Source of the DNA: a virus
Reading direction: 5' to 3' (one strand)
Length of the DNA: 59,594 nucleotides
Virus record (IMG/VR): IMGVR_UViG_3300021057_000001
Span: 1-59,594 of that record
The position numbers and the translations under genes are program-made. The first letter of the stretch is position 1, and each line of letters begins with the position of its first letter. This document shows positions 1 to 59,594 of this stretch, in pieces. The notes beneath the pieces were generated by a model, which did not search any database, was not told where the DNA came from, and saw only the letters and a program-made list of their open reading frames with translations.

Positions 1-99
1 GGCGCACTGGCCAAGGAACTCGACGAGTTCGGTCAGCGCCTTTCGGACTGAGCGATCGATCATGCGCTGGACGTCTGCGCTGTCCGGCGTGTGCTTCAC
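1..99 (-). CDS. Duplicate 5' fragment of the 60-aa gene at 59384-59566
   Basis: The first 33 codons, from a GTG at 99, are the same as the first 33 codons of the gene at 59384-59566. The reading frame runs off the left edge. It is not a separate gene; it exists only because the circular contig is written with a 127-bp overlap. Confidence 0.9.
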   Translation of the reverse strand, partial: MKHTPDSADVQRMIDRSVRKALTELVEFLGQCA

Positions 100-127
100 G
101 GCTTTCTCCCATAGACGAGCAACTCGA
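1..127. repeat. Left copy of 127-bp exact terminal repeat (contig circularity overlap)
   Basis: Bases 1-127 are identical to 59468-59594. A length of exactly 127 matches the largest default k-mer of common short-read assemblers, so this is most simply the overlap left when a circular graph path is written out linearly. It means the genome is complete, circular in the assembly and 59,467 bp long. It does not show the physical ends of the virion DNA. Circular assembly is expected for headful-packaged, circularly permuted genomes and for cohesive-end phages that circularise. Confidence 0.95.
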
Positions 128-401
128 CGAGCGGCCCCTTGTGCTCGCTGTCGAATACCCAGCACACGCCGCCAACCGCATCGACGGTCTTGGTCTCCAC
201 GATGATCGACCGCCGGTCCGGCCGGTAAACGCCGCGTTGGCTGCCGTACTCCGCGACGATGCGCGGTGTTGCGTCTCGCTTGCCACAGCGGATGCACACG
301 TCGATGCCGGAGAACGAGCAGCCGCTCTTGGCGCACTCAGCGCGTGCGCGCTCGGCCTCTTTGGCGAGACGCTCACGGTAATCGGGATCCATGAATGACA
401 T
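96..401 (-). CDS. Small zinc-ribbon-like protein, 101 aa
   Basis: The ATG at 401 overlaps the stop of the upstream gene (ATGA) and has a GGGAG Shine-Dalgarno sequence. The N-terminal 25 residues are a charged helix rich in Glu, Arg and Ala. Cysteine pairs follow (CAKSGC, then CIRCGK), which suggests a zinc ribbon, and the C-terminal part is beta-like. A longer reading frame extends upstream but would overrun the preceding gene. No family is recognised. It is the last gene before the contig junction in the leftward early operon. Confidence 0.75.
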   Translation of the reverse strand: MSFMDPDYRERLAKEAERARAECAKSGCSFSGIDVCIRCGKRDATPRIVAEYGSQRGVYRPDRRSIIVETKTVDAVGGVCWVFDSEHKGPLVELLVYGRKP

Positions 402-703
402 CACTCCCCTCCCTCTCTCGTGGGCGGGCGACCGCAGCCGGGGCGCCAGTTCAATGCGTCGCGCGGACCGTTCAGGTTGAACTGCCAATCGGCACCAAGA
501 TCAAACGCCGCACACAGCCCCGCCGCGTCTCGCAGGTTGCGGGCGAGGTTCGTCAGCACCGCGTTCGTCGCCGCTGCGTCGCCTTGCGGGTACACGTTGC
601 GGCACCCCATGCAGAGCAGGCGCGTCCGGTTGTCGACGACCCACGGCAGCATGATCCCGCGCGAGGACTGACAGAGATCGCACCGCACCCCACCGCTAGA
701 CAT
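401..703 (-). CDS. Small zinc-ribbon protein, 100 aa
   Basis: The protein opens with CDLCQ and has CMGCRNVYPQG about 23 residues later, a two-CxxC zinc ribbon. The middle is helical, with a Trp-containing stretch before a Gly/Pro/Arg-rich tail. The ATG at 703 lies just inside the end of the upstream gene, and the stop overlaps the next ATG. The function is unknown. It could be a nucleic-acid-binding early protein or a host-takeover factor. Confidence 0.75.
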   Translation of the reverse strand: MSSGGVRCDLCQSSRGIMLPWVVDNRTRLLCMGCRNVYPQGDAAATNAVLTNLARNLRDAAGLCAAFDLGADWQFNLNGPRDALNWRPGCGRPPTREGGE

Positions 704-884
704 GGGGTTTGCTCCGGGTCATGGCGTGCGTGGTGTCCGGGTACGGATTCATCCGCGTGCGACGAAACACCTTGGCGCACCGCGAACACATCCACGCGTT
801 ACCGTCGTCGCGCCAGAGCATCTTGCCGTTGCAACCGATGGTGCGCTGTCTCGGCTTACGCGCCGCCCTCTGCGCGCGGGTCAT
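696..884 (-). CDS. Small basic zinc-finger-like protein, 62 aa
   Basis: The N-terminus is very basic, and the centre reads GCNGKMLWRDDGNAW followed by CSRCAKVFRRT, a compact CxxC-type ribbon. The ATG at 884 overlaps the stop of the upstream gene (ATGA). No family is recognised. Charge and zinc motif together suggest DNA or RNA binding. Confidence 0.7.
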   Translation of the reverse strand: MTRAQRAARKPRQRTIGCNGKMLWRDDGNAWMCSRCAKVFRRTRMNPYPDTTHAMTRSKPHV

Positions 885-1210
885 GGCGACTCCGTTGGAG
901 TGAGGGCGGCGGTCCCCGCGTTCTCCTTGGCGTCAGCCTTCGCCCAGTTCGCCTGAACGGCGTTGGCCACGCGAATCAGCCGCTCACCGACCCGACGAAG
1001 CGCGGCCACGTCGCGCGCGAACTCGCGATCCCACGTTAGGCGTTCGACCATCTCCGCTTCGCTCTCCATGTGGGTCTCGATGCCGAGCCCGTACATGCTC
1101 ACGAGCGGCGGCACGATGCTCTCCAGGACGAAGCGCTCTTGCTCGCAGATGAACTCGAAGCCGTCGATACCGGCCTCTCGCAGATCTGGGATCTCAACGT
1201 CGATCTTCAT
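881..1210 (-). CDS. Hypothetical acidic protein, 109 aa
   Basis: The start is placed at the ATG at 1210, which overlaps the upstream stop. The frame stays open further upstream, but that part is low-complexity Arg/Ser/Thr sequence antisense to other genes. The protein is mostly helical and acidic, with a hydrophobic stretch around residues 30-50, and has no recognised motif. Confidence 0.65.
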   Translation of the reverse strand: MKIDVEIPDLREAGIDGFEFICEQERFVLESIVPPLVSMYGLGIETHMESEAEMVERLTWDREFARDVAALRRVGERLIRVANAVQANWAKADAKENAGTAALTPTESP

Positions 1211-1344
1211 GGCGTCTCCTTGCTGTTGAGCGCGTCGATCGCGGCGTCTAACTCCATCGTGCACTTCCACACCGGAGCGCCAGGATCGTTGCGTGCGATG
1301 AGCGCCCTTGCATACGCCACCGCCTCGTCGATGTTGGGGGTCAT
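1207..1344 (-). CDS. Hypothetical protein, 45 aa
   Basis: The ATG at 1344 overlaps the upstream stop and the TGA overlaps the next ATG, the pattern shared by all genes in this operon. The sequence is a mostly helical peptide (NIDEAVAYARALIARND) with no recognisable motif. Confidence 0.55.
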   Translation of the reverse strand: MTPNIDEAVAYARALIARNDPGAPVWKCTMELDAAIDALNSKETP

Positions 1345-1679
1345 GGGTTCTTGAACCCCGGCAAGAACTGCACGCCAACGGTCGCCACGATTGCGGGCCG
1401 CCATACCGCGCCGCAGTGTTGGCACGCGTGCGTGTGGTGCGGCTTCGTTGCGAACTCGCCTTCGTCAATGTGTAGCCTGCCGCACTCGGGACAGAGCAGA
1501 CGCATCGGGATCGGCGAATCGTCCCCTGCGCCGCGCGCTGACCACTGTCCGATCTGGAACGCGTGCGCGATTGCCTGACGCGTGTGTCCCTTTGTGACCA
1601 TCTTCGCCTCCCATTCGTCGCCAGCGGACACGGCGTCGCGAATGACCGCGCACGCCTTCTCGTATTCTTCGTCTGTCAT
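1341..1679 (-). CDS. Zinc-ribbon protein, 112 aa
   Basis: An N-terminal helical half is followed by a clear zinc ribbon: CPECGRLHIDEG, a His-rich linker and CQHCGAVWRP. Ribbons ending in GAVWRP are frequent in small phage early proteins. The ATG is at 1679, and the stop overlaps the next gene. A nucleic-acid or protein-adaptor role is inferred from the fold only. Confidence 0.8.
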   Translation of the reverse strand: MTDEEYEKACAVIRDAVSAGDEWEAKMVTKGHTRQAIAHAFQIGQWSARGAGDDSPIPMRLLCPECGRLHIDEGEFATKPHHTHACQHCGAVWRPAIVATVGVQFLPGFKNP

Positions 1680-2027
1680 CTACCCCTCCTCGGTGTCGTG
1701 GGTGGCGATGGCGTGCGCGAGCACGTGCGCTTGGCACAGGTCGCAAAGCTCGTCGCTCTTGTTCGTGGGGCAGCAGTCGAAGCGGTCAGCGCCGGGTCGC
1801 GCGCCTGATTCGAGGTACGGCGCCGCCAACTCCGCCGCCCTGATCTCCACCGCCACCTCCGGCGGGGCGTCGTTCGACGGCCCCAGCGCCAACCACGCCC
1901 CGCAGTCGAGGCAGCGCAACTGCTCGATGTGAACGATGCGCGCCTCGGCCTCGCATCTGTCCTCGTCGATCGGCCAGTACCACTCGCCCGGCATCAGGTG
2001 GTCGGCGTTCTCGTGCCTACACCTCAC
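1680..2027 (-). CDS. Cys-rich zinc-binding protein, 115 aa
   Basis: It carries CLDCGAWL in the middle and CCPTNKSDELCDLCQ near the C-terminus, consistent with two metal sites. The start is a GTG at 2027 that overlaps the upstream stop. The hydrophobic and aromatic N-terminus (GEWYWPIDED) is not a signal peptide. The function is unknown. Confidence 0.7.
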   Translation of the reverse strand: MRCRHENADHLMPGEWYWPIDEDRCEAEARIVHIEQLRCLDCGAWLALGPSNDAPPEVAVEIRAAELAAPYLESGARPGADRFDCCPTNKSDELCDLCQAHVLAHAIATHDTEEG

Positions 2028-2401
2028 CGCTCACCTCCGAGCGCGTCGAGGGCGGCACGGAGATTGGCGGCGGTCTCCTGCGCGTACTCGCGCCAACCCG
2101 CGATCAGGTGCGCGCGGTCGGCCTTATCGAGCATGCGCTGATACGCCCGCGCCGCCTCCACCGCCGCCTCCAGTTCAAGGACGCGGCGGGCGAGGTCGGC
2201 GCAGTGATTGACGGCGAAGGCGATGTACTGCGCGTCTCCGCGCTTGAGATGCGTCGGACTGATGCCGCCGAGGCCGCCGACAAACCAGTCGGGGTTCTCG
2301 CTGCCGTCGGACATCGTGCCGTGACTTGACGGCTCTGCCTCGTTGCGGCGCGTCCTCTTCGCGTCTAGCTCCAACGCCCGCTGGGCGAGGTGGGTGGTCA
2401 T
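2024..2401 (-). CDS. Hypothetical protein, 125 aa
   Basis: The ATG at 2401 overlaps the upstream stop. A polar N-terminus is followed by GSENPDWFVGGLGGISPTHL and then a long helix (ADLARRVLELEAAVEAARAY) with coiled-coil character. The frame is open further upstream but lacks protein-like composition there. No family is recognised. Confidence 0.65.
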   Translation of the reverse strand: MTTHLAQRALELDAKRTRRNEAEPSSHGTMSDGSENPDWFVGGLGGISPTHLKRGDAQYIAFAVNHCADLARRVLELEAAVEAARAYQRMLDKADRAHLIAGWREYAQETAANLRAALDALGGER

Positions 2402-2694
2402 GGTTTGGCTCCGGTGAGGCGGGCGAGGACATCGCGTGCTGCGCCTGCTTCCTGGCTCGCGCCCATGTTGTGCACGTAGTAACGGACGCACGCCGCCGCG
2501 AACCCGAGCGCCTCTCGCTCCTCGTCGGTGAGGCGGAGGGCGCGCAGTTCGGCAATGAGGTCGAGGACGTCGAGCGCGACGTGCTCCTCGTTGAGCGCGC
2601 CTTTGCGGCTAACGTGCGCGCCCGTGCCGGCATCGAAGGTCCAGCCCGCCGCGCGCCGCTCCATCGCCGCCAACTCCTCATCACTCAGCCTCAT
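2398..2694 (-). CDS. Hypothetical helical protein, 98 aa
   Basis: The start is the ATG at 2694, which lies within the last codons of the upstream gene. The protein is helical, with LSDEELAAMERRAAGW at the N-terminus and LTDEEREALGFAAACV later. It resembles the small helical early proteins of siphoviruses, but I cannot assign a family. Confidence 0.65.
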   Translation of the reverse strand: MRLSDEELAAMERRAAGWTFDAGTGAHVSRKGALNEEHVALDVLDLIAELRALRLTDEEREALGFAAACVRYYVHNMGASQEAGAARDVLARLTGAKP

Positions 2695-3301
2695 CGCTGC
2701 CTCCGGTTGGGTGGTGGTCGAGGGCGGCGAGCTGATGGACGAGCACAACGGCAGCATCCACGGCGAGCAGCGCTTGGTACGGCATGTCATCGCGTGACGC
2801 GCAATGCTCCTCGAACACGATGGATCGCGCGTCGTCGAGAGCGCCGCGTCTGCTGGCCAACGCCTCCGCCGCCGCCACTACCAGGCGAGCGGCGCGGAGT
2901 TCGCGCACGACACAGCGCACGGAAGCCATGCAGCAGTCGTCGCCACTAGACTGCTCCAGCGTGGTTAGCTCGCTCTCGGTGAGGATGTCGAGGTCGGTCA
3001 TGGCTTTTCCTTGCGCCACGCCCCGTGGCGAAGCCCGCACCTCCGCGAGTTCGCGCGTTGTGGTGGAGAGTTGGGAGCGGAGGGCAGCGCCGTCAGCGCA
3101 AAGTTGCGCGATGTCTCGCGTGTGGACGAGGTGTAGCTCTTGGAGGGCCGACTTCGTTTGCTCCAACTCGGCGTTCACCGCGAGCCATTGCTCGTGGTTC
3201 ACGATGTCGATCGACGCCCCGCGGGCTAGCTCACGGTTGAGGCGCTCGACTTCCTCGCGTAGGGCGACCACGGTCATTTCCGGCGTGAACGAATCGGACA
3301 T
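2681..3301 (-). CDS. Coiled-coil protein, 206 aa
   Basis: Residues 15-85 form a long heptad-rich helix (VVALREEVERLNRELARG and later segments) that should be a coiled coil. The C-terminal half is helical and contains DCCMASVRCVV. The start is set at the ATG at 3301, which overlaps the upstream stop; a GTG one codon earlier is possible. It lies in tandem with another coiled-coil gene (3301-3849), so the two may interact, but this is inference. Confidence 0.7.
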   Translation of the reverse strand: MSDSFTPEMTVVALREEVERLNRELARGASIDIVNHEQWLAVNAELEQTKSALQELHLVHTRDIAQLCADGAALRSQLSTTTRELAEVRASPRGVAQGKAMTDLDILTESELTTLEQSSGDDCCMASVRCVVRELRAARLVVAAAEALASRRGALDDARSIVFEEHCASRDDMPYQALLAVDAAVVLVHQLAALDHHPTGGSDEAE

Positions 3302-3849
3302 CACCCACCCCCAGCGAGGACGCGGAGTTCGGCGAGGCGCTCGCGCTCATTGGTGAATTGCGCGCCAGTGTCCTCGTCGCGGAAGTCGTCGAACGTCTGC
3401 GCGATCTCACACGCCTCTCGCAGCAGCGCGCGCAGGCGGTCGCGGTCGGCGCGCGCCTCATCGCGCTCGACGTGCGCCACGTTGACGTCTCCGAGCGCCT
3501 CGACCATCCCCTCGGTGACGCGGAGTTTGTCGCGCAGGTCATCCCGCTCCGCCGTCATCTCCCCGAGCAACTCGCTCGTCGCCGCTTCGTTGGCCCACGC
3601 GGTCTCGGCGTCGGCGCGCAACCTCTCGCACTCCGCGATACACTCGGGGACGGCCGTGCGGGCGAGGTTCCAGAGCGCGGCGTCAGCGCGGATCTGCGCG
3701 CACCTTGCGTCGTAGTTGGCGCCTTCGACGGGCGGGCCAACCATGTGCATGCGCCCGGTCGCGGCGATGAGCGGCTGACCGTCAGCATCAGCGCGCGTCG
3801 CCTTGTCCGCCGCTTCCTTCCAGGCTTGGAGGGTGGGGGTGGGGATCAT
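3301..3849 (-). CDS. Coiled-coil protein, 182 aa
   Basis: A short N-terminal domain is followed from about residue 75 by heptad-like helices (CERLRADAETAW, ERDDLRDKLRV, RDEARADRDRLRAL). The ATG is at 3849 and the stop overlaps the next start. Position and composition parallel the downstream coiled-coil gene. The function is unknown. Confidence 0.7.
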   Translation of the reverse strand: MIPTPTLQAWKEAADKATRADADGQPLIAATGRMHMVGPPVEGANYDARCAQIRADAALWNLARTAVPECIAECERLRADAETAWANEAATSELLGEMTAERDDLRDKLRVTEGMVEALGDVNVAHVERDEARADRDRLRALLREACEIAQTFDDFRDEDTGAQFTNERERLAELRVLAGGG

Positions 3850-4064
3850 GGGGTGCTCGCTTTCGGGGTGCGGCGCTTAGGCTCGATTGGGTCCCAGTCG
3901 ACGAATTCGCAGTCGCCCTCGCTGCTGAGCGCGCGATACGGCACGGTCTCGTCGACGACGTCGTCCAGTTCGATCTCGCCGGCTTCGAGCTGGCGGAGTT
4001 GCTTGGCGGTCACAGAGACGTCGACCATCACGGTCGCCCGCCATTCCACTCGAATCTTCGGCAT
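3846..4064 (-). CDS. Hypothetical protein, 72 aa
   Basis: A small acidic protein starts MPKIRVEWRATVMVDVSV, which looks like a beta strand pair, followed by QLRQLEAGEIELDD. The ATG is at 4064 and follows AAGGAGAGGAAG. No motif is recognised. Confidence 0.65.
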   Translation of the reverse strand: MPKIRVEWRATVMVDVSVTAKQLRQLEAGEIELDDVVDETVPYRALSSEGDCEFVDWDPIEPKRRTPKASTP

Positions 4065-4065
4065 G

Positions 4066-4119
4066 TCACTTCCTCTCCTTCCTCGCCGCGATGAGTGCGG
4101 CGCAGCGGGTGCGGGTCAT
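4066..4119 (-). CDS. Possible 17-codon coupling ORF
   Basis: A 17-aa basic peptide (MTRTRCAALIAARKERK) begins at an ATG that overlaps the TGA of the methyltransferase. It ends two bases before the next gene, and its last codons form that gene's Shine-Dalgarno (AAGGAG). It fits the strict stop-start overlap pattern of the operon and may exist to carry ribosomes across the gap rather than for its product. Confidence 0.35.
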   Translation of the reverse strand: MTRTRCAALIAARKERK

Positions 4120-4865
4120 GGCTCACCGCCGATTGCCAGTTCACGCTGGGCGAGACGCGCGACGATGTGCTCGCACTGCTCGCGACGCAGCTCGATCCCG
4201 ATCGCGCGCCGGCCCTCGCGACGGGCGACGGCGAGCGTGGTTCCACTACCGGCGAACGGGTCGAGCACAACGCCACCGGGTGGAACGCTGTACGCGATCA
4301 GCGGCTGGACGATGCCTTCCGGCTTCTGCGTCTCGTTCACTGCGTAGCCGTGGCAGCCGCGGACGTAGAGCACCGAGCGCATGTGTCGCGGTCCGCCATC
4401 CTCGGCAACGTACACACTCTCGCCGATTGCGCCCCACTGCGGCGGGCGCTTCTTCCGACGCACCTGCCGCGCGACGCTGTCGGCTGTGAACTGCGGCTTG
4501 ATATACAGCGACGACCACTCGCCTTGATAGAACTGCACCGCCAGCTCGTGGACCCGCTTGAAGCGGTCCGCGGCCATGTTCGACCCGTTGTGCTTCTCCC
4601 AGACGACTTCTTGCCCGAGCGTCCAGTCGGCGAACTCGTCGCGACGGTCCCAGAACATGCGGAACGAGCCGAAGCACCACAGCTGCGGCGCGAGTCGCGA
4701 TAGCGCGGTGGGCCAGCCGAGCGGCCACCGATCCCACGACAGGTGCTCCGTCACGTGGTACGGAGGATCGGTGACGACGGCGTCAACTGGTGCGAGCAGC
4801 GGCAACACCTCGAGGCAGTTGCCGTTGTAGAGCGTGACAAGATCGTCCTGGTAGAAGGGCGTCAC
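4116..4865 (-). CDS. DNA methyltransferase, DPPY type (N6-adenine or N4-cytosine), 249 aa
   Basis: It would transfer a methyl group from S-adenosylmethionine to an exocyclic amino group in DNA. TDPPYHV (motif IV, residues 32-38) comes near the N-terminus and DPFAGSGTT (motif I, SAM binding, residues 202-210) near the C-terminus. That is the IV-before-I order of the beta class. At 249 aa it is the normal size for a stand-alone phage enzyme. No restriction endonuclease is seen beside it, so it is probably an orphan used to evade host restriction or to mark phage DNA. The start is a GTG at 4865 overlapping the preceding short ORF. The sequence does not decide between adenine and cytosine. Confidence 0.9.
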   Translation of the reverse strand: MTPFYQDDLVTLYNGNCLEVLPLLAPVDAVVTDPPYHVTEHLSWDRWPLGWPTALSRLAPQLWCFGSFRMFWDRRDEFADWTLGQEVVWEKHNGSNMAADRFKRVHELAVQFYQGEWSSLYIKPQFTADSVARQVRRKKRPPQWGAIGESVYVAEDGGPRHMRSVLYVRGCHGYAVNETQKPEGIVQPLIAYSVPPGGVVLDPFAGSGTTLAVARREGRRAIGIELRREQCEHIVARLAQRELAIGGEP

Positions 4866-4930
4866 CTCTGCCCCCTCCTCACCGCCACCGCCCGCTCGAA
4901 CGCCGCACGGTCGCCCAGGGCGGCGGTCAT
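4862..4930 (-). CDS. Possible 22-codon coupling ORF
   Basis: A 22-aa peptide (MTAALGDRAAFERAVAVRRG, then QR) starts at an ATG overlapping the upstream stop and ends overlapping the methyltransferase GTG. The double overlap suggests it is translated and keeps translation coupled. A function for the peptide itself cannot be claimed. Confidence 0.4.
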   Translation of the reverse strand: MTAALGDRAAFERAVAVRRGQR

Positions 4931-5301
4931 GGCTTCACCGCCCACTGCGCCGGATCCCACGGATTCTCGCCGCGCCGGATCGCCGCCCACTCGTCCTCGG
5001 TCGGCGAGCGAAACTCGCCTTCGAGCCACGAGTCGTGCTCGCCCTCGTACGAGCGCGACGACTTGGTCTTGCCCTCCCAGATGAAGATGCCCTCGTCTTT
5101 CGGCTCGATGCCGAGGTCGTCGAGACCACAGCCGAGCCCGGTCTCGGTGATGTCGAACTCGACATGCGGCCCGACGGTCCACAGCACGCAGCCGCCGTGC
5201 TCGCCCATGGCGACGACGGCAAGCGACGGCTTGGTCCAGTCGTAGCCGTCCCAGCCTTCGATGCCGTCTTTCACCGGCTTGATCTCCACGAAGTCGCTCA
5301 T
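4927..5301 (-). CDS. Hypothetical acidic protein, 124 aa
   Basis: The protein is rich in Trp, Gly and Asp (GIEGWDGYDWTKPSLAVV, GCVLWTVGPHVEF), which suggests a compact beta-rich domain. The C-terminus has a polar helix (TEDEWAAIRRGENPWD). The ATG at 5301 overlaps the upstream stop. It lies between two DNA methyltransferases. No family is recognised. Confidence 0.7.
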   Translation of the reverse strand: MSDFVEIKPVKDGIEGWDGYDWTKPSLAVVAMGEHGGCVLWTVGPHVEFDITETGLGCGLDDLGIEPKDEGIFIWEGKTKSSRSYEGEHDSWLEGEFRSPTEDEWAAIRRGENPWDPAQWAVKP

Positions 5302-5675
5302 CGCCTCGCCTCCAGCGCCGCGAGCACCGAGAGCAGATCGCGCACCAGGTCACGCACCTGCGCCGGCTCGAGGTGCGCCATCGCGTCGTCCCCCGTGACA
5401 TCGAACAGCGTGAAGCGGACGAACTTGCCGCCGTCCTCCGCGGCGAGCACGTAGGCCAGGCCGTCCTTGTTCAGCTCGCGCCGGATCTCGGCGGTCGGCG
5501 CCGGCGGCGGAGCCCAGCGCGCATCGGGCGGCAGCGAGCGCGCGACGCGGAGCAGCTCGGCGAGCGCGAAGTGCTGCGCGGAGACGCGTCGCGTGTCATG
5601 CGCCTCTACCAGCTGGGCCACGAAGGCGAGCACGATGTCGGGGGTAACGGGGAGTGGTGATGTGGCGGTCGCCAT
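5298..5675 (-). CDS. Hypothetical protein, 125 aa
   Basis: The start is the ATG at 5675, 2 nt after the methyltransferase stop; a longer upstream reading frame is antisense noise. The protein has two helical segments around an Ala/Pro linker, and the middle (DGLAYVLAAEDGGKFVRFTLFDV) looks like a beta hairpin region. No motif is recognised. Confidence 0.65.
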   Translation of the reverse strand: MATATSPLPVTPDIVLAFVAQLVEAHDTRRVSAQHFALAELLRVARSLPPDARWAPPPAPTAEIRRELNKDGLAYVLAAEDGGKFVRFTLFDVTGDDAMAHLEPAQVRDLVRDLLSVLAALEARR

Positions 5676-5677
5676 GA

Positions 5678-7258
5678 TCAGGCTGCCTTTCGTGCGTTCG
5701 CGGTCAGCAGCGCGAGCGGCATCACGGGCGACACGCTGTTGCCGCACATGCGGATCTGGGCCGTCTTCGTCAGCGGCTTGCCGTTGGGGCCCGGCGGATC
5801 GATCCTGTATCCGTCCGGAAAGCCCTGCGCGCGGAATAGCTCGCGCGGCGTGAGCATCCTCATGCCGATGTCGACCACCGCGTACTCCTCGCCGTCGATC
5901 GTGACGGTAACGAGGCCGAAGCGATCGCGGGTGTCGATCGTCGTCAGCGGTTGCGTGACCGGCTGACCCGTCGACGTGCCGTTGTAGCGTGCGAGGAAGC
6001 ACGCTACGAGCGAGTGGTGGTCGCGAACCGTCACCGCGCTGAAAGGCGCCTCGAGCGAAGCGCCGCCAGGCCATCCACCCGTCGGGCGATCGGAGTAGTG
6101 CTTCGCCAGGAACGCGGCGCATAGCGCGAACTTCTCGCCTTGTGCCACCACGACGCCGAGCGGGCGCTGGATATCGTAGATGCGTGGCGCCTGCCCGACG
6201 CGCTCTCCGTTGGAGCGGTGGACGAGATATGGGACTGCGACCGCGAACTCGCCGCGCTTCGAGGCGGTGATGGTTCCGAGCGGTTCGTCGGCGGGCTTCG
6301 CGTCATTGCCTCCGCCGCTGTATGTCTTCGCCTTCATCATCAGAGGCGTCACGAGCGCGTGTCCGCCGCGTTGCCCTCCGGTGATGGTCGGCATCGGAGC
6401 GTCGATGTTGTGCACGCGTAGGTCCGTGCGCCCGACGCCGCCGTGGTTCACCGACACGACGAACGGTCGTGCGGCCTCCAGCACGTACTTGCGGATCCCG
6501 CGCGCGATTCGCGCGAGCGTCTTGTCGGCCAGCGGCCTCTCCCTCGCAAAGATCGACGGGCACGGGATGCTCCAGTCGATGCACTCGGCGGCGGTGCGGT
6601 ACGGCTGCGCGCGCCCTGGTCCGTGCGTCGGCTCGGGCCACGCGATCGCGTCGAGCGATGCCTGGAGGAACAGCCGCCGGCGCGTGGTCGGCGCGCCGAA
6701 GTCGCACGCACGCAACAGGCGATCCTCGACGGTATACCCGAGCCGCTCGAGCTTGCGCACGAAGGCGCGATAGGTCTCGCCCTTCCGCTCCTTGATGGGT
6801 TGTCCGGCACGCGGGCCAGTGCGGTGCAGCGGCCCCCAGTCGCGGAACTCCTCGACGTTCTCGATGATGATCAGCCGCGGGCGGACGCGCTGCGCCCAGG
6901 TCACCGCGACCCACGCCAGGCCGCGGATCTTCTGCTCGCGCGGCTTCCCGCCCTTCGCCTTGCTGTGGTGCTTGCAGTCCGGCGAAAACCACGCAAGCGC
7001 GACGGGGCGGCCACCGGTCGCTTTGCGCGGATCGACCTCCCACACGCTCTCGGTGTAGTGCTTGGTCTCGGGGTGATTCGCAGCGTGCATCGCGATCGCC
7101 TCCGGGTCGTGGTTCACCGCGACGTCCGGCGAGCGTCCGAGGGCGAGCTCGATACCGAGCGATGCCCCGCCGCCGCCGGCGAAGCTGTCGGCGATCAGCG
7201 CGTCGTTCGTCAGCCACGAGCGGATGACCGGCAGGCGGATCTGGTTCGACGCCTTCAC
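5678..7258 (-). CDS. DNA (cytosine-5-)-methyltransferase, 526 aa
   Basis: It would methylate carbon 5 of cytosine using S-adenosylmethionine. Motif I is FAGGGGASLG (residues 26-35). Motif IV is FSPDCKHHSKAKG with the catalytic Cys at 95 (SPDC replaces the common PPCQ). Motif VI is ENVEEF (133-138) and motif X is MCGNSV (504-509). Between them lies a long, repetitive target-recognition region: segments of the type TIT-x-RGGHALV or TVR-x-HSLVACFLARY recur about every 60-65 residues. The protein is therefore longer than the usual 330-400 aa. The start is a GTG at 7258. It is probably an orphan anti-restriction enzyme, adjacent to a RecB-like nuclease. Confidence 0.93.
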   Translation of the reverse strand: MKASNQIRLPVIRSWLTNDALIADSFAGGGGASLGIELALGRSPDVAVNHDPEAIAMHAANHPETKHYTESVWEVDPRKATGGRPVALAWFSPDCKHHSKAKGGKPREQKIRGLAWVAVTWAQRVRPRLIIIENVEEFRDWGPLHRTGPRAGQPIKERKGETYRAFVRKLERLGYTVEDRLLRACDFGAPTTRRRLFLQASLDAIAWPEPTHGPGRAQPYRTAAECIDWSIPCPSIFARERPLADKTLARIARGIRKYVLEAARPFVVSVNHGGVGRTDLRVHNIDAPMPTITGGQRGGHALVTPLMMKAKTYSGGGNDAKPADEPLGTITASKRGEFAVAVPYLVHRSNGERVGQAPRIYDIQRPLGVVVAQGEKFALCAAFLAKHYSDRPTGGWPGGASLEAPFSAVTVRDHHSLVACFLARYNGTSTGQPVTQPLTTIDTRDRFGLVTVTIDGEEYAVVDIGMRMLTPRELFRAQGFPDGYRIDPPGPNGKPLTKTAQIRMCGNSVSPVMPLALLTANARKAA

Positions 7259-8443
7259 CTACGCCGACTCCAGCAGGCGATCGACGGCGTCCAGGTCCAG
7301 CTCCTTGCGCTCGCCCGCGGTCCACCCCTCAGGCTTCGGGAACTCGCCAAAGGGCATCGTGTCTTTCCCCCTGGTCACGCCGCCGAGCTTCTCCAGGCGC
7401 TCGACGATCTGGTTCTTGAGCTTCTCCGGGCTCACGCCAGGAACGCCGAACATCTGCGCCGCGCGCTTCAGCGCCGCCTGCGAGGTCTTCCGCTCGACGG
7501 CGAGCGCCTCGAACTCCTTGGCGTTCTCGCCGACGACTTCGCGGATTGCCTGCACGGCCTTGTCGCCGTCGAGGATCCGGTTTCCCTGCTTCGGGACGCG
7601 ACCGAACAGTTTACCGTTGCCGAGGTCGATCGGCCCATGCTCGTCGACGTAGGCCTGCCGGCGCGCCTTGGCTTCCTCGACCAGCTGCGATAGCCGCTCG
7701 AGCTCGAAGTGCGCCTCGCGCGCACGCTCGGGGGTAAGCGCGGTGTCGCCAATCGGGGCCAGGCCCTTCGAGGCCACCTGCACGAGCAGCCCGACCTTCG
7801 ACGGGCACCTCGACTTCGACGGGCAGTGCTTGCACCAGGTGCCCTCGCGCGTGGCGGGCGTAGAGCCTGCAGCGTACTCCTGGCGCAACTTCGCCTCTCG
7901 CACATGCAACCCCGAGAGCCGCGTCGCGAAGTCGGCCAGGTCGAACGCGTCGAGCGCGTGCTCGTCGATCGGCTGCCCGGGCATGTTCGTGTAGGCGATG
8001 CGAAGGATCGCGCGCGACTTCCCCAGCGCCCGCGCAGCCGCCAGGCCGTAGCCCCAGAGCTGCCAGTTGCGCGCGGCCGGATCGACCTCCTTGTGCCCGG
8101 TCTTCCAGTCGACGACAACGACCGCGTCACCGGCGACGCCGAGCACGTCGCACGAGCCGACGATCTCGAACGGCCCAGGCGAGCCGTAGTCGCGGCCGGA
8201 GCCCTCGCCGATGATGCGGGCGGTGCCGGTGGCGACGTCGAACGCGACCTTCACCTCGGCGCGAGAGCCGGGCGGGACGATGCGTGCGAGGCGAGGAGGG
8301 AGGGTGCCGGTGACGACCTGGCGAGCCAGATCCTCGTGCTCGTCGTTGCCGGCGTCGGCCCACGGGCTCTCGTTCTCGGCGCGGGGCAGGACGAGTGCGC
8401 CGTCGCAGGAGAGGAGGCGGGGGAGGGAGGACATGGTGATCAT
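7259..8443 (-). CDS. RecB/Cas4-like PD-(D/E)XK exonuclease, 394 aa
   Basis: The N-terminal 230 residues match the phage RecB/DUF2800-type nuclease pattern. GSCDVLG gives an acidic metal ligand (Asp 99), VVVVDWKTGH the D-x-K core (Asp 112, Lys 114), and NWQLWGYG a helix with the conserved Gln 128. WCKHCPSKSRC (Cys 204, 207, 213) resembles the cysteines of an iron-sulfur cluster. The C-terminal half is helical and unknown. With the Sak4-like ATPase and SSB of the same operon it would form a recombination or end-resection module. The ATG at 8443 overlaps the upstream stop. Confidence 0.85.
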   Translation of the reverse strand: MITMSSLPRLLSCDGALVLPRAENESPWADAGNDEHEDLARQVVTGTLPPRLARIVPPGSRAEVKVAFDVATGTARIIGEGSGRDYGSPGPFEIVGSCDVLGVAGDAVVVVDWKTGHKEVDPAARNWQLWGYGLAAARALGKSRAILRIAYTNMPGQPIDEHALDAFDLADFATRLSGLHVREAKLRQEYAAGSTPATREGTWCKHCPSKSRCPSKVGLLVQVASKGLAPIGDTALTPERAREAHFELERLSQLVEEAKARRQAYVDEHGPIDLGNGKLFGRVPKQGNRILDGDKAVQAIREVVGENAKEFEALAVERKTSQAALKRAAQMFGVPGVSPEKLKNQIVERLEKLGGVTRGKDTMPFGEFPKPEGWTAGERKELDLDAVDRLLESA

Positions 8444-8742
8444 GGCGTCGACTCCGCGGGGCAAGCCCACTCGCTCGGCGGCTCGCGGTCGTCGACGAGC
8501 GCCGCGTGCTTGGCGAGCGCCGCATCGATGCCAGCGGACTTAACGAGCCCCATCGCGATTGCCGTTCGCACGGCGGCGACCACGACGCGCGCAGCATCTA
8601 GTTCGGCCATGATCGACGACAGCGCGTTGCCCGCCTCCGTCTGCTCGTGCCACGGCTCGCCATGGCGCAGGATGCGAATGCCGCCGAGGCTGCGGACGAA
8701 CGTGTACTTGCCGCTGTCGACGCGGACAACGTGATCCTTCAC
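8440..8742 (-). CDS. Hypothetical protein, 100 aa
   Basis: The start is a GTG at 8742 overlapping the stop of the ATPase gene. The N-terminus (VKDHVVRVDSGKYTFVRSLG) is beta-like, followed by two helices (ELDAARVVVAAVRTAIAMG and a second). A longer frame upstream is antisense low-complexity. It lies between nuclease and annealing-type ATPase and may assist them, but no family is recognised. Confidence 0.65.
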   Translation of the reverse strand: MKDHVVRVDSGKYTFVRSLGGIRILRHGEPWHEQTEAGNALSSIMAELDAARVVVAAVRTAIAMGLVKSAGIDAALAKHAALVDDREPPSEWACPAESTP

Positions 8743-9686
8743 GCGCTCACCCCATTCGTCAGCTTCGCCTTCCGCGCCTGGTACTCCTCGATCCCGCGCG
8801 CGTACAGCGCCGAGCCCTTCACCGGCTTTCCCTCGCCAGCGGCGGCGGCGTCGAGCTCGGCGAGGTTCCGGGCCGAGTCGAGCTTGGCGAGCCAGGACTC
8901 GAACGCGGCATCGAGGGCGGCGGTGAGGGGCGCGCTTGCGGGCGCCGGCTCGACGCGCGGGCGCTCCACGACGTCCGCGCCGTTCATCATCCAGTCCCAC
9001 ACCCGACGCGCGAAGTTCTCGCCCGGCTTCTCGAACAGGTCGCCGATCTCGATGAAGCCGTCGCAGCGCGTCTTCGCGATCTTCATCGCGTGCGTCAGGT
9101 CGACATCACCGACCAACGTGAACTCGTAATCCATCCCGTCCCGCTGGATGGAACCGAGCCCGAGCTTCTTGATCACCGTCTTGCCGTTCTCGACGTCCTG
9201 CACGTACTCCATCTTCTGGCGCATCGTCGCGATCACGTGCGACTTGGAGCCGAGCATCGCGTCGACGAGCGCGTTGTGCTTCGGCGTCACCGAGCGCCAC
9301 GCGGTCCACGAGTTTCCGCCGCGGTCGGCCGCCTGATCCTTCTGATCCAGCGCGCCATCCTTGCCGGCCCACGCGTGCGAGAGCGAGTCGATCACGATGA
9401 AGTCGTAGCCAGCGCGCTCGGCCTCCTCGATCTTCTCGACGTACGCGAGCGGGCTGAACGTGTCGAGCTCGCACACGTCGAAGTCGAACTTGTCGGCGTA
9501 CAGCGACGCGGAGCCGCGCTCGCTGTCGATGACGGCGATGCGGCCTTCGCCTCGCCCTGCCGCCTTGAGCAGCTTCCCGATCTCGGTTGCGATCCTCAGT
9601 GCCGAGTACGTCTTGCCGCTGCCCGCGAGACCGCAGAGCCCGAGCCGCAGCTTCGCCTTCGTCTTGACTGCCTTCTGGAATGCCAC
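8739..9686 (-). CDS. RecA-like AAA ATPase, Sak4-type recombination protein, 315 aa
   Basis: Walker A is GLAGSGKT (residues 19-26), followed by YSALRIATEIG. IAVIDSERGSA follows, and Walker B is FIVIDSLSHAW (about residues 96-106). This layout, with a Rad51/RecA-like core and no DNA-motor accessory domain, is that of phage Sak4 and related nucleotide-binding proteins that promote single-strand annealing with SSB. The C-terminal 80 residues are Ala/Glu-rich and variable. It starts with a GTG at 9686. An SSB gene lies just upstream, supporting a single-strand annealing role. The exact subfamily is inferred. Confidence 0.85.
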   Translation of the reverse strand: MAFQKAVKTKAKLRLGLCGLAGSGKTYSALRIATEIGKLLKAAGRGEGRIAVIDSERGSASLYADKFDFDVCELDTFSPLAYVEKIEEAERAGYDFIVIDSLSHAWAGKDGALDQKDQAADRGGNSWTAWRSVTPKHNALVDAMLGSKSHVIATMRQKMEYVQDVENGKTVIKKLGLGSIQRDGMDYEFTLVGDVDLTHAMKIAKTRCDGFIEIGDLFEKPGENFARRVWDWMMNGADVVERPRVEPAPASAPLTAALDAAFESWLAKLDSARNLAELDAAAAGEGKPVKGSALYARGIEEYQARKAKLTNGVSA

Positions 9687-9868
9687 TTGTCACCTAACCT
9701 TTCGCGCGCTCGGCCCGACTCGACGGGCTTGGCTTCTGCAGCCGAGAGCAGTGCGGTTTTCCGGATCCCGCTCCGTTGCCGACTAACCGGACTCGCTACT
9801 GGCGCACCGCACGAAGGCGGCTCTGGGCTGACTTCCAGGGCGTTCGCAAAGGTCGGCCGGAAAAACGC
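9687..9868 (-). other. 182-bp non-coding leader between SSB and ATPase genes
   Basis: This is the longest gap in the otherwise overlapping leftward operon. On the minus strand it can form short GC hairpins (for example GCCCG-TCGAGT-CGGGC at 9707-9722) and contains two T-rich tracts (GTTTTTCC and GGTTTTC-type in either orientation). It may be an attenuator or leader for the ATPase gene, or the remains of a lost gene. No riboswitch is recognised. Confidence 0.4.
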
Positions 9869-10312
9869 TCAGAACGGGATGTCGTCGGTCGCCTGTCCGC
9901 CGCCGACATCACCGGCCTCGGCGAACCAGCGATCGACGTCGGCCACCTTGCTCGCATCGAGCTGCGCGAGCGGCAGCGCGCCGCTCATCTTCGCGCTCGT
10001 CCACGAGTTGCCGTTGTGGTTCGCGATCTCGGCGGCGAACGGAACTTTCTTGCCGTTCGCGGCGGCGGCCTTCGCGTCGTCGACGAACGTCTTGACGCTG
10101 CCGCCCTTCCAGCCGATCGCGATCATGTCGCGTTTCGTCCACTTGATGTTCTCGGCGTCGAGCTTGCCGCTGTACTTGGCGCGCTTGCCGGCGTTGGGGC
10201 CCTCGAGCACCTCCATCTCCCAGCGGACGCGCGGCCGCCCTTGGTTATCCGCGCCGAACTCGATGTTGATGGCCTTGCCGATGCAGTTGGGATCTTCGAA
10301 CAGTGCGCTCAT
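9869..10312 (-). CDS. ssb: Single-stranded DNA-binding protein, 147 aa
   Basis: The protein ends in ATDDIPF, the acidic amphipathic tip that SSBs use to recruit partner proteins. The N-terminal 110 residues have the strand-rich, Trp/Lys-containing composition of an OB fold (INIEFGADNQGRPRVRWEME, WKGGSVKTFVDDAK). It lies directly upstream of the Sak4-like ATPase, and SSB plus annealing ATPase is a known functional pair. The ATG is at 10312. The tail is clear; the OB fold is inferred. Confidence 0.82.
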   Translation of the reverse strand: MSALFEDPNCIGKAINIEFGADNQGRPRVRWEMEVLEGPNAGKRAKYSGKLDAENIKWTKRDMIAIGWKGGSVKTFVDDAKAAAANGKKVPFAAEIANHNGNSWTSAKMSGALPLAQLDASKVADVDRWFAEAGDVGGGQATDDIPF

Positions 10313-10404
10313 TGCTTTCGTCCTTTGCTCTTGCGGCTCCTCGCCGCGGTTCGTGCGCGCTCTCCGCCTCGACGGAGATGGCCGCGGTCGGCGGCGCGCT
10401 GTCG
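10313..10404 (-). other. 92-bp gap upstream of ssb
   Basis: There is no open frame of note. The minus strand contains GC-rich segments and a weak purine tract near the ssb ATG (AAAGGACGAAAGCA). I see no clear sigma-70 promoter. Transcription probably continues from the leftward promoter at 13.28 kb. Confidence 0.35.
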
Positions 10405-10568
10405 TCAGTCAGCGCAGGGGATGCACTCGCCCTGCTCGTTTACGTACGTCGTCGCTTCGCACTTCTCGCACCACGCCGTCGGTGGCTCCTGCTCGGGGAC
10501 ACGCGTAGGGGGGGCTGCGGATCGCGCCACTCCGTGCAGTGCCAGCAGCGCGCGCCACAGCAGGTCAC
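10405..10568 (-). CDS. Double zinc-ribbon protein joined by a -1 frameshift at a C7 run, 54 aa
   Basis: From a GTG at 10568, which overlaps the upstream stop, the frame reads TCCGARCWHCTEWRDPQPP, half of a zinc-binding protein. It then continues as Arg-rich nonsense to 10440. At the C7 run (10514-10508 on the minus strand, codons CAG CCC CCC CTA) a -1 shift enters a second frame reading WCEKCEATTYVNEQGECIPC and ending at 10405. Joined, the product is a coherent small protein with two ribbons. Either this is programmed slippage on CCCCCCC or one C has been lost in assembly. Without the shift, the downstream half could start at an in-frame ATG at 10611 that overlaps the HTH gene by 47 nt. Confidence 0.5.
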
Positions 10569-10885
10569 GCGCTCCTCCGATGCGTCTGGTAACAGGCGAA
10601 GCAGCGGACACCGTGTGTCGCCGGACCGTGCGCGCCGCCGTTGATGCACAACCGCGCGGCGCGCAGCATCTGCCGCCGATCCCTTGCCCATGCGCGGCGC
10701 GCGTCCCGGCGCTCCTCGGGTGACAGTGGCGCTGGCTGCGTGCGGATGCCGGCGGCGCTCAGGTGCCTGGTGATCGTCCAGCGGTGCCGCAGCAGGCGGC
10801 GGGCGATTCGGTAGACGGGAAGGCCCTGGGCGAACAGCGCGAGGATCTGCTCGCGCTCCTGGGTGGAGACGGGGATGCCGTTCAT
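10565..10885 (-). CDS. Helix-turn-helix protein with C-terminal Cys pair, 106 aa
   Basis: Residues 8-45 (TQEREQILALFAQGLPVYRI, ARRLLRHRWTITRHL) form a homeodomain-like HTH of the kind found in resolvases and terminase small subunits. Basic helices follow, then CINGG and CFACYQTH near the C-terminus, a possible metal site. The start is the ATG at 10885, which has AAGGA 9 nt upstream, preferred over a GTG six bases earlier. It is probably a DNA-binding regulator of early genes. Confidence 0.7.
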   Translation of the reverse strand: MNGIPVSTQEREQILALFAQGLPVYRIARRLLRHRWTITRHLSAAGIRTQPAPLSPEERRDARRAWARDRRQMLRAARLCINGGAHGPATHGVRCFACYQTHRRSA

Positions 10886-11040
10886 GGCCACCGATCCTTG
10901 CGCCAGCTCGTCGGGATGCCGACCGAGCGCGGCACGCCGCAGTCACGGCCAACCACGATCGCGCGCGCGGGCTTCGCGGGCGTGACGATCGCGAGGGTCA
11001 CGAGGACGCCGGCGAGGAAGGCGCCGAGGTAGAGCAGCAT
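10882..11040 (-). CDS. Small membrane-anchored protein, 52 aa
   Basis: The N-terminus is one hydrophobic segment (residues 1-24, LLYLGAFLAGVLVTLAIVTP) followed by a short polar tail with a single Cys. This is a single-pass membrane protein or a cleaved secreted peptide. The ATG at 11040 and the TGA at 10882 both overlap their neighbours, which supports translation despite the small size. Its function is unknown; a superinfection or host-membrane role is possible. Confidence 0.6.
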   Translation of the reverse strand: MLLYLGAFLAGVLVTLAIVTPAKPARAIVVGRDCGVPRSVGIPTSWRKDRWP

Positions 11041-11192
11041 CAGTTACCGCCCTCCTGCTCGGCGAGCGCCTTCAGGATCAGGTCGTCGACGACGGTGCGG
11101 ACCTGCGTCCCGTGCTTGCGGGCGTACTCGCGGAGCTTCGCGAAGGTCTCCGCGCGAACGGAGATCGCCGGCTTCTTGGGGGGGCGCTTCAC
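11040..11192 (-). CDS. Ribbon-helix-helix DNA-binding protein, 50 aa
   Basis: The sequence PAISVRAETFAKLREYARKH, followed by two further helices, is the strand-helix-helix pattern of CopG/Arc-type repressors, which bind DNA as dimers through the N-terminal strand. The length of 50 aa is typical. It starts with a GTG at 11192 overlapping the upstream stop. It is probably an early-gene regulator. No partner toxin lies beside it. Confidence 0.75.
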   Translation of the reverse strand: MKRPPKKPAISVRAETFAKLREYARKHGTQVRTVVDDLILKALAEQEGGN

Positions 11193-11395
11193 GACCTCAC
11201 CTCCGCGGCCTTCCGCTCGGCCTGCTCCTTGACGAGCAGGCCGACGGCGAGAGCGATCTGATCGCCGATCTGTCGCATGAGCACGGCGATGTCCTGCGAC
11301 GTGGGGCTCGAGTCGGCGGCGAAGTCGTCGCACAAGGACTTCGCGCGCCCGTTCAGGGCGACGAGGGCGAGCGTGCGCTTGACGTCGCGGGTCAC
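11189..11395 (-). CDS. Hypothetical helical protein, 68 aa
   Basis: The start is a GTG at 11395 overlapping the stop of the next gene upstream. The protein is two helices (VKRTLALVALNGRAKSLCDD and IAVLMRQIGDQIALAVGLLV) with a polar C-terminus. No family is recognised. Confidence 0.6.
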   Translation of the reverse strand: MTRDVKRTLALVALNGRAKSLCDDFAADSSPTSQDIAVLMRQIGDQIALAVGLLVKEQAERKAAEVRS

Positions 11396-11922
11396 GGGCG
11401 TACCGCCTTGGCCGCCTGCTCTGCCAGCTTCTCCGTCTCTGCGCGTACGTACTCGACGGTGCGGTACGTCAGCACGAAGTAGCCGTCGAACGCCGAGCCG
11501 CACCCGTACTCGGTGACCTTCTGGAGATCCAGATCGCCGTGGTGGTTGCAGTCGAAGCCGAGCCACCACACGTCGTCGGGCTCACCCGGCTTCGCGACGT
11601 GGCAGATCGATCCCTGGCACTTGGCGGCGTACGTGATGCCGCCGTGTACGTCAGCGTCGCAGCCATCGCTCCAGCTCGTGCCCTTGCCGTGCCACGGGTG
11701 ACCTGGCGGGACCGCGACGTAGCCGCACCACGCTCCGACGTGGTTGCGATGGAGAATGCACGCATGACCCGCGTGCTCGAAGTCGACGTGATCCGGCTCG
11801 TCGTGCCACGGACCGTCGACGACGACGCGCTGCTCGATGCGGTCGATCTTGGGCAGACCGTTCTCCGAGCCCCAGACGATGAACTTCGGCAAGACGAGCT
11901 TGCCGTCGATGCGGGTGAACAT
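11392..11922 (-). CDS. Conserved phage protein rich in Trp, His and Cys, 176 aa
   Basis: The middle carries GYVAVPPGHPWHGK, DVHGGITYAAKC and VWWLGFDCNHHGDL, a combination I recognise from hypothetical proteins in many siphovirus genomes, where the spacing of GHP, HGG and FDC-H-GD is conserved. The His, Cys and Asp residues suggest a metal site. The biochemical role is unknown. The ATG is at 11922. Confidence 0.78.
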   Translation of the reverse strand: MFTRIDGKLVLPKFIVWGSENGLPKIDRIEQRVVVDGPWHDEPDHVDFEHAGHACILHRNHVGAWCGYVAVPPGHPWHGKGTSWSDGCDADVHGGITYAAKCQGSICHVAKPGEPDDVWWLGFDCNHHGDLDLQKVTEYGCGSAFDGYFVLTYRTVEYVRAETEKLAEQAAKAVRP

Positions 11923-12081
11923 TCAAACGCTCCTGCGCGGGCGGTCCCACGCGTTGAGGAAGGTGTGCGAGTTGCCGCGCTCGACGGCGCGGCGTGCAAG
12001 CACCGAGCGGCAGAGGATCGGGTCGGTAACGATCGCGAAGTGCGCGCGCATCTGCGCGACGTAAAGCTGGCCGGGTGTCAC
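11923..12081 (-). CDS. Hypothetical protein, 52 aa
   Basis: The start is a GTG at 12081 overlapping the upstream stop. The sequence TPGQLYVAQMRAHFAIVTDP is followed by CRSVLARRAVERG. It looks helical and basic and has no recognised motif. Confidence 0.55.
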   Translation of the reverse strand: MTPGQLYVAQMRAHFAIVTDPILCRSVLARRAVERGNSHTFLNAWDRPRRSV

Positions 12082-12446
12082 GGCGCGCTCCGCCTGCGAG
12101 CGCGATCGAGGATGGCCTCGGGCGTGTGGTCGGGCGAGATCGGGTGAGCGTCGTAGGACGCAAGGTCGATTCGATACGTCGCAACCGTCTCGCGGTCGCC
12201 GCGCCGCACGACGCGCAGCGAGCAGCCATACTCGTCCAACTCGTAGGCGCGAGCGTTCGCGGCGGCCCAGGACCGGAACGCAAGCTCGCCGCTCGCGCCG
12301 TACTCCTTCCACCACAGCGTGAGCCCGTTGCCGGTCGTCGGCAGCGCGGCCATCGCGGAGATCGCGTTCATGATCAGCGCGACGTGACCAACGTCGATGT
12401 CCGTGCCGACGACGGGGATCGAAACGGGCTTGCGGTTCGTCGCCAT
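12078..12446 (-). CDS. Hypothetical protein, 122 aa
   Basis: The ATG at 12446 overlaps the stop of the upstream gene by one base. A central helix (DVGHVALIMNAISAMAALPT) precedes a beta-like stretch (TLWWKEYGASGELAFRSW) and a basic C-terminus. No family is recognised. Confidence 0.65.
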   Translation of the reverse strand: MATNRKPVSIPVVGTDIDVGHVALIMNAISAMAALPTTGNGLTLWWKEYGASGELAFRSWAAANARAYELDEYGCSLRVVRRGDRETVATYRIDLASYDAHPISPDHTPEAILDRARRRSAP

Positions 12447-12646
12447 CAGATCCACCCCTCCTCGGCCAGCTTCCGCTCGCGCCGCTTGCTCCGCGCCTCG
12501 CTGGCCGCGCATGTCTCGCACCGCCGCTCGCTGAATGGGGCGTCCGGGTTCTGCGCCGGGTCGTCGCACCAGCGACGGGTGGTGACGTACGTGCAGTCGG
12601 CGATGGGGTGCGCGTCGCCGCAGTTGGAGCAGTCGGGGTGGGCCAT
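12446..12646 (-). CDS. Small zinc-finger-like protein, 66 aa
   Basis: The N-terminus CSNCGDAHPIADC resembles a zinc knuckle, and CETCAASEARSKRRERK gives a second CxxC followed by a basic helix. The ATG is at 12646. Nucleic-acid binding is likely from composition. Confidence 0.65.
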   Translation of the reverse strand: MAHPDCSNCGDAHPIADCTYVTTRRWCDDPAQNPDAPFSERRCETCAASEARSKRRERKLAEEGWI

Positions 12647-12648
12647 GG

Positions 12649-12933
12649 CTACTTGGTCTCCTGTGCATCGCGCGCAGCCTGGAGAGCGGCGCGCGCCTTG
12701 TTCGTGCGCTCGGCCGCAGCCCACGCGCGATCCGTGGCAGCCTTCGCAGCCGGAGTCGGCGCGTGGCGGGGCGGGGTCTCGGGAACGGCGGCGACCGCCT
12801 TGTGCTCGGCGGCGAGGGCACGCTCGTACTTGCGCTCGAGCTGGGCAATGGACTTCGCGGTAGGCCGCTTACGAAGCGCACGCTCGAAGGCAGCGTCGTT
12901 GAGTCCGTCGGGGCCGTCGTCGAGGCCCTTCAC
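12649..12933 (-). CDS. Ala/Arg-rich helical protein, 94 aa
   Basis: The start is a GTG at 12933 overlapping the upstream stop. Two Ala-rich charged helices are separated by a Pro-rich linker (VPETPPRHAPTP), and the end is AALQAARDAQETK. This is a likely coiled coil, function unknown. Confidence 0.6.
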   Translation of the reverse strand: MKGLDDGPDGLNDAAFERALRKRPTAKSIAQLERKYERALAAEHKAVAAVPETPPRHAPTPAAKAATDRAWAAAERTNKARAALQAARDAQETK

Positions 12934-13247
12934 GCCACCCTCCGCTCACGCGCGATCTCGTCGTCGATCTCCGCGACCTCCGCGCGCACCGCCTCGCGCT
13001 CCGAGATCCGCCCGGCGCGGTGGTAGGCGTGCATGCGCGCTAGCGCGGCGCGCTTCTCCTCGATCAGCTGCTCGAGGCGCGACGCGAGGCCCGTGCCGTG
13101 GCAGTCGCGGCACGAACGGTGCGAGCGCTCGTCGCCGACGATGCCGCCGCCGTCACAGGTCGGGCAGTTGTTCGAGCGGCCCACCAGCGGGGAGCAGGAC
13201 TGGGTGCCGAGGAGGGGGGTGACGAGGTCGTCGTTCGTCGATGCCAT
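12930..13247 (-). CDS. DnaJ-type zinc-finger protein, first gene of the leftward operon, 105 aa
   Basis: CPTCDGGG and CRDCHGTG are the CxxCxGxG repeats of the DnaJ cysteine-rich domain, separated by 10 residues. The C-terminal half is a long charged helix (LEQLIEEKRAALARMHAYHR). There is no J domain, so it is not a co-chaperone in the classical sense; stand-alone modules like this occur in phages. The ATG at 13247 lies directly downstream of the leftward promoter, making this the first early gene expressed. Confidence 0.78.
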   Translation of the reverse strand: MASTNDDLVTPLLGTQSCSPLVGRSNNCPTCDGGGIVGDERSHRSCRDCHGTGLASRLEQLIEEKRAALARMHAYHRAGRISEREAVRAEVAEIDDEIARERRVA

Positions 13248-13251
13248 GGCT

Positions 13252-13264
13252 TTAGTGGTACTAA
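13252..13264. promoter_or_regulatory. Operator OL1 (TTAGTGGTACTAA)
   Basis: This is a perfect 5-bp inverted repeat TTAGT/ACTAA around a 3-bp centre. It covers the -10 and start region of the leftward promoter. The same motif recurs at 13291-13303 and, with one mismatch, at 14063-14075, so it is very probably the binding site of the repressor or Cro-like protein. Confidence 0.7.
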
Positions 13265-13283
13265 TTCGCCGACGTGTTGTCAA
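13255..13283 (-). promoter_or_regulatory. Early leftward promoter (PL)
   Basis: On the minus strand there is a consensus -35 TTGACA (13283-13278), a 17-bp spacer and a weak -10 TACCAC (13260-13255). It is the only consensus -35 I see in the AT-richer gap before the long leftward gene series, whose first ATG is at 13247. Operators lie on both sides, as expected for a phage early promoter under repressor control. Confidence 0.7.
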
Positions 13284-13290
13284 ACGAAAA

Positions 13291-13303
13291 TTAGCGCGAC
13301 TAA
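13291..13303. promoter_or_regulatory. Operator OL2 (TTAGCGCGACTAA)
   Basis: This is a second copy of TTAGYNNNACTAA, 39 bp centre to centre from OL1 and just upstream of the TTGACA box. The two sites on the same promoter suggest cooperative binding or looping by the CI-like protein encoded at 13621-13998. Confidence 0.68.
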
Positions 13304-13305
13304 AC

Positions 13306-13488
13306 CTACCGACGAGAACGCGCTCGTTTTGCGAGCAGTTCCACGGCGGCAACTACCAGCGCGAGTGCCTCGGGATCGCCTCCCAGCGCTCGTACCGCTT
13401 TGCGTGCGAGCTGAACAGCTCGAGCACGCCCTGCCTTCACGTTCTTGCGTCCGGCCCGTTGCGGTGCCGTCTTCGTCGTCTTCGCCAC
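13306..13488 (-). CDS. Small basic protein, 60 aa
   Basis: It starts with a GTG at 13488 behind a strong GGAGGAG. The N-terminus is Lys/Arg/Thr-rich, followed by an Ala/Leu-rich helix (PEALALVVAAVELLAKRA) and RSRR. It lies between the repressor and PL, so a regulatory or DNA-binding role is plausible. A candidate promoter upstream on the minus strand is TATAGA (13552-13547) with a weak -35 (CTGAAC) 18 bp before it. Confidence 0.65.
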   Translation of the reverse strand: MAKTTKTAPQRAGRKNVKAGRARAVQLARKAVRALGGDPEALALVVAAVELLAKRARSRR

Positions 13489-13620
13489 TTCGACTCCTCC
13501 AGCGGGGATTGCGGCTAGTGCCCTACGTCCGCTGTTGGAGCAGTTCTATACCGGCATACTGACAGCGCGTTCAGGTGTTCCGGATTACGTTGGTATCGCG
13601 AGAGAACTTAGGCGCGTGCC
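13489..13620 (-). promoter_or_regulatory. 132-bp intergenic region with candidate promoter for the 60-aa basic gene
   Basis: There is no coding frame of note. The minus strand contains TATAGA as a -10 candidate, a weak -35, and a GGAGGAG ribosome site for the gene at 13306-13488. It also holds the 3' flank of the repressor gene. No operator copy is seen here. Confidence 0.4.
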
Positions 13621-13998
13621 TCATTTCGCGGCAGCGCGCTTCTTTCTCAGCGAGTCAATCATGCGCTCGATGGTCGTCTGGTCGTCAGCATCGAGCTCGC
13701 TAGCGCCCTCGACGATCCGGTTGAAACTCTCGTTGCTTTCGGCGGCCGGCGCGGTTCCCTCGCCGATCTTTAGCGCGCGGATCACGTTTGCATAGACCAC
13801 GCGCTTTACCTGCCTCGATCGACCGCTCTCCAGGTTCGAGATCGTCGCGGGCGAGCACGGCACGCGTCCGGCGAGATCTTCCTGCCGCCACTCGAGCTTC
13901 TCGCGACGCTTCCGGATCGCTTCGCGTTGCTCGGGCGTCACCGAGATCATTCCTCCCTCGGGATGCTGTTGCATGCCCTTCGTGGTCTTGCGCGCCAT
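13621..13998 (-). CDS. XRE-family (CI-like) repressor, 125 aa
   Basis: Residues about 25-80 (AIRKRREKLEWRQEDLAGRV, CSPATISNLESGRSR) are a classical XRE/lambda-repressor HTH. The C-terminal helix (DADDQTTIERMIDSLRKKR) may be a dimerisation segment. There is no S24 peptidase domain, so induction by RecA-stimulated self-cleavage is not expected. It is transcribed leftward, divergent from the Cro-like gene, with an operator in the gap. The start is set at the ATG at 13998; a GTG at 14019 would add 7 residues. It probably maintains lysogeny by binding the TTAGYNNNACTAA sites. Confidence 0.82.
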   Translation of the reverse strand: MARKTTKGMQQHPEGGMISVTPEQREAIRKRREKLEWRQEDLAGRVPCSPATISNLESGRSRQVKRVVYANVIRALKIGEGTAPAAESNESFNRIVEGASELDADDQTTIERMIDSLRKKRAAAK

Positions 13999-14087
13999 GT
14001 CCGCGTTAGAGCGAATCACGCGAGCACGCTAGTCGCCTTGAAGACCCGCTTGACTCGCGACGTTAGTGGGACGAAAACAGGTGGAGC
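13999..14087. promoter_or_regulatory. Divergent switch region between repressor and Cro-like gene
   Basis: It carries TTGACT at 14050-14055 as a rightward -35 candidate. The third operator copy, TTAGTGGGACGAA (14063-14075, one mismatch from the palindrome), lies downstream of it. A half-site CTAGTCGC (14031-14038) lies on the repressor side. The rightward -10 is not obvious. The arrangement is that of a lambda-type switch. Confidence 0.6.
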
Positions 14088-14315
14088 ATGGACACCGGCG
14101 AGCGCATCGAAGCATGGTGCGAAGCGAAGGGCGTCACCTTCGAAGACGTAGCCAACGCAGCCGGAGTAACCGTCGCTGCCGTCTATCAGTGGGTCGGCAC
14201 CGGCAAGTCGAAGACGAAGCCGGCGCTGCGCCACCTCGAGTCCGTCGTGAAGTTCCTGAAGCTCACGATGGAAGAGTTCTACGGCCCCATCCCCAAGTCG
14301 AAGCGGGCCTCGTGA
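14088..14315 (+). CDS. Cro/CII-like HTH protein, 75 aa
   Basis: Residues 5-60 (IEAWCEAKGVTFEDVANAAG, VTVAAVYQWVGTGK) form a small XRE-type HTH and the protein ends with a basic tail. It is the first rightward gene, divergent from the repressor, with GGTGGAG before its ATG. Size and position fit Cro; a CII-type activator is the alternative. Confidence 0.8.
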   Translation: MDTGERIEAWCEAKGVTFEDVANAAGVTVAAVYQWVGTGKSKTKPALRHLESVVKFLKLTMEEFYGPIPKSKRAS

Positions 14316-14632
14316 CCTCACGACGTCAGGCCGATCGCGGCACGTACGCGTTGCTCGCTCCCTCCGCGAATCGCGTGAAGGTGGGATCCGCGTCGAATAT
14401 CGACACGCGCATCCGCGATATCGCACGCATCTGCCCGGTGCCGCTCATGTTGATCGGGCGCTCTAACTCGTTCGTCGAGTCGCGGATTCATGACGAGATT
14501 GCGACTGCGCACGTGAACGGCGAATGGTTCGAGGCGACGCCGGAGGTGCTCGCCGCGATCGAGCGCCACATGGTGCGCATTGAAAGGCCGGTCGATGCTT
14601 CGCCCCGCGAAAAGTCGAGGTGGCACCGATGA
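14312..14632 (+). CDS. GIY-YIG-like (T5orf172/MUG113-type) protein, 106 aa
   Basis: YALLAPSANRVKVGSASNID followed by TRIRDIARICPVPLMLIG matches the start of the T5orf172/MUG113 branch of GIY-YIG domains, and ESRIHDEIATAHVNGEWFEA matches its end (H-x-hydrophobic, GEWF). The usual GIY motif is reduced to YAL, as is common in this branch. It starts with a GTG at 14312 overlapping the Cro-like stop. Members occur in phages next to HTH genes; nuclease activity is unproven. Confidence 0.75.
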   Translation: MTSRRQADRGTYALLAPSANRVKVGSASNIDTRIRDIARICPVPLMLIGRSNSFVESRIHDEIATAHVNGEWFEATPEVLAAIERHMVRIERPVDASPREKSRWHR

Positions 14633-14667
14633 CTCTCGAAAACCGAGTCGCGCAAAGCGTCGTGACC

Positions 14668-15216
14668 TCACCTCTTCGCCCGCTGCCGCTCGACGTAGCA
14701 CTCGCCGAGAGCGAACTCGCCGGTCAGTTCGATCTGTCTGCGCGTCCACTCGCACTCGCCGTAGGTTCTGCGGCAGAACACGCCGTCTTCGCCCGTGGTG
14801 TGCGCGGTGGCGCTCATGCATGCGACGTTCTTCGTCGCGCGACACGCCTTCGACTTCTTCGCGCACATGGATCGCGTCTCGTAACAGAAGACGCCAGCGC
14901 CGGGCAGTGGCCCGCACCAGTGCGGTTTGTCCGTGAAGTAGATGCTGATCCCGTTCTCGACGGTCGAATCGTCATCGGGTTCCACGACCCCGACCGACGC
15001 GCCATCCACGGTCACCCCCTCCTCCGCCAGCACCTCGGCCACGGTACGCCGCACCGCCCGCTCGGCCACATCGCCGGCCACCTCGAGCATCAGCGCCGGC
15101 AACTTGCGCCAGGCGTAGGCGTCCGCGCTTTCGTTCGGGTCGTCCATGGTGACTCGGACGCCGTCGGCGCGAGCCAAGCCGGCCGCCAGAACCACCACCA
15201 CGCTCGCTCGCTTCAT
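14668..15216 (-). CDS. Secreted Cys-rich protein, 182 aa
   Basis: The N-terminus MKRASVVVVLAAGLARADG is a signal peptide with a likely signal peptidase I cut after ARA. The mature C-terminal half carries at least nine cysteines (HWCGPLPGAGVFC, RSMCAKKSKAC, GVFCRRTYGEC), a pattern typical of myxobacterial exported proteins. It is transcribed against the rightward genes on both sides, so it is probably a lysogeny-expressed cargo gene (moron). The ATG at 15216 follows GGGAGCAGG. Confidence 0.75.
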   Translation of the reverse strand: MKRASVVVVLAAGLARADGVRVTMDDPNESADAYAWRKLPALMLEVAGDVAERAVRRTVAEVLAEEGVTVDGASVGVVEPDDDSTVENGISIYFTDKPHWCGPLPGAGVFCYETRSMCAKKSKACRATKNVACMSATAHTTGEDGVFCRRTYGECEWTRRQIELTGEFALGECYVERQRAKR

Positions 15217-15277
15217 CACCCTGCTCCCTTCGTAAGCGTTTCTCGTAAGGACTTCACCGCCAGCCTCCGCCAAGCCA

Positions 15278-15293
15278 GTTGGCGCACGTTGGC
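15278..15293. promoter_or_regulatory. Copy 1 of GTYGGCGCACGTTGRC element
   Basis: GTTGGCGCACGTTGGC lies between the divergent secreted-protein gene (start 15216) and the CII-like gene (start 15315). Near-identical 16-mers occur at 54456-54471 and 55557-55572, also in divergent or start-proximal gaps of accessory genes. It is probably a regulator site or a shared promoter part. Confidence 0.45.
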
Positions 15294-15314
15294 GCAGCCC
15301 ACTGCGAGGTTCTC

Positions 15315-15743
15315 ATGAGCGCGGAACCGCTGTCGAATCTCGTCGAGTTGGAGCCAAAGGACGAAAGCCCGGCCGAGAAGCTCGAGCGCGACGTCTACCG
15401 CTTCGTTCAGTCGATTCTGTCCGTCGTCGGTGGTCACGACACGGCAGCTCGGATCATGCGGATGGACTCCGGCGATCTGACGCGTGCGCTGGCGCCGAAG
15501 CCGACGCGCAACCTCACCGTCCAGAACATCATGCGACTCGGCGCGCACCTCGCGCAGTCGTCGCCGGTGACCGCGCAGCGACTTGCTGCGGCGATCCTGA
15601 AGCCCTTCGACCTCGTGGTCTCGCCACGGACGCAGCTAACTGCCGCCGAGCAGGCGCGGCGAGCGCGCAAGCTCATGAACGCGATGTCCGCCGCGTGCGG
15701 CGTCGATCTGTGGGCGCAGGCGATGGAGGACCCGGGCACGTAG
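15315..15743 (+). CDS. CII-like regulatory protein candidate, 142 aa
   Basis: Residues 18-100 are helical (ERDVYRFVQSILSVVGGHD, TAARIMRMDSGDLTRALAP, TVQNIMRLGAHLAQ) with a spacing that could form an HTH. The C-terminus has basic helices (AEQARRARKLMNAMSAAC). It lies just right of the switch and before the replication genes, the usual place of CII. The family is not certain. The ATG is at 15315. Confidence 0.55.
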   Translation: MSAEPLSNLVELEPKDESPAEKLERDVYRFVQSILSVVGGHDTAARIMRMDSGDLTRALAPKPTRNLTVQNIMRLGAHLAQSSPVTAQRLAAAILKPFDLVVSPRTQLTAAEQARRARKLMNAMSAACGVDLWAQAMEDPGT

Positions 15744-15913
15744 TTCTCTCTCCGCACCGGATGGTCACTCGATCGGCCCGCTGCCCTCACAGCCAGCCAC
15801 GTCGACGAGCAGGGTTCGACTCCCAACGGTGCACGACAGCAATGGGTGATCGCAGTTACAGCGCCACAGCTACGCCCGCGAGCGAGAGACTCACGAAGGG
15901 CTCACGCGCGTCG
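15744..15913 (+). other. 170-bp intergenic region with a tRNA-like relic
   Basis: No gene is seen. Bases 15810-15822 read GGGTTCGACTCCC, the signature of a tRNA T-arm, and GCACCG (15755-15760) could pair with CGGTGC (15825-15830) as an acceptor stem. The D and anticodon arms do not fold properly, so it is not a functional tRNA. It may be a decayed tRNA or an old tRNA-derived attachment site. The end of the region is the leader of the next gene. Confidence 0.35.
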
Positions 15914-16345
15914 ATGGAGATCGTCTACCTGGCGCACCCGCTCGGCGGCGACGTCGACGCGAATGCCGCACGCGCCCGCCGCTGGCTCCGCTGGCTGATG
16001 GACACATGTCCGCAGTACGCGTTTTGCTGCCCGTGGCTGCCCTTCGTCGATGTCGGTTACCCCGACGACAAGCGCGGACCAGGCGCGATCGATCCTGACT
16101 CGATGCCCGAGTACAGGGCTCGGTGCTTGCGTGACGACATCGCGATCGCGGCGCGCTGCGACGGCATCGTTCTCGTCGGCGATCGCGTCTCGCCCGGGAT
16201 GGCACAGGAGCGCGACGCGGTGGTTGCGTCCGGCGGTTGGGTCGCCGATCTGACCATCTTCAAGGAGTCGTTGATGACCGAGCGTGCATGGCCGAAGGGG
16301 CCGCACGCCACCCCGATCGACCTCGGCCGCGGGTGGCTCCGATGA
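15914..16345 (+). CDS. DUF4406/nucleoside 2-deoxyribosyltransferase-like protein, 143 aa
   Basis: IVYLAHPLGGD at the start, PWLPFVDV in the middle, DDIAIAARCDGIVLVGDRVS and GMAQERDAVVASGGWVADL make up the Rossmann-like pattern shared by nucleoside deoxyribosyltransferases and DUF4406 (conserved Asp in the CDG segment, Glu in QERD). Such proteins cleave or bind nucleotides. In phages they sit with nucleotide-modifying genes, as here beside a PAPS-reductase-like gene. The ATG is at 15914. Confidence 0.75.
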   Translation: MEIVYLAHPLGGDVDANAARARRWLRWLMDTCPQYAFCCPWLPFVDVGYPDDKRGPGAIDPDSMPEYRARCLRDDIAIAARCDGIVLVGDRVSPGMAQERDAVVASGGWVADLTIFKESLMTERAWPKGPHATPIDLGRGWLR

Positions 16346-17208
16346 TCTACGTGCTCAGCATCTCCGGCGGGAAGGACTCGGCCGCCCTGTGGGCATGGGC
16401 GAAGCGTACCGGGCTCGCACCGCGACGCGCTGTCGCCTGCGACACCGGATGGGAGTACGACGGCGAGGAGTTCGACGACGGGCACACGGCCACGTCGTGG
16501 CACGCGTACATCGCCGCGCTCTCATTCGCCATCGGCGAGCCAATTACGATCGTTGCCGCTGATCGGCAGTTCGACGAGCGCGTGCTCGCGCACAACACCT
16601 TCCCGGGGATGCTGAACCGCCGATGGTGCACCGAAGAGCTGAAGCTGCACCCGTTCCGCGCAGAGGTCGACCGCATTCGAGAAGAGACCGGCGACGACGT
16701 TACGGTCGTAGTGGGCGTTCGCGCCGAGGAGAGCGATGCGCGCGCGAAGATGCCGGAGCGAGAGTGGAGCGACTTCTACGACTGCGAGATGTGGCGCCCG
16801 ATCATCGGGTGGACGCTCGAACAGGTGATCGCCGAACACCACGACGGGAACCTGCCGATCAACCCGCTGTACTTCGAGGGTGCTGAACGCGTCGGCTGTT
16901 TCCCGTGCGTGAAGGCTCGGAAGAAGGAGCTACGCGTGCTCGCGCGGGTCCCTCGCCGGGTCGAGCGCTTGCGTCAGCTCGAAGCAAAAACCGGAACGAC
17001 GATGTTCTGCCTGGAGCAGCCGAAGAAGAAGGGTCAGGAGCGGAAGCTGATCCCCACGCCGATCGACAAGATGATCGAGTGGGCGCAGACGGAGCGCGGC
17101 GGGAAGAGGTTGATGCTGCCGATGTTCCAGGAGCCGAGCGGCTGTGCCCGGTGGGGCATCTGCGAGCGCCCGCTACCTGACGACGACGGAGGCGCCGGTG
17201 ATCGCTGA
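16342..17208 (+). CDS. PAPS reductase/ATP pyrophosphatase-family protein, 288 aa
   Basis: SGGKDS (residues 8-13) is the PP-loop that binds ATP or adenylyl sulfate. RRWCTEELK (93-101), GVRAEES (125-131), RPIIGWT (152-158) and GCFPC (185-189) are the other family motifs. It resembles the phage proteins annotated as phosphoadenosine phosphosulfate reductase, and DndC. The Cys residues could carry a metal or an iron-sulfur cluster. No dndA/D/E or sulfur-carrier gene is seen, so DNA phosphorothioation is not supported by context. The real substrate is unknown. The ATG overlaps the upstream stop. Confidence 0.85.
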   Translation: MIYVLSISGGKDSAALWAWAKRTGLAPRRAVACDTGWEYDGEEFDDGHTATSWHAYIAALSFAIGEPITIVAADRQFDERVLAHNTFPGMLNRRWCTEELKLHPFRAEVDRIREETGDDVTVVVGVRAEESDARAKMPEREWSDFYDCEMWRPIIGWTLEQVIAEHHDGNLPINPLYFEGAERVGCFPCVKARKKELRVLARVPRRVERLRQLEAKTGTTMFCLEQPKKKGQERKLIPTPIDKMIEWAQTERGGKRLMLPMFQEPSGCARWGICERPLPDDDGGAGDR

Positions 17209-17434
17209 ACTCGTCGCCCAGCTGCGCCACGACGTCTACGACGAGCTGGCCACCTCCGGATCGCCCACCGACGCCTACGCCGTCGCGCGTGAGCTCGGCT
17301 ACCGCAAGGGCTGGAACGATCGAGCTCACTCCATCGCCGAGCAGATCGAGCGGACGGAGCGCGGCCTGCGCGAGCTTCGAGAAGCCGTCCCCACGCTGTT
17401 CGAGGCGGTGGACGTCGAGGGGGAGTGGGAGTGA
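17198..17434 (+). CDS. Hypothetical helical protein, 78 aa
   Basis: It starts with a GTG at 17198 within the last codons of the PAPS-reductase-like gene. Three helices are predicted (AELVAQLRHDVYDELAT, AYAVARELGYRKGW, IERTERGLRELREAV). No family is recognised. Confidence 0.65.
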   Translation: MIAELVAQLRHDVYDELATSGSPTDAYAVARELGYRKGWNDRAHSIAEQIERTERGLRELREAVPTLFEAVDVEGEWE

Positions 17435-17604
17435 CCTGCGTCGACTGCAAGCGCGACGTCGCGATCACCGTGGAACAGCACGCGGTCATCGCACGCGGGT
17501 CGCGTTGCCAGCGCACCGCGACGTGGCACGTCTGCCCGCGCTGCTGGGCCGCACGCGGCGGTGATGTCGAGCACCGAGCACCGCGCGCTGGAGAGCGCCC
17601 GTGA
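17431..17604 (+). CDS. Small zinc-ribbon protein, 57 aa
   Basis: CVDC at the N-terminus, a single Cys in the middle (SRCQRTATWHV) and CPRCW near the C-terminus give a compact ribbon like those in many phage early proteins. It starts with a GTG overlapping the upstream stop (GTGA) and ends overlapping the helicase start. Confidence 0.7.
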   Translation: MTCVDCKRDVAITVEQHAVIARGSRCQRTATWHVCPRCWAARGGDVEHRAPRAGERP

Positions 17605-18944
17605 AACTGCGGCCGTATCAAGAGCGCGCGACAGATCTCGTCCGTGCGTCGTACGCGAGCGGCCACCGTGCGCCGCTTTTGCAGCTGCCGACCGGTGGCG
17701 GGAAGACCGTCATAATGGCGCACGCGATCAAGTCCGCCGTCGCGCGCGGTCGCGAGGTGCTGGTCAACGTGCACCGCTCAGAGCTCGTCACGCAGACCGT
17801 AGCGAAGCTCGAAGCGGCTGGCGTGACCGACCTGCGGATCATCCAGGCGGCCAGCGACATCGGCAACCCGACGGCGAAGGTGGCCGTCGCGTCGATCCAG
17901 ACGCTCACGAACTGGCAACGCGACCGCATGCCTCGCGCCGACCTCGTCATCTTCGATGAGGCACACCACGTTGTCGCGAAGACCTGGGCGACGATCGCCG
18001 GGCACTACGCGGACGCGCTCTTGCTCGGGTGTACCGCGACGCCCCAGCGCGCTGACGGCAAGGGGCTCGGTGACATCTTCGACGATCTTGTCATCGGCGC
18101 CAGCGTCGTCGAACTGACGGCGCTCGGCTGTCTCGTGCCGTGCCGCGTCTGGGCTGCGCCGCGCAAGCTCGAGTCCGCCCAGGTCGTGCTGTCGCCGGCG
18201 AAGGCGTACCTCGAACACGCCGCGGGTCGGCGCGCCGTTGTGTTCTGTTGCTCGCTCGAGCACGCCCGCACTGTCGCCGACGAGATGAACGCGGAAGGCA
18301 TCCGCACCGACGTCGTGCATGCCGGGCTCGCGTCGGCGACGCGCGCGGACACGCTCGCGCGGCTCAACCGCGGCGGGATCGACGCGGTCACGAACGTTCA
18401 CGTGCTCACCGAGGGCTGGGACGATCCGTCCGTTTCCGTCTGCATCCTGGCGCGGCGCCCGCAGCATGCCGGGACGTTCCTGCAGATGGTCGGTCGCGTC
18501 TTGCGGCCGGCGCCGGGCAAGACGCACGCGACGCTGATCGACCTCTGTGGCTCGGTGCACGACCACGGACCGCCGGAGATGGAGCGCGAGTTCTCGCTCG
18601 ACGGTCGCGGCATCAAGAAGGTGGACCGCGACGCGATTCGGCAATGCCTCAGTTGCGGTGGCGTGTTTCTCGCCGGGCCGACGCACTGCCCGATGTGCGG
18701 GTGCGAGCTGCCGCGGCGCGAGATGGCGCTGCCCGTCGAGGTGGGCGGCGAGCTCGTGGACCTGGCGACGCTGCCGAAGCTGCCGCCGAGGACGGTGACG
18801 CTGAGCATCACGGCCAAGTACGCCGGCTGGTGCCGCGCGTGTTCGTCGCCGATCGCGGTGGGCGAGCAGATCTACTGGAGTAGTGGCGGCGGGAAGGGGA
18901 GCGCACGACACGCGGAGTGTCCAATCAGGAGTGCAGCGGTATGA
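17601..18944 (+). CDS. Superfamily 2 DNA helicase with C-terminal zinc ribbons, 447 aa
   Basis: Motif I PTGGGKT (residues 30-36), motif II DEAH (119-122), motif III TAT (145-147) and motif VI QMVGRVLR (295-302) define an SF2 helicase of the UvsW/type-III restriction-like group that unwinds or remodels branched DNA. Two zinc sites follow: CLSCGGVF with CPMCGC (Cys 349, 352, 363, 366) and WCRAC (411, 414). It starts with a GTG at 17601. It lies in the replication block with a VRR-NUC nuclease and a primase-helicase, so it may act in origin opening or fork processing. Confidence 0.92.
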   Translation: MKLRPYQERATDLVRASYASGHRAPLLQLPTGGGKTVIMAHAIKSAVARGREVLVNVHRSELVTQTVAKLEAAGVTDLRIIQAASDIGNPTAKVAVASIQTLTNWQRDRMPRADLVIFDEAHHVVAKTWATIAGHYADALLLGCTATPQRADGKGLGDIFDDLVIGASVVELTALGCLVPCRVWAAPRKLESAQVVLSPAKAYLEHAAGRRAVVFCCSLEHARTVADEMNAEGIRTDVVHAGLASATRADTLARLNRGGIDAVTNVHVLTEGWDDPSVSVCILARRPQHAGTFLQMVGRVLRPAPGKTHATLIDLCGSVHDHGPPEMEREFSLDGRGIKKVDRDAIRQCLSCGGVFLAGPTHCPMCGCELPRREMALPVEVGGELVDLATLPKLPPRTVTLSITAKYAGWCRACSSPIAVGEQIYWSSGGGKGSARHAECPIRSAAV

Positions 18945-19348
18945 GCGACGCTCTGGAATCTCTAGTCCTGCGCGCTGCCAATGAGCGCATCGATCAAATC
19001 GAAAAACGCATCGACGCGTTGCGCCCCACATGGATCACCGTCGAGACCTACGCTGAGCGGAGGTCGATCGCGGAGTCGACGGTGCGCGCCGCGGTGAAGT
19101 CCGGTCGCCTGCCGGCGATGGCATACGGAGACACTGGTCGCACGTACCGAGTGCGTGCTGATGTCGAGATCGGCGAGCCGGTCGTCGACTCACTGGAGTC
19201 GCTCGCTCGCGAGTTGTCTCGCTACGAGATAGCGGCAGGTCGAGCAGGCATGACACTCCGCGATTTCGTCGTGGCCGCATGCGACGCGGTTGTCACCTAC
19301 GGAGTCGGCTACCCCAATCGCAAACCAGACGAAGGGGATCCGTTTTGA
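18941..19348 (+). CDS. Excisionase/MerR-type HTH protein, 135 aa
   Basis: After a short coiled segment (ERIDQIEKRIDALRP), residues 29-75 read WITVETYAERRSIAESTVRA and KSGRLPAMAYGDTGRTYRVR, a winged HTH of the excisionase type. The C-terminal half is helical. It could be the recombination directionality factor for the serine integrase, or a DNA-binding regulator. The ATG is at 18941. Confidence 0.72.
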   Translation: MSDALESLVLRAANERIDQIEKRIDALRPTWITVETYAERRSIAESTVRAAVKSGRLPAMAYGDTGRTYRVRADVEIGEPVVDSLESLARELSRYEIAAGRAGMTLRDFVVAACDAVVTYGVGYPNRKPDEGDPF

Positions 19349-19539
19349 CCTCCAAAGAAGCCAAACGCCTGCGCGTGTGCATGCACTGCGAGCGTCCCGC
19401 GATCGTCGCGTCACGTCGCGACGGAGCCGGTGAGCGCGCTGTCCTGTGGTGTACGCAGTGTCATCGGCTCGCGTGCGCGGGCGACTCGTTCGTGAAGGTG
19501 CCAACCGCCGGGCTGCCTGCCGTGCCGGGGCCATCATGA
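19345..19539 (+). CDS. Small zinc-ribbon protein, 64 aa
   Basis: CMHCERPA and CTQCHRLACAG form two Cys pairs. The only start compatible with the overlap pattern is a TTG at 19345 that overlaps the upstream TGA. The C-terminus is Pro/Ala-rich. Confidence 0.6.
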   Translation: MTSKEAKRLRVCMHCERPAIVASRRDGAGERAVLWCTQCHRLACAGDSFVKVPTAGLPAVPGPS

Positions 19540-19862
19540 CCGAGTCCCAACTCCAAGACGCGATCCGCTTGGTGCTCAACCACCCGGACCTCGTGCTGTA
19601 CCGCAACAACTGCGGCATCGCCGAGATGCGCGGTCACAAGGTTCGCTTCGGCGTCGGCTCGCCCGGTGGCGCGGACCTCATCGGCTGTTTCCGCGGTCGG
19701 TTCCTCGCCGTCGAGATCAAGACGCCGACAGGCCGACAGAGCCCGGAGCAGCGCGCGTTCCAGCAGCTCATTGAATCCAAGGGTGGCATCTACGTGATCC
19801 TCCGCAGCGTCGAGGACGCGCGCGCGTGGCTCGCGCAGCTCACCCGCACCGAGGCCGCGTGA
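19536..19862 (+). CDS. VRR-NUC domain nuclease, 108 aa
   Basis: FGVGSPGGADLIGCFRGRFL and VEIKTPTGRQSPEQRAFQQL are the two core blocks of VRR-NUC (Asp of ADLIG, then E-x-K). This compact PD-(D/E)XK nuclease is found in Fan1 and as a stand-alone phage protein. Phage members cleave branched or Holliday structures. It is placed between helicase and primase, consistent with a role in replication intermediates. The ATG is at 19536. Confidence 0.9.
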   Translation: MTESQLQDAIRLVLNHPDLVLYRNNCGIAEMRGHKVRFGVGSPGGADLIGCFRGRFLAVEIKTPTGRQSPEQRAFQQLIESKGGIYVILRSVEDARAWLAQLTRTEAA

Positions 19863-21964
19863 TCGCCGTGGATGCCCGCGCCAGGCTGTCTACGCTCGAC
19901 GCTGCGTGTCTGTGTGCCGAGCGCGGACTGCACGTCATCCCGGTCTGGCGGACCGTCGCCGGGCAGTGCCCGTGCGCGCGCGGCAAGGACTGCATCAGCC
20001 CGGGCAAACACCCAGTCATCGACGCATGGCAGACATCAGCGACGACCGAGTTGACCGTGCTGCGCGACTGGTTCGCCGCGGACCGACACAACCTCGGCGT
20101 GGTCTGCGGCGCATCGGATATCTGCGTCATCGACATCGATCCACGCAACAAGGGCGCCGAGACGTTCGCTGCACTCACGGCCGAGCTCGGGCCGCTGCCC
20201 GGCACCGTCAGCGCCGACAGCGGCGGCGGTGGTGAACACTACGTATTCCGTCGCCCGCCTGGCGAGTTGCTTTCCAAGCTCGGCCCCGGTGTCGACCTGC
20301 TCCATGGTGCGCGGCAGTTCCTTGTCGAGCCGTCGCTCCACGCCTCCGGCAACCCGTATCGCTGGAAGCCGGGGCGCGCGCCCGACGAGGTGAAGATCGC
20401 CCAGCTGCCCGACGCGTGGATCCGCAAGGCCCAGCGCCCAGCCGTCGTTCGCACGTGGACGGCACCCGTCGTATCCACCGACCAGCGCGTTCGCCGAGCG
20501 TCCGCGTACCTGGCGAAGCTGCCCGGTGCAGTCTCCGGCGACGGCGGACACACCGCGACGTTCAACGCGGTGGCAACCATCATGTTCGGCTTCGACCTCG
20601 ACGCCGCGACGACGTACCAGCTCATCGCGCATGAGTACAACCCGCGCTGCGACCCACCGTGGTCCGAGCGCGAGCTCAAGCACAAGATCGATTCCGCCGC
20701 CAAGAACTGCACGCGCACGCGTGGCTACCTGCTCGACGACGATCGCCGCCCAACGCGCACGACCGAGCAGGCGGCACGACAAGCGCCGGCGCCGACCGAC
20801 AGCGAGCCGGAGAACTGGGCGGCGCAGATCATCGCGACCGACAAGGGCAAGACAAAGCGCGGCTACCACAACGTGCTGACCTTCGTGCGGCTCTACCCGG
20901 ACTACCGCGGACGCTGGAGCTTCGACACCATGACCGGCGATGTCTGGTTCGGCGACGCGAAGATGCCGGATACGTTCGTGCACGAGATTCGGGCGCACGC
21001 CGATCGGCGCCTCGGTTTTACGCCAAGCCGCGACGACGTCGAAGCCGCGATCCAAACGTGCGCCGAGCAACGCCCCTTCCATCCGATCCAGAACTACCTG
21101 CGCTCGGTCGACTGGGATGGCGTGCCGCGCCTGCGGTCAATGGCGCGCGACTACTTCGGCAGCGACAGCGATCTCCACGCCGAGCTGGTGCGGAAGTGGA
21201 TGATTAGCGCGGTCGCTCGGGCCATGAACCCGGGCTGTAAGGTCGACACGGCGCTGATGCTCCACGGAGAGCAGGGCTACTTCAAGTCGACGTTCTTCTC
21301 GATCCTCGGAGCCCAGTGGCATGCCGACTCCGCGATCGACATCTCGAACAAGGACAGCTTCCAGCAGATTCACGCCGCGTGGATCTACGAGTTCAGCGAG
21401 CTCGAGAACGTCGTGCACGGACGCGCCGAGTCGCGGCTCAAAGCGTGGCTGACGTCGACGCACGACATGTACCGCGCGCCGTACGCGCGCACCGTCGTCC
21501 GCAAGGCGCGCAGCTGCGTCATTTGCGGCACGACGAACCGGAAGCAGTTCTTGACCGACGAAACCGGCACGCGCCGGTTCTGGGTCGTACCCGTCTACCA
21601 GATCGTCCCGCGCGAACTACTCGCGGAGATGCGCGACCAGCTCTGGGCAGAAGCGTTCGCTGCGTACGAAGCCGGCGAGAAGTGGTGGCTCGAACGCGAA
21701 CAAGACGCCGAGCTCGAGGAAGCGAACATCGACTTCAGCGACGAGGACCCGTGGCAGCAGCCGATCGCATCCTGGCTCACACAACCGACGATCACGGAGA
21801 TCACGATGTCAGAGCTGTGCCTGATAGCGCTCAAGCTCGAGGTGAGCCGACACGACTCGTCCACCACTCGCCGTGTTGCGAAGGTGTTGGCCAGGTTGGG
21901 GTGGCGACGCAGGCGTGAGACCAACGGCGATCGAGTCTGGCGCTATGTGCGAGGTGACTCGTGA
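19859..21964 (+). CDS. Prim-pol primase fused to VapE-like helicase, 701 aa
   Basis: The N-terminal 300 residues are a bifunctional primase-polymerase domain: CPCARGKDC and GKHP (about 37-52), ICVIDIDPRN with the catalytic acids (91-94), SADSGGGGEHYVF and a C-terminal helical cap. From about residue 400 a virulence-associated E ATPase follows (RSVDWDGVPRL, Walker A GEQGYFKST near residue 470, ICGTTNRKQFLTD, RRFWVVPV). Together they make the replication initiator, primer maker and helicase. It starts with a GTG at 19859. A candidate origin lies immediately after the stop. Confidence 0.92.
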   Translation: MIAVDARARLSTLDAACLCAERGLHVIPVWRTVAGQCPCARGKDCISPGKHPVIDAWQTSATTELTVLRDWFAADRHNLGVVCGASDICVIDIDPRNKGAETFAALTAELGPLPGTVSADSGGGGEHYVFRRPPGELLSKLGPGVDLLHGARQFLVEPSLHASGNPYRWKPGRAPDEVKIAQLPDAWIRKAQRPAVVRTWTAPVVSTDQRVRRASAYLAKLPGAVSGDGGHTATFNAVATIMFGFDLDAATTYQLIAHEYNPRCDPPWSERELKHKIDSAAKNCTRTRGYLLDDDRRPTRTTEQAARQAPAPTDSEPENWAAQIIATDKGKTKRGYHNVLTFVRLYPDYRGRWSFDTMTGDVWFGDAKMPDTFVHEIRAHADRRLGFTPSRDDVEAAIQTCAEQRPFHPIQNYLRSVDWDGVPRLRSMARDYFGSDSDLHAELVRKWMISAVARAMNPGCKVDTALMLHGEQGYFKSTFFSILGAQWHADSAIDISNKDSFQQIHAAWIYEFSELENVVHGRAESRLKAWLTSTHDMYRAPYARTVVRKARSCVICGTTNRKQFLTDETGTRRFWVVPVYQIVPRELLAEMRDQLWAEAFAAYEAGEKWWLEREQDAELEEANIDFSDEDPWQQPIASWLTQPTITEITMSELCLIALKLEVSRHDSSTTRRVAKVLARLGWRRRRETNGDRVWRYVRGDS

Positions 21965-22218
21965 CGTCCCACTCTCGTCCCAGTTCGGTCCCACTTCGCG
22001 AAAACGCGAATCCTCAATCGTTGTCTATCACTGTCCTACTGTCCTGCTTGTCCCAGATAGATCTCCAAGAAGGAATAGAGAATAGAGAGAGTGGAGAGAA
22101 GAGAGAAATCCGAGTGGCCGAAGTGGTCCGGAGGGACAGCTCCGCGAGATCACTCGAATCGCGACTGGGACGGCTAGTAGGACGGAAGCGGGACGGCTCA
22201 CGGCGAGGTGTGTCGTGA
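21961..22218 (+). CDS. Doubtful 85-aa frame across the iteron region
   Basis: A frame opens at a GTG overlapping the primase stop and closes overlapping the next GTG, as real genes here do. But its composition is unlike its neighbours: it has lower GC, a long GA-rich purine tract and repeated GTCC words. The product has no motif. I treat the DNA as a replication origin first; translation through it may only couple the flanking genes. Confidence 0.3.
   Translation: MTSHSRPSSVPLRENANPQSLSITVLLSCLSQIDLQEGIENRESGEKREIRVAEVVRRDSSARSLESRLGRLVGRKRDGSRRGVS
21966..22194. other. Candidate origin of replication with GTCCYAS iterons
   Basis: Three GTCCCA(C/G) units start at 21966, 21977 and 21988, exactly 11 bp apart. 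Four degenerate units follow (22023, 22033, 22041, 22050). A 45-bp purine tract of low melting stability (about 22066-22110) separates them from inverted units: GGGAC at 22133, CTGGGAC at 22165, GTAGGAC at 22177 and GCGGGAC at 22188. Direct and inverted iterons flanking an easily melted tract, directly after the primase-helicase gene, is the layout of a phage origin. The binding protein would be the prim-pol/VapE product or another early protein. Confidence 0.65.
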
Positions 22219-22922
22219 CACGTGGAACACGTTCACGGCAGCGCGAGAGCAGTTCGGTCGACGCGCCTGCGATCAGCGCGCGTGCAGCGGTGCGGGGCGC
22301 GAGTGGCGATCCCGCGCGAGGTGCGTACTGCACGCCGCTGTACGTCGCGCGGGCGCTGCCTGCATTCGACCTGGACCCGTTCACAAACGATCGATCGCAC
22401 ATTCGCGCCACCGTCACCTGCCAGATCGAGCGCGGCGACGACGGGTTCGGTTCGGGCGATCCGGGATCGTTTCGCGTCGGCGCAAACGGTTACGGCCGCG
22501 CTCGCGCCGCGAGTCGTGTCTGGCTCCAGCCCGATTACACCGAGACGCTGCGCGCCTGCCGCCACTACCTCCACACGCGCTTCGTGGCGCTCCTGCGCTT
22601 CGACCCACGCCCCGAGTGGGCGGATCTGATCGGCGGCGCGTCGGGCTGGATCGGCGTCCTGTCAAACAGCCCCGGCCGCTCGAGCTTCGAGTTCGAACCG
22701 GCGCCGGGCGTGGTCGCCTCGAGCAACACGTTCCCCCACGCACTCTACGCCCGCCACTACGACGACGTCACCCCTGCGATGCGCGCGCTGTGCTCCTACC
22801 CCGAGGGCACCGCACGCCACTGGCGCAAGCGGTCCGCGCTCGACGGCGCTGGCGCGCGCGACTGGCTCCGTGCGTGGGGCCTCTCTCCTGACCTCTTCAC
22901 TACGAAAGACGATCCGACATGA
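22215..22922 (+). CDS. Phage Dam-like N6-adenine methyltransferase fold with altered motif IV, 235 aa
   Basis: YCTPLYVARALPAFDLDPFTND resembles the SAM-binding start of the phage-type DNA N6-adenine methyltransferase family (TP ... lDPF). Downstream, FVALLRFDPRPEW and the C-terminal GRSSFEFEP fit its later blocks. At the place where NPPY is expected the sequence reads WLQPDYTETL, so a catalytic Asn or Asp is missing and activity is doubtful. The start is a GTG at 22215. It could be a non-catalytic DNA-binding relative. Confidence 0.6.
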   Translation: MTRGTRSRQRESSSVDAPAISARAAVRGASGDPARGAYCTPLYVARALPAFDLDPFTNDRSHIRATVTCQIERGDDGFGSGDPGSFRVGANGYGRARAASRVWLQPDYTETLRACRHYLHTRFVALLRFDPRPEWADLIGGASGWIGVLSNSPGRSSFEFEPAPGVVASSNTFPHALYARHYDDVTPAMRALCSYPEGTARHWRKRSALDGAGARDWLRAWGLSPDLFTTKDDPT

Positions 22923-23404
22923 CGACGACACCTGGCAGCCGCCAGCAGAACATTCCCGGAACGGAGCCCTCGAACGCCCGCGTCGCCGACGCCATCGAGC
23001 GCTGGCTCGAGCGGCTCGAGCGTAAGAAGCAAGCAGCCGAGCTGGAGGCTGAAGCCGACGATGCCGTGGTGATCGCCATGGTCGAGGAGCGCGTGCCGTA
23101 CTACCCGTACACAGATCCTGAGACCGGCAAGCGCAAGTACCGCGTGGTCGATACGACGCCGCGAGGGAAGTCGATCTCGGCGCGGCCACAGGCGCCTGCG
23201 GACGTCGAGACCGACGAGCCGGAGGTGTCTCCTGACGCGGAGCAGTCGACGCCGGTGGAGCGCGTGGAGCACCGCAAAGTGAGCCGCTCGAAGGCGAAGA
23301 AGGACATCGCGGCCGAGGAGAAGGCGAGGGCTGATCGAGCCAACGGCCAAGCGAGCGACGTCGGCGAGTTCCGCAAGGCGCGCTCGTACGGAGACGACGC
23401 GTGA
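22919..23404 (+). CDS. Hypothetical charged protein, 161 aa
   Basis: An N-terminal coiled helix (AIERWLERLERKKQAAELEA) is followed by a Tyr/Pro-rich stretch (VPYYPYTDPETGKRKYRVVD) and a long disordered, Glu/Lys-rich C-terminus. The ATG is at 22919. The function is unknown. Confidence 0.65.
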   Translation: MTTTPGSRQQNIPGTEPSNARVADAIERWLERLERKKQAAELEAEADDAVVIAMVEERVPYYPYTDPETGKRKYRVVDTTPRGKSISARPQAPADVETDEPEVSPDAEQSTPVERVEHRKVSRSKAKKDIAAEEKARADRANGQASDVGEFRKARSYGDDA

Positions 23405-23697
23405 CCGCGGACTGGCCCGCCATCGGCACGACGTGGGTCGACAGCATGGGGCGCACGCTCGTCGTCCGCGAAGTGAATCCAAAGTCGCGACGGGACAGGC
23501 AGGTCGTCGGCGAGGTTGATGGCAAGCCGTACGCGTGCTCGTCGGCCGTGTTCGACGTCGTATGGCGCAGTGGGGCTGTCGAGGGAATTACGCGCGCCGA
23601 GGTGCAAGCGGCCACGAGTGAAGCGGCGCTCGTCGGTAAGCTCACGCCGCTGTACACGAGCGACGGCAAGGCGCTGCCGTACACGAGGCGGTCGTGA
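23401..23697 (+). CDS. Hypothetical beta-rich protein, 98 aa
   Basis: The opening (TWVDSMGRTLVVREVNPKSR) and VVGEVDGKPYACSSAVFDVV look like a small beta barrel. It starts with a GTG at 23401 overlapping the upstream stop. No family is recognised. Confidence 0.62.
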   Translation: MTADWPAIGTTWVDSMGRTLVVREVNPKSRRDRQVVGEVDGKPYACSSAVFDVVWRSGAVEGITRAEVQAATSEAALVGKLTPLYTSDGKALPYTRRS

Positions 23698-23933
23698 CGC
23701 GGCGCCAGCTGTCGTTCTGGACAATCTACCTGCCGCATTGGATCTCAGGCGCGGTCGCACTGTTCGTGATCGCGATGTGGCCGTCGTACGGCGGAACGGC
23801 GGTCGCGATCCAGATCGCATTCCAGGTGGGGATGCTGATCGGCTCGGTGCTCAACGACGTGCGCAGCGGCGACATCGTCGACCGCGACGTCAAGCCCGAG
23901 AACGTGCCGCACGACGCGGCGGAAGGAGCATGA
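23694..23933 (+). CDS. Small membrane protein with two TM segments, 79 aa
   Basis: Hydrophobic segments WISGAVALFVIAMWPSY and AVAIQIAFQVGMLIGSVL (about residues 16-32 and 37-54) are followed by an acidic tail. It starts with a GTG at 23694. It is an early-region membrane protein, possibly for superinfection exclusion; this is inference. Confidence 0.62.
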   Translation: MTRRQLSFWTIYLPHWISGAVALFVIAMWPSYGGTAVAIQIAFQVGMLIGSVLNDVRSGDIVDRDVKPENVPHDAAEGA

Positions 23934-24175
23934 GGATGAAGTTTCGAGTCACCATGAAAGATCCTGACACGCTCCACGACGCAATTCGTGAGGCAGTCGA
24001 GCGCGAGGTTGCAGCAATGCCCGACCTCGACGATGACGAGCGCGAAGCCATCATCGAGAAGCGCAACGAGAAGGTCAGCGACAAGTGCGACCGCTGGTTC
24101 AAGTACAGCGAGTACCTGACCGTTGAGATCGATACGGAAGCGATGACCTGCGTCGTCGTGCCGGAGCCCCGCTAG
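23930..24175 (+). CDS. Conserved small phage protein, 81 aa
   Basis: The pattern KFRVTMKDPDTLHDAI, then CDRWFKYSEYLTVEIDTEAM is one I recognise from small hypothetical proteins of many siphoviruses (helix, then a strand pair ending in VVP). The ATG at 23930 follows GGAAGGAG and overlaps the upstream stop. The function is unknown. Confidence 0.7.
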   Translation: MRMKFRVTMKDPDTLHDAIREAVEREVAAMPDLDDDEREAIIEKRNEKVSDKCDRWFKYSEYLTVEIDTEAMTCVVVPEPR

Positions 24176-24177
24176 CC

Positions 24178-24774
24178 ATGGGCCCGACCTACCTCGTGCG
24201 CCCGGTGGTGTTGCTCGACTGCGACGGCGTCTTGGCCGACTTCATCGGCCGCGTCTGCGACACGATCGAGGCGTTCGGCGGTCCGCGCTATGAGCCGCAC
24301 CACGTCACCGAGTTCAACTTCACGAAGGCGCTCGGCCTCGATGACTCGCTCGCTCGCAAGGTGAAGCGCGCGATCAGCGATGACAGCGCGTGGTGGTCGA
24401 CGCTGCCGCCGTTCCCGGAGGCCATCACGGGCGTCGCCGCGCTGCGCGAAGTCGCTGACGTCTACATCGTTACGTCGCCCTGGAACAGCAACCGCACGTG
24501 GCTGCATGCGCGTGAATCCTGGCTCAAGCACCACTTCGACATCCCGCATTCGCACGTGATCGCGTGCTCGGCGAAGCACCTGGTGCGCGGCGACGTCTTC
24601 GTCGACGACAAGACGGAAGCCGTCGCTGCATGGCAGGCCGCGCACCGCGACGCGATTGCCGTGCAGTGGGAGACGCCGCACAACCGCAACGACGGCTGGA
24701 CGGGGCGATCGACGCGCTCGTGGGCCGACGTCCGCCACCTCACCACCGTGCGCGCGGAGGCGCGGGTGTCGTGA
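24178..24774 (+). CDS. HAD-family 5'(3')-deoxyribonucleotidase, 198 aa
   Basis: LLDCDGVLADF carries the catalytic Asp pair (14 and 16), VTSPWNSNRTW is the NT5C-type motif II, and GDVFVDDKTE is motif IV. This matches the 5'-nucleotidase C family, which dephosphorylates deoxynucleoside monophosphates. In phages these tune dNTP pools or recycle host nucleotides. The ATG is at 24178. Confidence 0.9.
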   Translation: MGPTYLVRPVVLLDCDGVLADFIGRVCDTIEAFGGPRYEPHHVTEFNFTKALGLDDSLARKVKRAISDDSAWWSTLPPFPEAITGVAALREVADVYIVTSPWNSNRTWLHARESWLKHHFDIPHSHVIACSAKHLVRGDVFVDDKTEAVAAWQAAHRDAIAVQWETPHNRNDGWTGRSTRSWADVRHLTTVRAEARVS

Positions 24775-25043
24775 GTGGCGATGAGTTGTACCTGATCGTG
24801 CTCGCCGGTTGGGCAGCCGTCACCCTCGTGATCGCCGGTGTCGTCCGCGAGTACACCGGGAAGTGGGGTGACGGCGCGGTGCTCGCGTTCGCGTGGCCAA
24901 TCGCGGCGCCGGTCGTGATCCTCGTGGGCTTGGGCTGGTGCCTCGCCTGGCTCGGTCGCGCGCCGACGCGCTACTTCGTGCGGCGAGCTCGGGCTCGAGG
25001 CGGAGCGGAACGCATCGCCCGCGCAGAGGTGCACCGTGGCTAG
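24771..25043 (+). CDS. Membrane protein with two TM segments, 90 aa
   Basis: TM segments LYLIVLAGWAAVTLVIAGVV and a longer one around VLAFAWPIAAPVVILVGL are followed by a very basic cytoplasmic tail. It starts with a GTG at 24771 overlapping the nucleotidase stop. The function is unknown. Confidence 0.65.
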   Translation: MSGDELYLIVLAGWAAVTLVIAGVVREYTGKWGDGAVLAFAWPIAAPVVILVGLGWCLAWLGRAPTRYFVRRARARGGAERIARAEVHRG

Positions 25044-25890
25044 CACCTGCGAACACGGCAGGCCGGGCGGCGCGATGTGCCCGCACTGCCTTGGCGTCAA
25101 CAGCGCGACCATGCCCGCTAGCCTCGCCTCCACGCTCTACGCGGCGTACGCGCGTGAGCGAGGCCCCGAGTGCAAGGTCTGCCAGGCGCGGCCGAACGCC
25201 GACGGCGAGCGCATTCACGGCAAGGGCTGCTACATGCTGAGCGAGGACGGCGGTGGCTCGGACTGGCCCTACGTGCCAACGCTCGCCGAGCAGGACGAGG
25301 ACACCCGCGCCGCCTGGGAGCGCGTGGCGGAGGTGGCGCGCGATCAGCTCGCTCCGATGCCGGTGTTCCAGGTGCCGCCCGGCATGACGCTCGCCGATGT
25401 CGCGCGCGCGGTCGACAAGCTCAACGTCGACTCGGCGCGGTCGCTCGTTCTCGAATCCGCCACCTGCGAAGAGCCCATCCCGTGTGGGCAGTGCGATACG
25501 TGTCACGCCGAAGCGAAGCGCGACAACGCCGCCCGCGAGCAGCCGCCGGCGTTCGAGGGCACGGTCGACGAGCTCGACGCGAAGCTCACCGTCGACGTTC
25601 ACTGCCAGAGCAGCGCCGTCGTCGACGCCGTGCGCGAGGGCCAGGAGCGGTTCCAGGTCGCCGCGCTCGCATCCGCGATCGAGGCGTTCGGCGCGAAGGG
25701 CACGGTCTTCAAGATCGTGCTCGGCCTGCTGCTGCTCGCGCGCAAGGGCGGCCGGTTCGACGGCGCCGAGCACGACGAGATTTTCGCGGGCGATGGCGTC
25801 GAGTTCGAGAAGCTCACCGACGCCGAGCGCGAGGCGCTGTACGACCACGGCTGGCGCTACCGCGACGGTGGCTGGGCGAGGTTCGTGTGA
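25036..25890 (+). CDS. Multi-zinc-site protein, 284 aa
   Basis: CPHCLG, CKVCQARPNADGERIHGKGC and, in the middle, CGQCDTCHAEAKR give at least three Cys clusters. The C-terminal 90 residues form a mixed domain (FKIVLGLLLLARKGGRF, YDHGWRYRDGGW). It starts with a GTG at 25036 inside the end of the upstream gene. No family is known to me; it may be a DNA-binding or scaffold protein. Confidence 0.65.
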   Translation: MASTCEHGRPGGAMCPHCLGVNSATMPASLASTLYAAYARERGPECKVCQARPNADGERIHGKGCYMLSEDGGGSDWPYVPTLAEQDEDTRAAWERVAEVARDQLAPMPVFQVPPGMTLADVARAVDKLNVDSARSLVLESATCEEPIPCGQCDTCHAEAKRDNAAREQPPAFEGTVDELDAKLTVDVHCQSSAVVDAVREGQERFQVAALASAIEAFGAKGTVFKIVLGLLLLARKGGRFDGAEHDEIFAGDGVEFEKLTDAEREALYDHGWRYRDGGWARFV

Positions 25891-26120
25891 TCGCCTGGCT
25901 CCTCCAGCTCCTGCTCTGCACGTTCGACCTGGGCCACTGCACCCGCCTCGCCTGGACCGCCGGCGGCCCGCGGTGTGTCGAGGTGACGCTCGCGCCACGG
26001 TGCGAGCAGGTCGAAGGATGGCACGTCGTGCTCGGCACGCCGGTGTGCTGCACCCGCAAGCGAGCGAACCGCCCGTCACGCTCAAGCTCGTATCGGCGAG
26101 CGAAGGAGCGCCCACCCTGA
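25887..26120 (+). CDS. Signal-anchored Cys-rich small protein, 77 aa
   Basis: The start IAWLLQLLLCTFDLGHC is hydrophobic and contains a possible lipobox-like Cys. The rest has seven further positions rich in Cys and Arg (PRCVEV, PRCEQV, PVCCTRK). It starts with a GTG at 25887. It is probably exported or membrane-bound and is the last gene before the late block. Confidence 0.55.
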   Translation: MIAWLLQLLLCTFDLGHCTRLAWTAGGPRCVEVTLAPRCEQVEGWHVVLGTPVCCTRKRANRPSRSSSYRRAKERPP

Positions 26121-26222
26121 GCCATAGCCGCTCCGCCCCGGCGTCCCCACGCCCGAGCAGAGCCTGTCTCGCGTAGCCACCCGGCCGCTGCTCGACGTCT
26201 CCACCCTACACGGAGCCGTCGA
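26121..26222 (+). other. 102-bp gap before the late block
   Basis: No gene is seen. It contains CTCCGCCCCG (26131-26140), distantly similar to the late element but 82 nt from the next start. It also contains ACGTCTCCACCCTACAC, similar to the second block seen before several late genes. It may hold the first late promoter. Confidence 0.35.
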
Positions 26223-26888
26223 ATGTCGCCATCGCTTCCGCCCGAGCTCGTCGCCGATATCCGCAACCTCGGCCGCTGTGCACGCTGCCCGCGTGACCGC
26301 GAGCCCGACAGCGACCACTGCACGGAGTGCGAGTCGAAGCTCAAGGGCTACGCCGCCAAGTCGATGTCCAAGTCGCGTGGCGAACGCCGCGCCGCGCACG
26401 AGTGCATCCAGTGCGGCGAGAAGTTGCCGAAGGAATGGCCGGGAACGCGATGCAGGCGCTGCCGCCACGAGAACGCGAAGGCCGCCGCTCGGAGGCGGCG
26501 TGTTAAGCGTACGGCGCGGAGTGTTAAGCGTGCTCGGCGAGATCCCGCCCCCGCACGCGGCCACTACAAGACCGAGGTGTACGCGGACGGCGCCGAGCGG
26601 ACCCGGTACGTCGGTCAGTCGCATCGCGGCGGCCCGACGCGTGTAGAGCAGGATGCGTCGGCGGCCAAGCTGGTGATCGAGGTGCACGGCGCCACGAAGA
26701 CGTGGCTCGACGAGCGGATCGAGAAGCAGGCGGCCGTCGACGCGCTGCCCCGGATCCAGCGCGCGGCGGGGCGGAAGCTGCTCGCGGCGCAGGTGACGTA
26801 CCTTGGGCGGCTCCTGATCCAAGCAGGCGCCGAGTACGGAGACGACACGGCGCGCGCGTGGCTACAGGCGCTGGAGCAGGAGGAGTAG
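26223..26888 (+). CDS. Double zinc-ribbon DNA-binding-like protein, 221 aa
   Basis: CARCPRDREPDSDHCTEC and CIQCGEKL with CRRCRHEN form two ribbons in the N-terminal 85 residues. A strongly basic linker and a C-terminal part (HYKTEVYADGAERTRYVGQS) follow. It comes immediately before the terminase genes; a DNA-binding role in packaging or late regulation is inferred. The ATG is at 26223. Confidence 0.65.
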   Translation: MSPSLPPELVADIRNLGRCARCPRDREPDSDHCTECESKLKGYAAKSMSKSRGERRAAHECIQCGEKLPKEWPGTRCRRCRHENAKAAARRRRVKRTARSVKRARRDPAPARGHYKTEVYADGAERTRYVGQSHRGGPTRVEQDASAAKLVIEVHGATKTWLDERIEKQAAVDALPRIQRAAGRKLLAAQVTYLGRLLIQAGAEYGDDTARAWLQALEQEE

Positions 26889-26890
26889 CC

Positions 26891-26900
26891 GATCGCCCCG
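26891..26900 (+). promoter_or_regulatory. Late element copy 1 (GATCGCCCCG)
   Basis: It ends 27 nt before the GTG of the putative small terminase. It is one of 11 copies of RATCGCCCCG-like sequence, ten of them at 25-32 nt from a late-gene start. Confidence 0.6.
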
Positions 26901-26927
26901 ATTCCGCGCAGTTGCGACGCTGCGGAG

Positions 26928-27332
26928 GTGAGCGAAAAGAAGGTCTACGGCGCCGCCGCGGATCCGACGAAGCGGTTCCAGCCCGGCGTTAGCGGGAACC
27001 CCAAGGGCCGGGCCAAGGGCATCGAGACGATCGCCCGCGCGTTCCTGAATGGCCGCACGTACACGGACTCCAAGGGAATCGAGCACAAGGGTGCCGACGC
27101 GCTGCTCTGCTTCCTGTGGGAAATCGCCGAGGACAAGAAGGCGAACGATCGCGATCGCGTCGTTGCGATCCGCGAGTTCTTTGACCGCAGCTTCGGCAAG
27201 GCGCAACAGAACGTCTCGATCACCGACAGCGCCACCGACGACGAGGACGAGAGCGACCTCGAGGGGCTATCGATCGACGAGCTCCGCGTGCTCGCCAAGG
27301 TGCGCGCGGCACGCGATGGCACCGTCCACTGA
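26928..27332 (+). CDS. Putative terminase small subunit (DUF5681-like), 134 aa
   Basis: RFQPGVSGNPKGRAKG is the hallmark of DUF5681, a family usually found directly before large terminase genes. The rest is helical with an acidic C-terminal stretch (TDSATDDEDESDLEGLSIDE). It is expected to recognise phage DNA and regulate the motor. It starts with a GTG at 26928 and overlaps terL by 17 nt. Confidence 0.75.
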   Translation: MSEKKVYGAAADPTKRFQPGVSGNPKGRAKGIETIARAFLNGRTYTDSKGIEHKGADALLCFLWEIAEDKKANDRDRVVAIREFFDRSFGKAQQNVSITDSATDDEDESDLEGLSIDELRVLAKVRAARDGTVH

Positions 27333-28917
27333 AACGAGCCTGGCCGCAGAGCGTCAGCGCGCGCTGAGGCGCCTGCTGCGGCTGTCGTTCGCTGACTTCG
27401 CGGCCTACTTCTGGCCGCGGATGACCGGCCTTGCGTGGCCGGACAACACCGCGACGCGGGCCCTGACGTCGGCGCTGCAGTCGGTCGCCGATGGCCGGAT
27501 CTGGCGGCTGCTCGTCGCGATCTCCCCGGGCATCGGCAAGTCGACGATGCTCGCGCTGTACTCCGCGTGGCGCCTGGCTCGTCGCGCGGACTGGCGTGCG
27601 CTGCACGCGATGGCGGCGTCGACGGACGCGAACCGCGAATCGCTGCGCGTGAGACGCCTGGTGCAACACGAGGATTTCGCGCGGCTGTTCCCGCACGTGG
27701 TGCTCGCCGAGGACGAGCAAACCGTGCAGTCGTGGGCGACGACGAAGGGAGGCAGGTACTACGCGCTCGGCACCGACACCGCGATCACTTCTAAGCGCGT
27801 GCTTGAGATCGTCGTCGACGACCCGATGTCGGCGCTCGACCGGCACTCGAAGGCCGAGCGCGATCGGGTATGGATGTGGCTCGACGAGGCTGCCACGTCG
27901 CGCCTCGACGGCGATCGCGCCCCGGTGATCATCGTCGCCCAGCGCCTGGACCGCGACGACATCCACGCGCGATGCCTCGGCAGCTCGAATCAGTGGGTCA
28001 TGCTCGAGCCGGCCGCCGAGCGCGACGGACGAGGCCTCGAGCTGCGCGACCACGCCGGCGATCTCGTGTGGAGCGACGACCGCGCGCCCGACGAGTTGAT
28101 CGCGCCGCAGATGTTGTCGCGCGAGAAGCTCGCCGGCTTCTCCAAGGCGGTGCGGACGACGCAGTATCAGCAGCGCCCCGACGAGAGCGGCGGCGGTGCG
28201 ATCGCGCGGGACGCCTGGCGGTTCCACGCTCCGGCGGGCGCAAACCCCAACGCGCCGCGGCCGCGGGGATGCGCGACACAGGATGTGTCGCCGACCGTTG
28301 AGACGCCAGCATCGTTCAGCCACATCGTGATCTCGCTCGATCCGACGTTCGGCGGGACGAAGACGCAGAACGACTTCGCGAGCGCGCAGGTCTGGGGCGC
28401 ATCGGGATCGGGGCGCTACCTGCTCGCTCGATGGAAGAAGCGATCGAAGCAACGCGAGCAGAGGTTTGCGCTGAAGGCGTTCCGCGAGCGCTTCCCCGAC
28501 TCGACGATCATCATCGAGAAGGCCGCCGGCGGCGAAGGCATGGCGGAGGAGCTCGAGGCCGAGACGCCGCCGGTGAAGCGAATCGAACTGATCACCGTCG
28601 GGACGCACACCGGCGGCAAGGCCGCGCGGCTCGACAACGTAAGCCCGACGATCGAGCAGGGCTTCGCGTACCTACCGATCGGGATGCCCGAGCTACAGGA
28701 CTTCGTGGACGAGCTCGCCGGCATGACGCCGCATGACGACGACATGGACTCGTGCTCGCAGGCGCTGCACTGGTTAAACATGAAGGCGGGCAAGCCGAAG
28801 CCGGTGCCCCAAGGCGGCTCGCGCGGCACGGCATCAACGGTAGTTGCTGCGGCGCCCGTCGCTCAATCTGCGCCGTCCATCTACGCCGCGATCGGCGCCG
28901 CCGCGCGCCCGAGGTGA
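27316..28917 (+). CDS. terL: Terminase large subunit, 533 aa
   Basis: The ATPase half has Walker A SPGIGKST (about residues 69-76) and a Walker B-like VLEIVVDDPMS. The nuclease half has VISLDPTFGGTKTQND (Asp near 340), STIIIEKAAGGEG and a final acidic cluster PHDDDMDS. It cuts and pumps DNA into the prohead. The Ala/Pro-rich C-terminal tail is variable. Length and order are standard. The ATG at 27316 is chosen because the upstream frame is antisense to the small terminase. Confidence 0.93.
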   Translation: MAPSTETSLAAERQRALRRLLRLSFADFAAYFWPRMTGLAWPDNTATRALTSALQSVADGRIWRLLVAISPGIGKSTMLALYSAWRLARRADWRALHAMAASTDANRESLRVRRLVQHEDFARLFPHVVLAEDEQTVQSWATTKGGRYYALGTDTAITSKRVLEIVVDDPMSALDRHSKAERDRVWMWLDEAATSRLDGDRAPVIIVAQRLDRDDIHARCLGSSNQWVMLEPAAERDGRGLELRDHAGDLVWSDDRAPDELIAPQMLSREKLAGFSKAVRTTQYQQRPDESGGGAIARDAWRFHAPAGANPNAPRPRGCATQDVSPTVETPASFSHIVISLDPTFGGTKTQNDFASAQVWGASGSGRYLLARWKKRSKQREQRFALKAFRERFPDSTIIIEKAAGGEGMAEELEAETPPVKRIELITVGTHTGGKAARLDNVSPTIEQGFAYLPIGMPELQDFVDELAGMTPHDDDMDSCSQALHWLNMKAGKPKPVPQGGSRGTASTVVAAAPVAQSAPSIYAAIGAAARPR

Positions 28918-28926
28918 TTCGCCCCG
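28917..28926 (+). promoter_or_regulatory. Late element copy 2 (ATTCGCCCCG)
   Basis: It overlaps the terL stop and ends 32 nt before the portal ATG. It shares the core TCGCCCCG with the other copies. Confidence 0.5.
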
Positions 28927-28958
28927 CCGCGCCAGCGTCGGCCACTGTTTCGCCAGAG

Positions 28959-30353
28959 ATGGCGAACGCTGGCCGATTCCAGAAGGGCGACGATCCGCGG
29001 CGCCACACGCCCGTCGCGAAAGCCAAAGGCGCCCCCGGCTCGACCGGCGTCATCTCATACAGCGGCTACCTCCAGTCCAGCGAGCCCGGCGAGATCACCG
29101 GCCGCCAAAAGTGGATCGAATACTCCAGAGCCTGGGCGCATCCGCCCGTCGCGATCTGGGCGATCCTCCGCTCGGCGCTGCTCTCCGGGATGAAGTGGTC
29201 ACTGACGGAGAATCCCGCCGGCGGCGCACAGGCGAAGCGCGGCGTCGAGATCGTCCAGCAGGGGTTGCTCGACGCGCGGCTTTCGCGCCCGTGGCCGCAG
29301 ATTGTCGCGAAGGCGCTGCTCGCCGACGCGAACGGGTTCTCGCTCCACGCGACGGCGCTGGGCCGCCGCAAGGACGGGCTCGTCGTCTACACCGACATCG
29401 CGCATCGCCCGCCGCACACCGTCGAGAAGTGGCTGCGCAAGGTCGAGAACGACGAGACCACGCCGTTTGTCGCCGTCGAGCAGACGACCGCGAGCGGCAA
29501 GCGGTTCCCGGTTCCGCTCGACGAGTGTCTGTATCTCGTCAGCGACACGCTGACCGACTCGCCCGAGGGTGCCGGGTTCCTGCGACTCGTCGCCGAGCGT
29601 CTTCGGAGGATCTCGAAGTACGAGCGGCTCGAAGGCTCGGAGCTGTTCTCTTCGATGGGGGGCACACCGATCGCGCGCGCGCCGCTCGAGGAAATCGCGA
29701 AGCACGCAGCGCAGCAGCCGGGCGCGACGGACGCGACCATCACCGCGGCGATCTCGAGCGCGACGACGGCGATCGAGACCGCGGTGTCAGAGCGGATCAA
29801 GACGCCCGACGTTCAGCAGTACCTGAAGCTCGACTCGGCGACGTACAAGGGCGAGAACCCGGACACGATCTCGTCGACGCAGAAGTGGGCGATCGAGACG
29901 GTGAAGGGCGAACTGCAGGGGCTGCCCGAGATCCGCAAGATCATCGCCGACCTGACGCTTGACGTCGCCCGCATGCTCGGCGTCGAGTTCGCGTTCATCG
30001 GCGGCGGCGACACCAGCGGGACGCAGGCGCTCCACGAGTCCAAGACCTCGGTCTTCGCGCAGTCGCTTCAGGCCGGCGCGGCGCGTGTCGCGCAGTCAGC
30101 GGATCAGCAGCTCGTGCGGCGGCTCGTCCGCGCGAACGGGCTCGATCCGGACGTCGCCGCACCGTACCTGACGCCGGCGGCAATCTCGTCGAAGGACGTC
30201 GAGAAGGTCGCTAGGGCTCTTGGTCTGCTCAACATGGCCGGCCTGGCGCCGAACCACCCGGCGAAGATCGCGATGTTCGAGGCGCTGGAGCTGCCGTGGC
30301 AGGACGAGGCGGCAGGGCTGATGTTGCCGACGAGCGGAGGGGGATTCCCATGA
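28959..30353 (+). CDS. Portal protein (DUF935-like), 464 aa
   Basis: The length, the position after terL, and blocks such as KWIEYSRAWAHPPVAIWAIL, LYLVSDTLTDSPEGAGFLRL and TLDVARMLGVEFAFIGGGDT fit the DUF935/SPP1-type portal family. The portal forms the dodecameric ring through which DNA passes. An N-terminal Gly/Lys-rich arm (GRFQKGDDPRRH) precedes the fold. The ATG at 28959 is chosen; the frame is open further upstream inside terL. Confidence 0.85.
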   Translation: MANAGRFQKGDDPRRHTPVAKAKGAPGSTGVISYSGYLQSSEPGEITGRQKWIEYSRAWAHPPVAIWAILRSALLSGMKWSLTENPAGGAQAKRGVEIVQQGLLDARLSRPWPQIVAKALLADANGFSLHATALGRRKDGLVVYTDIAHRPPHTVEKWLRKVENDETTPFVAVEQTTASGKRFPVPLDECLYLVSDTLTDSPEGAGFLRLVAERLRRISKYERLEGSELFSSMGGTPIARAPLEEIAKHAAQQPGATDATITAAISSATTAIETAVSERIKTPDVQQYLKLDSATYKGENPDTISSTQKWAIETVKGELQGLPEIRKIIADLTLDVARMLGVEFAFIGGGDTSGTQALHESKTSVFAQSLQAGAARVAQSADQQLVRRLVRANGLDPDVAAPYLTPAAISSKDVEKVARALGLLNMAGLAPNHPAKIAMFEALELPWQDEAAGLMLPTSGGGFP

Positions 30354-30895
30354 GCCAACTCCTCACCTTCGCCAACACGGCGACCGCGACGATCTACGGC
30401 TCGCTCGCCGGCTGCCTGGCCTACCTCGGCGCGCGCACGACTGATTGGAATGCCGTCGCCACGGACGAGACGCTCTGGCGCTTGCTCGTCCAGGCGCGCG
30501 ACCTGATCGACGCGCAGTCGTGGTCGTCTGCGTACGACACGTTCGCCGAGCGCGACGCGCTGGACCTCGGCACGGGATCGGGGGATGCCGCGTTCCCGTT
30601 CCGCGCCGCGGCGTACTTGCTGGCCGAGATGGGCCGCACGGATCCCTCGGTGCTGTCCGGCGCCGTCGAGAGCAACGTCTCTAGCATCAGCGACGGCAGC
30701 GCCAGCGTCAGCTACTTCTCTCCCAAGAGCCTCGCGCGCGGGACCGTGACGATCTTCCCGAAGCGGGTGATGGATCTGATCGGCGCGTACCTCGCGAAGA
30801 CGAACCTCGGCGGCCCGCAGGGCGGCACGTCTGTCTCTGGCTCCGACGCGAACCCGTTCGACGAGGCCACCGACTTCGAGCCGGACGACGTATGA
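30350..30895 (+). CDS. Head-tail connector/adaptor (DnaT-like phage family), 181 aa
   Basis: LLTFANTATATIYGSLAGCL, DETLWRLLVQARDLIDAQSW and ERDALDLGTGS follow the layout of the phage family called DnaT-like ssDNA-binding, whose members sit after portal genes and act as head-tail adaptors. The ATG at 30350 overlaps the portal stop. Confidence 0.7.
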   Translation: MSQLLTFANTATATIYGSLAGCLAYLGARTTDWNAVATDETLWRLLVQARDLIDAQSWSSAYDTFAERDALDLGTGSGDAAFPFRAAAYLLAEMGRTDPSVLSGAVESNVSSISDGSASVSYFSPKSLARGTVTIFPKRVMDLIGAYLAKTNLGGPQGGTSVSGSDANPFDEATDFEPDDV

Positions 30896-31275
30896 GCGAC
30901 CTCGGCAAGCTCGTCGCGCAACACCTTGGCTCTGTGGCCGAGACCGGCTACGGCGCGATCACGCTCTCGCGCAAGACGGCGGGGACGTGCAACGCCAGCA
31001 ACGTCACCGCAGGCAACGCGCCGACTTCGGTCGACTACCCGTGTCGCGGTCGGCTCTCGTCGCGACAGTCCACCGTCGTCGTGGGCGGCACGTACACGCG
31101 CGTGCAGACGCCGACGATCGTGATCCTGCGCGACTCGCTCCCCGTCGGTGTCCGTCCAAAGGTCGGCGACACGGTGACGCGAACTGGGACCACGTATCGA
31201 GTCCTCGAAGGCGGCACGTCGCGCGGCGGCAGCGAGGCCACCTACGAGTGCGCGGTCTCCGCGCCGGGCGGGTGA
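30892..31275 (+). CDS. Putative head-closure protein, 127 aa
   Basis: A small beta-rich protein (TVVVGGTYTRVQTPTIVILR, PKVGDTVTRTGTTYRVLEGG), with the size and strand pattern of stopper or head-closure proteins. Position between adaptor and minor head protein supports this, but the family is not certain. The ATG overlaps the upstream stop. Confidence 0.6.
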   Translation: MSDLGKLVAQHLGSVAETGYGAITLSRKTAGTCNASNVTAGNAPTSVDYPCRGRLSSRQSTVVVGGTYTRVQTPTIVILRDSLPVGVRPKVGDTVTRTGTTYRVLEGGTSRGGSEATYECAVSAPGG

Positions 31276-31278
31276 CGC

Positions 31279-32730
31279 GTGAGTGAGCGCGACATGCGCA
31301 GGCTCAAGGCGCTGCTCGAGAAGCGGCTCGGGCTGTCATGGGCGGATATCACCGAGTGGCTCCGCGAGCAGAATTCCGTCGAGGAGATCGAGCGCCGTCT
31401 TGCGACCGGCCAGTGGGGCGAGCTCGTTCAAGGTGTCGACGCTGCGGGCAAGAAGCTCGCCGACGATCTGCACCAGGCGTACGTAGTCGCCGGGCAGACG
31501 CAGGCTGAGTGGCTCGACCGTCAAGAGCGGCTCGCCGACACGCTGGCTCGGTTCGACACCGGCCAGGCTGCCGTCGTCGATCGCCAGCGACAGAGCGAGG
31601 TCAAGCTCGTCGGCGCTATCACCGAGGAGAGCCGCACCGTCGTGCGGCAGATCCTCGTCGACGGCCGGCTCGCCGGCGAGCACCCGCGCGACATGGCCCG
31701 GCGGTTGGCCCCTGTCGTGCGCGACTCGATCGGGCTGACGCCGTCGCAAGAGAAATGGGTCTCGAACTACCGCCGCGCGCTCGAACAAGGCGACTACGCG
31801 CGCGCGCTCGGCTACGAGCTGTCGAGCGGGAACGCGGATCGCACAGTTCAGTCGGCGCAGAGCCGCGGTAAGGCCCTCAGCCCCGCGCGGATCTCGGAGA
31901 TGGTCGACGCGTACCGGCGCAACGCGATCGCGTACCGGGCCGAGACGATCGCGCGGACCGAGGCGCAAGGCGCAGCCGAGGCAGGCGCTCAGGATGCGCT
32001 GCGGCAGGCCGTCGACCGCGGCAACGTGAAGGCGGAGGAGTTGATCGTCATGTGGCATGCCGGGCCGGGAACGGCCGACGCGCGCGAGATGCACCAGGCG
32101 ATGGACGAGAAGACGGTGCGGTTCGGCGAGGACTTCATCCTGCCCGACGGGACGGCGATGCGGGGGCCGCACGACTCGCGCGGCGGCGCGCGTCATAACG
32201 CGTCCTGCCGGTGCACGTCGAGCACGACGATCGATCTGGACCGGGCACCGGAGATCGATCTGGATGTACCTGCAGCGGCGCCTGTACCAGTACCTGCGGC
32301 GACCGTCGAGGAGCCACCCGCGCAGCCCAAGAACCCCAGGCGCGTGGCTGCCGCAAGGCTCGCCGCTGCGGCATCGGTCGAGCGGCGACGCGAGATCCAC
32401 TCGGCGGCGCGCAGCAATCTTCCTCCAGAGTTGCACGTAGTCTGGGACAAAGAGGGCCACAAGTTCATGAGGGAAGAGGCCGCCCGGATCCGTGGGGTCA
32501 AAGACCGCGTGAACGCGTCGTCCACGCTCTCTCAGGCGTTCGCGGAGAAGTACGGCTCAGGCGCTGAGACCGCGTTCGGCAACGAAGGCGATCGGTACTT
32601 CCGGCGCGCCGAGCTCGAGGCAGAGCACGCGATATCGTGGGCCGACGAGCAGGAACGGAAGTACTACGCCGAGGCCGAGGCGGCGGCAGCGCGCGGAGAA
32701 TTGAACGACGACGACGATGTGCCCTTCTGA
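31279..32730 (+). CDS. Minor head/head-morphogenesis protein (Mu gpF-like), 483 aa
   Basis: Residues 150-330 carry the gpF pattern: IARTEAQGAAEAGAQDALRQ, VMWHAGPGTADAREMHQAMD and GGARHNASCRCTSS. This protein joins the prohead near the portal. A C-terminal extension of about 150 residues ends in NDDDDVPF, closely resembling the acidic tip of SSB proteins. The GTG at 31279 is chosen. The extension may recruit DNA-processing partners or be ejected with DNA; this is speculation. Confidence 0.82.
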   Translation: MSERDMRRLKALLEKRLGLSWADITEWLREQNSVEEIERRLATGQWGELVQGVDAAGKKLADDLHQAYVVAGQTQAEWLDRQERLADTLARFDTGQAAVVDRQRQSEVKLVGAITEESRTVVRQILVDGRLAGEHPRDMARRLAPVVRDSIGLTPSQEKWVSNYRRALEQGDYARALGYELSSGNADRTVQSAQSRGKALSPARISEMVDAYRRNAIAYRAETIARTEAQGAAEAGAQDALRQAVDRGNVKAEELIVMWHAGPGTADAREMHQAMDEKTVRFGEDFILPDGTAMRGPHDSRGGARHNASCRCTSSTTIDLDRAPEIDLDVPAAAPVPVPAATVEEPPAQPKNPRRVAAARLAAAASVERRREIHSAARSNLPPELHVVWDKEGHKFMREEAARIRGVKDRVNASSTLSQAFAEKYGSGAETAFGNEGDRYFRRAELEAEHAISWADEQERKYYAEAEAAAARGELNDDDDVPF

Positions 32731-32743
32731 TACGATAGGCGCG

Positions 32744-33019
32744 ATGGTCGGCGACGACAGGCACGCGGCGATCCTGCGCAGAGTTGCGCTGGTCGCTCTC
32801 GACGAAGCCCAGGCGGCGCAGCGGCTGGCGCAAGAGGCTCCGAGTGAAGGTCTCACGCGCGCAGCGTTCCGTGCATGCGTGTTCGCGCGTCGCGCTCTGC
32901 TCCGGGCGTCCGAGGTGCAGTCGGACAGCCGCAAGGAAACGAAGATGATCGAGCTGTCCATGGTGATGGCCGAGGCCGCCGAGGCGTTGAGCGCCAGTCT
33001 CGTTCGTTTCGCAGGGTAG
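32744..33019 (+). CDS. Hypothetical helical protein, 91 aa
   Basis: Helices AILRRVALVALDEAQAAQRL and RAAFRACVFARRALLRASEV suggest a small helical bundle. TACGATAGG just before the ATG at 32744 is similar to the box before the tape-measure gene. It lies in the head block. The role is unknown. Confidence 0.6.
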   Translation: MVGDDRHAAILRRVALVALDEAQAAQRLAQEAPSEGLTRAAFRACVFARRALLRASEVQSDSRKETKMIELSMVMAEAAEALSASLVRFAG

Positions 33020-33039
33020 TTCGCGCGCCACTGCGGCTG

Positions 33040-33049
33040 AATCGCCCCG
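33040..33049 (+). promoter_or_regulatory. Late element copy 3 (AATCGCCCCG)
   Basis: It ends 30 nt before the ATG of the protease gene, in a 60-nt intergenic gap. Confidence 0.6.
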
Positions 33050-33079
33050 CCGCTCCTGAACCCTGAGACTGGGTTCCAG

Positions 33080-33514
33080 ATGAGCGAGCCCCTTCGAAAG
33101 ATCGAGACCTCGGTCTGCAAGGTCGATCGAAAGCTCGGGCTCGTCTTCATGCGCGCCATTGTCTGCAAGATCGACGGCGAGCCGTACTACGACCTCGGCT
33201 CGGTCGACGAAAGCACCGGCGAAGCGTACGCGGACCACATCTCCGAGGAGGAGATGCTGGAAGCCGTCACCGACTTCATGCTCAAGGCGCGAACCGTCAA
33301 GGCCATGCACGCCGGCGGTTCGCGCGGCGTCGTCGTCCACTCCTGGCCCGAGACGGCCGAGACGGCGAAGGCGTACGACGAGCCCGCGCCGCGGATCACC
33401 GGCTGGAAGGTTGCCGTCAAGGTCGACGACGACCTGCTCGCGAAGCTCGAGAGCGGCGAGATGACCGGCAGCTCGATCGGCGGCCGGGCGCAGCGCGAGA
33501 AGGAGTCGACGTGA
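33080..33514 (+). CDS. XkdF-like prohead protease, N-terminal part, 144 aa
   Basis: ISEEEMLEAVTDFMLKARTV, GVVVHSWP and ITGWKVAVKVDDDLLAKLES followed by GSSIGG match the core of the XkdF-type (peptidase S78-like) phage protease, which trims scaffold and capsid. The family normally continues with a segment ending in SLVDRPA; here that segment (LVIDELSIVDRPC) is in the next, overlapping frame. The protein therefore appears split into two overlapping ORFs, or is joined by frameshift. Confidence 0.75.
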   Translation: MSEPLRKIETSVCKVDRKLGLVFMRAIVCKIDGEPYYDLGSVDESTGEAYADHISEEEMLEAVTDFMLKARTVKAMHAGGSRGVVVHSWPETAETAKAYDEPAPRITGWKVAVKVDDDLLAKLESGEMTGSSIGGRAQREKEST

Positions 33515-34398
33515 TCGAGTCCAACAAGAACAAGCTGCCCAAGGCGCGGCTCGGGAAGCTCGTGATCGACGAGTTGTCGATCGTCGATCGGCCCTGCGTC
33601 GAGCCGGCGACCGTGATGCTGATGAAGCGCGCTACCGACGACGAATCGCACGCAGCGGCACACGAATCGCCCCGTCCGCCGGCCCTCACTAGAAAGGTAT
33701 CCACCATGACGCTCGATGAAGCCCTCGCGGAGATCAAGGACCTGAAGGCCAAGCTCGCCGAGCTCGACAAGTCCAAGGAGGATCTCGAGGAGATCAAGGA
33801 CGAGGCCGAGAAGCGCGCGACCATGACCGACGCGCAGCGCGCGCACTACAAGACGCTCGACAAGGCGGACGCCAAGGCGTTCCTCGCGAAGTCGGCAAGC
33901 GAGCGCGACGCGGACGTAACGAAGCGCCTCGCGGGCGATCCGGTCGAGGTCGAGTTCAACGGCGTCGAGTACCGCAAGAGCTCGGGCCCGGCCGTCATCG
34001 AGCTCGCGAAGGCGGCGAAGGCGCAGGCCGAGCAGCTCGCCAAGCGTGACAACGAGATCAAGAAGGCGCGCATCCGCAAGGCGGCGTCGGAGATCCTGAA
34101 GAACGCGCCCGGCACCGACGCGACGCACGACTTCATCGTCGAGCAGCTCGAGGGCAACGCAGACGCGATGGCGACCCTGAAGGGCCTCGTCGCCACCTCG
34201 TCGATCGGCAAGTCGGCGGCGGGCGCCGGCGGCGAGGCAATCGTCGACACCGGCCCGCAGGCCGAGTTCGACGCGCTCGTCGCCAAGCACGTCGAGATCC
34301 ACAAGTGCGACGCCGGCACGGCGCGGCTCGCGGTCACCAAAACCGAACGCGGTCGCGCTCTCTACGGAGAGATCGAGCTGCTCAAGAAGCGTCGCTAA
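33511..34398 (+). CDS. Protease C-terminal segment fused to scaffold, 295 aa
   Basis: The GTG at 33511 overlaps the protease stop (GTGA). The first 45 residues (ARLGKLVIDELSIVDRPC, then ATVMLMKRA) are the usual end of XkdF proteases. From residue 66 on it is a coiled-coil, Lys/Glu/Ala-rich scaffold-type protein. It contains its own late element and an internal ATG (33706), so two products are likely. This resembles nested scaffold genes such as lambda Nu3. Confidence 0.7.
   Translation: MIESNKNKLPKARLGKLVIDELSIVDRPCVEPATVMLMKRATDDESHAAAHESPRPPALTRKVSTMTLDEALAEIKDLKAKLAELDKSKEDLEEIKDEAEKRATMTDAQRAHYKTLDKADAKAFLAKSASERDADVTKRLAGDPVEVEFNGVEYRKSSGPAVIELAKAAKAQAEQLAKRDNEIKKARIRKAASEILKNAPGTDATHDFIVEQLEGNADAMATLKGLVATSSIGKSAAGAGGEAIVDTGPQAEFDALVAKHVEIHKCDAGTARLAVTKTERGRALYGEIELLKKRR
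33665..33674 (+). promoter_or_regulatory. Late element copy 4 (AATCGCCCCG), inside an open reading frame
   Basis: It is located within the 33511-34398 frame and ends 31 nt before the internal ATG at 33706. That is the same geometry as the intergenic copies, which argues that the internal start is used. Confidence 0.6.
33706..34398 (+). CDS. Nested scaffold protein, 230 aa
   Basis: The start is the internal ATG at 33706, preceded by AGAAAGG at Shine-Dalgarno distance and by late element copy 4. The protein opens with a heptad-rich helix (TLDEALAEIKDLKAKLAELD), has a short strand region (VEVEFNGVEYRKSSG) and ends in a basic helix (GRALYGEIELLKKRR), a typical scaffold layout. It would be made in excess over the protease-fused form and guide capsid assembly. 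Confidence 0.65.
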   Translation: MTLDEALAEIKDLKAKLAELDKSKEDLEEIKDEAEKRATMTDAQRAHYKTLDKADAKAFLAKSASERDADVTKRLAGDPVEVEFNGVEYRKSSGPAVIELAKAAKAQAEQLAKRDNEIKKARIRKAASEILKNAPGTDATHDFIVEQLEGNADAMATLKGLVATSSIGKSAAGAGGEAIVDTGPQAEFDALVAKHVEIHKCDAGTARLAVTKTERGRALYGEIELLKKRR

Positions 34399-34404
34399 GG
34401 GCCA

Positions 34405-34414
34405 CGTCGCCCCG
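34405..34414 (+). promoter_or_regulatory. Late element copy 5 (CGTCGCCCCG)
   Basis: It ends 39 nt before the ATG of the decoration gene, the largest spacing of the set. That gene also has a GGAGCAAG ribosome site. Confidence 0.45.
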
Positions 34415-34453
34415 TCAACACCATCGACCTGACCCACATCACGGAGCAAGACC

Positions 34454-35443
34454 ATGACCACCGCGAACGCCGTCGAGCAGGACCCGCACTACATCGAGAT
34501 TCCCGCAGGTTCGAATCTCTCGTCGTACCAGTACCGCTTCATGACCAACACGAGCGGTCAGGCGGCGCTGCCGTCGTCCGGCGGTGCGGTCATCGGCGTG
34601 CTGACGAACGATCCGGACGCCGCCGACAAGCCGGCCACGATCCAGTACTCGGGCATCGCACTCGTGCTCGCGGCGGGCTCGATCACAGCGGGCGGCAAGG
34701 TGCAGTCCGACGAGAACGGCAAGGCCGTCGCTCAGTCCGGCACCGGCATCCCGGCCGGCTGGGCGATGAAGACCACCGCGGCAGACGAGTACTGCCCGGT
34801 CCTCCTGGCGAACCAGGCAGGCGTCGCCGCCGTGACGAGCGAGGAGACGGTGACGAGCGGTGCGCTGTCGCTGAATCCGCAGTTCACCTACCTCTCGGTC
34901 ACCGGCACGCAGGCGTACACGCTCGCGGCCGGCACCTACGTCGGCCAGCGGAAGATCATCGAGTGCACGGTCGCTGCGAGCACGCCGGTCGGCACGCTGA
35001 CGCTCGCCGACGCCTACGGCACCGAGCCCCTGACTCACGTGTTCCGCGCGGTCGGCCAGAAGCTCGTGCTCGAGTGGCGCACCGGTGGCTGGAAGGTCCT
35101 CGACAAGAAGCGCGCCGGCGCGATGACGGTCGTCGTCGGCACCACGGTGCTCACCGGCGAGGACATGGTCTATCGCTACGAGCTGTCGGTGACCGGCACC
35201 GTCGCGTCGGACAGCACCAAGGGAATCCCCGACGGTCTCGTCGCCGGCGAGACGATCGACGTGCAGGTCACGACGGCCGCGTCCACGCCCGATGGCGAGA
35301 TCAACATCACCGCCGAGGATCTCGACGGTGCCGCAGCCACGAAGATCGACACGATCGACGGCACCACCAGCCACATGTTCCGCGGGATGTGGACCGGCCT
35401 CAAGTGGCAGACGGTCGCCATCACCGGAGTCGTCCTCGCGTAA
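34454..35443 (+). CDS. Head decoration/fibre protein (DUF2190-like N-terminus), 329 aa
   Basis: The first 125 residues (EIPAGSNLSSYQYRFMTNTS, VIGVLTNDPDAADKPATIQY, ITAGGKVQSDENGKAV) follow the DUF2190 pattern of capsid decoration proteins. The remaining 200 residues are beta-rich, repeat-like Thr/Ala/Val segments that could form a surface domain. It lies directly before the major capsid gene, as is usual. Confidence 0.75.
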   Translation: MTTANAVEQDPHYIEIPAGSNLSSYQYRFMTNTSGQAALPSSGGAVIGVLTNDPDAADKPATIQYSGIALVLAAGSITAGGKVQSDENGKAVAQSGTGIPAGWAMKTTAADEYCPVLLANQAGVAAVTSEETVTSGALSLNPQFTYLSVTGTQAYTLAAGTYVGQRKIIECTVAASTPVGTLTLADAYGTEPLTHVFRAVGQKLVLEWRTGGWKVLDKKRAGAMTVVVGTTVLTGEDMVYRYELSVTGTVASDSTKGIPDGLVAGETIDVQVTTAASTPDGEINITAEDLDGAAATKIDTIDGTTSHMFRGMWTGLKWQTVAITGVVLA

Positions 35444-35448
35444 CCGGG

Positions 35449-35458
35449 CATCGCCCAG
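35449..35458 (+). promoter_or_regulatory. Late element copy 6 (CATCGCCCAG)
   Basis: A degenerate copy, ending 25 nt before the major capsid ATG. The region after it (CAACACCAACCGGAGCAA) resembles the one before the decoration gene, including a GGAGCAA ribosome site. Confidence 0.45.
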
Positions 35459-35483
35459 CAACACCAACCGGAGCAACTGAGCC

Positions 35484-36470
35484 ATGACCCGTCCCACTTC
35501 CGCCGATGCCCACGTCGCCCAGGTCATCACCGACTGGGCGATCGCCTACGCCAACGAAGCCACGTCGTACAAGTGCGACTTGCTGTCGCCGAACGTCCCC
35601 TCATCGAAGCGAGAGGCGAAGTTCTACACCTACGACAAGGCGCCGTGGTTCACGGACGAGATGCAGAAGCGCGGCGAGGGCGCTCCAGTCCCGATGTCGG
35701 GCTACACGCTCTCGACCACGCTGTTCGAGATCGACACGTGGTCGCTCGGCAAGCCGATCGACGACCAGGCCCGCGACAACGAGGACGACATCCTCGACTC
35801 CGACGAGGACGCCGCGCGCTTCCTGATGGAGAAGGAGCGCATCCGTCGCGAGAAGGCGTTCGCCGCGGCCTGCCTCGCGACCTCGAAGTGGTCGCTCGAC
35901 GTGACCGGCAACACGTCGGCGTCTGACTACACCGCGAACACGGTCGCGCAGTGGGACGACTCGGACTCGAACCCGCTCGTCGACATCGCGACCTACAAGA
36001 CGCGGATGAAGCTCGCGACGGGCCTGGATCCGAACGTCTTCGTCTGTGGCCGCCAGGTCTGGGACATCGTCAAGAACCACGCCGACATCACCGACCTGCT
36101 CAAGGGCGGCGCAACCACGGCCAACCCCGCGAAGGTCACGCAGCAGGCGGTCGCCGCGCTGTTCGAGCTCGAGGACATCATCGTGATGGACGCGGTCGAG
36201 AACACGGCCGCGGCACCGAAGGCGATGACCGGCGCGTTCATCGCGGGCAAGCACGGCCTGCTCATGCATCGCAACATGAACGCGGGCCGCAAGGGTGCGA
36301 CCGCGGTCAAGACCATCACCTGGAAGCGCCCCGGTACCGACGCGCGCGGCTTCCGCATGCTGAAGTCGGCGATCGACATCCACCGCGATCTGGTCGAGGT
36401 CGAGTCGAACTTCACGGTGAAGATCTGCGCGAGCGACCTCGGCATCTTCTTCAGCGGTCTGGTGGCGTAA
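35484..36470 (+). CDS. Major capsid protein (HK97-like), 328 aa
   Basis: Length, position after scaffold and decoration genes, and blocks such as LSTTLFEIDTWSLGKPIDDQ, NVFVCGRQVWDIVKNHADIT and GRKGATAVKTITWKRPGTDA followed by FRMLKSAIDIHRD are typical of HK97-fold capsid proteins that need no long N-terminal scaffold arm. It would form the icosahedral shell. A good GGAGCAA ribosome site precedes the ATG. Confidence 0.88.
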   Translation: MTRPTSADAHVAQVITDWAIAYANEATSYKCDLLSPNVPSSKREAKFYTYDKAPWFTDEMQKRGEGAPVPMSGYTLSTTLFEIDTWSLGKPIDDQARDNEDDILDSDEDAARFLMEKERIRREKAFAAACLATSKWSLDVTGNTSASDYTANTVAQWDDSDSNPLVDIATYKTRMKLATGLDPNVFVCGRQVWDIVKNHADITDLLKGGATTANPAKVTQQAVAALFELEDIIVMDAVENTAAAPKAMTGAFIAGKHGLLMHRNMNAGRKGATAVKTITWKRPGTDARGFRMLKSAIDIHRDLVEVESNFTVKICASDLGIFFSGLVA

Positions 36471-36473
36471 GTC

Positions 36474-36848
36474 ATGACTCGCCGGCGCCCCAGGGAGCGC
36501 CGCGAGTACCGCGCGGGCGAGCCGCTGATCGCGCGGCAGCCGCTGCAGTTCTCGGGGCAGAAGGTCGCGGCACGCGCTGTCGTGCCCGAGTCGATGTTCT
36601 CGTCCGAGCGCAAGCGGATGACGATGTGGCGGGCGAAGAAGGTCGACCACGAGCGCGACTTGCCCGCAAAGAAGTCTCCGCCGTCTCCGTCGCAGGCTGC
36701 GCCGGCCACCCCCTCCGAGGCCACGGTGCAGTCGCCGGAGGCGGCGGCGGTTGTCGTCGCGACCAGCGACGAGCAGCTCGCCGACGCCGAGCTCGAGAAG
36801 CTGACGGACCCCAAGCCCAAGGCTGACCGCCGTGGGCGAAGCCGCTGA
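36474..36848 (+). CDS. Hypothetical basic/Pro-rich head protein, 124 aa
   Basis: The N-terminus is Arg-rich, the middle is Ser/Pro/Ala-rich and the end is DEQLADAELEKLTDPKPK, LEM-like in appearance. Disordered structure is likely. Its place after the capsid gene suggests a neck or head completion role, but no family is recognised. Confidence 0.6.
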   Translation: MTRRRPRERREYRAGEPLIARQPLQFSGQKVAARAVVPESMFSSERKRMTMWRAKKVDHERDLPAKKSPPSPSQAAPATPSEATVQSPEAAAVVVATSDEQLADAELEKLTDPKPKADRRGRSR

Positions 36849-37242
36849 TCGCCTCCAGGCGAAGCTGTACTCGCTGATCGAGCGCGCCGCGAAGGCGCTG
36901 ATCCTCGAAGTCAACCGCGAGCTGCGGAAGCGGGGCACCGGAACGCCGGTCGACACCGGCCACGCGCGCGCTTCGTGGATTCCCGCGGTCGGTGCGCCTA
37001 CGCTGCTCGAGCCGGTCGGTGCAGATAGCTCGCTCGCGGCCGCCGGCGCTGCACGGGTGATGGCCTTCAAGCTCGGGCAGGGGATGCTGTTTATCTCCAA
37101 CGTCGCGCCGTACATCTCGAGGCTCAACGCTGGGCACTCGAAGCAGGCGCCAGCGCTGTTCGTCGAGCGCGCGATCGCGGCGGCCATCGCGACGATCAAG
37201 GCGAAGACCGGCGTCGATTTCGGCTCCGTCACGGCGCTCTGA
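36832..37242 (+). CDS. HK97 gp10-like tail/neck protein, 136 aa
   Basis: GTPVDTGHARASW, followed by ISNVAPYISRLNAGHSKQAP and FVERAIAAAIATIKAK, is the standard pattern of gp10-like tail-completion or head-tail joining proteins. It starts with a GTG at 36832 inside the end of the upstream gene. Confidence 0.82.
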   Translation: MGEAADRLQAKLYSLIERAAKALILEVNRELRKRGTGTPVDTGHARASWIPAVGAPTLLEPVGADSSLAAAGAARVMAFKLGQGMLFISNVAPYISRLNAGHSKQAPALFVERAIAAAIATIKAKTGVDFGSVTAL

Positions 37243-37251
37243 TTCGCCCCA
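37242..37251 (+). promoter_or_regulatory. Late element copy 7 (ATTCGCCCCA)
   Basis: It ends 27 nt before the GTG of the tail terminator. The DNA after it reads GCGGCGACGCTCTCTAC directly before the start, sharing its second half with the tail-tube leader, and has no Shine-Dalgarno. Confidence 0.5.
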
Positions 37252-37278
37252 CCTGGGTCGTGCGGCGACGCTCTCTAC

Positions 37279-37692
37279 GTGACCGAGGAAGACGCGAACG
37301 AGGCGATCGCCCAGCACTGGAACACCGGCTGGATCGCCGTGCACGGGCCGCTGACCGCGGATCCGGTGACGTCTGTGATCGAGGGCGAGATCGCCGAGTC
37401 CGCTGCGGAATGGGTGAGGTTCTCGATCGTCCCTGCGGGCTCGCAGCTGCAGACGCTCGACGCACAGCAGCGCGAGCGCACGGGCTTCCTCTCCGTGCAG
37501 GTCTTCACCTCGCCGGTCGGGACCAGGAGATCGAGCGAGCTGGTCGACGATGTGCGGACGATCCTGGAGGCGCAGGTGATCGCGTCGGGGAGCGAGAGGA
37601 TCTGGACGCACGCCGCGAGCTCCGGGCCTGGTCAGCCCGACGGCGCGTGGACCATGCGGCTGGTAACCGTGCCGTTCCGTTGGTACGGGTAA
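37279..37692 (+). CDS. Tail terminator-like protein, 137 aa
   Basis: The pattern AIAQHWNTGWIA near the start, then VRFSIVPAGSQLQTLDAQQR, RTGFLSVQVFTSPVGTRRSS and MRLVTVPFRWYG fits the DUF4128/tail-terminator family that caps the tail tube. It starts with a GTG at 37279. No ribosome site is visible; the late element lies 27 nt upstream. Confidence 0.78.
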   Translation: MTEEDANEAIAQHWNTGWIAVHGPLTADPVTSVIEGEIAESAAEWVRFSIVPAGSQLQTLDAQQRERTGFLSVQVFTSPVGTRRSSELVDDVRTILEAQVIASGSERIWTHAASSGPGQPDGAWTMRLVTVPFRWYG

Positions 37693-37696
37693 CGGC

Positions 37697-37706
37697 AATC
37701 GCCCCG
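37697..37706 (+). promoter_or_regulatory. Late element copy 8 (AATCGCCCCG)
   Basis: It ends 30 nt before the tail-tube ATG, in a 44-nt gap. GCGGCACGCTGTCTCTACC follows and no Shine-Dalgarno is present. Confidence 0.6.
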
Positions 37707-37736
37707 TCCTCGTCGTAGCGGCACGCTGTCTCTACC

Positions 37737-39275
37737 ATGACCTACCAGGGCACCGGGCACCTTGTCGCGTTCGCGCGCGAATCCTCGGCAGGCGTCGCGC
37801 CGTCGACAGGCTGGCGCACCCTGGCACCGCTCCACACCGGCGGCGTCAGCGGCAACGTCAACACGCACGTGGACATTCTCGACGAGTCGATGTCCTCGCG
37901 GATGATGAACGGCAAGCCGGTGCACGTCGACAAGGACGTCACGCCGACGCTGACGTTCAACCTGAAGAAGTCGAACATCGACTTCTGGCTTCCCGCGCTG
38001 CTCCGCTCGACGCCGGTGACGCCGTGGGCGGGCGCGCAGGTGCTGTATGCGACGGCCGCGGTCGACGGCGGCGGCGGGGCCGACTCGTTCACGGTCTCGG
38101 GTGCGCCGACGCTGCCCGCCGGCACGCTGATCCTGGTCCGCGGCTTCGAGACCGACGCGAACAACGGCGTCTTCGTGCTCGCCGCGGGATCGAACGCGAC
38201 GACGCTCAACGTCGCAACGGGCACGCTGACGGCAGAGACGATCGCGGCCGGTCTCGCGACGATCGAGGTCTGCGGCTTCCAGTTCACCACGGGCGATCTG
38301 CAGGTCAACGCGAGCAACAACCTGATCACGGGCAGCCAGGACCTCACGGTATTCGGCCTCGCAATCGGCCAGCCCATCCTCGTCGGTGGCTCGACGGCGG
38401 GCACGCAGTTCGCCACGCTCGGCGGCAAGGCGATCGCCTACGTGTCCGAGACGGTGACAACGAACCTGATCCAGCTCCAGTACCAGGCCAAAATCACCGA
38501 CCGCAACACGACGACCACGTGGGGCGGCGCGGACAACGGCTCCGGCAAGACGGTGCGAATCTGGTTCGGCCCGTTCATCTACAACCTGCCGAACGAGTCG
38601 ACGTCGCTGATCGCGCAGCCCTCGTGGCACATGGAGAGTCGCTACACCAACGGCGTCGCGGCCGACGCGCTGTTCGCCTACACCGAGCAGATGATCCTGA
38701 ACCGGGCGACGCTGAACCTGGGCATCGCACAGGCGGCGACGTTGGCGCTCCAGTTCCACGCGCGCGAGGTCACGGATCCGGTCGCGGTCGCCGATCGCGT
38801 CTCGGGCCCGTCGGCGGCCTACCCGGAGATCGCCAAGGACCTGTTCGACGCGACCTGCGGCATGTGGCTGTCACGCGTGGTGAAGGAGAGCGACGCCTCG
38901 ACGCTGATCGCTGAGATCAACGCTGCGACGATCACGCTGGCGCTGGGAGGGCAAGCACGCAAGCAGCTCGCGACGTGCGGCGCGGCCGGCTACGACTTCG
39001 GCTACTTCGCGCCGCAGATCGCGCTGACGCCGTACTTCGCTCGGGCGGCGACCATGGCCGCGGTGTCCGCGCTGACGGACTGCCGCTACGAGGCGCTGCT
39101 GTCGAACGGACAGGGCGCGCTGCTCGTGCACTCGCCATGCGGCACGCTCGCGAGGAACGGCGAGACGATCGCGGCGGGGCAGCCGGTGACGGAAGACATG
39201 AGCTTCACGCCGTACCCACACCCCGACACTGGGATCGGCATCTCGGTCGCGGTGTTCCCTCACGTGCCGTGGTGA
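37737..39275 (+). CDS. Major tail (tube) protein, 512 aa
   Basis: The N-terminus (GHLVAFARESSAGVAPSTGW, followed by the LHTGGVSGNVNTH region) and the C-terminus (GIGISVAVFPHVPW) are those of phage tail-tube proteins of the longer type. The interior of about 200 residues is Thr/Gly-rich beta sequence, probably an inserted surface domain. Position between tail terminator and the frameshifted chaperone is standard. The ATG is at 37737. Confidence 0.82.
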   Translation: MTYQGTGHLVAFARESSAGVAPSTGWRTLAPLHTGGVSGNVNTHVDILDESMSSRMMNGKPVHVDKDVTPTLTFNLKKSNIDFWLPALLRSTPVTPWAGAQVLYATAAVDGGGGADSFTVSGAPTLPAGTLILVRGFETDANNGVFVLAAGSNATTLNVATGTLTAETIAAGLATIEVCGFQFTTGDLQVNASNNLITGSQDLTVFGLAIGQPILVGGSTAGTQFATLGGKAIAYVSETVTTNLIQLQYQAKITDRNTTTTWGGADNGSGKTVRIWFGPFIYNLPNESTSLIAQPSWHMESRYTNGVAADALFAYTEQMILNRATLNLGIAQAATLALQFHAREVTDPVAVADRVSGPSAAYPEIAKDLFDATCGMWLSRVVKESDASTLIAEINAATITLALGGQARKQLATCGAAGYDFGYFAPQIALTPYFARAATMAAVSALTDCRYEALLSNGQGALLVHSPCGTLARNGETIAAGQPVTEDMSFTPYPHPDTGIGISVAVFPHVPW

Positions 39276-39652
39276 ATATGAAGGGCAAGACCATCAAGCT
39301 GACGATCGACACCGGCGCGTACGAGCTCGGGCCGGTGCCGCCGAACACGCGCGTCGTGATCGAAGCGGGCTACCTGTTCGCTGGCGGCGCGCGCACGCTG
39401 ATCAATGAGGCGCTGCTCAAGACCGACGACGGCGCGGCGAGCAATCGCGCCGTGCTGGAACGGATCGCGGAGCGCGTCGTCGTGGCGTGGTCCGTCAGCG
39501 AGAAGCTCGATCGCGCGGCCGTCTCTCAGTTCCTGCTCGCGCTGTACGAGGAGCACGCCGATGCGGCGCTCGCGTTCTCGAAGGCGCTCGCCGACAAGAC
39601 ACGGTTCGCGCTGCCCACCCTCGTCGATGCGGAGGCGCTGGGGGAAGGGTAG
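39272..39652 (+). CDS. Tail assembly chaperone, short form (gpG-like), 126 aa
   Basis: A small helical protein starts at a GTG at 39272 overlapping the tail-tube stop. It ends at a TAG immediately after the slippery tract GGGGGAAGGG. Its place between tail tube and tape measure and the following -1 frame identify it as the G-type chaperone that coats the tape measure during tail assembly. Confidence 0.8.
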   Translation: MNMKGKTIKLTIDTGAYELGPVPPNTRVVIEAGYLFAGGARTLINEALLKTDDGAASNRAVLERIAERVVVAWSVSEKLDRAAVSQFLLALYEEHADAALAFSKALADKTRFALPTLVDAEALGEG

Positions 39653-40017
39653 CGGCCTGGCTCCAGTGGGAGCGCGAAGCCTCGCCGCACCTGCGACAGA
39701 TGCGCCTGTGGAACCGGACCCGCGAACAGATGGGACCGGAGGCGCGTGCGATCTTCGCGCGTCAGCCTGAGCAAGACGAGGCGATGGGCGTCGTGCTGAT
39801 GGCATGGGGCGACCTGTCGACGTGCCGGCCCGTCGGCATGGTCGAGGGCCGGATCCCGTGGGACAAGGCGAAGGACTGGGGAATCGAAAACGGCCTCGAT
39901 GTCGACGAGCGGCGCCTGCTGTGGCGCGTGATCCAGCGGCTCGACATCGAGGAGATGGACCGTCGCGCCTTCGAGGCGAGGACGGATCGCCCCGCTCAGC
40001 CATCGCCGCGACGATAG
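39272..40017 (+). CDS. Tail assembly chaperone, frameshifted long form (gpGT-like), about 248 aa
   Basis: The second part (39646-40017) has no usable start near its beginning but is clearly coding (WLQWEREASPHLRQMRLWNR, WDKAKDWGIENGLDVDERRL). It lies in the -1 frame relative to the short form and joins it at CTG GGG GAA GGG TAG. P-site GGG can re-pair perfectly after a -1 slip. Programmed -1 frameshifting at this exact place in the tail operon is well established in lambda and many siphoviruses. The tract is not a perfect XXXYYYZ heptamer. Confidence 0.75.
39985..39994 (+). promoter_or_regulatory. Late element copy 9 (GATCGCCCCG)
   Basis: It lies inside the last codons of the chaperone long form and ends 26 nt before the tape-measure ATG. 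It is followed by CGCGACGATAGGAC; there is no Shine-Dalgarno. Confidence 0.55.
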
Positions 40018-40020
40018 GAC

Positions 40021-41475
40021 ATGTCCGACTACGACATCGTGATCAAGCTCGACCCAGGACAGCCCGTCCAGGGCGCGAAGCAGGTGACCGCCGCGGTCGC
40101 CGGCCTTGAGGCACAGGGCAAGAAGGCGAAAGAGGCCATGGACGGCGCCGCCAGTGCCGCCAGGTCGCTGAAGTCGATCGACTTCAAGCAGGCCGCCGCG
40201 GCCGGCGCCCAGGCGTGGGGCATCCTGTCGCAGAAGTTCGAGCTGGGGAACACCCTGCTCGGCAAGGCGATCGACTCGACGGTGAAGTTCGCGGCCCTCG
40301 GCGCGCAGCTCGGCGGCCCGTGGGGCGCGGCCCTCGGCGCGATCGCCGGCGGACTGATCGAGGTCACCGACAACATCACGGGCCTGCGTTCGGAGGTCAC
40401 GAAGCTGGCCGAGGAGTCGAAGAAGCTGGCCGAGGACCACATCGCGAAGATGGGCGGCAGGCTCGGCGAGCTCGCGCGCGAGGCGAAGAAGACGGCCGGC
40501 GAGCTGAAGGAGATGAACGACGGCCTGTATGCGCTGCCCGGCGCGCTGGCTGCGACGTTCGATGCGTTCAACAAGGAGCGCGACGTCGTCAAGCGGGCGC
40601 GCGAGGAGATCGAGAAGTACAACGCGGCGAAGTTCGCGGCGTCGCCGCAGGGGAACGCGCTGAAGGGGTTCTCGGGCGGCGTCATGGGGCGCGAGGCGAA
40701 GCCGACGGCTGGCGGGGAGCGCCAGTACTACAACGGGCTCTCGCCGCTCGACTTCGCGCCGAGCCCGGCGCGCACGCCATACATGGGGCTCGGCGAGCGT
40801 GCGGACGGAGGGACTGGGCCGTACGCGGTCAACGTGACCGAGCAGCACGATCTCCAGGGGATCGCCCTCGACAACCTGAACACGAAGATCAAAGCGAACG
40901 CCGACGAGACCCTCCTCCTCGCCGCCAACACCCGCACATGGCGTCAGGAGCTCGCCGCGTCCAACACCGTCCTCCTGGCCGTGGTCGACGGTATCAAGCA
41001 GGCAGGTGCTTCGTTCGTCGACACGCTCGTCGATGGCGCGTTCGGCGCCGACGTGAGCTGGAAGCGGTGGGGCGAGGACATGCTCAAGATGTTCGCGAAG
41101 CTGATCCTCCAGGCGTCACTCCTCAAGGCGATCGGCTCACCGACGGGCGGCGTCGGCGGCACCGCGACCGGACTGTACAAGCTGCTCGGCTTCGCCAGCG
41201 GCGGCGTGATCATGCCGTCCGGCGGCGGCACGGCGGACACGCAGACCGTGGCGTTCCGCAAGAGCCCGAGCGAGACCGTGCACATCAACACGCCGGCGCA
41301 GGAAGCCGCGTACCGCAACGGGGGCGGTGGCGGCGGGCCCGTGAACTTCCAGATCGTGAACACCCCCGTCGACGACCGCGCGCTACTCCAGGCATTCAGC
41401 AGCCCCGCGGGAACGCAGACGTTCCTGAACCAGGTCCGCGCCAACCGCGGCGCGATCAAGGCGCTCCTCGAGTAG
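40021..41475 (+). CDS. Tape measure protein, 484 aa
   Basis: It comes after the chaperone pair and has an Ala-rich helical N-terminal half, a central hydrophobic segment (WGAALGAIAGGLIEVTDNIT) and the usual C-terminal block (FASGGVIMPSGGGTADTQTV, FRKSPSETVHINTP). Tape length sets tail length at about 0.15 nm per residue, so the tail should be only about 70 nm, short for a siphovirus. The ATG is at 40021. Confidence 0.82.
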   Translation: MSDYDIVIKLDPGQPVQGAKQVTAAVAGLEAQGKKAKEAMDGAASAARSLKSIDFKQAAAAGAQAWGILSQKFELGNTLLGKAIDSTVKFAALGAQLGGPWGAALGAIAGGLIEVTDNITGLRSEVTKLAEESKKLAEDHIAKMGGRLGELAREAKKTAGELKEMNDGLYALPGALAATFDAFNKERDVVKRAREEIEKYNAAKFAASPQGNALKGFSGGVMGREAKPTAGGERQYYNGLSPLDFAPSPARTPYMGLGERADGGTGPYAVNVTEQHDLQGIALDNLNTKIKANADETLLLAANTRTWRQELAASNTVLLAVVDGIKQAGASFVDTLVDGAFGADVSWKRWGEDMLKMFAKLILQASLLKAIGSPTGGVGGTATGLYKLLGFASGGVIMPSGGGTADTQTVAFRKSPSETVHINTPAQEAAYRNGGGGGGPVNFQIVNTPVDDRALLQAFSSPAGTQTFLNQVRANRGAIKALLE

Positions 41476-41482
41476 CGGCGGG

Positions 41483-41492
41483 AATCGCCCCG
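41483..41492 (+). promoter_or_regulatory. Late element copy 10 (AATCGCCCCG)
   Basis: It ends 27 nt before the GTG at 41520. The 15-mer GGAATCGCCCCGCGG is identical in copy 11. Confidence 0.6.
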
Positions 41493-41519
41493 CGGTGCTC
41501 TCCCCGAGACCCTACATGG

Positions 41520-42431
41520 GTGAGGCCAGACGGCTCTAGGCTCGGCGCGAACGTCGGATTCGGGTACCTGACCGATGACGACGATGACGACGCGTCGGGC
41601 GGGACCGGCGGCGACCTGTTCGACGCGCTGATCCCGACCTGGGACGCGACGCGGAACGTGTCGCAGAACTCGACGTTCACGCTGGCGATCACCGCGAACA
41701 GCGCACAGACGAACGGCGTCGTTGTCGTGAAGGTCAGCGATCTGGACGACGGGCGCGGCGGATCGGCCATCACGATTTCGACTGCAGCGCTCGACGGCTG
41801 GACGCAGACCGGCTGGTCGCGAAGTGGTGGGTTCTGGACGAACACGCTGACTCGTTCGAGCGTGGCGAGCGGGACCACGGCGCCGAGCTTCACGTTCACG
41901 TCTTCGGTAGCCGGCACGTGCACGATCTCGACGAGCTCGACCGCGCCACAGACCACCCAGGCCATCGGCGGCGGCCAGGCGCGCACGACGGTGTTCGGCG
42001 CGGCGGCGGCGTTCGAGGCGGTGCCCGCGCTCGTCGGCGCGTCGCTGCCCGGCGACTTCAAGGCGACGATCACCTGCACGGGCGTCGCGCAGACCAACGG
42101 CTACGTGTTCATGGCCGGCAACTTCAGCGCCACGCCGGTGTTCGCGACCGTCTCGCTCGATGGCTGGTCGGAGAGCGGCTGGACGCAGATCGATACGGGC
42201 AACGTTCCGTACGAGACCGACGGTACGCCCGAGTACACGCACTACAACATTCTGACCCGCACGAACGTGCCGGTGGGAACCACCGAACCGACATGGACGC
42301 TGTCCCTCGTCCTGTCGTCGCCGGGCTCGCCCTACACGATCCGCTCTCTCCAGATCGGACCGCCGACGTTGCTGCCGCACACCGATCAGGCCACGGGCGG
42401 CGGCGCGTCGCTGTCGTCGGCATACGCATAG
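41520..42431 (+). CDS. Tail-associated beta-rich protein with duplicated domain, 303 aa
   Basis: Two similar blocks of about 115 residues can be seen: NVSQNSTFTLAITANSAQTN followed by VVVKVSDLDDG and LDGWTQTGW, then PGDFKATITCTGVAQTNGYV with LDGWSESGWTQ. Both are all-beta. A run of six Asp residues precedes them. The start is the GTG at 41520; a nearby ATG (41516) leads to an immediate stop. It probably decorates the tail or binds a surface receptor. Confidence 0.68.
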   Translation: MRPDGSRLGANVGFGYLTDDDDDDASGGTGGDLFDALIPTWDATRNVSQNSTFTLAITANSAQTNGVVVVKVSDLDDGRGGSAITISTAALDGWTQTGWSRSGGFWTNTLTRSSVASGTTAPSFTFTSSVAGTCTISTSSTAPQTTQAIGGGQARTTVFGAAAAFEAVPALVGASLPGDFKATITCTGVAQTNGYVFMAGNFSATPVFATVSLDGWSESGWTQIDTGNVPYETDGTPEYTHYNILTRTNVPVGTTEPTWTLSLVLSSPGSPYTIRSLQIGPPTLLPHTDQATGGGASLSSAYA

Positions 42432-42441
42432 GAGCCCACGC

Positions 42442-43476
42442 ATGCAGCGCATTGTCCAAAGCGAATCGACCGCCGCGCGGCGCCGCGTGTACTTCACCGC
42501 GGTCAAGGTCGACGACGTCACCGACGACCTGGTGACCGCGGAGATCGGGACGTGGGTCGTCAAGATCTCGAAGAACGGCGCCGACGCTGCGGCTCCGAGT
42601 GGCTCGACGGTCACCGAGGTCGACTCCACCGACTTCCCCGGCCTCTGGTACTGGGAGGGCAACGCCGCCGACTTCGACACGCTCGGCGTGCTCCTGGTCC
42701 GCATCACGAACACCAGCGGCTCGAAGGTGATGCGCTCGAGGTCGATCCTCGTGCACGTCGTCGCGAGCGATTCGATCTACGTGACGCCGCCGGCGGACAT
42801 CAAGAAGGTCGACGGCACCGCGATCCCGACGCCGACGACTGCCGGCGTGCTCCGCGTCGACGTCAAGGCGATGGAGACGGGCGTGCTAACGAACACGGCC
42901 ATCGCCTCCGACGCCATCAGCGCCGCGAAGGTCGCCGACGGCACGATCGATCTCGCCACGTTCGCAGCCGACGCACTGCTCTCCGCCTTCGGTATCGCGA
43001 ACATGGGCACGGCGCAGGCCGGCTCGACGGGTACGACTCTGAAGCTCGCCAACGCGGCGTCCTCCAGCGACGACCGCTACCTGAACGGCGTCGTGCTGAT
43101 CACCGGCGGCACCGGCGCCGGGCAGATCAATCAGATCTCGGACTACGTCGGCGCCACGCGCGTCGCCTCCGTCGCGCAGACGTGGGCCACGACGCCCGAC
43201 GCCACCTCGGTCTATGTCATCTACGCTGGCGGCGCGGCGTCGAGCGCTCCGAGCGCGGCGACCGTCGCGACCGAGGTCTGGGCCAAGGTGCTGGAGGGCT
43301 CGCACACCTCGGCGGACCTCATGCGCCTGTTCGCGTCGGCGCTGCTGGCGATGGCGAGCGGCTGGTCGACCGGAACGCTCGTGTTCCGCGACCTCGCGAA
43401 CACCAAGAACCGGTTCGTGTCCGTCGTCGACGAGGACGTCGGTCGCACGAGCCTCTCCATCCTCGACGCGACGTAG
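42442..43476 (+). CDS. Tail structural protein, 344 aa
   Basis: The first 115 residues (RRRVYFTAVKVDDVTDDLVT, KISKNGADAAAPSGSTVTEV, RSRSILVHVVASDS) resemble N-terminal attachment domains of baseplate upper or fibre proteins. The rest is Ala/Thr/Ser-rich (TAIASDAISAAKVADGTIDL, VVLITGGTGAGQINQISDY). It is probably a fibre or distal tail part. The ATG is at 42442. Confidence 0.65.
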   Translation: MQRIVQSESTAARRRVYFTAVKVDDVTDDLVTAEIGTWVVKISKNGADAAAPSGSTVTEVDSTDFPGLWYWEGNAADFDTLGVLLVRITNTSGSKVMRSRSILVHVVASDSIYVTPPADIKKVDGTAIPTPTTAGVLRVDVKAMETGVLTNTAIASDAISAAKVADGTIDLATFAADALLSAFGIANMGTAQAGSTGTTLKLANAASSSDDRYLNGVVLITGGTGAGQINQISDYVGATRVASVAQTWATTPDATSVYVIYAGGAASSAPSAATVATEVWAKVLEGSHTSADLMRLFASALLAMASGWSTGTLVFRDLANTKNRFVSVVDEDVGRTSLSILDAT

Positions 43477-43485
43477 GAGCACGCC

Positions 43486-44634
43486 ATGGCCGACAACGTA
43501 GCAATCACCGCCGGCGCCGGCACCAGCGTCTCGACCGACGACGCCGGCGCGAGCGGCCACGTCCAGCGCATGAAGCTGGCGGTCTCGGCCGACGGCTCGG
43601 CGACGCACGTCGGCGCCGACGCCAACGGACTCCAGGTGCAGGGCGCCGCGGCGACGGATGCCGCGGTCGCCGGGAACCCCGTGCTTGTCGGCGGCCGGGC
43701 CTCGGCGGCAGCGCCCACCGATGTCTCCGCCGACGGCGACGCGGTCTCGGCGTGGCGACTCCGCAACGGCGCCGCTGCGGTGGCGGTGACGGCGGCCGGC
43801 GCGCTGATCGGGGGCGACGCCTCGAACGGCCTCGACGTCGACGTGACGCGGCTGCCTGCTCCATTCGGCGCGGCGGGTGCGACGAGCGTCGCCAAGGCCG
43901 AGGACGCTGCATCGGCGAGCGCTGACGTCGGCATCCCCGCGCTCGCCGTGCGCAAGGCGACTCCGGCCAACACCAGCGACACCGACGGCGACTACGAGAT
44001 GCTGCAGATCTCGGCGGGGCGGCTGTGGACGTCGGCCACGATCGACGCGGCGCTGCCGGCGGGCACGAACGCGATTGGCAAGCTGGCTGCCAACAGCGGC
44101 GTCGACATCGGTGATGTGGATGTGACGTCGCTGACGGGCGGCACGATCGCGCACGACGCGGCCGACAGCGGCAGCCCGATCAAGGTCGGTGCGCGCGCGG
44201 CGGCGACGCTTGCGGATGACACGATGGTCGCGAACGGCGACCGCACCGACGCCGTCTCCGACCTCGACGGCGCGCTGATCGTGCGCCCCGGGTTCCCGCT
44301 CGGCGACCTCATCAGTGAGCGAGTCACGAACACCGATGGCGCCTCGACGGCGCTGACGAACTTCGGCGCCGGCGGCGCGGGTGTCCGCAACTTCGTCACG
44401 GCGATCGTCGTCTACAACTCGTCGGCGACGGCGGGAACGATCGACTTCCGCGACGGCACTGGCGGCGCGGTGCTGTTCACTGTCCCGATCCCGGCGACGG
44501 GCGGCTGCGTCATCGCAAACGGCGGCATGCCTCTGTTCAAGACCAGCGCGAACACCGCGCTCGCCTTCGACGTCTCGGCGGCGCTGTCGACGGTGACCAT
44601 CTCGCTCTCGGGGTTCCGGTCGAAGGTGGTCTGA
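43486..44634 (+). CDS. Tail structural/fibre protein, 382 aa
   Basis: An Ala/Asp/Gly-rich beta protein with loosely repeated segments (NPVLVGGRASAAAPTDVSAD and later SPIKVGARAAATLADDTMVA) and a C-terminal globular part (FVTAIVVYNSSATAGTIDFR). Similar segments occur in structural proteins of other siphoviruses. The ATG is at 43486. Confidence 0.62.
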   Translation: MADNVAITAGAGTSVSTDDAGASGHVQRMKLAVSADGSATHVGADANGLQVQGAAATDAAVAGNPVLVGGRASAAAPTDVSADGDAVSAWRLRNGAAAVAVTAAGALIGGDASNGLDVDVTRLPAPFGAAGATSVAKAEDAASASADVGIPALAVRKATPANTSDTDGDYEMLQISAGRLWTSATIDAALPAGTNAIGKLAANSGVDIGDVDVTSLTGGTIAHDAADSGSPIKVGARAAATLADDTMVANGDRTDAVSDLDGALIVRPGFPLGDLISERVTNTDGASTALTNFGAGGAGVRNFVTAIVVYNSSATAGTIDFRDGTGGAVLFTVPIPATGGCVIANGGMPLFKTSANTALAFDVSAALSTVTISLSGFRSKVV

Positions 44635-45473
44635 TGCGCCTGCGGCTGCCCACTCCGCGCTTCGAGCTGCCGCCTGCGGTTCTCCGCGATCTCGAGCGCG
44701 GAACGCCGCTGCCGCTCATCGGCTGGAGCGCTCCGCCGCCGATCACGCAGCGTTGCGCGGCGACGTTTCAGGCGGTCGGAGCCACTGCGAGCAACTCCGC
44801 CGGCGGTGACGCGACACCAGCGTGGCCGACGCACGTCGCCGACGACATCGCGATACTGGAGGTCAGCCAAGCCAAGGCGTCGGCGAATGATCCCGGGGTG
44901 GCGACGCTCAGCACCGCGAACGGATTCGCGGCCATCACAGGAGCCGATCGCGGCTCGGTTCACAACCCAGGCATCGGCGGCTCTGGCGTGCACGTCACCG
45001 CGTTCTGGTGCCGCGCGACGAGCTCGAGCATGTCGTCGCCAGTCGTGGCGGGTATCGCCGACGCCGTCATCAACGCGCGCATTCTGACGATTCGCGGCGC
45101 CATCACGAGCGGCGATCCATGGGATGTGGTGTCGACCGCGGCAAACAACGCCTCGGGCACGGCTGTCACCATCACCGGTGCAACCACGACCGGCGCGGAT
45201 CGATTGGTCGTCGTCGTGACGGCTGGCAGCATCGCCAGCGCGACGATCTCGTCGTACGCGAACGCCGATCTCACGTCGGTCACCGAGCGCAACGACAGCG
45301 GCACGCAGTGTCATCTCTCGTCGGCGACAGGCGACAAGGCCACCGCTGGAGCGTACGGGAACACGACGGCGACGCTCAGCAGTGCCTCGGCCTGGGCCGG
45401 GCTGACGATCGCGATCAAGCCGGCTCCGTCGTTGGGCAGCAGCGGCAACCTCCTCCTGCTCGGAGTCGGCTGA
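44634..45473 (+). CDS. Tail structural protein, 279 aa
   Basis: A Ser/Thr/Ala-rich beta protein with a short Pro-rich N-terminus (LPTPRFELPPAVLRDLERG) and an almost continuous strand-like body. The ATG overlaps the upstream TGA (TGATG). It is probably part of the distal tail or fibre. No family is certain. Confidence 0.62.
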   Translation: MRLRLPTPRFELPPAVLRDLERGTPLPLIGWSAPPPITQRCAATFQAVGATASNSAGGDATPAWPTHVADDIAILEVSQAKASANDPGVATLSTANGFAAITGADRGSVHNPGIGGSGVHVTAFWCRATSSSMSSPVVAGIADAVINARILTIRGAITSGDPWDVVSTAANNASGTAVTITGATTTGADRLVVVVTAGSIASATISSYANADLTSVTERNDSGTQCHLSSATGDKATAGAYGNTTATLSSASAWAGLTIAIKPAPSLGSSGNLLLLGVG

Positions 45474-45475
45474 CT

Positions 45476-48016
45476 ATGAGCCTGCTCCTCCTGCTCCGCA
45501 CGAACGCGTACGGCAAGCCGTACTCCTCGTACTGGAGCGACCACTTCCCTCGCAAGAGCCAGGGCCACTCCTCGCACTGGAACTACCACTTCCCCGACGA
45601 GCCGTCGACGGACACGCCGGGCACCGATCCGGAGGGAGCGGCCACCTTTGCTCTCACCCTCGAGTCCGAAACCAAGGTCACGTTCGCGTGGCGCACCGGC
45701 CTGTTCAAGAGCTACTCCGGCAAGGAGCGCCGGCAGAACCTGATCGACGACCCGGCTATGCGCTTCGAAGGCAAGGCGCTGCTGGTCGGCGACGACCTGC
45801 GCACGGCGAGGTCGAGGATCGCCAGCTACGCGGCTCTGGGAAGGCCGTTCCAGCTCGGGCTGCCGTACGAGGAGCTGGCGCTGCGTGCCAAGTCGACAGG
45901 GGCTGTCGTCGCGGTGCACTCGACGGCACGCGCCGACTGGGCCGTGCCTGGGCAGCGCGTCGTCGTACGCCGCAAGACGGGCAACGCCTATCAGAACATC
46001 GAGGCGGTGATCCAGTCGACCACCGCGACCACGATCACCATCGACAAGACGCTCGGCGACGTCGGCGCTCTTGGCGCGTCGATCATGCCGACGATCGCCG
46101 TCTACCTCGAGCCGCAGCAGGGGTTCCAGCGCTACGTGACACCCGACGGCGTCGAGCACTGGGCGCTGCGTGCCCGATGCGCCGTGGCCGGGTTCGCCTC
46201 GAGCGACGTGCGCGCGCGGCTCTCGCTCGCCTCGCCGAAGACCACGAGCGGCGCATTGACCGGCCTCACCCTGTGGGCACGCGACGCCGGCGCGGCAGGC
46301 AACTCGATCGTGATCACCCAGAACGATGACGCGCTGACCAGCGGCGGCGAGCTCGTCGAGGACACGGTCGCCAAGACGCTCACGATCAAATTCATGGGCG
46401 GGCTCACGACGGCGGCCCAGTACTTCACGCTGATCAGCAACGGCTCGTCGCTGGTCCGCCCGGACGGCACGTACACGCCCAGCGCGGTGCTGGCCAGCAC
46501 GAGCGACGAGTTCGCGGCCTCGGCGCTATCAGGAGGCGCGAACGCCACCCCGTGCTCGTGGGGCCTCAGCGCGACGGTGGCGACGTTCGCCGGCTCGCCG
46601 ATCTGGGACCGCGGCATCGACGCCCAGGGCGGATCTGCCGACGACTCGGTGCACACCATGGCCCAGGTGCAGGACCTCGGCGGGCTGCCGTTCGCTGCTG
46701 GGAGCGCGACGATGCCCGATTGGGGCCGCCGCATCGCGATCGATCGAGCGCGCCTCGATCAGTGGCAGTGGGTGAAGAAGTTCCTCGACACCGTGAAGGG
46801 CCGCTGGAAGTCGTTCTGGCTGCCGACGATGCGGCCGGATCTGGTTCCGACGGCGAAGGGCGTCGGTACGCTGACCGTCGAGTCGGGCGAGAGCGACGTC
46901 GCGGCCTGGTACCCGCTGCAGCGCGGCCACCTGATGGTGCGTGAGGCGAGCGGAACGATCACGTATCTCGTCATCGCCGATGCGATCGACAACCACAACG
47001 GGACACACACGCTGTCGATCCGGAACGCGGCTGGCGGCTCGGTGACGCTGGCCACGCTGCCCGAGCTCGTGTGCTGGCTCGAGCGCTGCCGGCTGGAGAG
47101 CGACGAGGTGCAGGTCCAGTTCGCCGATGCGCGGTTCGCGGTGAGCATGCTGGCGAGGGCGGTGCAGCAGGACGAGGAGGATGCGGCGGCCGATACCCTC
47201 CTGCGAGACGAGGGCAGCGTCGAGGAGGGCCGCGCGCGCGAGGCGATCCGGATCGAGCACGGCAGCGTCGAGTACCTGATCGCCACCGGAACCCGGAATC
47301 TCACGATCGGCTCCGACACGTTCACCGCGCAGCCGGCCGGTCGCGGAGAGATCCGCGTCACGAACGCAAACGCTGACGCCGACGAGATGCAGATCCATCT
47401 TCCGGTCTCGCATCCGTTCTGTCGTCGCTGGCTTGGCGCGCCGACGCCACCGCAGCTCGTGAACGTGACCATCTATCGCTACCAGATCCTAAGTGGCGAG
47501 TCGGAGATTCAGTTCGCTGGCGAGGTCCTGTCGGTGCAGCCCGACGGGCACACCGCGGTGATTCGCCTGATCTCCACGTTTGCGCGCGCGCTGCTCCAGC
47601 GCGTTCCCAGCCAGACCGTGGGACGCACGTGCTCACACCTGCTCGGCGACGAGAACTGCCGCGTCAATCTCAACACCTTCAAGGTGTCGACCACGGTCAG
47701 CTCGTTCAGCGGCCGCTCGATCACGGTCGCATCTGTCGGTGGCAACCCGACGGGATGGTTCGACGGCGGCCACGTTACGCACACGGCAAGCGGCGAGAAG
47801 CTCACGATCTCGGTGCACAACGGCTCGATCCTCGAGCTGCAGCACGCCATCTATGGCCTGGCCGTGGGCGACGCGATCGACATCTTCCCGGGGTGCGCCA
47901 AGACGGTCGCGATCTGCGCCTCGAAGTTCAATAACGCGGACAACTTCAGCAACCCGCCCCTCTTGCCCGTCGCGAACCTGATGCGCGCGACCGGCTTCGG
48001 AGTCATCCGGTCATGA
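45476..48016 (+). CDS. Distal tail/baseplate protein with BR0599-like C-terminus, 846 aa
   Basis: The C-terminal part (GRTCSHLLGDENCRVNLNTF, DAIDIFPGCAKTVAICASKF, NADNFSNPPLLPVANLM) matches the BR0599/DUF2163 phage family found in gene transfer agents and related tails, with conserved Cys residues in LLGDENC and PGCAKT. The N-terminal 600 residues contain further beta domains. This is probably the adaptor joining tube to hub. The ATG is at 45476. Confidence 0.78.
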   Translation: MSLLLLLRTNAYGKPYSSYWSDHFPRKSQGHSSHWNYHFPDEPSTDTPGTDPEGAATFALTLESETKVTFAWRTGLFKSYSGKERRQNLIDDPAMRFEGKALLVGDDLRTARSRIASYAALGRPFQLGLPYEELALRAKSTGAVVAVHSTARADWAVPGQRVVVRRKTGNAYQNIEAVIQSTTATTITIDKTLGDVGALGASIMPTIAVYLEPQQGFQRYVTPDGVEHWALRARCAVAGFASSDVRARLSLASPKTTSGALTGLTLWARDAGAAGNSIVITQNDDALTSGGELVEDTVAKTLTIKFMGGLTTAAQYFTLISNGSSLVRPDGTYTPSAVLASTSDEFAASALSGGANATPCSWGLSATVATFAGSPIWDRGIDAQGGSADDSVHTMAQVQDLGGLPFAAGSATMPDWGRRIAIDRARLDQWQWVKKFLDTVKGRWKSFWLPTMRPDLVPTAKGVGTLTVESGESDVAAWYPLQRGHLMVREASGTITYLVIADAIDNHNGTHTLSIRNAAGGSVTLATLPELVCWLERCRLESDEVQVQFADARFAVSMLARAVQQDEEDAAADTLLRDEGSVEEGRAREAIRIEHGSVEYLIATGTRNLTIGSDTFTAQPAGRGEIRVTNANADADEMQIHLPVSHPFCRRWLGAPTPPQLVNVTIYRYQILSGESEIQFAGEVLSVQPDGHTAVIRLISTFARALLQRVPSQTVGRTCSHLLGDENCRVNLNTFKVSTTVSSFSGRSITVASVGGNPTGWFDGGHVTHTASGEKLTISVHNGSILELQHAIYGLAVGDAIDIFPGCAKTVAICASKFNNADNFSNPPLLPVANLMRATGFGVIRS

Positions 48017-49614
48017 GCGGCTGGCTGATCGCCGCCGAGCTCGCGCTGCTCGGCATTCGCTGGGGCTACCACCGGTGGTTCGAGGACAAGGACAGCCCTG
48101 CGCCGCAGGACGAGATCCAGATCCCGCTCACCGCGGAAGGCGCCGCGTACCCGCTCGTCTACGGGCGATGCATGGTGCGCGAGCCGATCCTTGCCTGGGC
48201 TGGCGAGGTTGACGCCGAGCCCGACCCTGACGACGGCGGTCTCGACAGCCAGACGTTTTGGCAGGGGGCGCCATTCCTCTACTACGGCACGTTCCTGTTC
48301 AACATCGGCATCGGTTTCCAGACCTATGATGGCGTGCAACCGGCGAACTACATCTACGGCATCTACGCTGGCGACGAACGGATCTCGGACGGACCGCATC
48401 CGCTTCTGATCAGCCCCGGCGCCCCGTACGTTCGCCTCAGCGATCTCGTCGGCAACGGAAACAACGAGAGTGCGGTGTCGACCGGACCGCGTCCCTGTTT
48501 CGTGTCGACGCTCTACAACCAAGGCGATGACCAGGGCAGCGAGTTTCTCGTGGGCGGGCTCGTCGAGTTCTACAACGGCGGCCACAACCAGAAGCTGGTC
48601 ACCGCTGGAACGCCGACGACGGCGGCCGGCGATCGAATGGTCGACGAGGGAGCAACCGCCACTCAGGTCCCCGGCTTCCGCGGGCTGCTCTCGGTTTTCC
48701 TCGGCGGCGAGTCTGGCTCCGCACCGGGGCTCGAATCGACGAAGTGGTGTCTCGGCTCGTCCGGGAAGATGCACGCGATGAGCTTCGAGGTCGGAAGCTA
48801 CTCGGTCTCGAACTTCGGCTCGCCAACGATCGGCAGCGAGGCGAATCCGGTCGACGTTCTCTACGACCTGCTGACGGGGAGCCGAAAACTGAACCTTCCG
48901 ACCAGCATGATCGATACGACTTCGTGGCAGGAGGTCGCGAACAAGCTCTACGCCGAGGGCAACGGCTACTCGCGGTCGCTGCCGCGCGGCTCGCTGCGCG
49001 AGATGATCCGCGAGATCCTCCTGCAGGGGGACATCGTAATGTACCCGCACCATGCGAGCGAGACCATCAAGCTGAAGGCAATCCGCGCCGACTACGTCTA
49101 CAGTAACCTCCTCGTGATCGATCCGGACTCGTGCGAGTCCTTGAAGTTCGTCGACAGCTACGGGCGCTCGACGATGCCGAACAAGTTCCGCCTCGTCTAC
49201 TCGAACCGGAACAAGCAATACGCGGACGACAGCGTCATCGCGACCAACGATGGCAACGCCTTTGCGCAGATTGCCGCGGGCGAGGAGCTGCTGATCCGCA
49301 TGCCGGGCGTCTGCACGGCGACGAACGCACGGGCATGTCTGGCGCGCGAAGCATCCGCTCGCGGTCGGTCGCTGATGAAGCTGCAGGCGATCGTCAGCCA
49401 GAAGTTCCGCAACTCGATGCCGGGCGACGCCCTCGTGGTGAACTGGCCGGAGTATGGGCTCGCCGGTCGCGTGTTCCGCCTGGCCACGCCGTCGCGCCGC
49501 GGGCAGGACGCGAACACGCTCGAGCTCGACCTGATCGAAGACCACTTCTACACGTTCAGGTTCCAGACCGGCGACGGCACCGGTCTGCCGTCGCTTCCCG
49601 GCGATGCAGCCTAG
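48013..49614 (+). CDS. Tail hub/tip protein, 533 aa
   Basis: The protein follows the BR0599-like gene, as in gene-transfer-agent and Rhodobacter phage tails. It starts with SGWLIAAELALLGIRWGYHR and has PLTAEGAAYPLVYGRCMV, EANPVDVLYDLLTGSRKLNL and YSNRNKQYADDSVIATN, features of central hub proteins. No lysozyme motif is seen. The ATG overlaps the upstream stop. Confidence 0.75.
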   Translation: MSGWLIAAELALLGIRWGYHRWFEDKDSPAPQDEIQIPLTAEGAAYPLVYGRCMVREPILAWAGEVDAEPDPDDGGLDSQTFWQGAPFLYYGTFLFNIGIGFQTYDGVQPANYIYGIYAGDERISDGPHPLLISPGAPYVRLSDLVGNGNNESAVSTGPRPCFVSTLYNQGDDQGSEFLVGGLVEFYNGGHNQKLVTAGTPTTAAGDRMVDEGATATQVPGFRGLLSVFLGGESGSAPGLESTKWCLGSSGKMHAMSFEVGSYSVSNFGSPTIGSEANPVDVLYDLLTGSRKLNLPTSMIDTTSWQEVANKLYAEGNGYSRSLPRGSLREMIREILLQGDIVMYPHHASETIKLKAIRADYVYSNLLVIDPDSCESLKFVDSYGRSTMPNKFRLVYSNRNKQYADDSVIATNDGNAFAQIAAGEELLIRMPGVCTATNARACLAREASARGRSLMKLQAIVSQKFRNSMPGDALVVNWPEYGLAGRVFRLATPSRRGQDANTLELDLIEDHFYTFRFQTGDGTGLPSLPGDAA

Positions 49615-49904
49615 AAGCACTCGAGGAACAGGCGAACTGCGGGCGGTCCCGGGGCGAGCTGGCAGCAACCCCGGTGGCCGTCGGCATCCGTGAAGGTTCT
49701 TGGGCACTCGATGGGGTCCGACGGGCACGGGGGCGGCCCCTCGCAGAACGCCGTACAACTAGGGCCGTTCTCGGTGGGGTTCTCGACGCACGCACGCGAG
49801 CACATCTCGTCGCCAACACCGCACGAGACGCGGTCGTGTGGGCTGGGATCGGCACCATCCCCCGCGCACCCCGCCGCCGCCGCGAGCACCAGAAGTACCC
49901 TCAT
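49611..49904 (-). CDS. Cys-rich lipoprotein (moron), 97 aa
   Basis: RVLLVLAAAAGCAGDG gives a lipoprotein signal with Cys at the cleavage site. The mature part has about twelve cysteines (SCGVGDEMCSRAC, PSCTAFCEGPPPC, RGCCQL) and resembles exported proteins of myxobacteria. It is encoded against the late genes between tail hub and lysis cassette, the typical place for a moron expressed from its own promoter in the lysogen. It overlaps the hub stop by 4 nt. It may alter the host surface or block superinfection (inference). Confidence 0.7.
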   Translation of the reverse strand: MRVLLVLAAAAGCAGDGADPSPHDRVSCGVGDEMCSRACVENPTENGPSCTAFCEGPPPCPSDPIECPRTFTDADGHRGCCQLAPGPPAVRLFLECF

Positions 49905-49983
49905 GCCCCGATCGTAGCCACGCCCGCCCGCCGCCGCCACTTCGAGAGCTGCCGCACCGCGCTGCACCTGCCGCTTGAGGCGG

Positions 49984-49993
49984 AATCGCCCCG
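49984..49993 (+). promoter_or_regulatory. Late element copy 11 (AATCGCCCCG)
   Basis: It ends 27 nt before the GTG of the first lysis gene and lies 80 bp beyond the divergent lipoprotein start. The element therefore goes with the downstream gene, not with an upstream stop. Confidence 0.62.
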
Positions 49994-50020
49994 CGGCGGG
50001 GCCCTTGGGAGCCTTGTCCC

Positions 50021-50677
50021 GTGGGTGACGATCCGACGAAGCCGGGCCGTGCAGGCTCCATGTCCGACACCGACCGAGCGCTGGTCGGGCGCGACCGCCG
50101 ACGCTCGCCCGCAGTTGGTGTTCCCGCGATCGATCCCGCCCTTGCCGAGCAGCTCATGCGGCTGGCGCAGCTCGAGGCCGACCTCATCGCCGAGGCGGAC
50201 GAGTTCGACGAGCAGTTCACGCCGGTGGCCGAGGTCCTCGCGCTGGCGAACACCGCGCGCGAGCGCGACCTCGTGCTCGCCCTGTGGCAGCACAGCGCGA
50301 ACCAGGAGCTGCGGTTTCGTCGCCAGCGCAAGCTGTCGAGCGAGGGCGCGCTCCGCCGCGACACCGACGCGAACACGAAGGCCATCACCGACATCCACGG
50401 GGCGAGCGGCGGCAACGGCAAGCTCGGCGAGCTCCGCAGGCGTGTCGACTCGCTCTCCAAGGCGGCGTGGTGGTTCGTCACCGCGGTCATCGGCGGCATC
50501 GGCGCCGCCGCGGTCAAGCTGGTCATGGTCGTCCGGGCATTCGACGCCGTCGAGAACACGGCCCAGCACAACTCGGCGCGGCTGCTCGAGCAGCAAGCGC
50601 GAATTCTGCGGCTCGAGACCGAGCTGCTCACCAGGTTCAGGCCGGCGGATGCGCCGGATAGGAGCAACGTCCCATGA
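50021..50677 (+). CDS. Coiled-coil membrane protein of the lysis cassette (XhlA-like candidate), 218 aa
   Basis: A long helical N-terminal part (EQLMRLAQLEADLIAEADEF) is followed by a short coiled coil (GELRRRVDSLSKAAWWFVTA). Then come a TM segment (VIGGIGAAAVKLVMVV, about residues 153-170) and another amphipathic helix. This resembles XhlA-type proteins that assist holins, though longer. It starts with a GTG at 50021. Confidence 0.6.
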   Translation: MGDDPTKPGRAGSMSDTDRALVGRDRRRSPAVGVPAIDPALAEQLMRLAQLEADLIAEADEFDEQFTPVAEVLALANTARERDLVLALWQHSANQELRFRRQRKLSSEGALRRDTDANTKAITDIHGASGGNGKLGELRRRVDSLSKAAWWFVTAVIGGIGAAAVKLVMVVRAFDAVENTAQHNSARLLEQQARILRLETELLTRFRPADAPDRSNVP

Positions 50678-51222
50678 AGAAGATCGCCACGTCCGTTCTG
50701 TTCCTCGCCATCGGTTTCGCAGCCATGTTCGCGTTCATCGAAGTCGGCCGCGCGGATACGCCGTCGGTCACGCAGCTGGCCCAGGCGCGCGACACGACCG
50801 AGCATCCGTATCGGCCGCTCGTGGCCCAGGCACCGGGCTCCGGTGCCGTCACGATCCCGCCGTACGAGGGGCCGCCGCTCGACGTGCCGGCCACGGAGAC
50901 ATCGACGGCGCAGGCGCTCCCCGATCCGTCCGCCGAACCTACCGAGTCCGCCACGCTCGTCTGGAAGCTCTACAAGGCGGGTCACCTGATCCCCGCCCTC
51001 ATCGTGTTCGCGTTCTTCGCGTTGATGCTCCTGCAGCGGTGGATCGCGTGGCTGCGCACCGGCTACCGAAAGCTCGTCGTCGCCTCGACGCTCGCCGGCC
51101 TGGCCATGCTCGCCGAGCGCGCCGCGAACGGCGAGACACCGAACATGATGATGATCATGGGCGCGTTCGGTGCGGCCATCGCGCTGTACGTCAAGGGCGA
51201 GGGCGAGACGAAGGCGGCCTAG
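50674..51222 (+). CDS. Holin-like membrane protein, 182 aa
   Basis: MKKIATSVLFLAIGFAAMFA is a signal or first TM segment. A Pro/Thr-rich periplasmic stretch follows, then HLIPALIVFAFFALMLLQRW and a hydrophobic C-terminus (VVASTLAGLAMLAERA, MMMIMGAFGAAIALYV). Membrane topology and location before the endolysin suggest a holin. The ATG at 50674 overlaps the upstream stop. Confidence 0.6.
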   Translation: MKKIATSVLFLAIGFAAMFAFIEVGRADTPSVTQLAQARDTTEHPYRPLVAQAPGSGAVTIPPYEGPPLDVPATETSTAQALPDPSAEPTESATLVWKLYKAGHLIPALIVFAFFALMLLQRWIAWLRTGYRKLVVASTLAGLAMLAERAANGETPNMMMIMGAFGAAIALYVKGEGETKAA

Positions 51223-51224
51223 CG

Positions 51225-51515
51225 GTGGGCACCCGCCTGCAACGTCACCTTGGCGTGCTCGGTACGATCGATCCGGGCCAGTGGACATCGGATCCGCTGC
51301 GTCACCGCGTCGGCCAAATGCTGACCGTCTACTACAGCTGCCCGAAGTGTGGCGGCGTAGACGAGATCGCGACGTCGAGGATTGCCGCTGATGGCGGTGT
51401 GGTTCCGGCGGTTCAGTGCAGCGGCGCGGCGTGCTCGTTCAAGGACTTCGTTTCGCTCGAAGGCTGGCGCGAGCCCGCGTTCGACGTCTCGGACGTGCGG
51501 AGGGCCAAGGCGTGA
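51225..51515 (+). CDS. Zinc-ribbon protein in the lysis cassette, 96 aa
   Basis: CPKCGGVDEI and QCSGAACSFKDFVSLEGW form a four-Cys ribbon of the kind found in small phage proteins. The start is a GTG at 51225; an ATG at 51319 would give a 65-aa form starting just before the ribbon. The function is unknown. Confidence 0.62.
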   Translation: MGTRLQRHLGVLGTIDPGQWTSDPLRHRVGQMLTVYYSCPKCGGVDEIATSRIAADGGVVPAVQCSGAACSFKDFVSLEGWREPAFDVSDVRRAKA

Positions 51516-51589
51516 TCTGGCTCCTCCGCCTCCTCTTCGCGCCACTACTCGCAATCGCGGCCATCGGCTGGCTGCTCTGGAGGGACTGA
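51512..51589 (+). CDS. 25-aa single-TM peptide
   Basis: MIWLLRLLFAPLLAIAAIGW, then LLWRD: one hydrophobic helix flanked by charges. GTG and TGA both overlap neighbours (GTGA and TGATG), so translation is likely. Small TM peptides next to holin genes may be holins, antiholins or lysis regulators. Confidence 0.5.
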   Translation: MIWLLRLLFAPLLAIAAIGWLLWRD

Positions 51590-51810
51590 TGCGCCTCTTG
51601 CTCGCCATCGCGCTCGCCGCCTGTCTCGACGATCCGCCGTCCACCGAGGACGGCCACGATCCGGACGCCGACGTTTGCTGCTGGGGACTCGTCTTTCCGT
51701 GGCTGCCGTCGCCGCCGGAGTGTCTCTGCGGCTACACGGCCGAGGGCACGAAGAAGTGGCTCGAGTGCGTCGACGCCACGTACTGGTGCGACAAGCGGGG
51801 TGTGCCGTGA
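51589..51810 (+). CDS. Cys-rich lipoprotein, 73 aa
   Basis: RLLLAIALAACLDDP carries a lipobox with Cys at 12. The mature part is acidic and Cys/Trp-rich (VCCWGLVFPWLPSPPECLCG, LECVDATYWC). The Asp after the Cys would favour retention in the inner membrane if the E. coli rule holds. It overlaps the TM peptide stop and the spanin-like start. Confidence 0.65.
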   Translation: MRLLLAIALAACLDDPPSTEDGHDPDADVCCWGLVFPWLPSPPECLCGYTAEGTKKWLECVDATYWCDKRGVP

Positions 51811-52181
51811 CGGCGCTCGCTCTCGGCTGCGGCGGCCTTGCGCTCCTCGCTGTCGTTGCCTGCTTCGTGCTCGGGCTCAAGCTGTCGGCGGCTGGGAGGC
51901 GCGAGACCGAGGCCGTGCAGGCGAAGGCCGAGATGGTCGTGGCGACTGGTGAGATCGCCGCCGATCGCGACCGCCACAAGGAGCGAGCGGACAAGGCCGA
52001 GACCCAGGTCGCCGACCTGACGAAGCGCCTGCTCACGGCAGAGGAGCACGTCGCGGAGCTCGCCGCGAAGCTGGCGCGCCAGGTGATCCAGCGCGTCAAG
52101 GAGCAGCCACCGTCGCAGGACGGCGCGGATGCGGTGAACCAGCTGTTCTCCAGGCCGCTCTCGGGGAAGGAGAAGCCATGA
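51807..52181 (+). CDS. Rz-like inner-membrane spanin candidate, 124 aa
   Basis: One N-terminal TM helix (ALGCGGLALLAVVACFVLGL) is followed by a long charged coiled coil (RHKERADKAETQVADLTKRL) and a polar tail, the layout of i-spanins. It starts with a GTG at 51807. A Pro-rich lipoprotein two genes downstream could be the outer-membrane partner. Confidence 0.62.
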   Translation: MTALALGCGGLALLAVVACFVLGLKLSAAGRRETEAVQAKAEMVVATGEIAADRDRHKERADKAETQVADLTKRLLTAEEHVAELAAKLARQVIQRVKEQPPSQDGADAVNQLFSRPLSGKEKP

Positions 52182-52543
52182 GGAAGACGCGCCTTGTCGA
52201 ATGCGACCCGCAGTGGGTCGAGAATTATCACGGCACCGGCAAGATCGACGCGGTCCGATTCAATTGCCCCGAGGGGCATGTCGACTGCATCCACGTCATC
52301 CCGTTCACACCGGCGCTCGACGGCTCGGCGAATGTTCGGGATCGCGTGCAGTGGCAGCGAGCCGGCGACGACTTCGAAACGCTGACGCTCGCGCCGTCGA
52401 TCAAGCGCAACCCTCGGTACGCGTCGCGCGAGGAGGCCATCGCGGCGGGCTGCCTGTCCGAGTACGTCAACGACTCGATGCTGTGCGCGTTCCACGGTTT
52501 CGTCACGAACGGGCAGATCACGTTCTGCGGGGACAGCAAGTGA
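52178..52543 (+). CDS. DUF6527-like protein, 121 aa
   Basis: PQWVENYHGTGKIDAVRFNC, then LTLAPSIKRNPRYASREEAI and MLCAFHGFVTNGQITFCGDS follow the DUF6527 pattern (aromatic start, L-PSI, C-x-F-H-G-F-V-x-N-G). The family is common in phages near lysis or tail genes and has no known function. The His and Cys residues suggest metal binding. The ATG is at 52178. Confidence 0.75.
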   Translation: MRKTRLVECDPQWVENYHGTGKIDAVRFNCPEGHVDCIHVIPFTPALDGSANVRDRVQWQRAGDDFETLTLAPSIKRNPRYASREEAIAAGCLSEYVNDSMLCAFHGFVTNGQITFCGDSK

Positions 52544-52869
52544 CGCGCATCCTCGACATGCTCTGGCGCACACTCGCCTTCGCGGTCCTCGTGCCGCTCG
52601 CGATCGTTGCGCTCGCCCTCTGCGGCTGCGGCCCGAAGTGCCCGAAGCCTCCACCGTGCATTCCGCCGCCGCCAGTGGTCACCGTCGTCAAGCCGCCGCC
52701 GTGCACGCTGCCCGAGCTTCCTCAGCCGATCGAGGGTCTCGGCGTGCCCGACGCGCAGCGCGACGGCTACTTCGTACCGCGCCAGCGCTGGGCCGAGCTC
52801 GGCGGGTACGTCGCCGGCGTTCGCGAGTGGATCGTCGCGGCGACGGCGTGCCTCGAGGCGAGCAAGTGA
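52540..52869 (+). CDS. Pro-rich lipoprotein, outer-membrane spanin (Rz1-like) candidate, 109 aa
   Basis: The N-terminal segment (LAFAVLVPLAIVALALCGCG) is a lipoprotein signal. The mature start is very Pro/Cys-rich (PKCPKPPPCIPPPPVVTVVK), as in o-spanins, and the C-terminus is helical. It starts with a GTG at 52540. With the coiled-coil membrane protein at 51807-52181 it could form a two-component spanin that fuses inner and outer membranes. This would imply a Gram-negative host. Confidence 0.65.
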   Translation: MTRILDMLWRTLAFAVLVPLAIVALALCGCGPKCPKPPPCIPPPPVVTVVKPPPCTLPELPQPIEGLGVPDAQRDGYFVPRQRWAELGGYVAGVREWIVAATACLEASK

Positions 52870-53012
52870 ACTGGAACGAGGTCGAGCGCGACGAGCGCTA
52901 CCGCCGCGTGTTCGTCGTGTGGCGCTGTCGGAGCTGCGGCAAGCGCGCGGTCACGATCGGCGCCGCGTCGCCCGGCAACTGCTGCTGCAGCGGCAAGGAA
53001 GTGCGGGTGTGA
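52866..53012 (+). CDS. Small Cys-rich zinc-binding protein, 48 aa
   Basis: WRCRSCGKRA and GNCCCSGKE form a compact metal site. GTG and TGA overlap the neighbours. The function is unknown. Confidence 0.55.
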   Translation: MNWNEVERDERYRRVFVVWRCRSCGKRAVTIGAASPGNCCCSGKEVRV

Positions 53013-53089
53013 GCTGGTCCGCTCGCCGCCGCCGCGACGCCGCGGAGTTCAAGGTGCTGCGCGTCGTCGACGACCCGAGGTGGAACTGA
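53009..53089 (+). CDS. 26-aa basic peptide
   Basis: A short frame (SWSARRRRDAAEFKVLRVVD, then DPRWN) with a GTG overlapping the upstream TGA and a stop overlapping the next ATG. It may only serve translational coupling. Confidence 0.4.
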   Translation: MSWSARRRRDAAEFKVLRVVDDPRWN

Positions 53090-53286
53090 TGCACTGCAAG
53101 CTCGGTCCGCTCAAGTGCTCGCAGTGCGCCGGCGTACCCGCCAAGCGCGTCGATGTCGTCGATGGCTCGGTGACCGTGGACGGCGTGGTCACGCGCGATG
53201 CCCAGCCGGAGAGCGACCTCAATCAGCGAGCGCAGAACAGCCGTCGGCGTGGCGGTCAAACGCGCACGGGAAGGGGCAAGCGATGA
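53089..53286 (+). CDS. Small Cys-containing protein, 65 aa
   Basis: CKLGPLKCSQCAG at the N-terminus could bind metal. The C-terminus is polar and basic (NQRAQNSRRRGGQTRTGRGK). The ATG at 53089 overlaps the upstream stop and follows CCGAGGTGGAAC. Confidence 0.55.
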   Translation: MHCKLGPLKCSQCAGVPAKRVDVVDGSVTVDGVVTRDAQPESDLNQRAQNSRRRGGQTRTGRGKR

Positions 53287-53921
53287 CACGATTCGCAGAA
53301 GCATTCCCGCCGCCGGACGTCTACCTGGACCGGCGCAACTTCTCGCACGGTCACCACATCGACGGCGGCAACCGTCCATGGAAGGCCATCACCGGCATCT
53401 GCTTGCACCAGACCGCGTGCGTTCTCGGCGAGCGGCCAGAGCGCTGGGACACGCTCGGCGCGCACCTCGGCATCCTTCGTTCGGGGCGCGTCGTCCACGT
53501 CCACGACTTCTCGCGGCTCGTGTGGCACGCCAACGGGTGGAACGCGAAGACGATCGGCATCGAGATCGACGGCCTGTTCGAGGGCGTCCACGGCGATCAG
53601 CGCACGGTCTGGGACGACCCGTCGACGCCGCAACACGAGCGCGGGATGGACGTGACGCCGCAGCAGATCGAGGCAGCGAAGCAGACGATCCGCTGGTGCT
53701 GCACCGAGGTCCAGCGGCACGGCGGCGAGGTTGCTGTGCTGGTCGCGCACCGGCAGTCGTCGAAGTCGCGCAGGAACGATCCGGGATCGCAGGTCTGGAA
53801 GGAGATCGCGCTGCCGATGATGGCCGAGCTGGGGCTCAGCGACGGCGGGCCGGGGTTCGCGATCGGCGGGTACGCCATCCCCGAGGAGTGGGACGAGACG
53901 CGGAAGGGGATCCGGTACTGA
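53283..53921 (+). CDS. Endolysin, N-acetylmuramoyl-L-alanine amidase, 212 aa
   Basis: ITGICLHQTAC (His 42), WHANGWNAKTIGIEID (His 82, Asn) and VAHRQSSKSRRNDPGS (His 156, Asp 166) make up the zinc-dependent amidase_2/PGRP fold. The enzyme cuts the bond between MurNAc and L-Ala in peptidoglycan. There is no signal peptide and no separate wall-binding domain, so release depends on the holin. The ATG is at 53283. Confidence 0.9.
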   Translation: MTRFAEAFPPPDVYLDRRNFSHGHHIDGGNRPWKAITGICLHQTACVLGERPERWDTLGAHLGILRSGRVVHVHDFSRLVWHANGWNAKTIGIEIDGLFEGVHGDQRTVWDDPSTPQHERGMDVTPQQIEAAKQTIRWCCTEVQRHGGEVAVLVAHRQSSKSRRNDPGSQVWKEIALPMMAELGLSDGGPGFAIGGYAIPEEWDETRKGIRY

Positions 53922-54058
53922 TGGTGCGCCTCGCCGACCTGCGCCGCCGTCCGCGCACGGTCGCGCGACTGGCCAGGCGCCGCGGCGGAGTGCGCGTCGT
54001 CGGCGAGCGCGGTCAGCTGCTGTTCACGCTGTGCATTCCGTCGGGGCCGATCGCGTGA
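53921..54058 (+). CDS. Phd/YefM-like small basic protein, 45 aa
   Basis: VRLADLRRRPRTVARLARRR, then GVRVVGERGQLLFTLCIP resembles the strand-helix DNA-binding start of Phd antitoxins (dLr ... v.v...G.p...l.P). No toxin gene follows. The ATG overlaps the endolysin stop. It may be a regulator, or a short orphan. Confidence 0.45.
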   Translation: MVRLADLRRRPRTVARLARRRGGVRVVGERGQLLFTLCIPSGPIA

Positions 54059-54143
54059 GCTGCGGCGGGCGGCCGGGCAAGGGACGTTCGCTTGGGTGGA
54101 GCAGTGCTGGGACGTGGGCTACAGGAGCCCTTGGAAGGCGTAG
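54059..54143. other. 85-bp convergent gap after the lysis cassette
   Basis: Late rightward genes and the leftward accessory gene converge here. GGGCT-ACAGG-AGCCC (54116-54130) forms a 5-bp hairpin followed by TTGG only, so it is a weak terminator candidate. Nothing else is recognised. Confidence 0.35.
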
Positions 54144-54437
54144 CTAGCGATCGAGACGCAGCGTCGGCTGGTCGCCGTCCATCGACTCCCAGCCGATCGT
54201 CGGCGCATTCGCCGCATACGAGGTCGCAATCGCAAGAGCCGAGAGGCCGTCATCGCTCATTGCGAAACCGGCCGGCACGACCAGATGGAACGGAACCCGC
54301 TCTCCGCCACGCTCGACCACGATCCTTCCGACGTCATTCACGCGCGTGTCGAGCGGCCACACTAACGTCACCACGCGTACGGCGCCGTCGTCGGTCAGTA
54401 CGATACCGTCCTCGAACGAAGGCCAGCGGATATCCAC
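54144..54437 (-). CDS. Hypothetical protein, 97 aa
   Basis: A small beta-rich protein (IRWPSFEDGIVLTDDGAVRV, VERGGERVPFHLVVPAGFAM) with a helical C-terminus. It starts with a GTG at 54437, 19 bp from a copy of the GTYGGCGCACGTTGRC element. No family is recognised; it is an accessory-block gene. Confidence 0.6.
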   Translation of the reverse strand: MDIRWPSFEDGIVLTDDGAVRVVTLVWPLDTRVNDVGRIVVERGGERVPFHLVVPAGFAMSDDGLSALAIATSYAANAPTIGWESMDGDQPTLRLDR

Positions 54438-54455
54438 GCCATCACCCTACCGCGC

Positions 54456-54471
54456 GTCGGCGCACGTTGAC
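54456..54471. promoter_or_regulatory. Copy 2 of GTYGGCGCACGTTGRC element
   Basis: GTCGGCGCACGTTGAC, identical to the copy at 55557-55572, sits between the gene starting at 54437 and the end of hicB. Confidence 0.45.
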
Positions 54472-54482
54472 CAGCGGCGGTT

Positions 54483-55256
54483 TCAGGTCGCCTTGGAAGG
54501 CTTGAGCTGCGCCGACTTCGTGGCGCGGCTCGGTGGCGCCTTCGCGACAGACGCCCGGATAGACGGGTCGCGGGGGACGTTGACCTTCATGATGATGTCA
54601 CGCGGACGAGCCCGCATCGCCTGGATGTCCTCGCTGCTCTTCAGCGGCTCGGCGGCGAGTTCCTCCTTCAGCCGCTGGGGCAGCGTGCTCGGATCGTAGG
54701 CGGCCTTCGACTTCCCTCCGAGCTTGAGTCCGATAACGCGGGTGATCGTTCCCTTTCCCTTGTTGATCTGCATCGCTTCGATGCGCTTCACGGGCGGTGA
54801 GTCCGCCATGGTCGCGTCCTTCGCCGAACGGCGCGCCTTCGTCGGCTTCCGCTCGACCAGTGCGAGCGTGATCTCCGGGGCGATCGCCTTCAGGACATCG
54901 AGGAGCGTCTCGAGCTTCGGGATGGCGCCCTGCTCGTAGCGCGCGTAGGCGTTGCGCGAGCTCGCCCCGATCTTGTTCGCGACCTCAGCGAGCGAGAGCT
55001 TGTGGACCTCGCGCTGGTAGCGGAGGACGACCGCGATCAGCTTGCCCAGATCGTTCGACTCGACCACGACCGTTCCAGCATCGTCGACCGGCGTCACCGT
55101 GACCTTGAAGCTCGGATCGTCAACGACGTCCTCGAAGGCATCTGCGAGGGCCTGACGTGCCTCCGACTCGGACTTGCCCTGCGTGAAGACGCCTGCGATG
55201 TCGCAATGGGCGCCCCACCAGCTTCCGTCCTTCTCGATGCGTGCGGTGATCATCAT
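54483..55256 (-). CDS. hicB: HicB-type antitoxin with XRE domain and long C-terminal extension, 257 aa
   Basis: The first 75 residues (TARIEKDGSWWGAHCDIAGV, FTQGKSESEARQALADAFED) are a HicB partial RNase-H-like fold that binds the toxin. Residues about 85-132 (LSLAEVANKIGASSRNAYAR, GAIPKLETLLDVLKAIAPE) are an XRE HTH for operator binding. A further 110 residues without a known domain follow, much longer than usual HicB (about 130 aa). The extension is Lys/Ala/Pro-rich. It is encoded 19 nt downstream of hicA. The ATG is at 55256. Confidence 0.82.
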   Translation of the reverse strand: MMITARIEKDGSWWGAHCDIAGVFTQGKSESEARQALADAFEDVVDDPSFKVTVTPVDDAGTVVVESNDLGKLIAVVLRYQREVHKLSLAEVANKIGASSRNAYARYEQGAIPKLETLLDVLKAIAPEITLALVERKPTKARRSAKDATMADSPPVKRIEAMQINKGKGTITRVIGLKLGGKSKAAYDPSTLPQRLKEELAAEPLKSSEDIQAMRARPRDIIMKVNVPRDPSIRASVAKAPPSRATKSAQLKPSKAT

Positions 55257-55275
55257 GGGTAGGGTACTCCGGCGG

Positions 55276-55449
55276 CTACAGATGCGCCGCGGCTAGGATT
55301 TTCCGCGCCGTGCCCGGCGCGATTTCGGTGTGGCGCGGCACGGCGATCGTGTGCGCCTTGGTCTGGTGGCCGAAGATCTCGTGCTTGCCCCGGCGGACAG
55401 GGAACCAGCCCAGCGCGTTCAGCATCCTGACCAGTTCCCGCCGCTTCAT
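55276..55449 (-). CDS. hicA: HicA-type mRNA interferase toxin, 57 aa
   Basis: MKRRELVRMLNALGWFPVRR, then GKHEIFGH is the dsRBD-like HicA fold with the conserved His (23) in the GKH motif. The C-terminus HTEIAPGTARKILAAAHL is standard. The toxin cleaves mRNA when free of HicB. The start is the ATG at 55449; the frame stays open upstream through the promoter and is not coding there. The pair may stabilise the prophage or abort infection by other phages. Confidence 0.87.
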   Translation of the reverse strand: MKRRELVRMLNALGWFPVRRGKHEIFGHQTKAHTIAVPRHTEIAPGTARKILAAAHL

Positions 55450-55457
55450 TACCTCTA

Positions 55458-55485
55458 TTGTACACACGATTGTGGACAATGCAAG
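55458..55485 (-). promoter_or_regulatory. hicAB promoter and operator
   Basis: On the minus strand there is a -35 TTGCAT (55485-55480), 16 bp, then a -10 TACAAT (55463-55458), just before hicA. The palindrome TTGTACAC-N6-GTGGACAA (55458-55479, one mismatch) overlaps it and is the likely HicB operator for autoregulation. The DNA here is AT-richer than the surroundings. Confidence 0.7.
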
Positions 55486-55556
55486 AGAGAATCGGCAGCG
55501 CGAAGCGAACTGGCCGGAGTACGTGCGCTGGTACCGGTCAACCGGGCAGCTGTAGC

Positions 55557-55572
55557 GTCGGCGCACGTTGAC
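55557..55572. promoter_or_regulatory. Copy 3 of GTYGGCGCACGTTGRC element
   Basis: GTCGGCGCACGTTGAC lies 33 nt before the GTG at 55606. It contains TTGACG (55568-55573), which could serve as a -35 with CAGGAT 17 bp later as a weak -10. Confidence 0.45.
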
Positions 55573-55605
55573 GGCAGCGAGACCTCAGCCCAGGATCGCG
55601 GCGTG

Positions 55606-55935
55606 GTGAACGTCGCGAACGGCTGCTGCTCGCTCGATGCGCTGTGCGCGATGCACGCCGATGATTCGTTCGCGCAGCTTCGCGGCGTGGCTCAAGCTCG
55701 CGGGTGGCAGTGGGCCGGCGAGCTGCTCGCGCGCGGCGTGACACCCGAGACGCACGGGCCGTGGCCGGACGCGAGCGATCGGCTGATCACGGTCGCGCTG
55801 ATCAAGGTCGCCGACCTCGCGCGGGATGCCGGGCTCCGGCGGCGACTGGCGGACGAGGCGATCAGGGCGGCGCGGCGGAGGTGGCTAGAAGCGTCGGCGG
55901 CGCCTGCGATCAACGTCGACCGCGTCCGCCTGTAG
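55606..55935 (+). CDS. Hypothetical helical protein, 109 aa
   Basis: A helical protein (SFAQLRGVAQARGWQWAGEL, LITVALIKVADLARDAGLRR) starts at a GTG (55603 and 55606 are both possible), divergent from hicAB. Its 3' end overlaps the convergent gene 55885-56073 by 51 bp, so one of the two may be shorter or not expressed. No family is recognised. Confidence 0.55.
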   Translation: MNVANGCCSLDALCAMHADDSFAQLRGVAQARGWQWAGELLARGVTPETHGPWPDASDRLITVALIKVADLARDAGLRRRLADEAIRAARRRWLEASAAPAINVDRVRL

Positions 55936-56073
55936 TTCCTTCGCCGCGAACGTGCCGGGCTGGAACGTCCCGAACACGACGGCGGTGCGCAGCTCGATAC
56001 GGCCGACTTCAACCTCGCCGCGCTCGACCAGGTCGGCGAGCATGCGCAGGTACTCGGCGGTCGTGAGGATCAC
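55885..56073 (-). CDS. Hypothetical protein, 62 aa
   Basis: It starts with a GTG at 56073 overlapping the upstream stop. TTAEYLRMLADLVERGEVEV and RTAVVFGTFQPGTF precede an Arg-rich end. It is the last gene of the long leftward series. The overlap with the convergent gene 55606-55935 makes its 3' end uncertain. Confidence 0.55.
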   Translation of the reverse strand: MILTTAEYLRMLADLVERGEVEVGRIELRTAVVFGTFQPGTFAAKELQADAVDVDRRRRRRF

Positions 56074-56243
56074 GGCTTCACCGGCTTCGCGACGCGACCG
56101 ACGCCGTGACACGTCTTGCAGGTCGGTCGATCTTCACCGGTCTCCGGATCGCGCACGACGCCATCACAGGCTGGGCAGAGCGTCGAGACGCGGTACATCT
56201 CCTCGACCGTCGACCACTGGAGCTTCGGCCTCTTCGCGCTCAC
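56070..56243 (-). CDS. DnaJ-type zinc-finger protein, 57 aa
   Basis: CPACDGVV and CKTCHGVG are CxxCxG repeats as in the DnaJ cysteine-rich domain and in the gene at 12930-13247. GTG and TGA both overlap neighbours. Its role is unknown; it may be a paralogue of the first early gene. Confidence 0.68.
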   Translation of the reverse strand: MSAKRPKLQWSTVEEMYRVSTLCPACDGVVRDPETGEDRPTCKTCHGVGRVAKPVKP

Positions 56244-56461
56244 GGCTCGCCCATCTTTCGCAGCTCATCAATGCGCGGATCCCGCGGATCTCCGCCGGTC
56301 GCCCAGCCATCCAGCGCCTCCTTCAGCGCCGCGCGGAGCTCGCGTACCTCCTCGATCAGCGCGAGCGACCGATCGCGGTCGAGCCACTTCTCGACGTTGC
56401 CATCGTTCGCGCGCGCGTTCGCCGCCAGGTCGCGCAGCTGGTCGTCGGTCATCTTCGCCAT
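56240..56461 (-). CDS. Hypothetical helical protein, 73 aa
   Basis: Helices MTDDQLRDLAANARANDGNV and RSLALIEEVRELRAALKEAL suggest a short coiled coil. The ATG is at 56461 and the stop overlaps the next GTG. No family is recognised. Confidence 0.6.
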   Translation of the reverse strand: MAKMTDDQLRDLAANARANDGNVEKWLDRDRSLALIEEVRELRAALKEALDGWATGGDPRDPRIDELRKMGEP

Positions 56462-56470
56462 CGCCTCAGC

Positions 56471-56773
56471 CTACCCCGACCCCGGCCCGCAGTACGCGTA
56501 GCTCAGGCCCTCGCAGACGTACCCCGCGCAGCCGTCGATCGGCACGCAGAGCTCGATCCGCTCCGAGCCGCAGGTGACGACCCGGCGCATCCAGCAGTCG
56601 GAGACGTCGGGCGGCGCGTCGATGGGAATCGCGTCGAGCGGCACCGGCGCGTCGGGCGGCGGCGCGAGGTTGTCACCGCAGGCGGCGGCGATCACGAGCG
56701 CGATCGCCCAGCGCGGTCGCAGGGTTAACCCGCCCACGCAACCGCGGCGCGCCCTGGTCGATACGTGCTCCAT
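56471..56773 (-). CDS. Lipoprotein of myxobacterial type, about 100 aa
   Basis: The signal region RWAIALVIAAAC is a lipobox; the mature N-terminus reads CGDNLAPPPDAPVPLDAIPI, the Asp/Pro/Ala-rich linker that is very common in lipoproteins of Haliangium and relatives. A Cys-rich domain follows (RVVTCGSERIELC, DGCAGYVCEGLSYAYC). The start is uncertain: ATG 56773 leaves a long basic pre-sequence. It lies just downstream of the integrase gene, where cargo genes are often placed. Confidence 0.68.
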   Translation of the reverse strand: MEHVSTRARRGCVGGLTLRPRWAIALVIAAACGDNLAPPPDAPVPLDAIPIDAPPDVSDCWMRRVVTCGSERIELCVPIDGCAGYVCEGLSYAYCGPGSG

Positions 56774-56790
56774 GTCCAAGACCCATCCCT

Positions 56791-58359
56791 TCATCGACGT
56801 CCGGAACCTTTCGCAACCACTCGCAACCTCACAGGTTCCCGATCGGCGTTCTCGTGACTCGCTGTTGAACAAGCGAGCGACACCGAAGCGCCGGGCGCGG
56901 CCCACGCGACATCGAAGTCGACATCGACGCCACGTGTGATCGCGGTTCCCGCTGGCACAAGCCTGCGCACGATCGCGCGTCGCTCCTCCGGCGAGCCAGC
57001 CTCGGCCACTGCGCGCAGTTCGGCGATCAGCGCATCGGCGTCGACGTCCTCGGCGCGGAGCCGCAGAGCATCGCGAGCCGCCTCGAGCTGCGCCTCCAGG
57101 GCTCGTCGCTCCTTCGCCGCAGCGGCGAGCTCGAGGTCGAAGGCCGCATCGGACAGCAGCCCGCGCCGGAAGCGCGCCGCGATCCCAGCCGCCGCTTGTT
57201 CCGCCTTCGCCAGCTTCGACTCCCACCGCTTGACGTCAGCCTGCCAGTCGCGGCGATCGGCAGCGCGTGCGGTCAGTCGCGAGCGCAAAGCCTCGACAGC
57301 CGCCTCGCTCGTCACGGCGTGAGCCACGGTGTCCCACACCCGAGCGTCAGTATCGACGACGGGCAGGCACGGCGCGGCACATCTCTCGGCGAGCCGGTAC
57401 TCGGCGGCAAGTCGCGATCGGCACACGTAGGCCGCGGCGCGCATGTAGCCGTTCGCTCCAGGCCGGGCGGTGCGAATGCCCAGCGGCGATCCGCACTCGC
57501 CGCACACGGCGATGCCTTCGAGGAGATAGACATGCTTCGTCTTCCGAAGTCCGCGCGTCTGCGCCTTCGACAGCGTATCCTGCGCGCGCTCGAACGTGGC
57601 CCGGTCCACGATCGCCGGCACGTCGACCCACATGCGCTTGCGCTTGTTCGCGAGCCAGCGTCCGGTGAGGTGCTCCGACGTGGCGATCCGCCAGACGGCG
57701 CGCCGGTGCCACTCGCCGCGCATGGCTGGCTCGCCGCGTTGCGCGAAGTCGTCGGCGATGTCCAGGCAGCTCTCGCCTTGGAGCACGCGTCGCAGGATCT
57801 CTCTCGCCAGGTTGGCTCGCTGTTCGTCGATCGCCCATCGCTTCCCGGCGCGGTCGTACAGAAGACCGAACGGCGTCACGCCGCACGGCTTGCCGCCGTT
57901 GGCGGTCACGCGCTCGCGCCCGGCGATCGAGCGAGCGATGCGTACCCTCGTTTCCTCGGCAGCCACCTCCGCTTTGAGCAGCGCGTACACGGAGCCGAGC
58001 ATCGTGCGGAGATCGATGCGGCTCCCCGTCGGCGTGACGATCTCGATACCGGCGCGCTGGAACGGGCCGAGGATCTGCGCTCGCTCCTGCATGTCGCTCG
58101 TGCGCGTGAGCCGATCGATGTCGAACACGACGAGGATATCGAAGGCTCTGGCTTCGGCATCGCGAACAAGCCGCGCGAAGGCGTCGCGCTTGTCGAGCTT
58201 GCCGGTCGAAGCCGAGCGCCCGTCATCGACGTACTCGCCTGCGGGCTGCCACTGCTGGGCAGCGATGAACGCGCGCAGCGTGCGTAGCTGTCCGTCGATC
58301 GTCTGCGCATCGCGCTGAGCGGCTGTCGAGACGCGGGCGTATAGAGCGGCGCGGGTCAC
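56791..58359 (-). CDS. int: Large serine recombinase (integrase), 522 aa
   Basis: RAALYARVSTAAQRDAQTID with catalytic Ser 11, FDILVVFDIDRLTRT and GSRIDLRTMLG form the resolvase catalytic domain. The recombinase domain (GGKPCGVTPFGLLYD, EHLTGRWLANKRKR), a zinc ribbon (CGECGSPLG ... CRSRL ... CAAPC) and a coiled coil (WESKLAKAEQAAAGIAARFR) follow. The enzyme integrates the phage by attP x attB crossing. It starts with a GTG at 58359; an upstream open part is Arg-rich noise. attP was not identified. Confidence 0.93.
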   Translation of the reverse strand: MTRAALYARVSTAAQRDAQTIDGQLRTLRAFIAAQQWQPAGEYVDDGRSASTGKLDKRDAFARLVRDAEARAFDILVVFDIDRLTRTSDMQERAQILGPFQRAGIEIVTPTGSRIDLRTMLGSVYALLKAEVAAEETRVRIARSIAGRERVTANGGKPCGVTPFGLLYDRAGKRWAIDEQRANLAREILRRVLQGESCLDIADDFAQRGEPAMRGEWHRRAVWRIATSEHLTGRWLANKRKRMWVDVPAIVDRATFERAQDTLSKAQTRGLRKTKHVYLLEGIAVCGECGSPLGIRTARPGANGYMRAAAYVCRSRLAAEYRLAERCAAPCLPVVDTDARVWDTVAHAVTSEAAVEALRSRLTARAADRRDWQADVKRWESKLAKAEQAAAGIAARFRRGLLSDAAFDLELAAAAKERRALEAQLEAARDALRLRAEDVDADALIAELRAVAEAGSPEERRAIVRRLVPAGTAITRGVDVDFDVAWAAPGASVSLACSTASHENADREPVRLRVVAKGSGRR

Positions 58360-58526
58360 GGCTTCGAGGCTGCTCCGGAGCGGCGGCGGGCGTCCAGCAG
58401 CTCGAGCAAGAGGTCGGCGAACGCGTCGACGTCCGCGAGCTCGGGGCGGTAGCGCGGCCGAGCGACAGGTGCCGGCGGGCGCTTGCTTAGCACCCGCCGG
58501 ACCCGCTCTTTGCGGCGATCGGTCAC
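58356..58526 (-). CDS. Small basic protein before the integrase, 56 aa
   Basis: It starts with a GTG at 58526 and has a very basic first half (TDRRKERVRRVLSKRPPAP) and an acidic helical end (DVDAFADLLLELLDARRRS). It overlaps the integrase start by 4 nt. A directionality factor is possible by position only. Confidence 0.55.
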   Translation of the reverse strand: MTDRRKERVRRVLSKRPPAPVARPRYRPELADVDAFADLLLELLDARRRSGAASKP

Positions 58527-58828
58527 TCGCCTCCGGTGGGCGGGCGGGTGAGCGCACACCGCACGCACTGCTCGAACGGCGGCTTGGCTTCGCCGATGCG
58601 TTCCCAGGCGTGCAAGCAGGCGGCGCGAATCGAGGCCATCTTCGTTGCCACCTTCTCCATCGCGCAATCGATCTCGTAGCGCTGCTCGTCGAGCATGACG
58701 ACCACGATGCTGTCTGGTTCCAACTTCGGTGCGATGTGCTCGCGCACCGTGTTGTAGGCGTCGAGCAGCGCCTTGAACCGTTCGCGCTCTTGGCGCAGTT
58801 GCCAGATGCGATCGAGGGTGTCGGTCAT
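58523..58828 (-). CDS. Hypothetical coiled protein with Cys pair, 101 aa
   Basis: RIWQLRQERERFKALLDAYN begins a helical N-terminus, VVVMLDEQRYEIDCAMEKV is central and QCVRCALTRPPTGG ends it. The ATG at 58828 overlaps the upstream stop. No family is recognised. Confidence 0.62.
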   Translation of the reverse strand: MTDTLDRIWQLRQERERFKALLDAYNTVREHIAPKLEPDSIVVVMLDEQRYEIDCAMEKVATKMASIRAACLHAWERIGEAKPPFEQCVRCALTRPPTGGE

Positions 58829-59124
58829 GGCACGCCTCCGGTGGGCTCGATCGACATCACACACATCCCCTCCGGGATTCCCCATTCGCCGCCGCGGGTG
58901 ATGTACGTGACGCGGACACGGAGCGAGCGGCCGGTGTAGCCGCGCGGCGCGGCGAACGGTATGCCGCTCAGTGTGGGCGCCAGCGTCGGATCCCACTCCC
59001 TCAGCAGCAGCACATCACCCACCGCGAACGGCCGATCCGCCTTGCGAATCTCGTGGCGCTTGGCGCCGGAGAGGACCGCGGCGAATGGGGCGGGCCAGGT
59101 CTTGAGGTCGTGTTCTACGGCCAT
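58825..59124 (-). CDS. DUF3850/ASCH-like RNA-binding protein, 99 aa
   Basis: HDLKTWPAPFAAVLSGAKRH followed by EIRKADRPFAVGDVLLLREW, YTGRSLRVRVTYITRGGEWG and CVMSI matches DUF3850, an ASCH-type fold thought to bind RNA. Phage and bacterial members are frequent. The start is the ATG at 59124; a longer frame upstream is not needed. Confidence 0.85.
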   Translation of the reverse strand: MAVEHDLKTWPAPFAAVLSGAKRHEIRKADRPFAVGDVLLLREWDPTLAPTLSGIPFAAPRGYTGRSLRVRVTYITRGGEWGIPEGMCVMSIEPTGGVP

Positions 59125-59387
59125 AGCCCCTGCTCCACGCGCAGCGCGGCTTCGAGCAACCCGCGCCGACGTCGCCAATTCACCCAGTACCACTCGGATG
59201 GGATGCCACTGATCTGCATGTACGCGTCACAGGCAAGCGAGTAAACGCGTGAGCAGGGGTTGATGAAGTCGACATAGCCCAGGTCCGCGGCGGCCCAGGC
59301 AAGCCCGGGTCCGTTGCGTTGGCCGTCTGCCGCACACCGCAGCAACTCCACCACCTCCGCGCGCTGTTTGCGGGTGAGGTGGGTCAT
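59115..59387 (-). CDS. Hypothetical protein, 90 aa
   Basis: THLTRKQRAEVVELLRCAAD is helical; DLGYVDFINPCSRVYSLACD and the Trp-rich SEWYWVNWRRRRG follow. The ATG at 59387 overlaps the upstream stop. It may be related to small phage proteins that lie near DUF3850. No function is known. Confidence 0.62.
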   Translation of the reverse strand: MTHLTRKQRAEVVELLRCAADGQRNGPGLAWAAADLGYVDFINPCSRVYSLACDAYMQISGIPSEWYWVNWRRRRGLLEAALRVEQGLWP

Positions 59388-59566
59388 GGGGTCCACCTGC
59401 CGTCCTTGATACATGCCGCAACGTGCTCCAAATCGCGGCGGCTCAGGTTCTGGTCGGCGTTGCCAGCGGCGCACTGGCCAAGGAACTCGACGAGTTCGGT
59501 CAGCGCCTTTCGGACTGAGCGATCGATCATGCGCTGGACGTCTGCGCTGTCCGGCGTGTGCTTCAC
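59384..59566 (-). CDS. Small helical protein spanning the contig junction, 60 aa
   Basis: It starts with a GTG at 59566 that overlaps, on the circle, the stop of the gene at 96-401. This confirms that the leftward operon runs through the junction. The protein is helical (ADVQRMIDRSVRKALTELVE) with a basic end. The first 33 codons appear again at the left edge of the window. Confidence 0.7.
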   Translation of the reverse strand: MKHTPDSADVQRMIDRSVRKALTELVEFLGQCAAGNADQNLSRRDLEHVAACIKDGRWTP

Positions 59567-59594
59567 GGCTTTCTCCCATAGACGAGCAACTCGA
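59468..59594. repeat. Right copy of 127-bp exact terminal repeat
   Basis: This is identical to bases 1-127. The repeat covers the 5' part of the leftward gene at 59384-59566 and the 3' end of the gene at 96-401, so one copy must be removed before counting genes. Confidence 0.95.

Follow-up and report, generated by a model that had tools for sequence, protein, structure and literature searches.

The window analysed here is the whole of a lone IMG/VR virus record (59,594 bases, GC 68%), and it comes from a temperate, siphovirus-like soil phage with genes for a serine integrase, a Prim-Pol/VapE primase, a phrog_1005 major capsid protein and repressor-like HTH proteins. The leftward early block contains genes for two DNA methyltransferases (N6/N4 and C5; 4116-7258, minus strand). 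A PAPS-reductase-family protein is encoded amid the replication genes (16342-17208); in phages, proteins of this family are often tied to DNA modification. Moreover, a HicA/HicB-like toxin-antitoxin pair adjoins the integrase gene (54483-55449, minus strand), with a good sigma-70 promoter (TTGCAT-N17-TACAAT) in front of it. The last gene before the first putative late promoter encodes a double zinc-ribbon protein (26223-26888, plus strand).

Along the late genes, the initial annotation had listed eleven copies of a 10-mer, RATCGCCCCG, and the sequence bears out every one of the 11 positions and of the 11 spacings to the following start. The element is longer than this 10-mer. It is bipartite and consists of RATCG(C/T)CCCG at -35 and, 15-16 nt downstream, a second box, GASGCT, in which the A at the second position (A2) and the T at the sixth (T6) are invariant. 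This -10-like box, and hence the leaderless geometry, had been missed. The full consensus reads RATCG(C/T)CCC(G/T), 15 or 16 nt, G-A-(C/G)-(G/C)-C-T, 6 nt and ATG/GTG. When the window copies are aligned, the pattern xAxxxT starts 25 nt past the 10-mer's first base, and its T is followed 6-11 nt later by the start codon.

The window was scanned with a matrix built from 37 copies of the element in other phages, to which the window itself contributed no sequence. The seven best matches are the listed sites at 41483, 49984, 37242, 26891, 37697, 33040 and 39985, which are all on the plus strand and score 20.7-23.9. The next-best window match reaches 15.4, and 20 Markov shuffles yielded no match of at least 20. 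The exact 10-mer occurs seven times on the plus strand, always 36-41 nt before a start codon and nowhere else on that strand, and twice on the minus strand (24710 and 54885), in neither case before a start. Allowing one mismatch gives 41 matches versus 28 in shuffles, a mild enrichment. As the initial annotation had noted, there is no copy in the leftward early block.

Nine of the eleven listed copies hold up as members of the element, all of them on the plus strand. Copy 1 (26891-26928; matrix score 22.2) has the core GATCGCCCCG at 26891-26900, GACGCT at 26916-26921 and, as its predicted +1, the GTG of the small terminase gene at 26928; an orthologous copy is found before TerS in the relative G001. 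Copy 3 (33040-33080; score 21.6) combines AATCGCCCCG with GAGACT at 33065-33070 and the ATG of a head-protease-like gene at 33080, and copies are also present at the protease orthologues of G002, G394, G007, G391, G392, G393 and G012. In copy 7 (37242-37279; score 22.3), ATTCGCCCCA overlaps the preceding stop codon and is followed by GACGCT at 37267-37272 and by the GTG of the tail terminator gene (phrog_179) at 37279; the orthologous copy in G002 is at 8085. Copy 8 (37697-37737; score 21.9) has AATCGCCCCG, CACGCT at 37722-37727 and the ATG of a tail tube-like protein (phrog_290) at 37737, whose orthologues in G002, G004, G007, G393 and G394 have copies as well. Copy 9 (39985-40021; score 20.7) lies in the end of the gene at 39700-40017, with GATCGCCCCG, GACGAT at 40010-40015 and the tape-measure ATG at 40021, and its orthologous copy in G002 is at 11063. 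Copy 10 (41483-41520) has the best score in the window, 23.9, and consists of AATCGCCCCG, GACCCT at 41508-41513 and the GTG of a tail gene at 41520. Copy 11 (49984-50021; score 23.3) has AATCGCCCCG, GAGCCT at 50009-50014 and a GTG at 50021, which starts the gene at the end of the late block, a gene without a family match. This copy had been described as following a gene on the opposite strand, but no called gene was found between 49614 and 50021.

Two of the nine are weaker members that are backed by orthologous copies in relatives. Copy 2 (28917-28959; score 15.0) has ATTCGCCCCG at 28917-28926, overlapping the TerL stop codon, CACTGT at 28943-28948 and the portal ATG at 28959; portal copies are also found in G007 (57514) and G394 (59710). 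Copy 4 (33665-33706) lies inside the gene at 33511-34398 and has a perfect core (core score 17.0, total 11.5), a weak -10 box (TAGAAA) and the ATG of an in-frame nested scaffold at 33706, and G002, G004, G007 and G394 have an internal copy at the corresponding site.

The remaining two listed sites, likewise on the plus strand, are unsupported. At 34405-34454 (CGTCGCCCCG) there is no -10 box and the start is at +49 with a Shine-Dalgarno (SD) motif, and at 35449-35484 (CATCGCCCAG) the start is at +35 and belongs to the major capsid gene, which has its own SD. Both sites fall outside the 40 best matrix matches and are probably due to chance. The decoration and major capsid genes (34454-36470) differ from their neighbours in having good SDs but no supported element.

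The link between the core and the second box extends to all the phages analysed here. Core sites with a start codon at +35 to +42 have xAxxxT at a gap of 15-16 nt in 45 of 49 cases, the box not having been selected on, compared to 6 of 31 other core sites (Fisher 3e-11, an indicative value since orthologues are not independent). All 45 sites that combine core, box and start are on the late strand, and so are the best matrix-scored sites of each other phage. Moreover, the spacer class and the position of the start covary: at a gap of 15 nt the start is at +37 in 16 of 25 sites, and at a gap of 16 nt it is at +38 in 15 of 20 (P=5e-5, with copies in orthologous genes not being independent events). 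The distance from the final T of the -10 box to the start is 7 nt in 31 of the 45 sites. Thus, the position of the start codon depends on that of the -10 box, which is what transcription beginning at the start would predict.

If the start codon is taken as +1, TCGCCC occupies -35 to -30 and the second box -12 to -7, which is the geometry of a sigma-70 promoter. A2 and T6 resemble the sigma-70 -10 box as well; sigma-70 promoters have such a box at 16-18 bp spacing, and 45 of the 49 sites agree with this. The first position, T in sigma-70 boxes, is G in most copies, and GASGCT is a poor sigma-70 box, which is a point against a promoter. At -35 there is no TTGACA-like sequence but the invariant TCG-CCC, and consensus sigma-70 promoters are absent from 26500-42500 of the window. 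The earlier statement that the element is not sigma-70 is therefore correct for the -35 region, whereas the second box is sigma-70-like in its spacing and in its A2 and T6.

Leaderless genes typically have a -10 box about 6-7 bp ahead of the start, as is the case here, and the starts downstream of the element lack an SD. Only one of eight element genes of the window has an SD core, compared to 61 of 92 other genes, although this contrast is inflated by the simple gene caller, which rewards SD motifs when it assigns starts. In the window, two starts lie at +40 and another two, of weaker copies, at +41/+42; here the mRNAs would be expected to have short leaders of 3-5 nt and not to be strictly leaderless.

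The closest capsid relatives (53% capsid identity), G002 (L002) and G001 (L003), are near-identical contigs of one phage. They carry the element upstream of orthologous genes, where most copies read RATCGTCCCG. Further relatives were found by a DNA pattern built from the window and the G001/G002 phage, and by a tail-tube profile search; the element is present in G004, G005, G006, G007 (83.7 kb), G391, G392, G393 and G394 (76 kb), several of the records of relatives being fragments. A genome scan recovered it in phage contigs of the MAG DP_38, a Deltaproteobacteria bacterium that belongs to the Myxococcota in current taxonomy. The same bipartite element is thus shared by about ten further phage records and one Myxococcota MAG, with 37 copies outside the window, and it is kept before orthologous genes though the proteins are only 27-53% identical. 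From this one MAG, the hosts of the phages carrying the element are probably Myxococcota. A search of the literature found no description of the element.

The combination of core, -10 box and start is absent from 645 kb of major capsid protein (MCP) or tail-tube relatives outside the set, despite 50 core sites, and L004 (45% MCP identity) and 49 other relatives are without the element. A scan of 379 Myxococcota genomes gave three occurrences of the pattern, two in the phage contigs of DP_38 and one chance-like match. A pattern scan of 257 Gb of genomes returned 19 stretches, mostly chance matches, and only L083 (MAG DP_38) is real; 34 stretches from an earlier DNA-pattern search were also mostly due to chance, as they have no repeated copies. 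TerL as a protein query recovered no relatives among viral or genome contigs.

We propose, with a probability of roughly 0.78, that the copies are phage-specific late promoters which yield leaderless or near-leaderless mRNAs. Of the three options of the initial annotation, a phage-specific late promoter, an activator site or a translation signal, the evidence strongly favours the first, possibly combined with an activator that acts at -35. RNA polymerase would be recruited to RATCG(C/T)CCCG at -35 by an activator or specificity factor that the phage encodes, would melt the degenerate -10 box (GASGCT) and would begin transcription about 7 nt past the T of the box, at the ATG/GTG itself or no more than a few nt away from it. 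Structural genes would then be made from leaderless or near-leaderless mRNAs without SD leaders. The copies would fire singly, for terminase, portal, protease, nested scaffold, tail terminator, tail tube, tape measure, distal tail and the last late gene, and the major capsid and decoration genes, which keep their SDs and are without the element, would be read from upstream copies. The bipartite element is seen directly in the sequence, as are its rigid geometry, its presence in about ten other phages, its bias to the late strand and the missing SDs; the transcription start, leaderless translation and the need for a phage factor are what we infer.

It is conceivable, but improbable, that the phages borrow the promoter of a host alternative sigma factor (ECF or other), which would make a phage factor unnecessary. 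The -35/-10 arrangement with a gap of 15-16 nt resembles the sigma-70 family, several divergent phages of probably related hosts have the same element, and no sigma gene was found in the window, G007 or G394. However, the three occurrences in 379 Myxococcota genomes, two of them in phage contigs, mean that the element is not a general host promoter. Moreover, the C-to-T change common to most G001/G002 copies suggests co-evolution with a phage trans-factor; G001 and G002 are 99.98% identical over 8.5 kb, yet their nested-scaffold copies differ at this C/T base of the core (L002:4846, L037:10623). A host sigma-54 promoter is not indicated either, since column counts show no conserved GG or GC at the GG-N10-GC spacing. 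The Pseudomonas phages YuA and M6, siphoviruses of similar genome size, have several copies of a sigma-54 late promoter through the late block, and the likeness to them lies in the repeated use of a special promoter across that block.

The least certain part of the phage-specific promoter proposal is the identity of the trans-factor, for which our best candidate, at somewhat less than even odds, is the double zinc-ribbon protein whose gene immediately precedes that of the small terminase. A profile of the zinc-ribbon proteins of three other phages matches the window gene at 5e-9, and the protein of G001 matches that of the window pairwise at 2e-6. The gene is beside TerS in G001, G394, G007, G393 and G012 as well; it adjoins TerS or sits a few genes before, near the first late promoter. 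It is the sole non-structural, non-replication gene found in all five phages that cover the region (the window, G001, G394, G007 and G393), and DP_38 is the only one of 379 Myxococcota genomes to have it, there too beside terminase genes. This position and co-occurrence would suit a late activator; from position alone, a packaging role is equally possible. The protein has no Pfam or PHROG match above cut-off and no match in annotated phages, a fold search with its model (mean pLDDT 67; 71-89 in the 10-residue blocks from 11 to 90) gave nothing significant, and a search of viral contigs with its profile returned only the already-known phages. Ogr of P2 and Delta of P4 are zinc-finger late activators, and Ogr acts at a dyad near -55. 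The candidate would likewise be a small zinc-binding phage protein that activates late genes, but it has no match to Ogr or, by sequence or fold, to known families, and the element is a single non-palindromic box at -35 rather than a dyad near -55.

Alternatively, the factor could be a protein such as the one encoded directly upstream of the zinc-ribbon gene and TerS in G001 (L037:1371-1985), in which an XRE-type HTH is fused to sigma-70 region 4 (Sigma70_r4, E 9e-19) without region 2. Full-length relatives exist in many IMG/VR phages, and they look like a little-studied regulator family. We consider this doubtful, because the window, G007 and G394, all long records, have no homologue, and because its recognition helix is close to that of housekeeping region 4, which would read TTGACA. 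Above cut-off, sigma region 4 was found only in G001, whereas the window, G007 and G394 gave no such match; a search of the window for region 2 found none. A weak sigma-4 match at 54957-55031 of the window falls in an HTH antitoxin-like gene and was rejected as a sigma factor. The presence of a sigma-region-4 regulator at the position of the candidate factor in G001, and its absence from the others, means that one common factor is not proved.

A signal at the level of translation, in which the 10-mer acts in the mRNA at a fixed distance and recruits ribosomes or a phage translation factor, is in keeping with its position 25-32 nt before the start and with the lack of SD motifs in element genes. 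It is nonetheless very unlikely, since there is a second conserved box, and it is with this box, not with the 10-mer, that the start moves. The nested scaffold speaks against it, too. The arrangement of the window, an in-frame scaffold with an internal element, is shared by G002, G004, G007 and G394. In G004, G007 and G394 the core and the -10 box (TACCGT/TAGCGT) are kept, and the start is exactly at +59 and has AGGAG upstream. An SD is thus present where the start has moved off the predicted +1 while the second box is kept, which argues for a promoter making leaderless or near-leaderless mRNAs. The nested scaffold would then be expressed from a promoter that lies within the protease gene, an arrangement found in five phages.

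Repressor-bound stoperators, asymmetric operators close to gene starts by which the late block would be kept silent in the lysogen as in mycobacteriophage L5, would fit a temperate phage with a serine integrase, repressor-like HTH genes and many oriented copies. But they would not need the rigid geometry with second box and start codon, and the copies lie only before late-strand starts; we give this reading very little weight. Chance, codon bias or linker sequence of mosaic modules, which a GC-rich genome and the mild enrichment of one-mismatch copies might suggest, is least credible of all and already contradicted by the matrix trained elsewhere, which separates seven sites from all other positions, by the box and start statistics and by the control relatives, which have none.

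As late promoters, the copies recall known systems. In T4 middle promoters, a MotA box replaces the -35 region next to a sigma-70 -10 box, together with AsiA (PMC7403470). In the element, too, a box specific to the phages takes the place of the -35 region, and its distance from a -10 box of host-sigma type is like that in sigma-70 promoters, but the box sequence differs. T4 middle mRNAs also have leaders, which is a further difference. Leaderless promoters of Deinococcus-Thermus, where experiments in Deinococcus show that mRNAs are leaderless when the -10 box stands ~6-7 bp ahead of the ORF (PMC12340547), have the same -10-to-start spacing as the window element; however, they serve host chromosomal genes and mostly lack a -35, whereas in the element the -10 is GC-rich and the -35-like box is strong and phage-specific. 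Leaderless genes have been predicted in delta-Proteobacteria, among other groups, in 8 of 33 genomes (PMC3160421). Finally, middle and late mRNAs of the Thermus phage phiYS40 are leaderless (PMC3594737, citing Sevostyanova 2007). There, too, middle and late phage genes lack leaders, a state that is predicted here; host phylum and promoter differ, and the cited passage on phiYS40 describes no RATCGYCCCG -35-like box.

The bipartite pattern of about 40 positions allows further members and hosts to be recognized, and a small, testable candidate factor can be named. The finding would define, from sequence alone, a late-promoter class for a lineage of phages of the Myxococcota, a phylum whose phages are little studied, and it would extend leaderless expression of middle and late phage genes beyond Thermus phages. 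More tentatively, this may be a new class in which a so far unrecognised double zinc-ribbon family, with its gene beside that of the small terminase, redirects Myxococcota RNA polymerase to RATCGYCCCG, so that virion mRNAs would be leaderless and individually promoted and nested scaffolds would be made from internal promoters.
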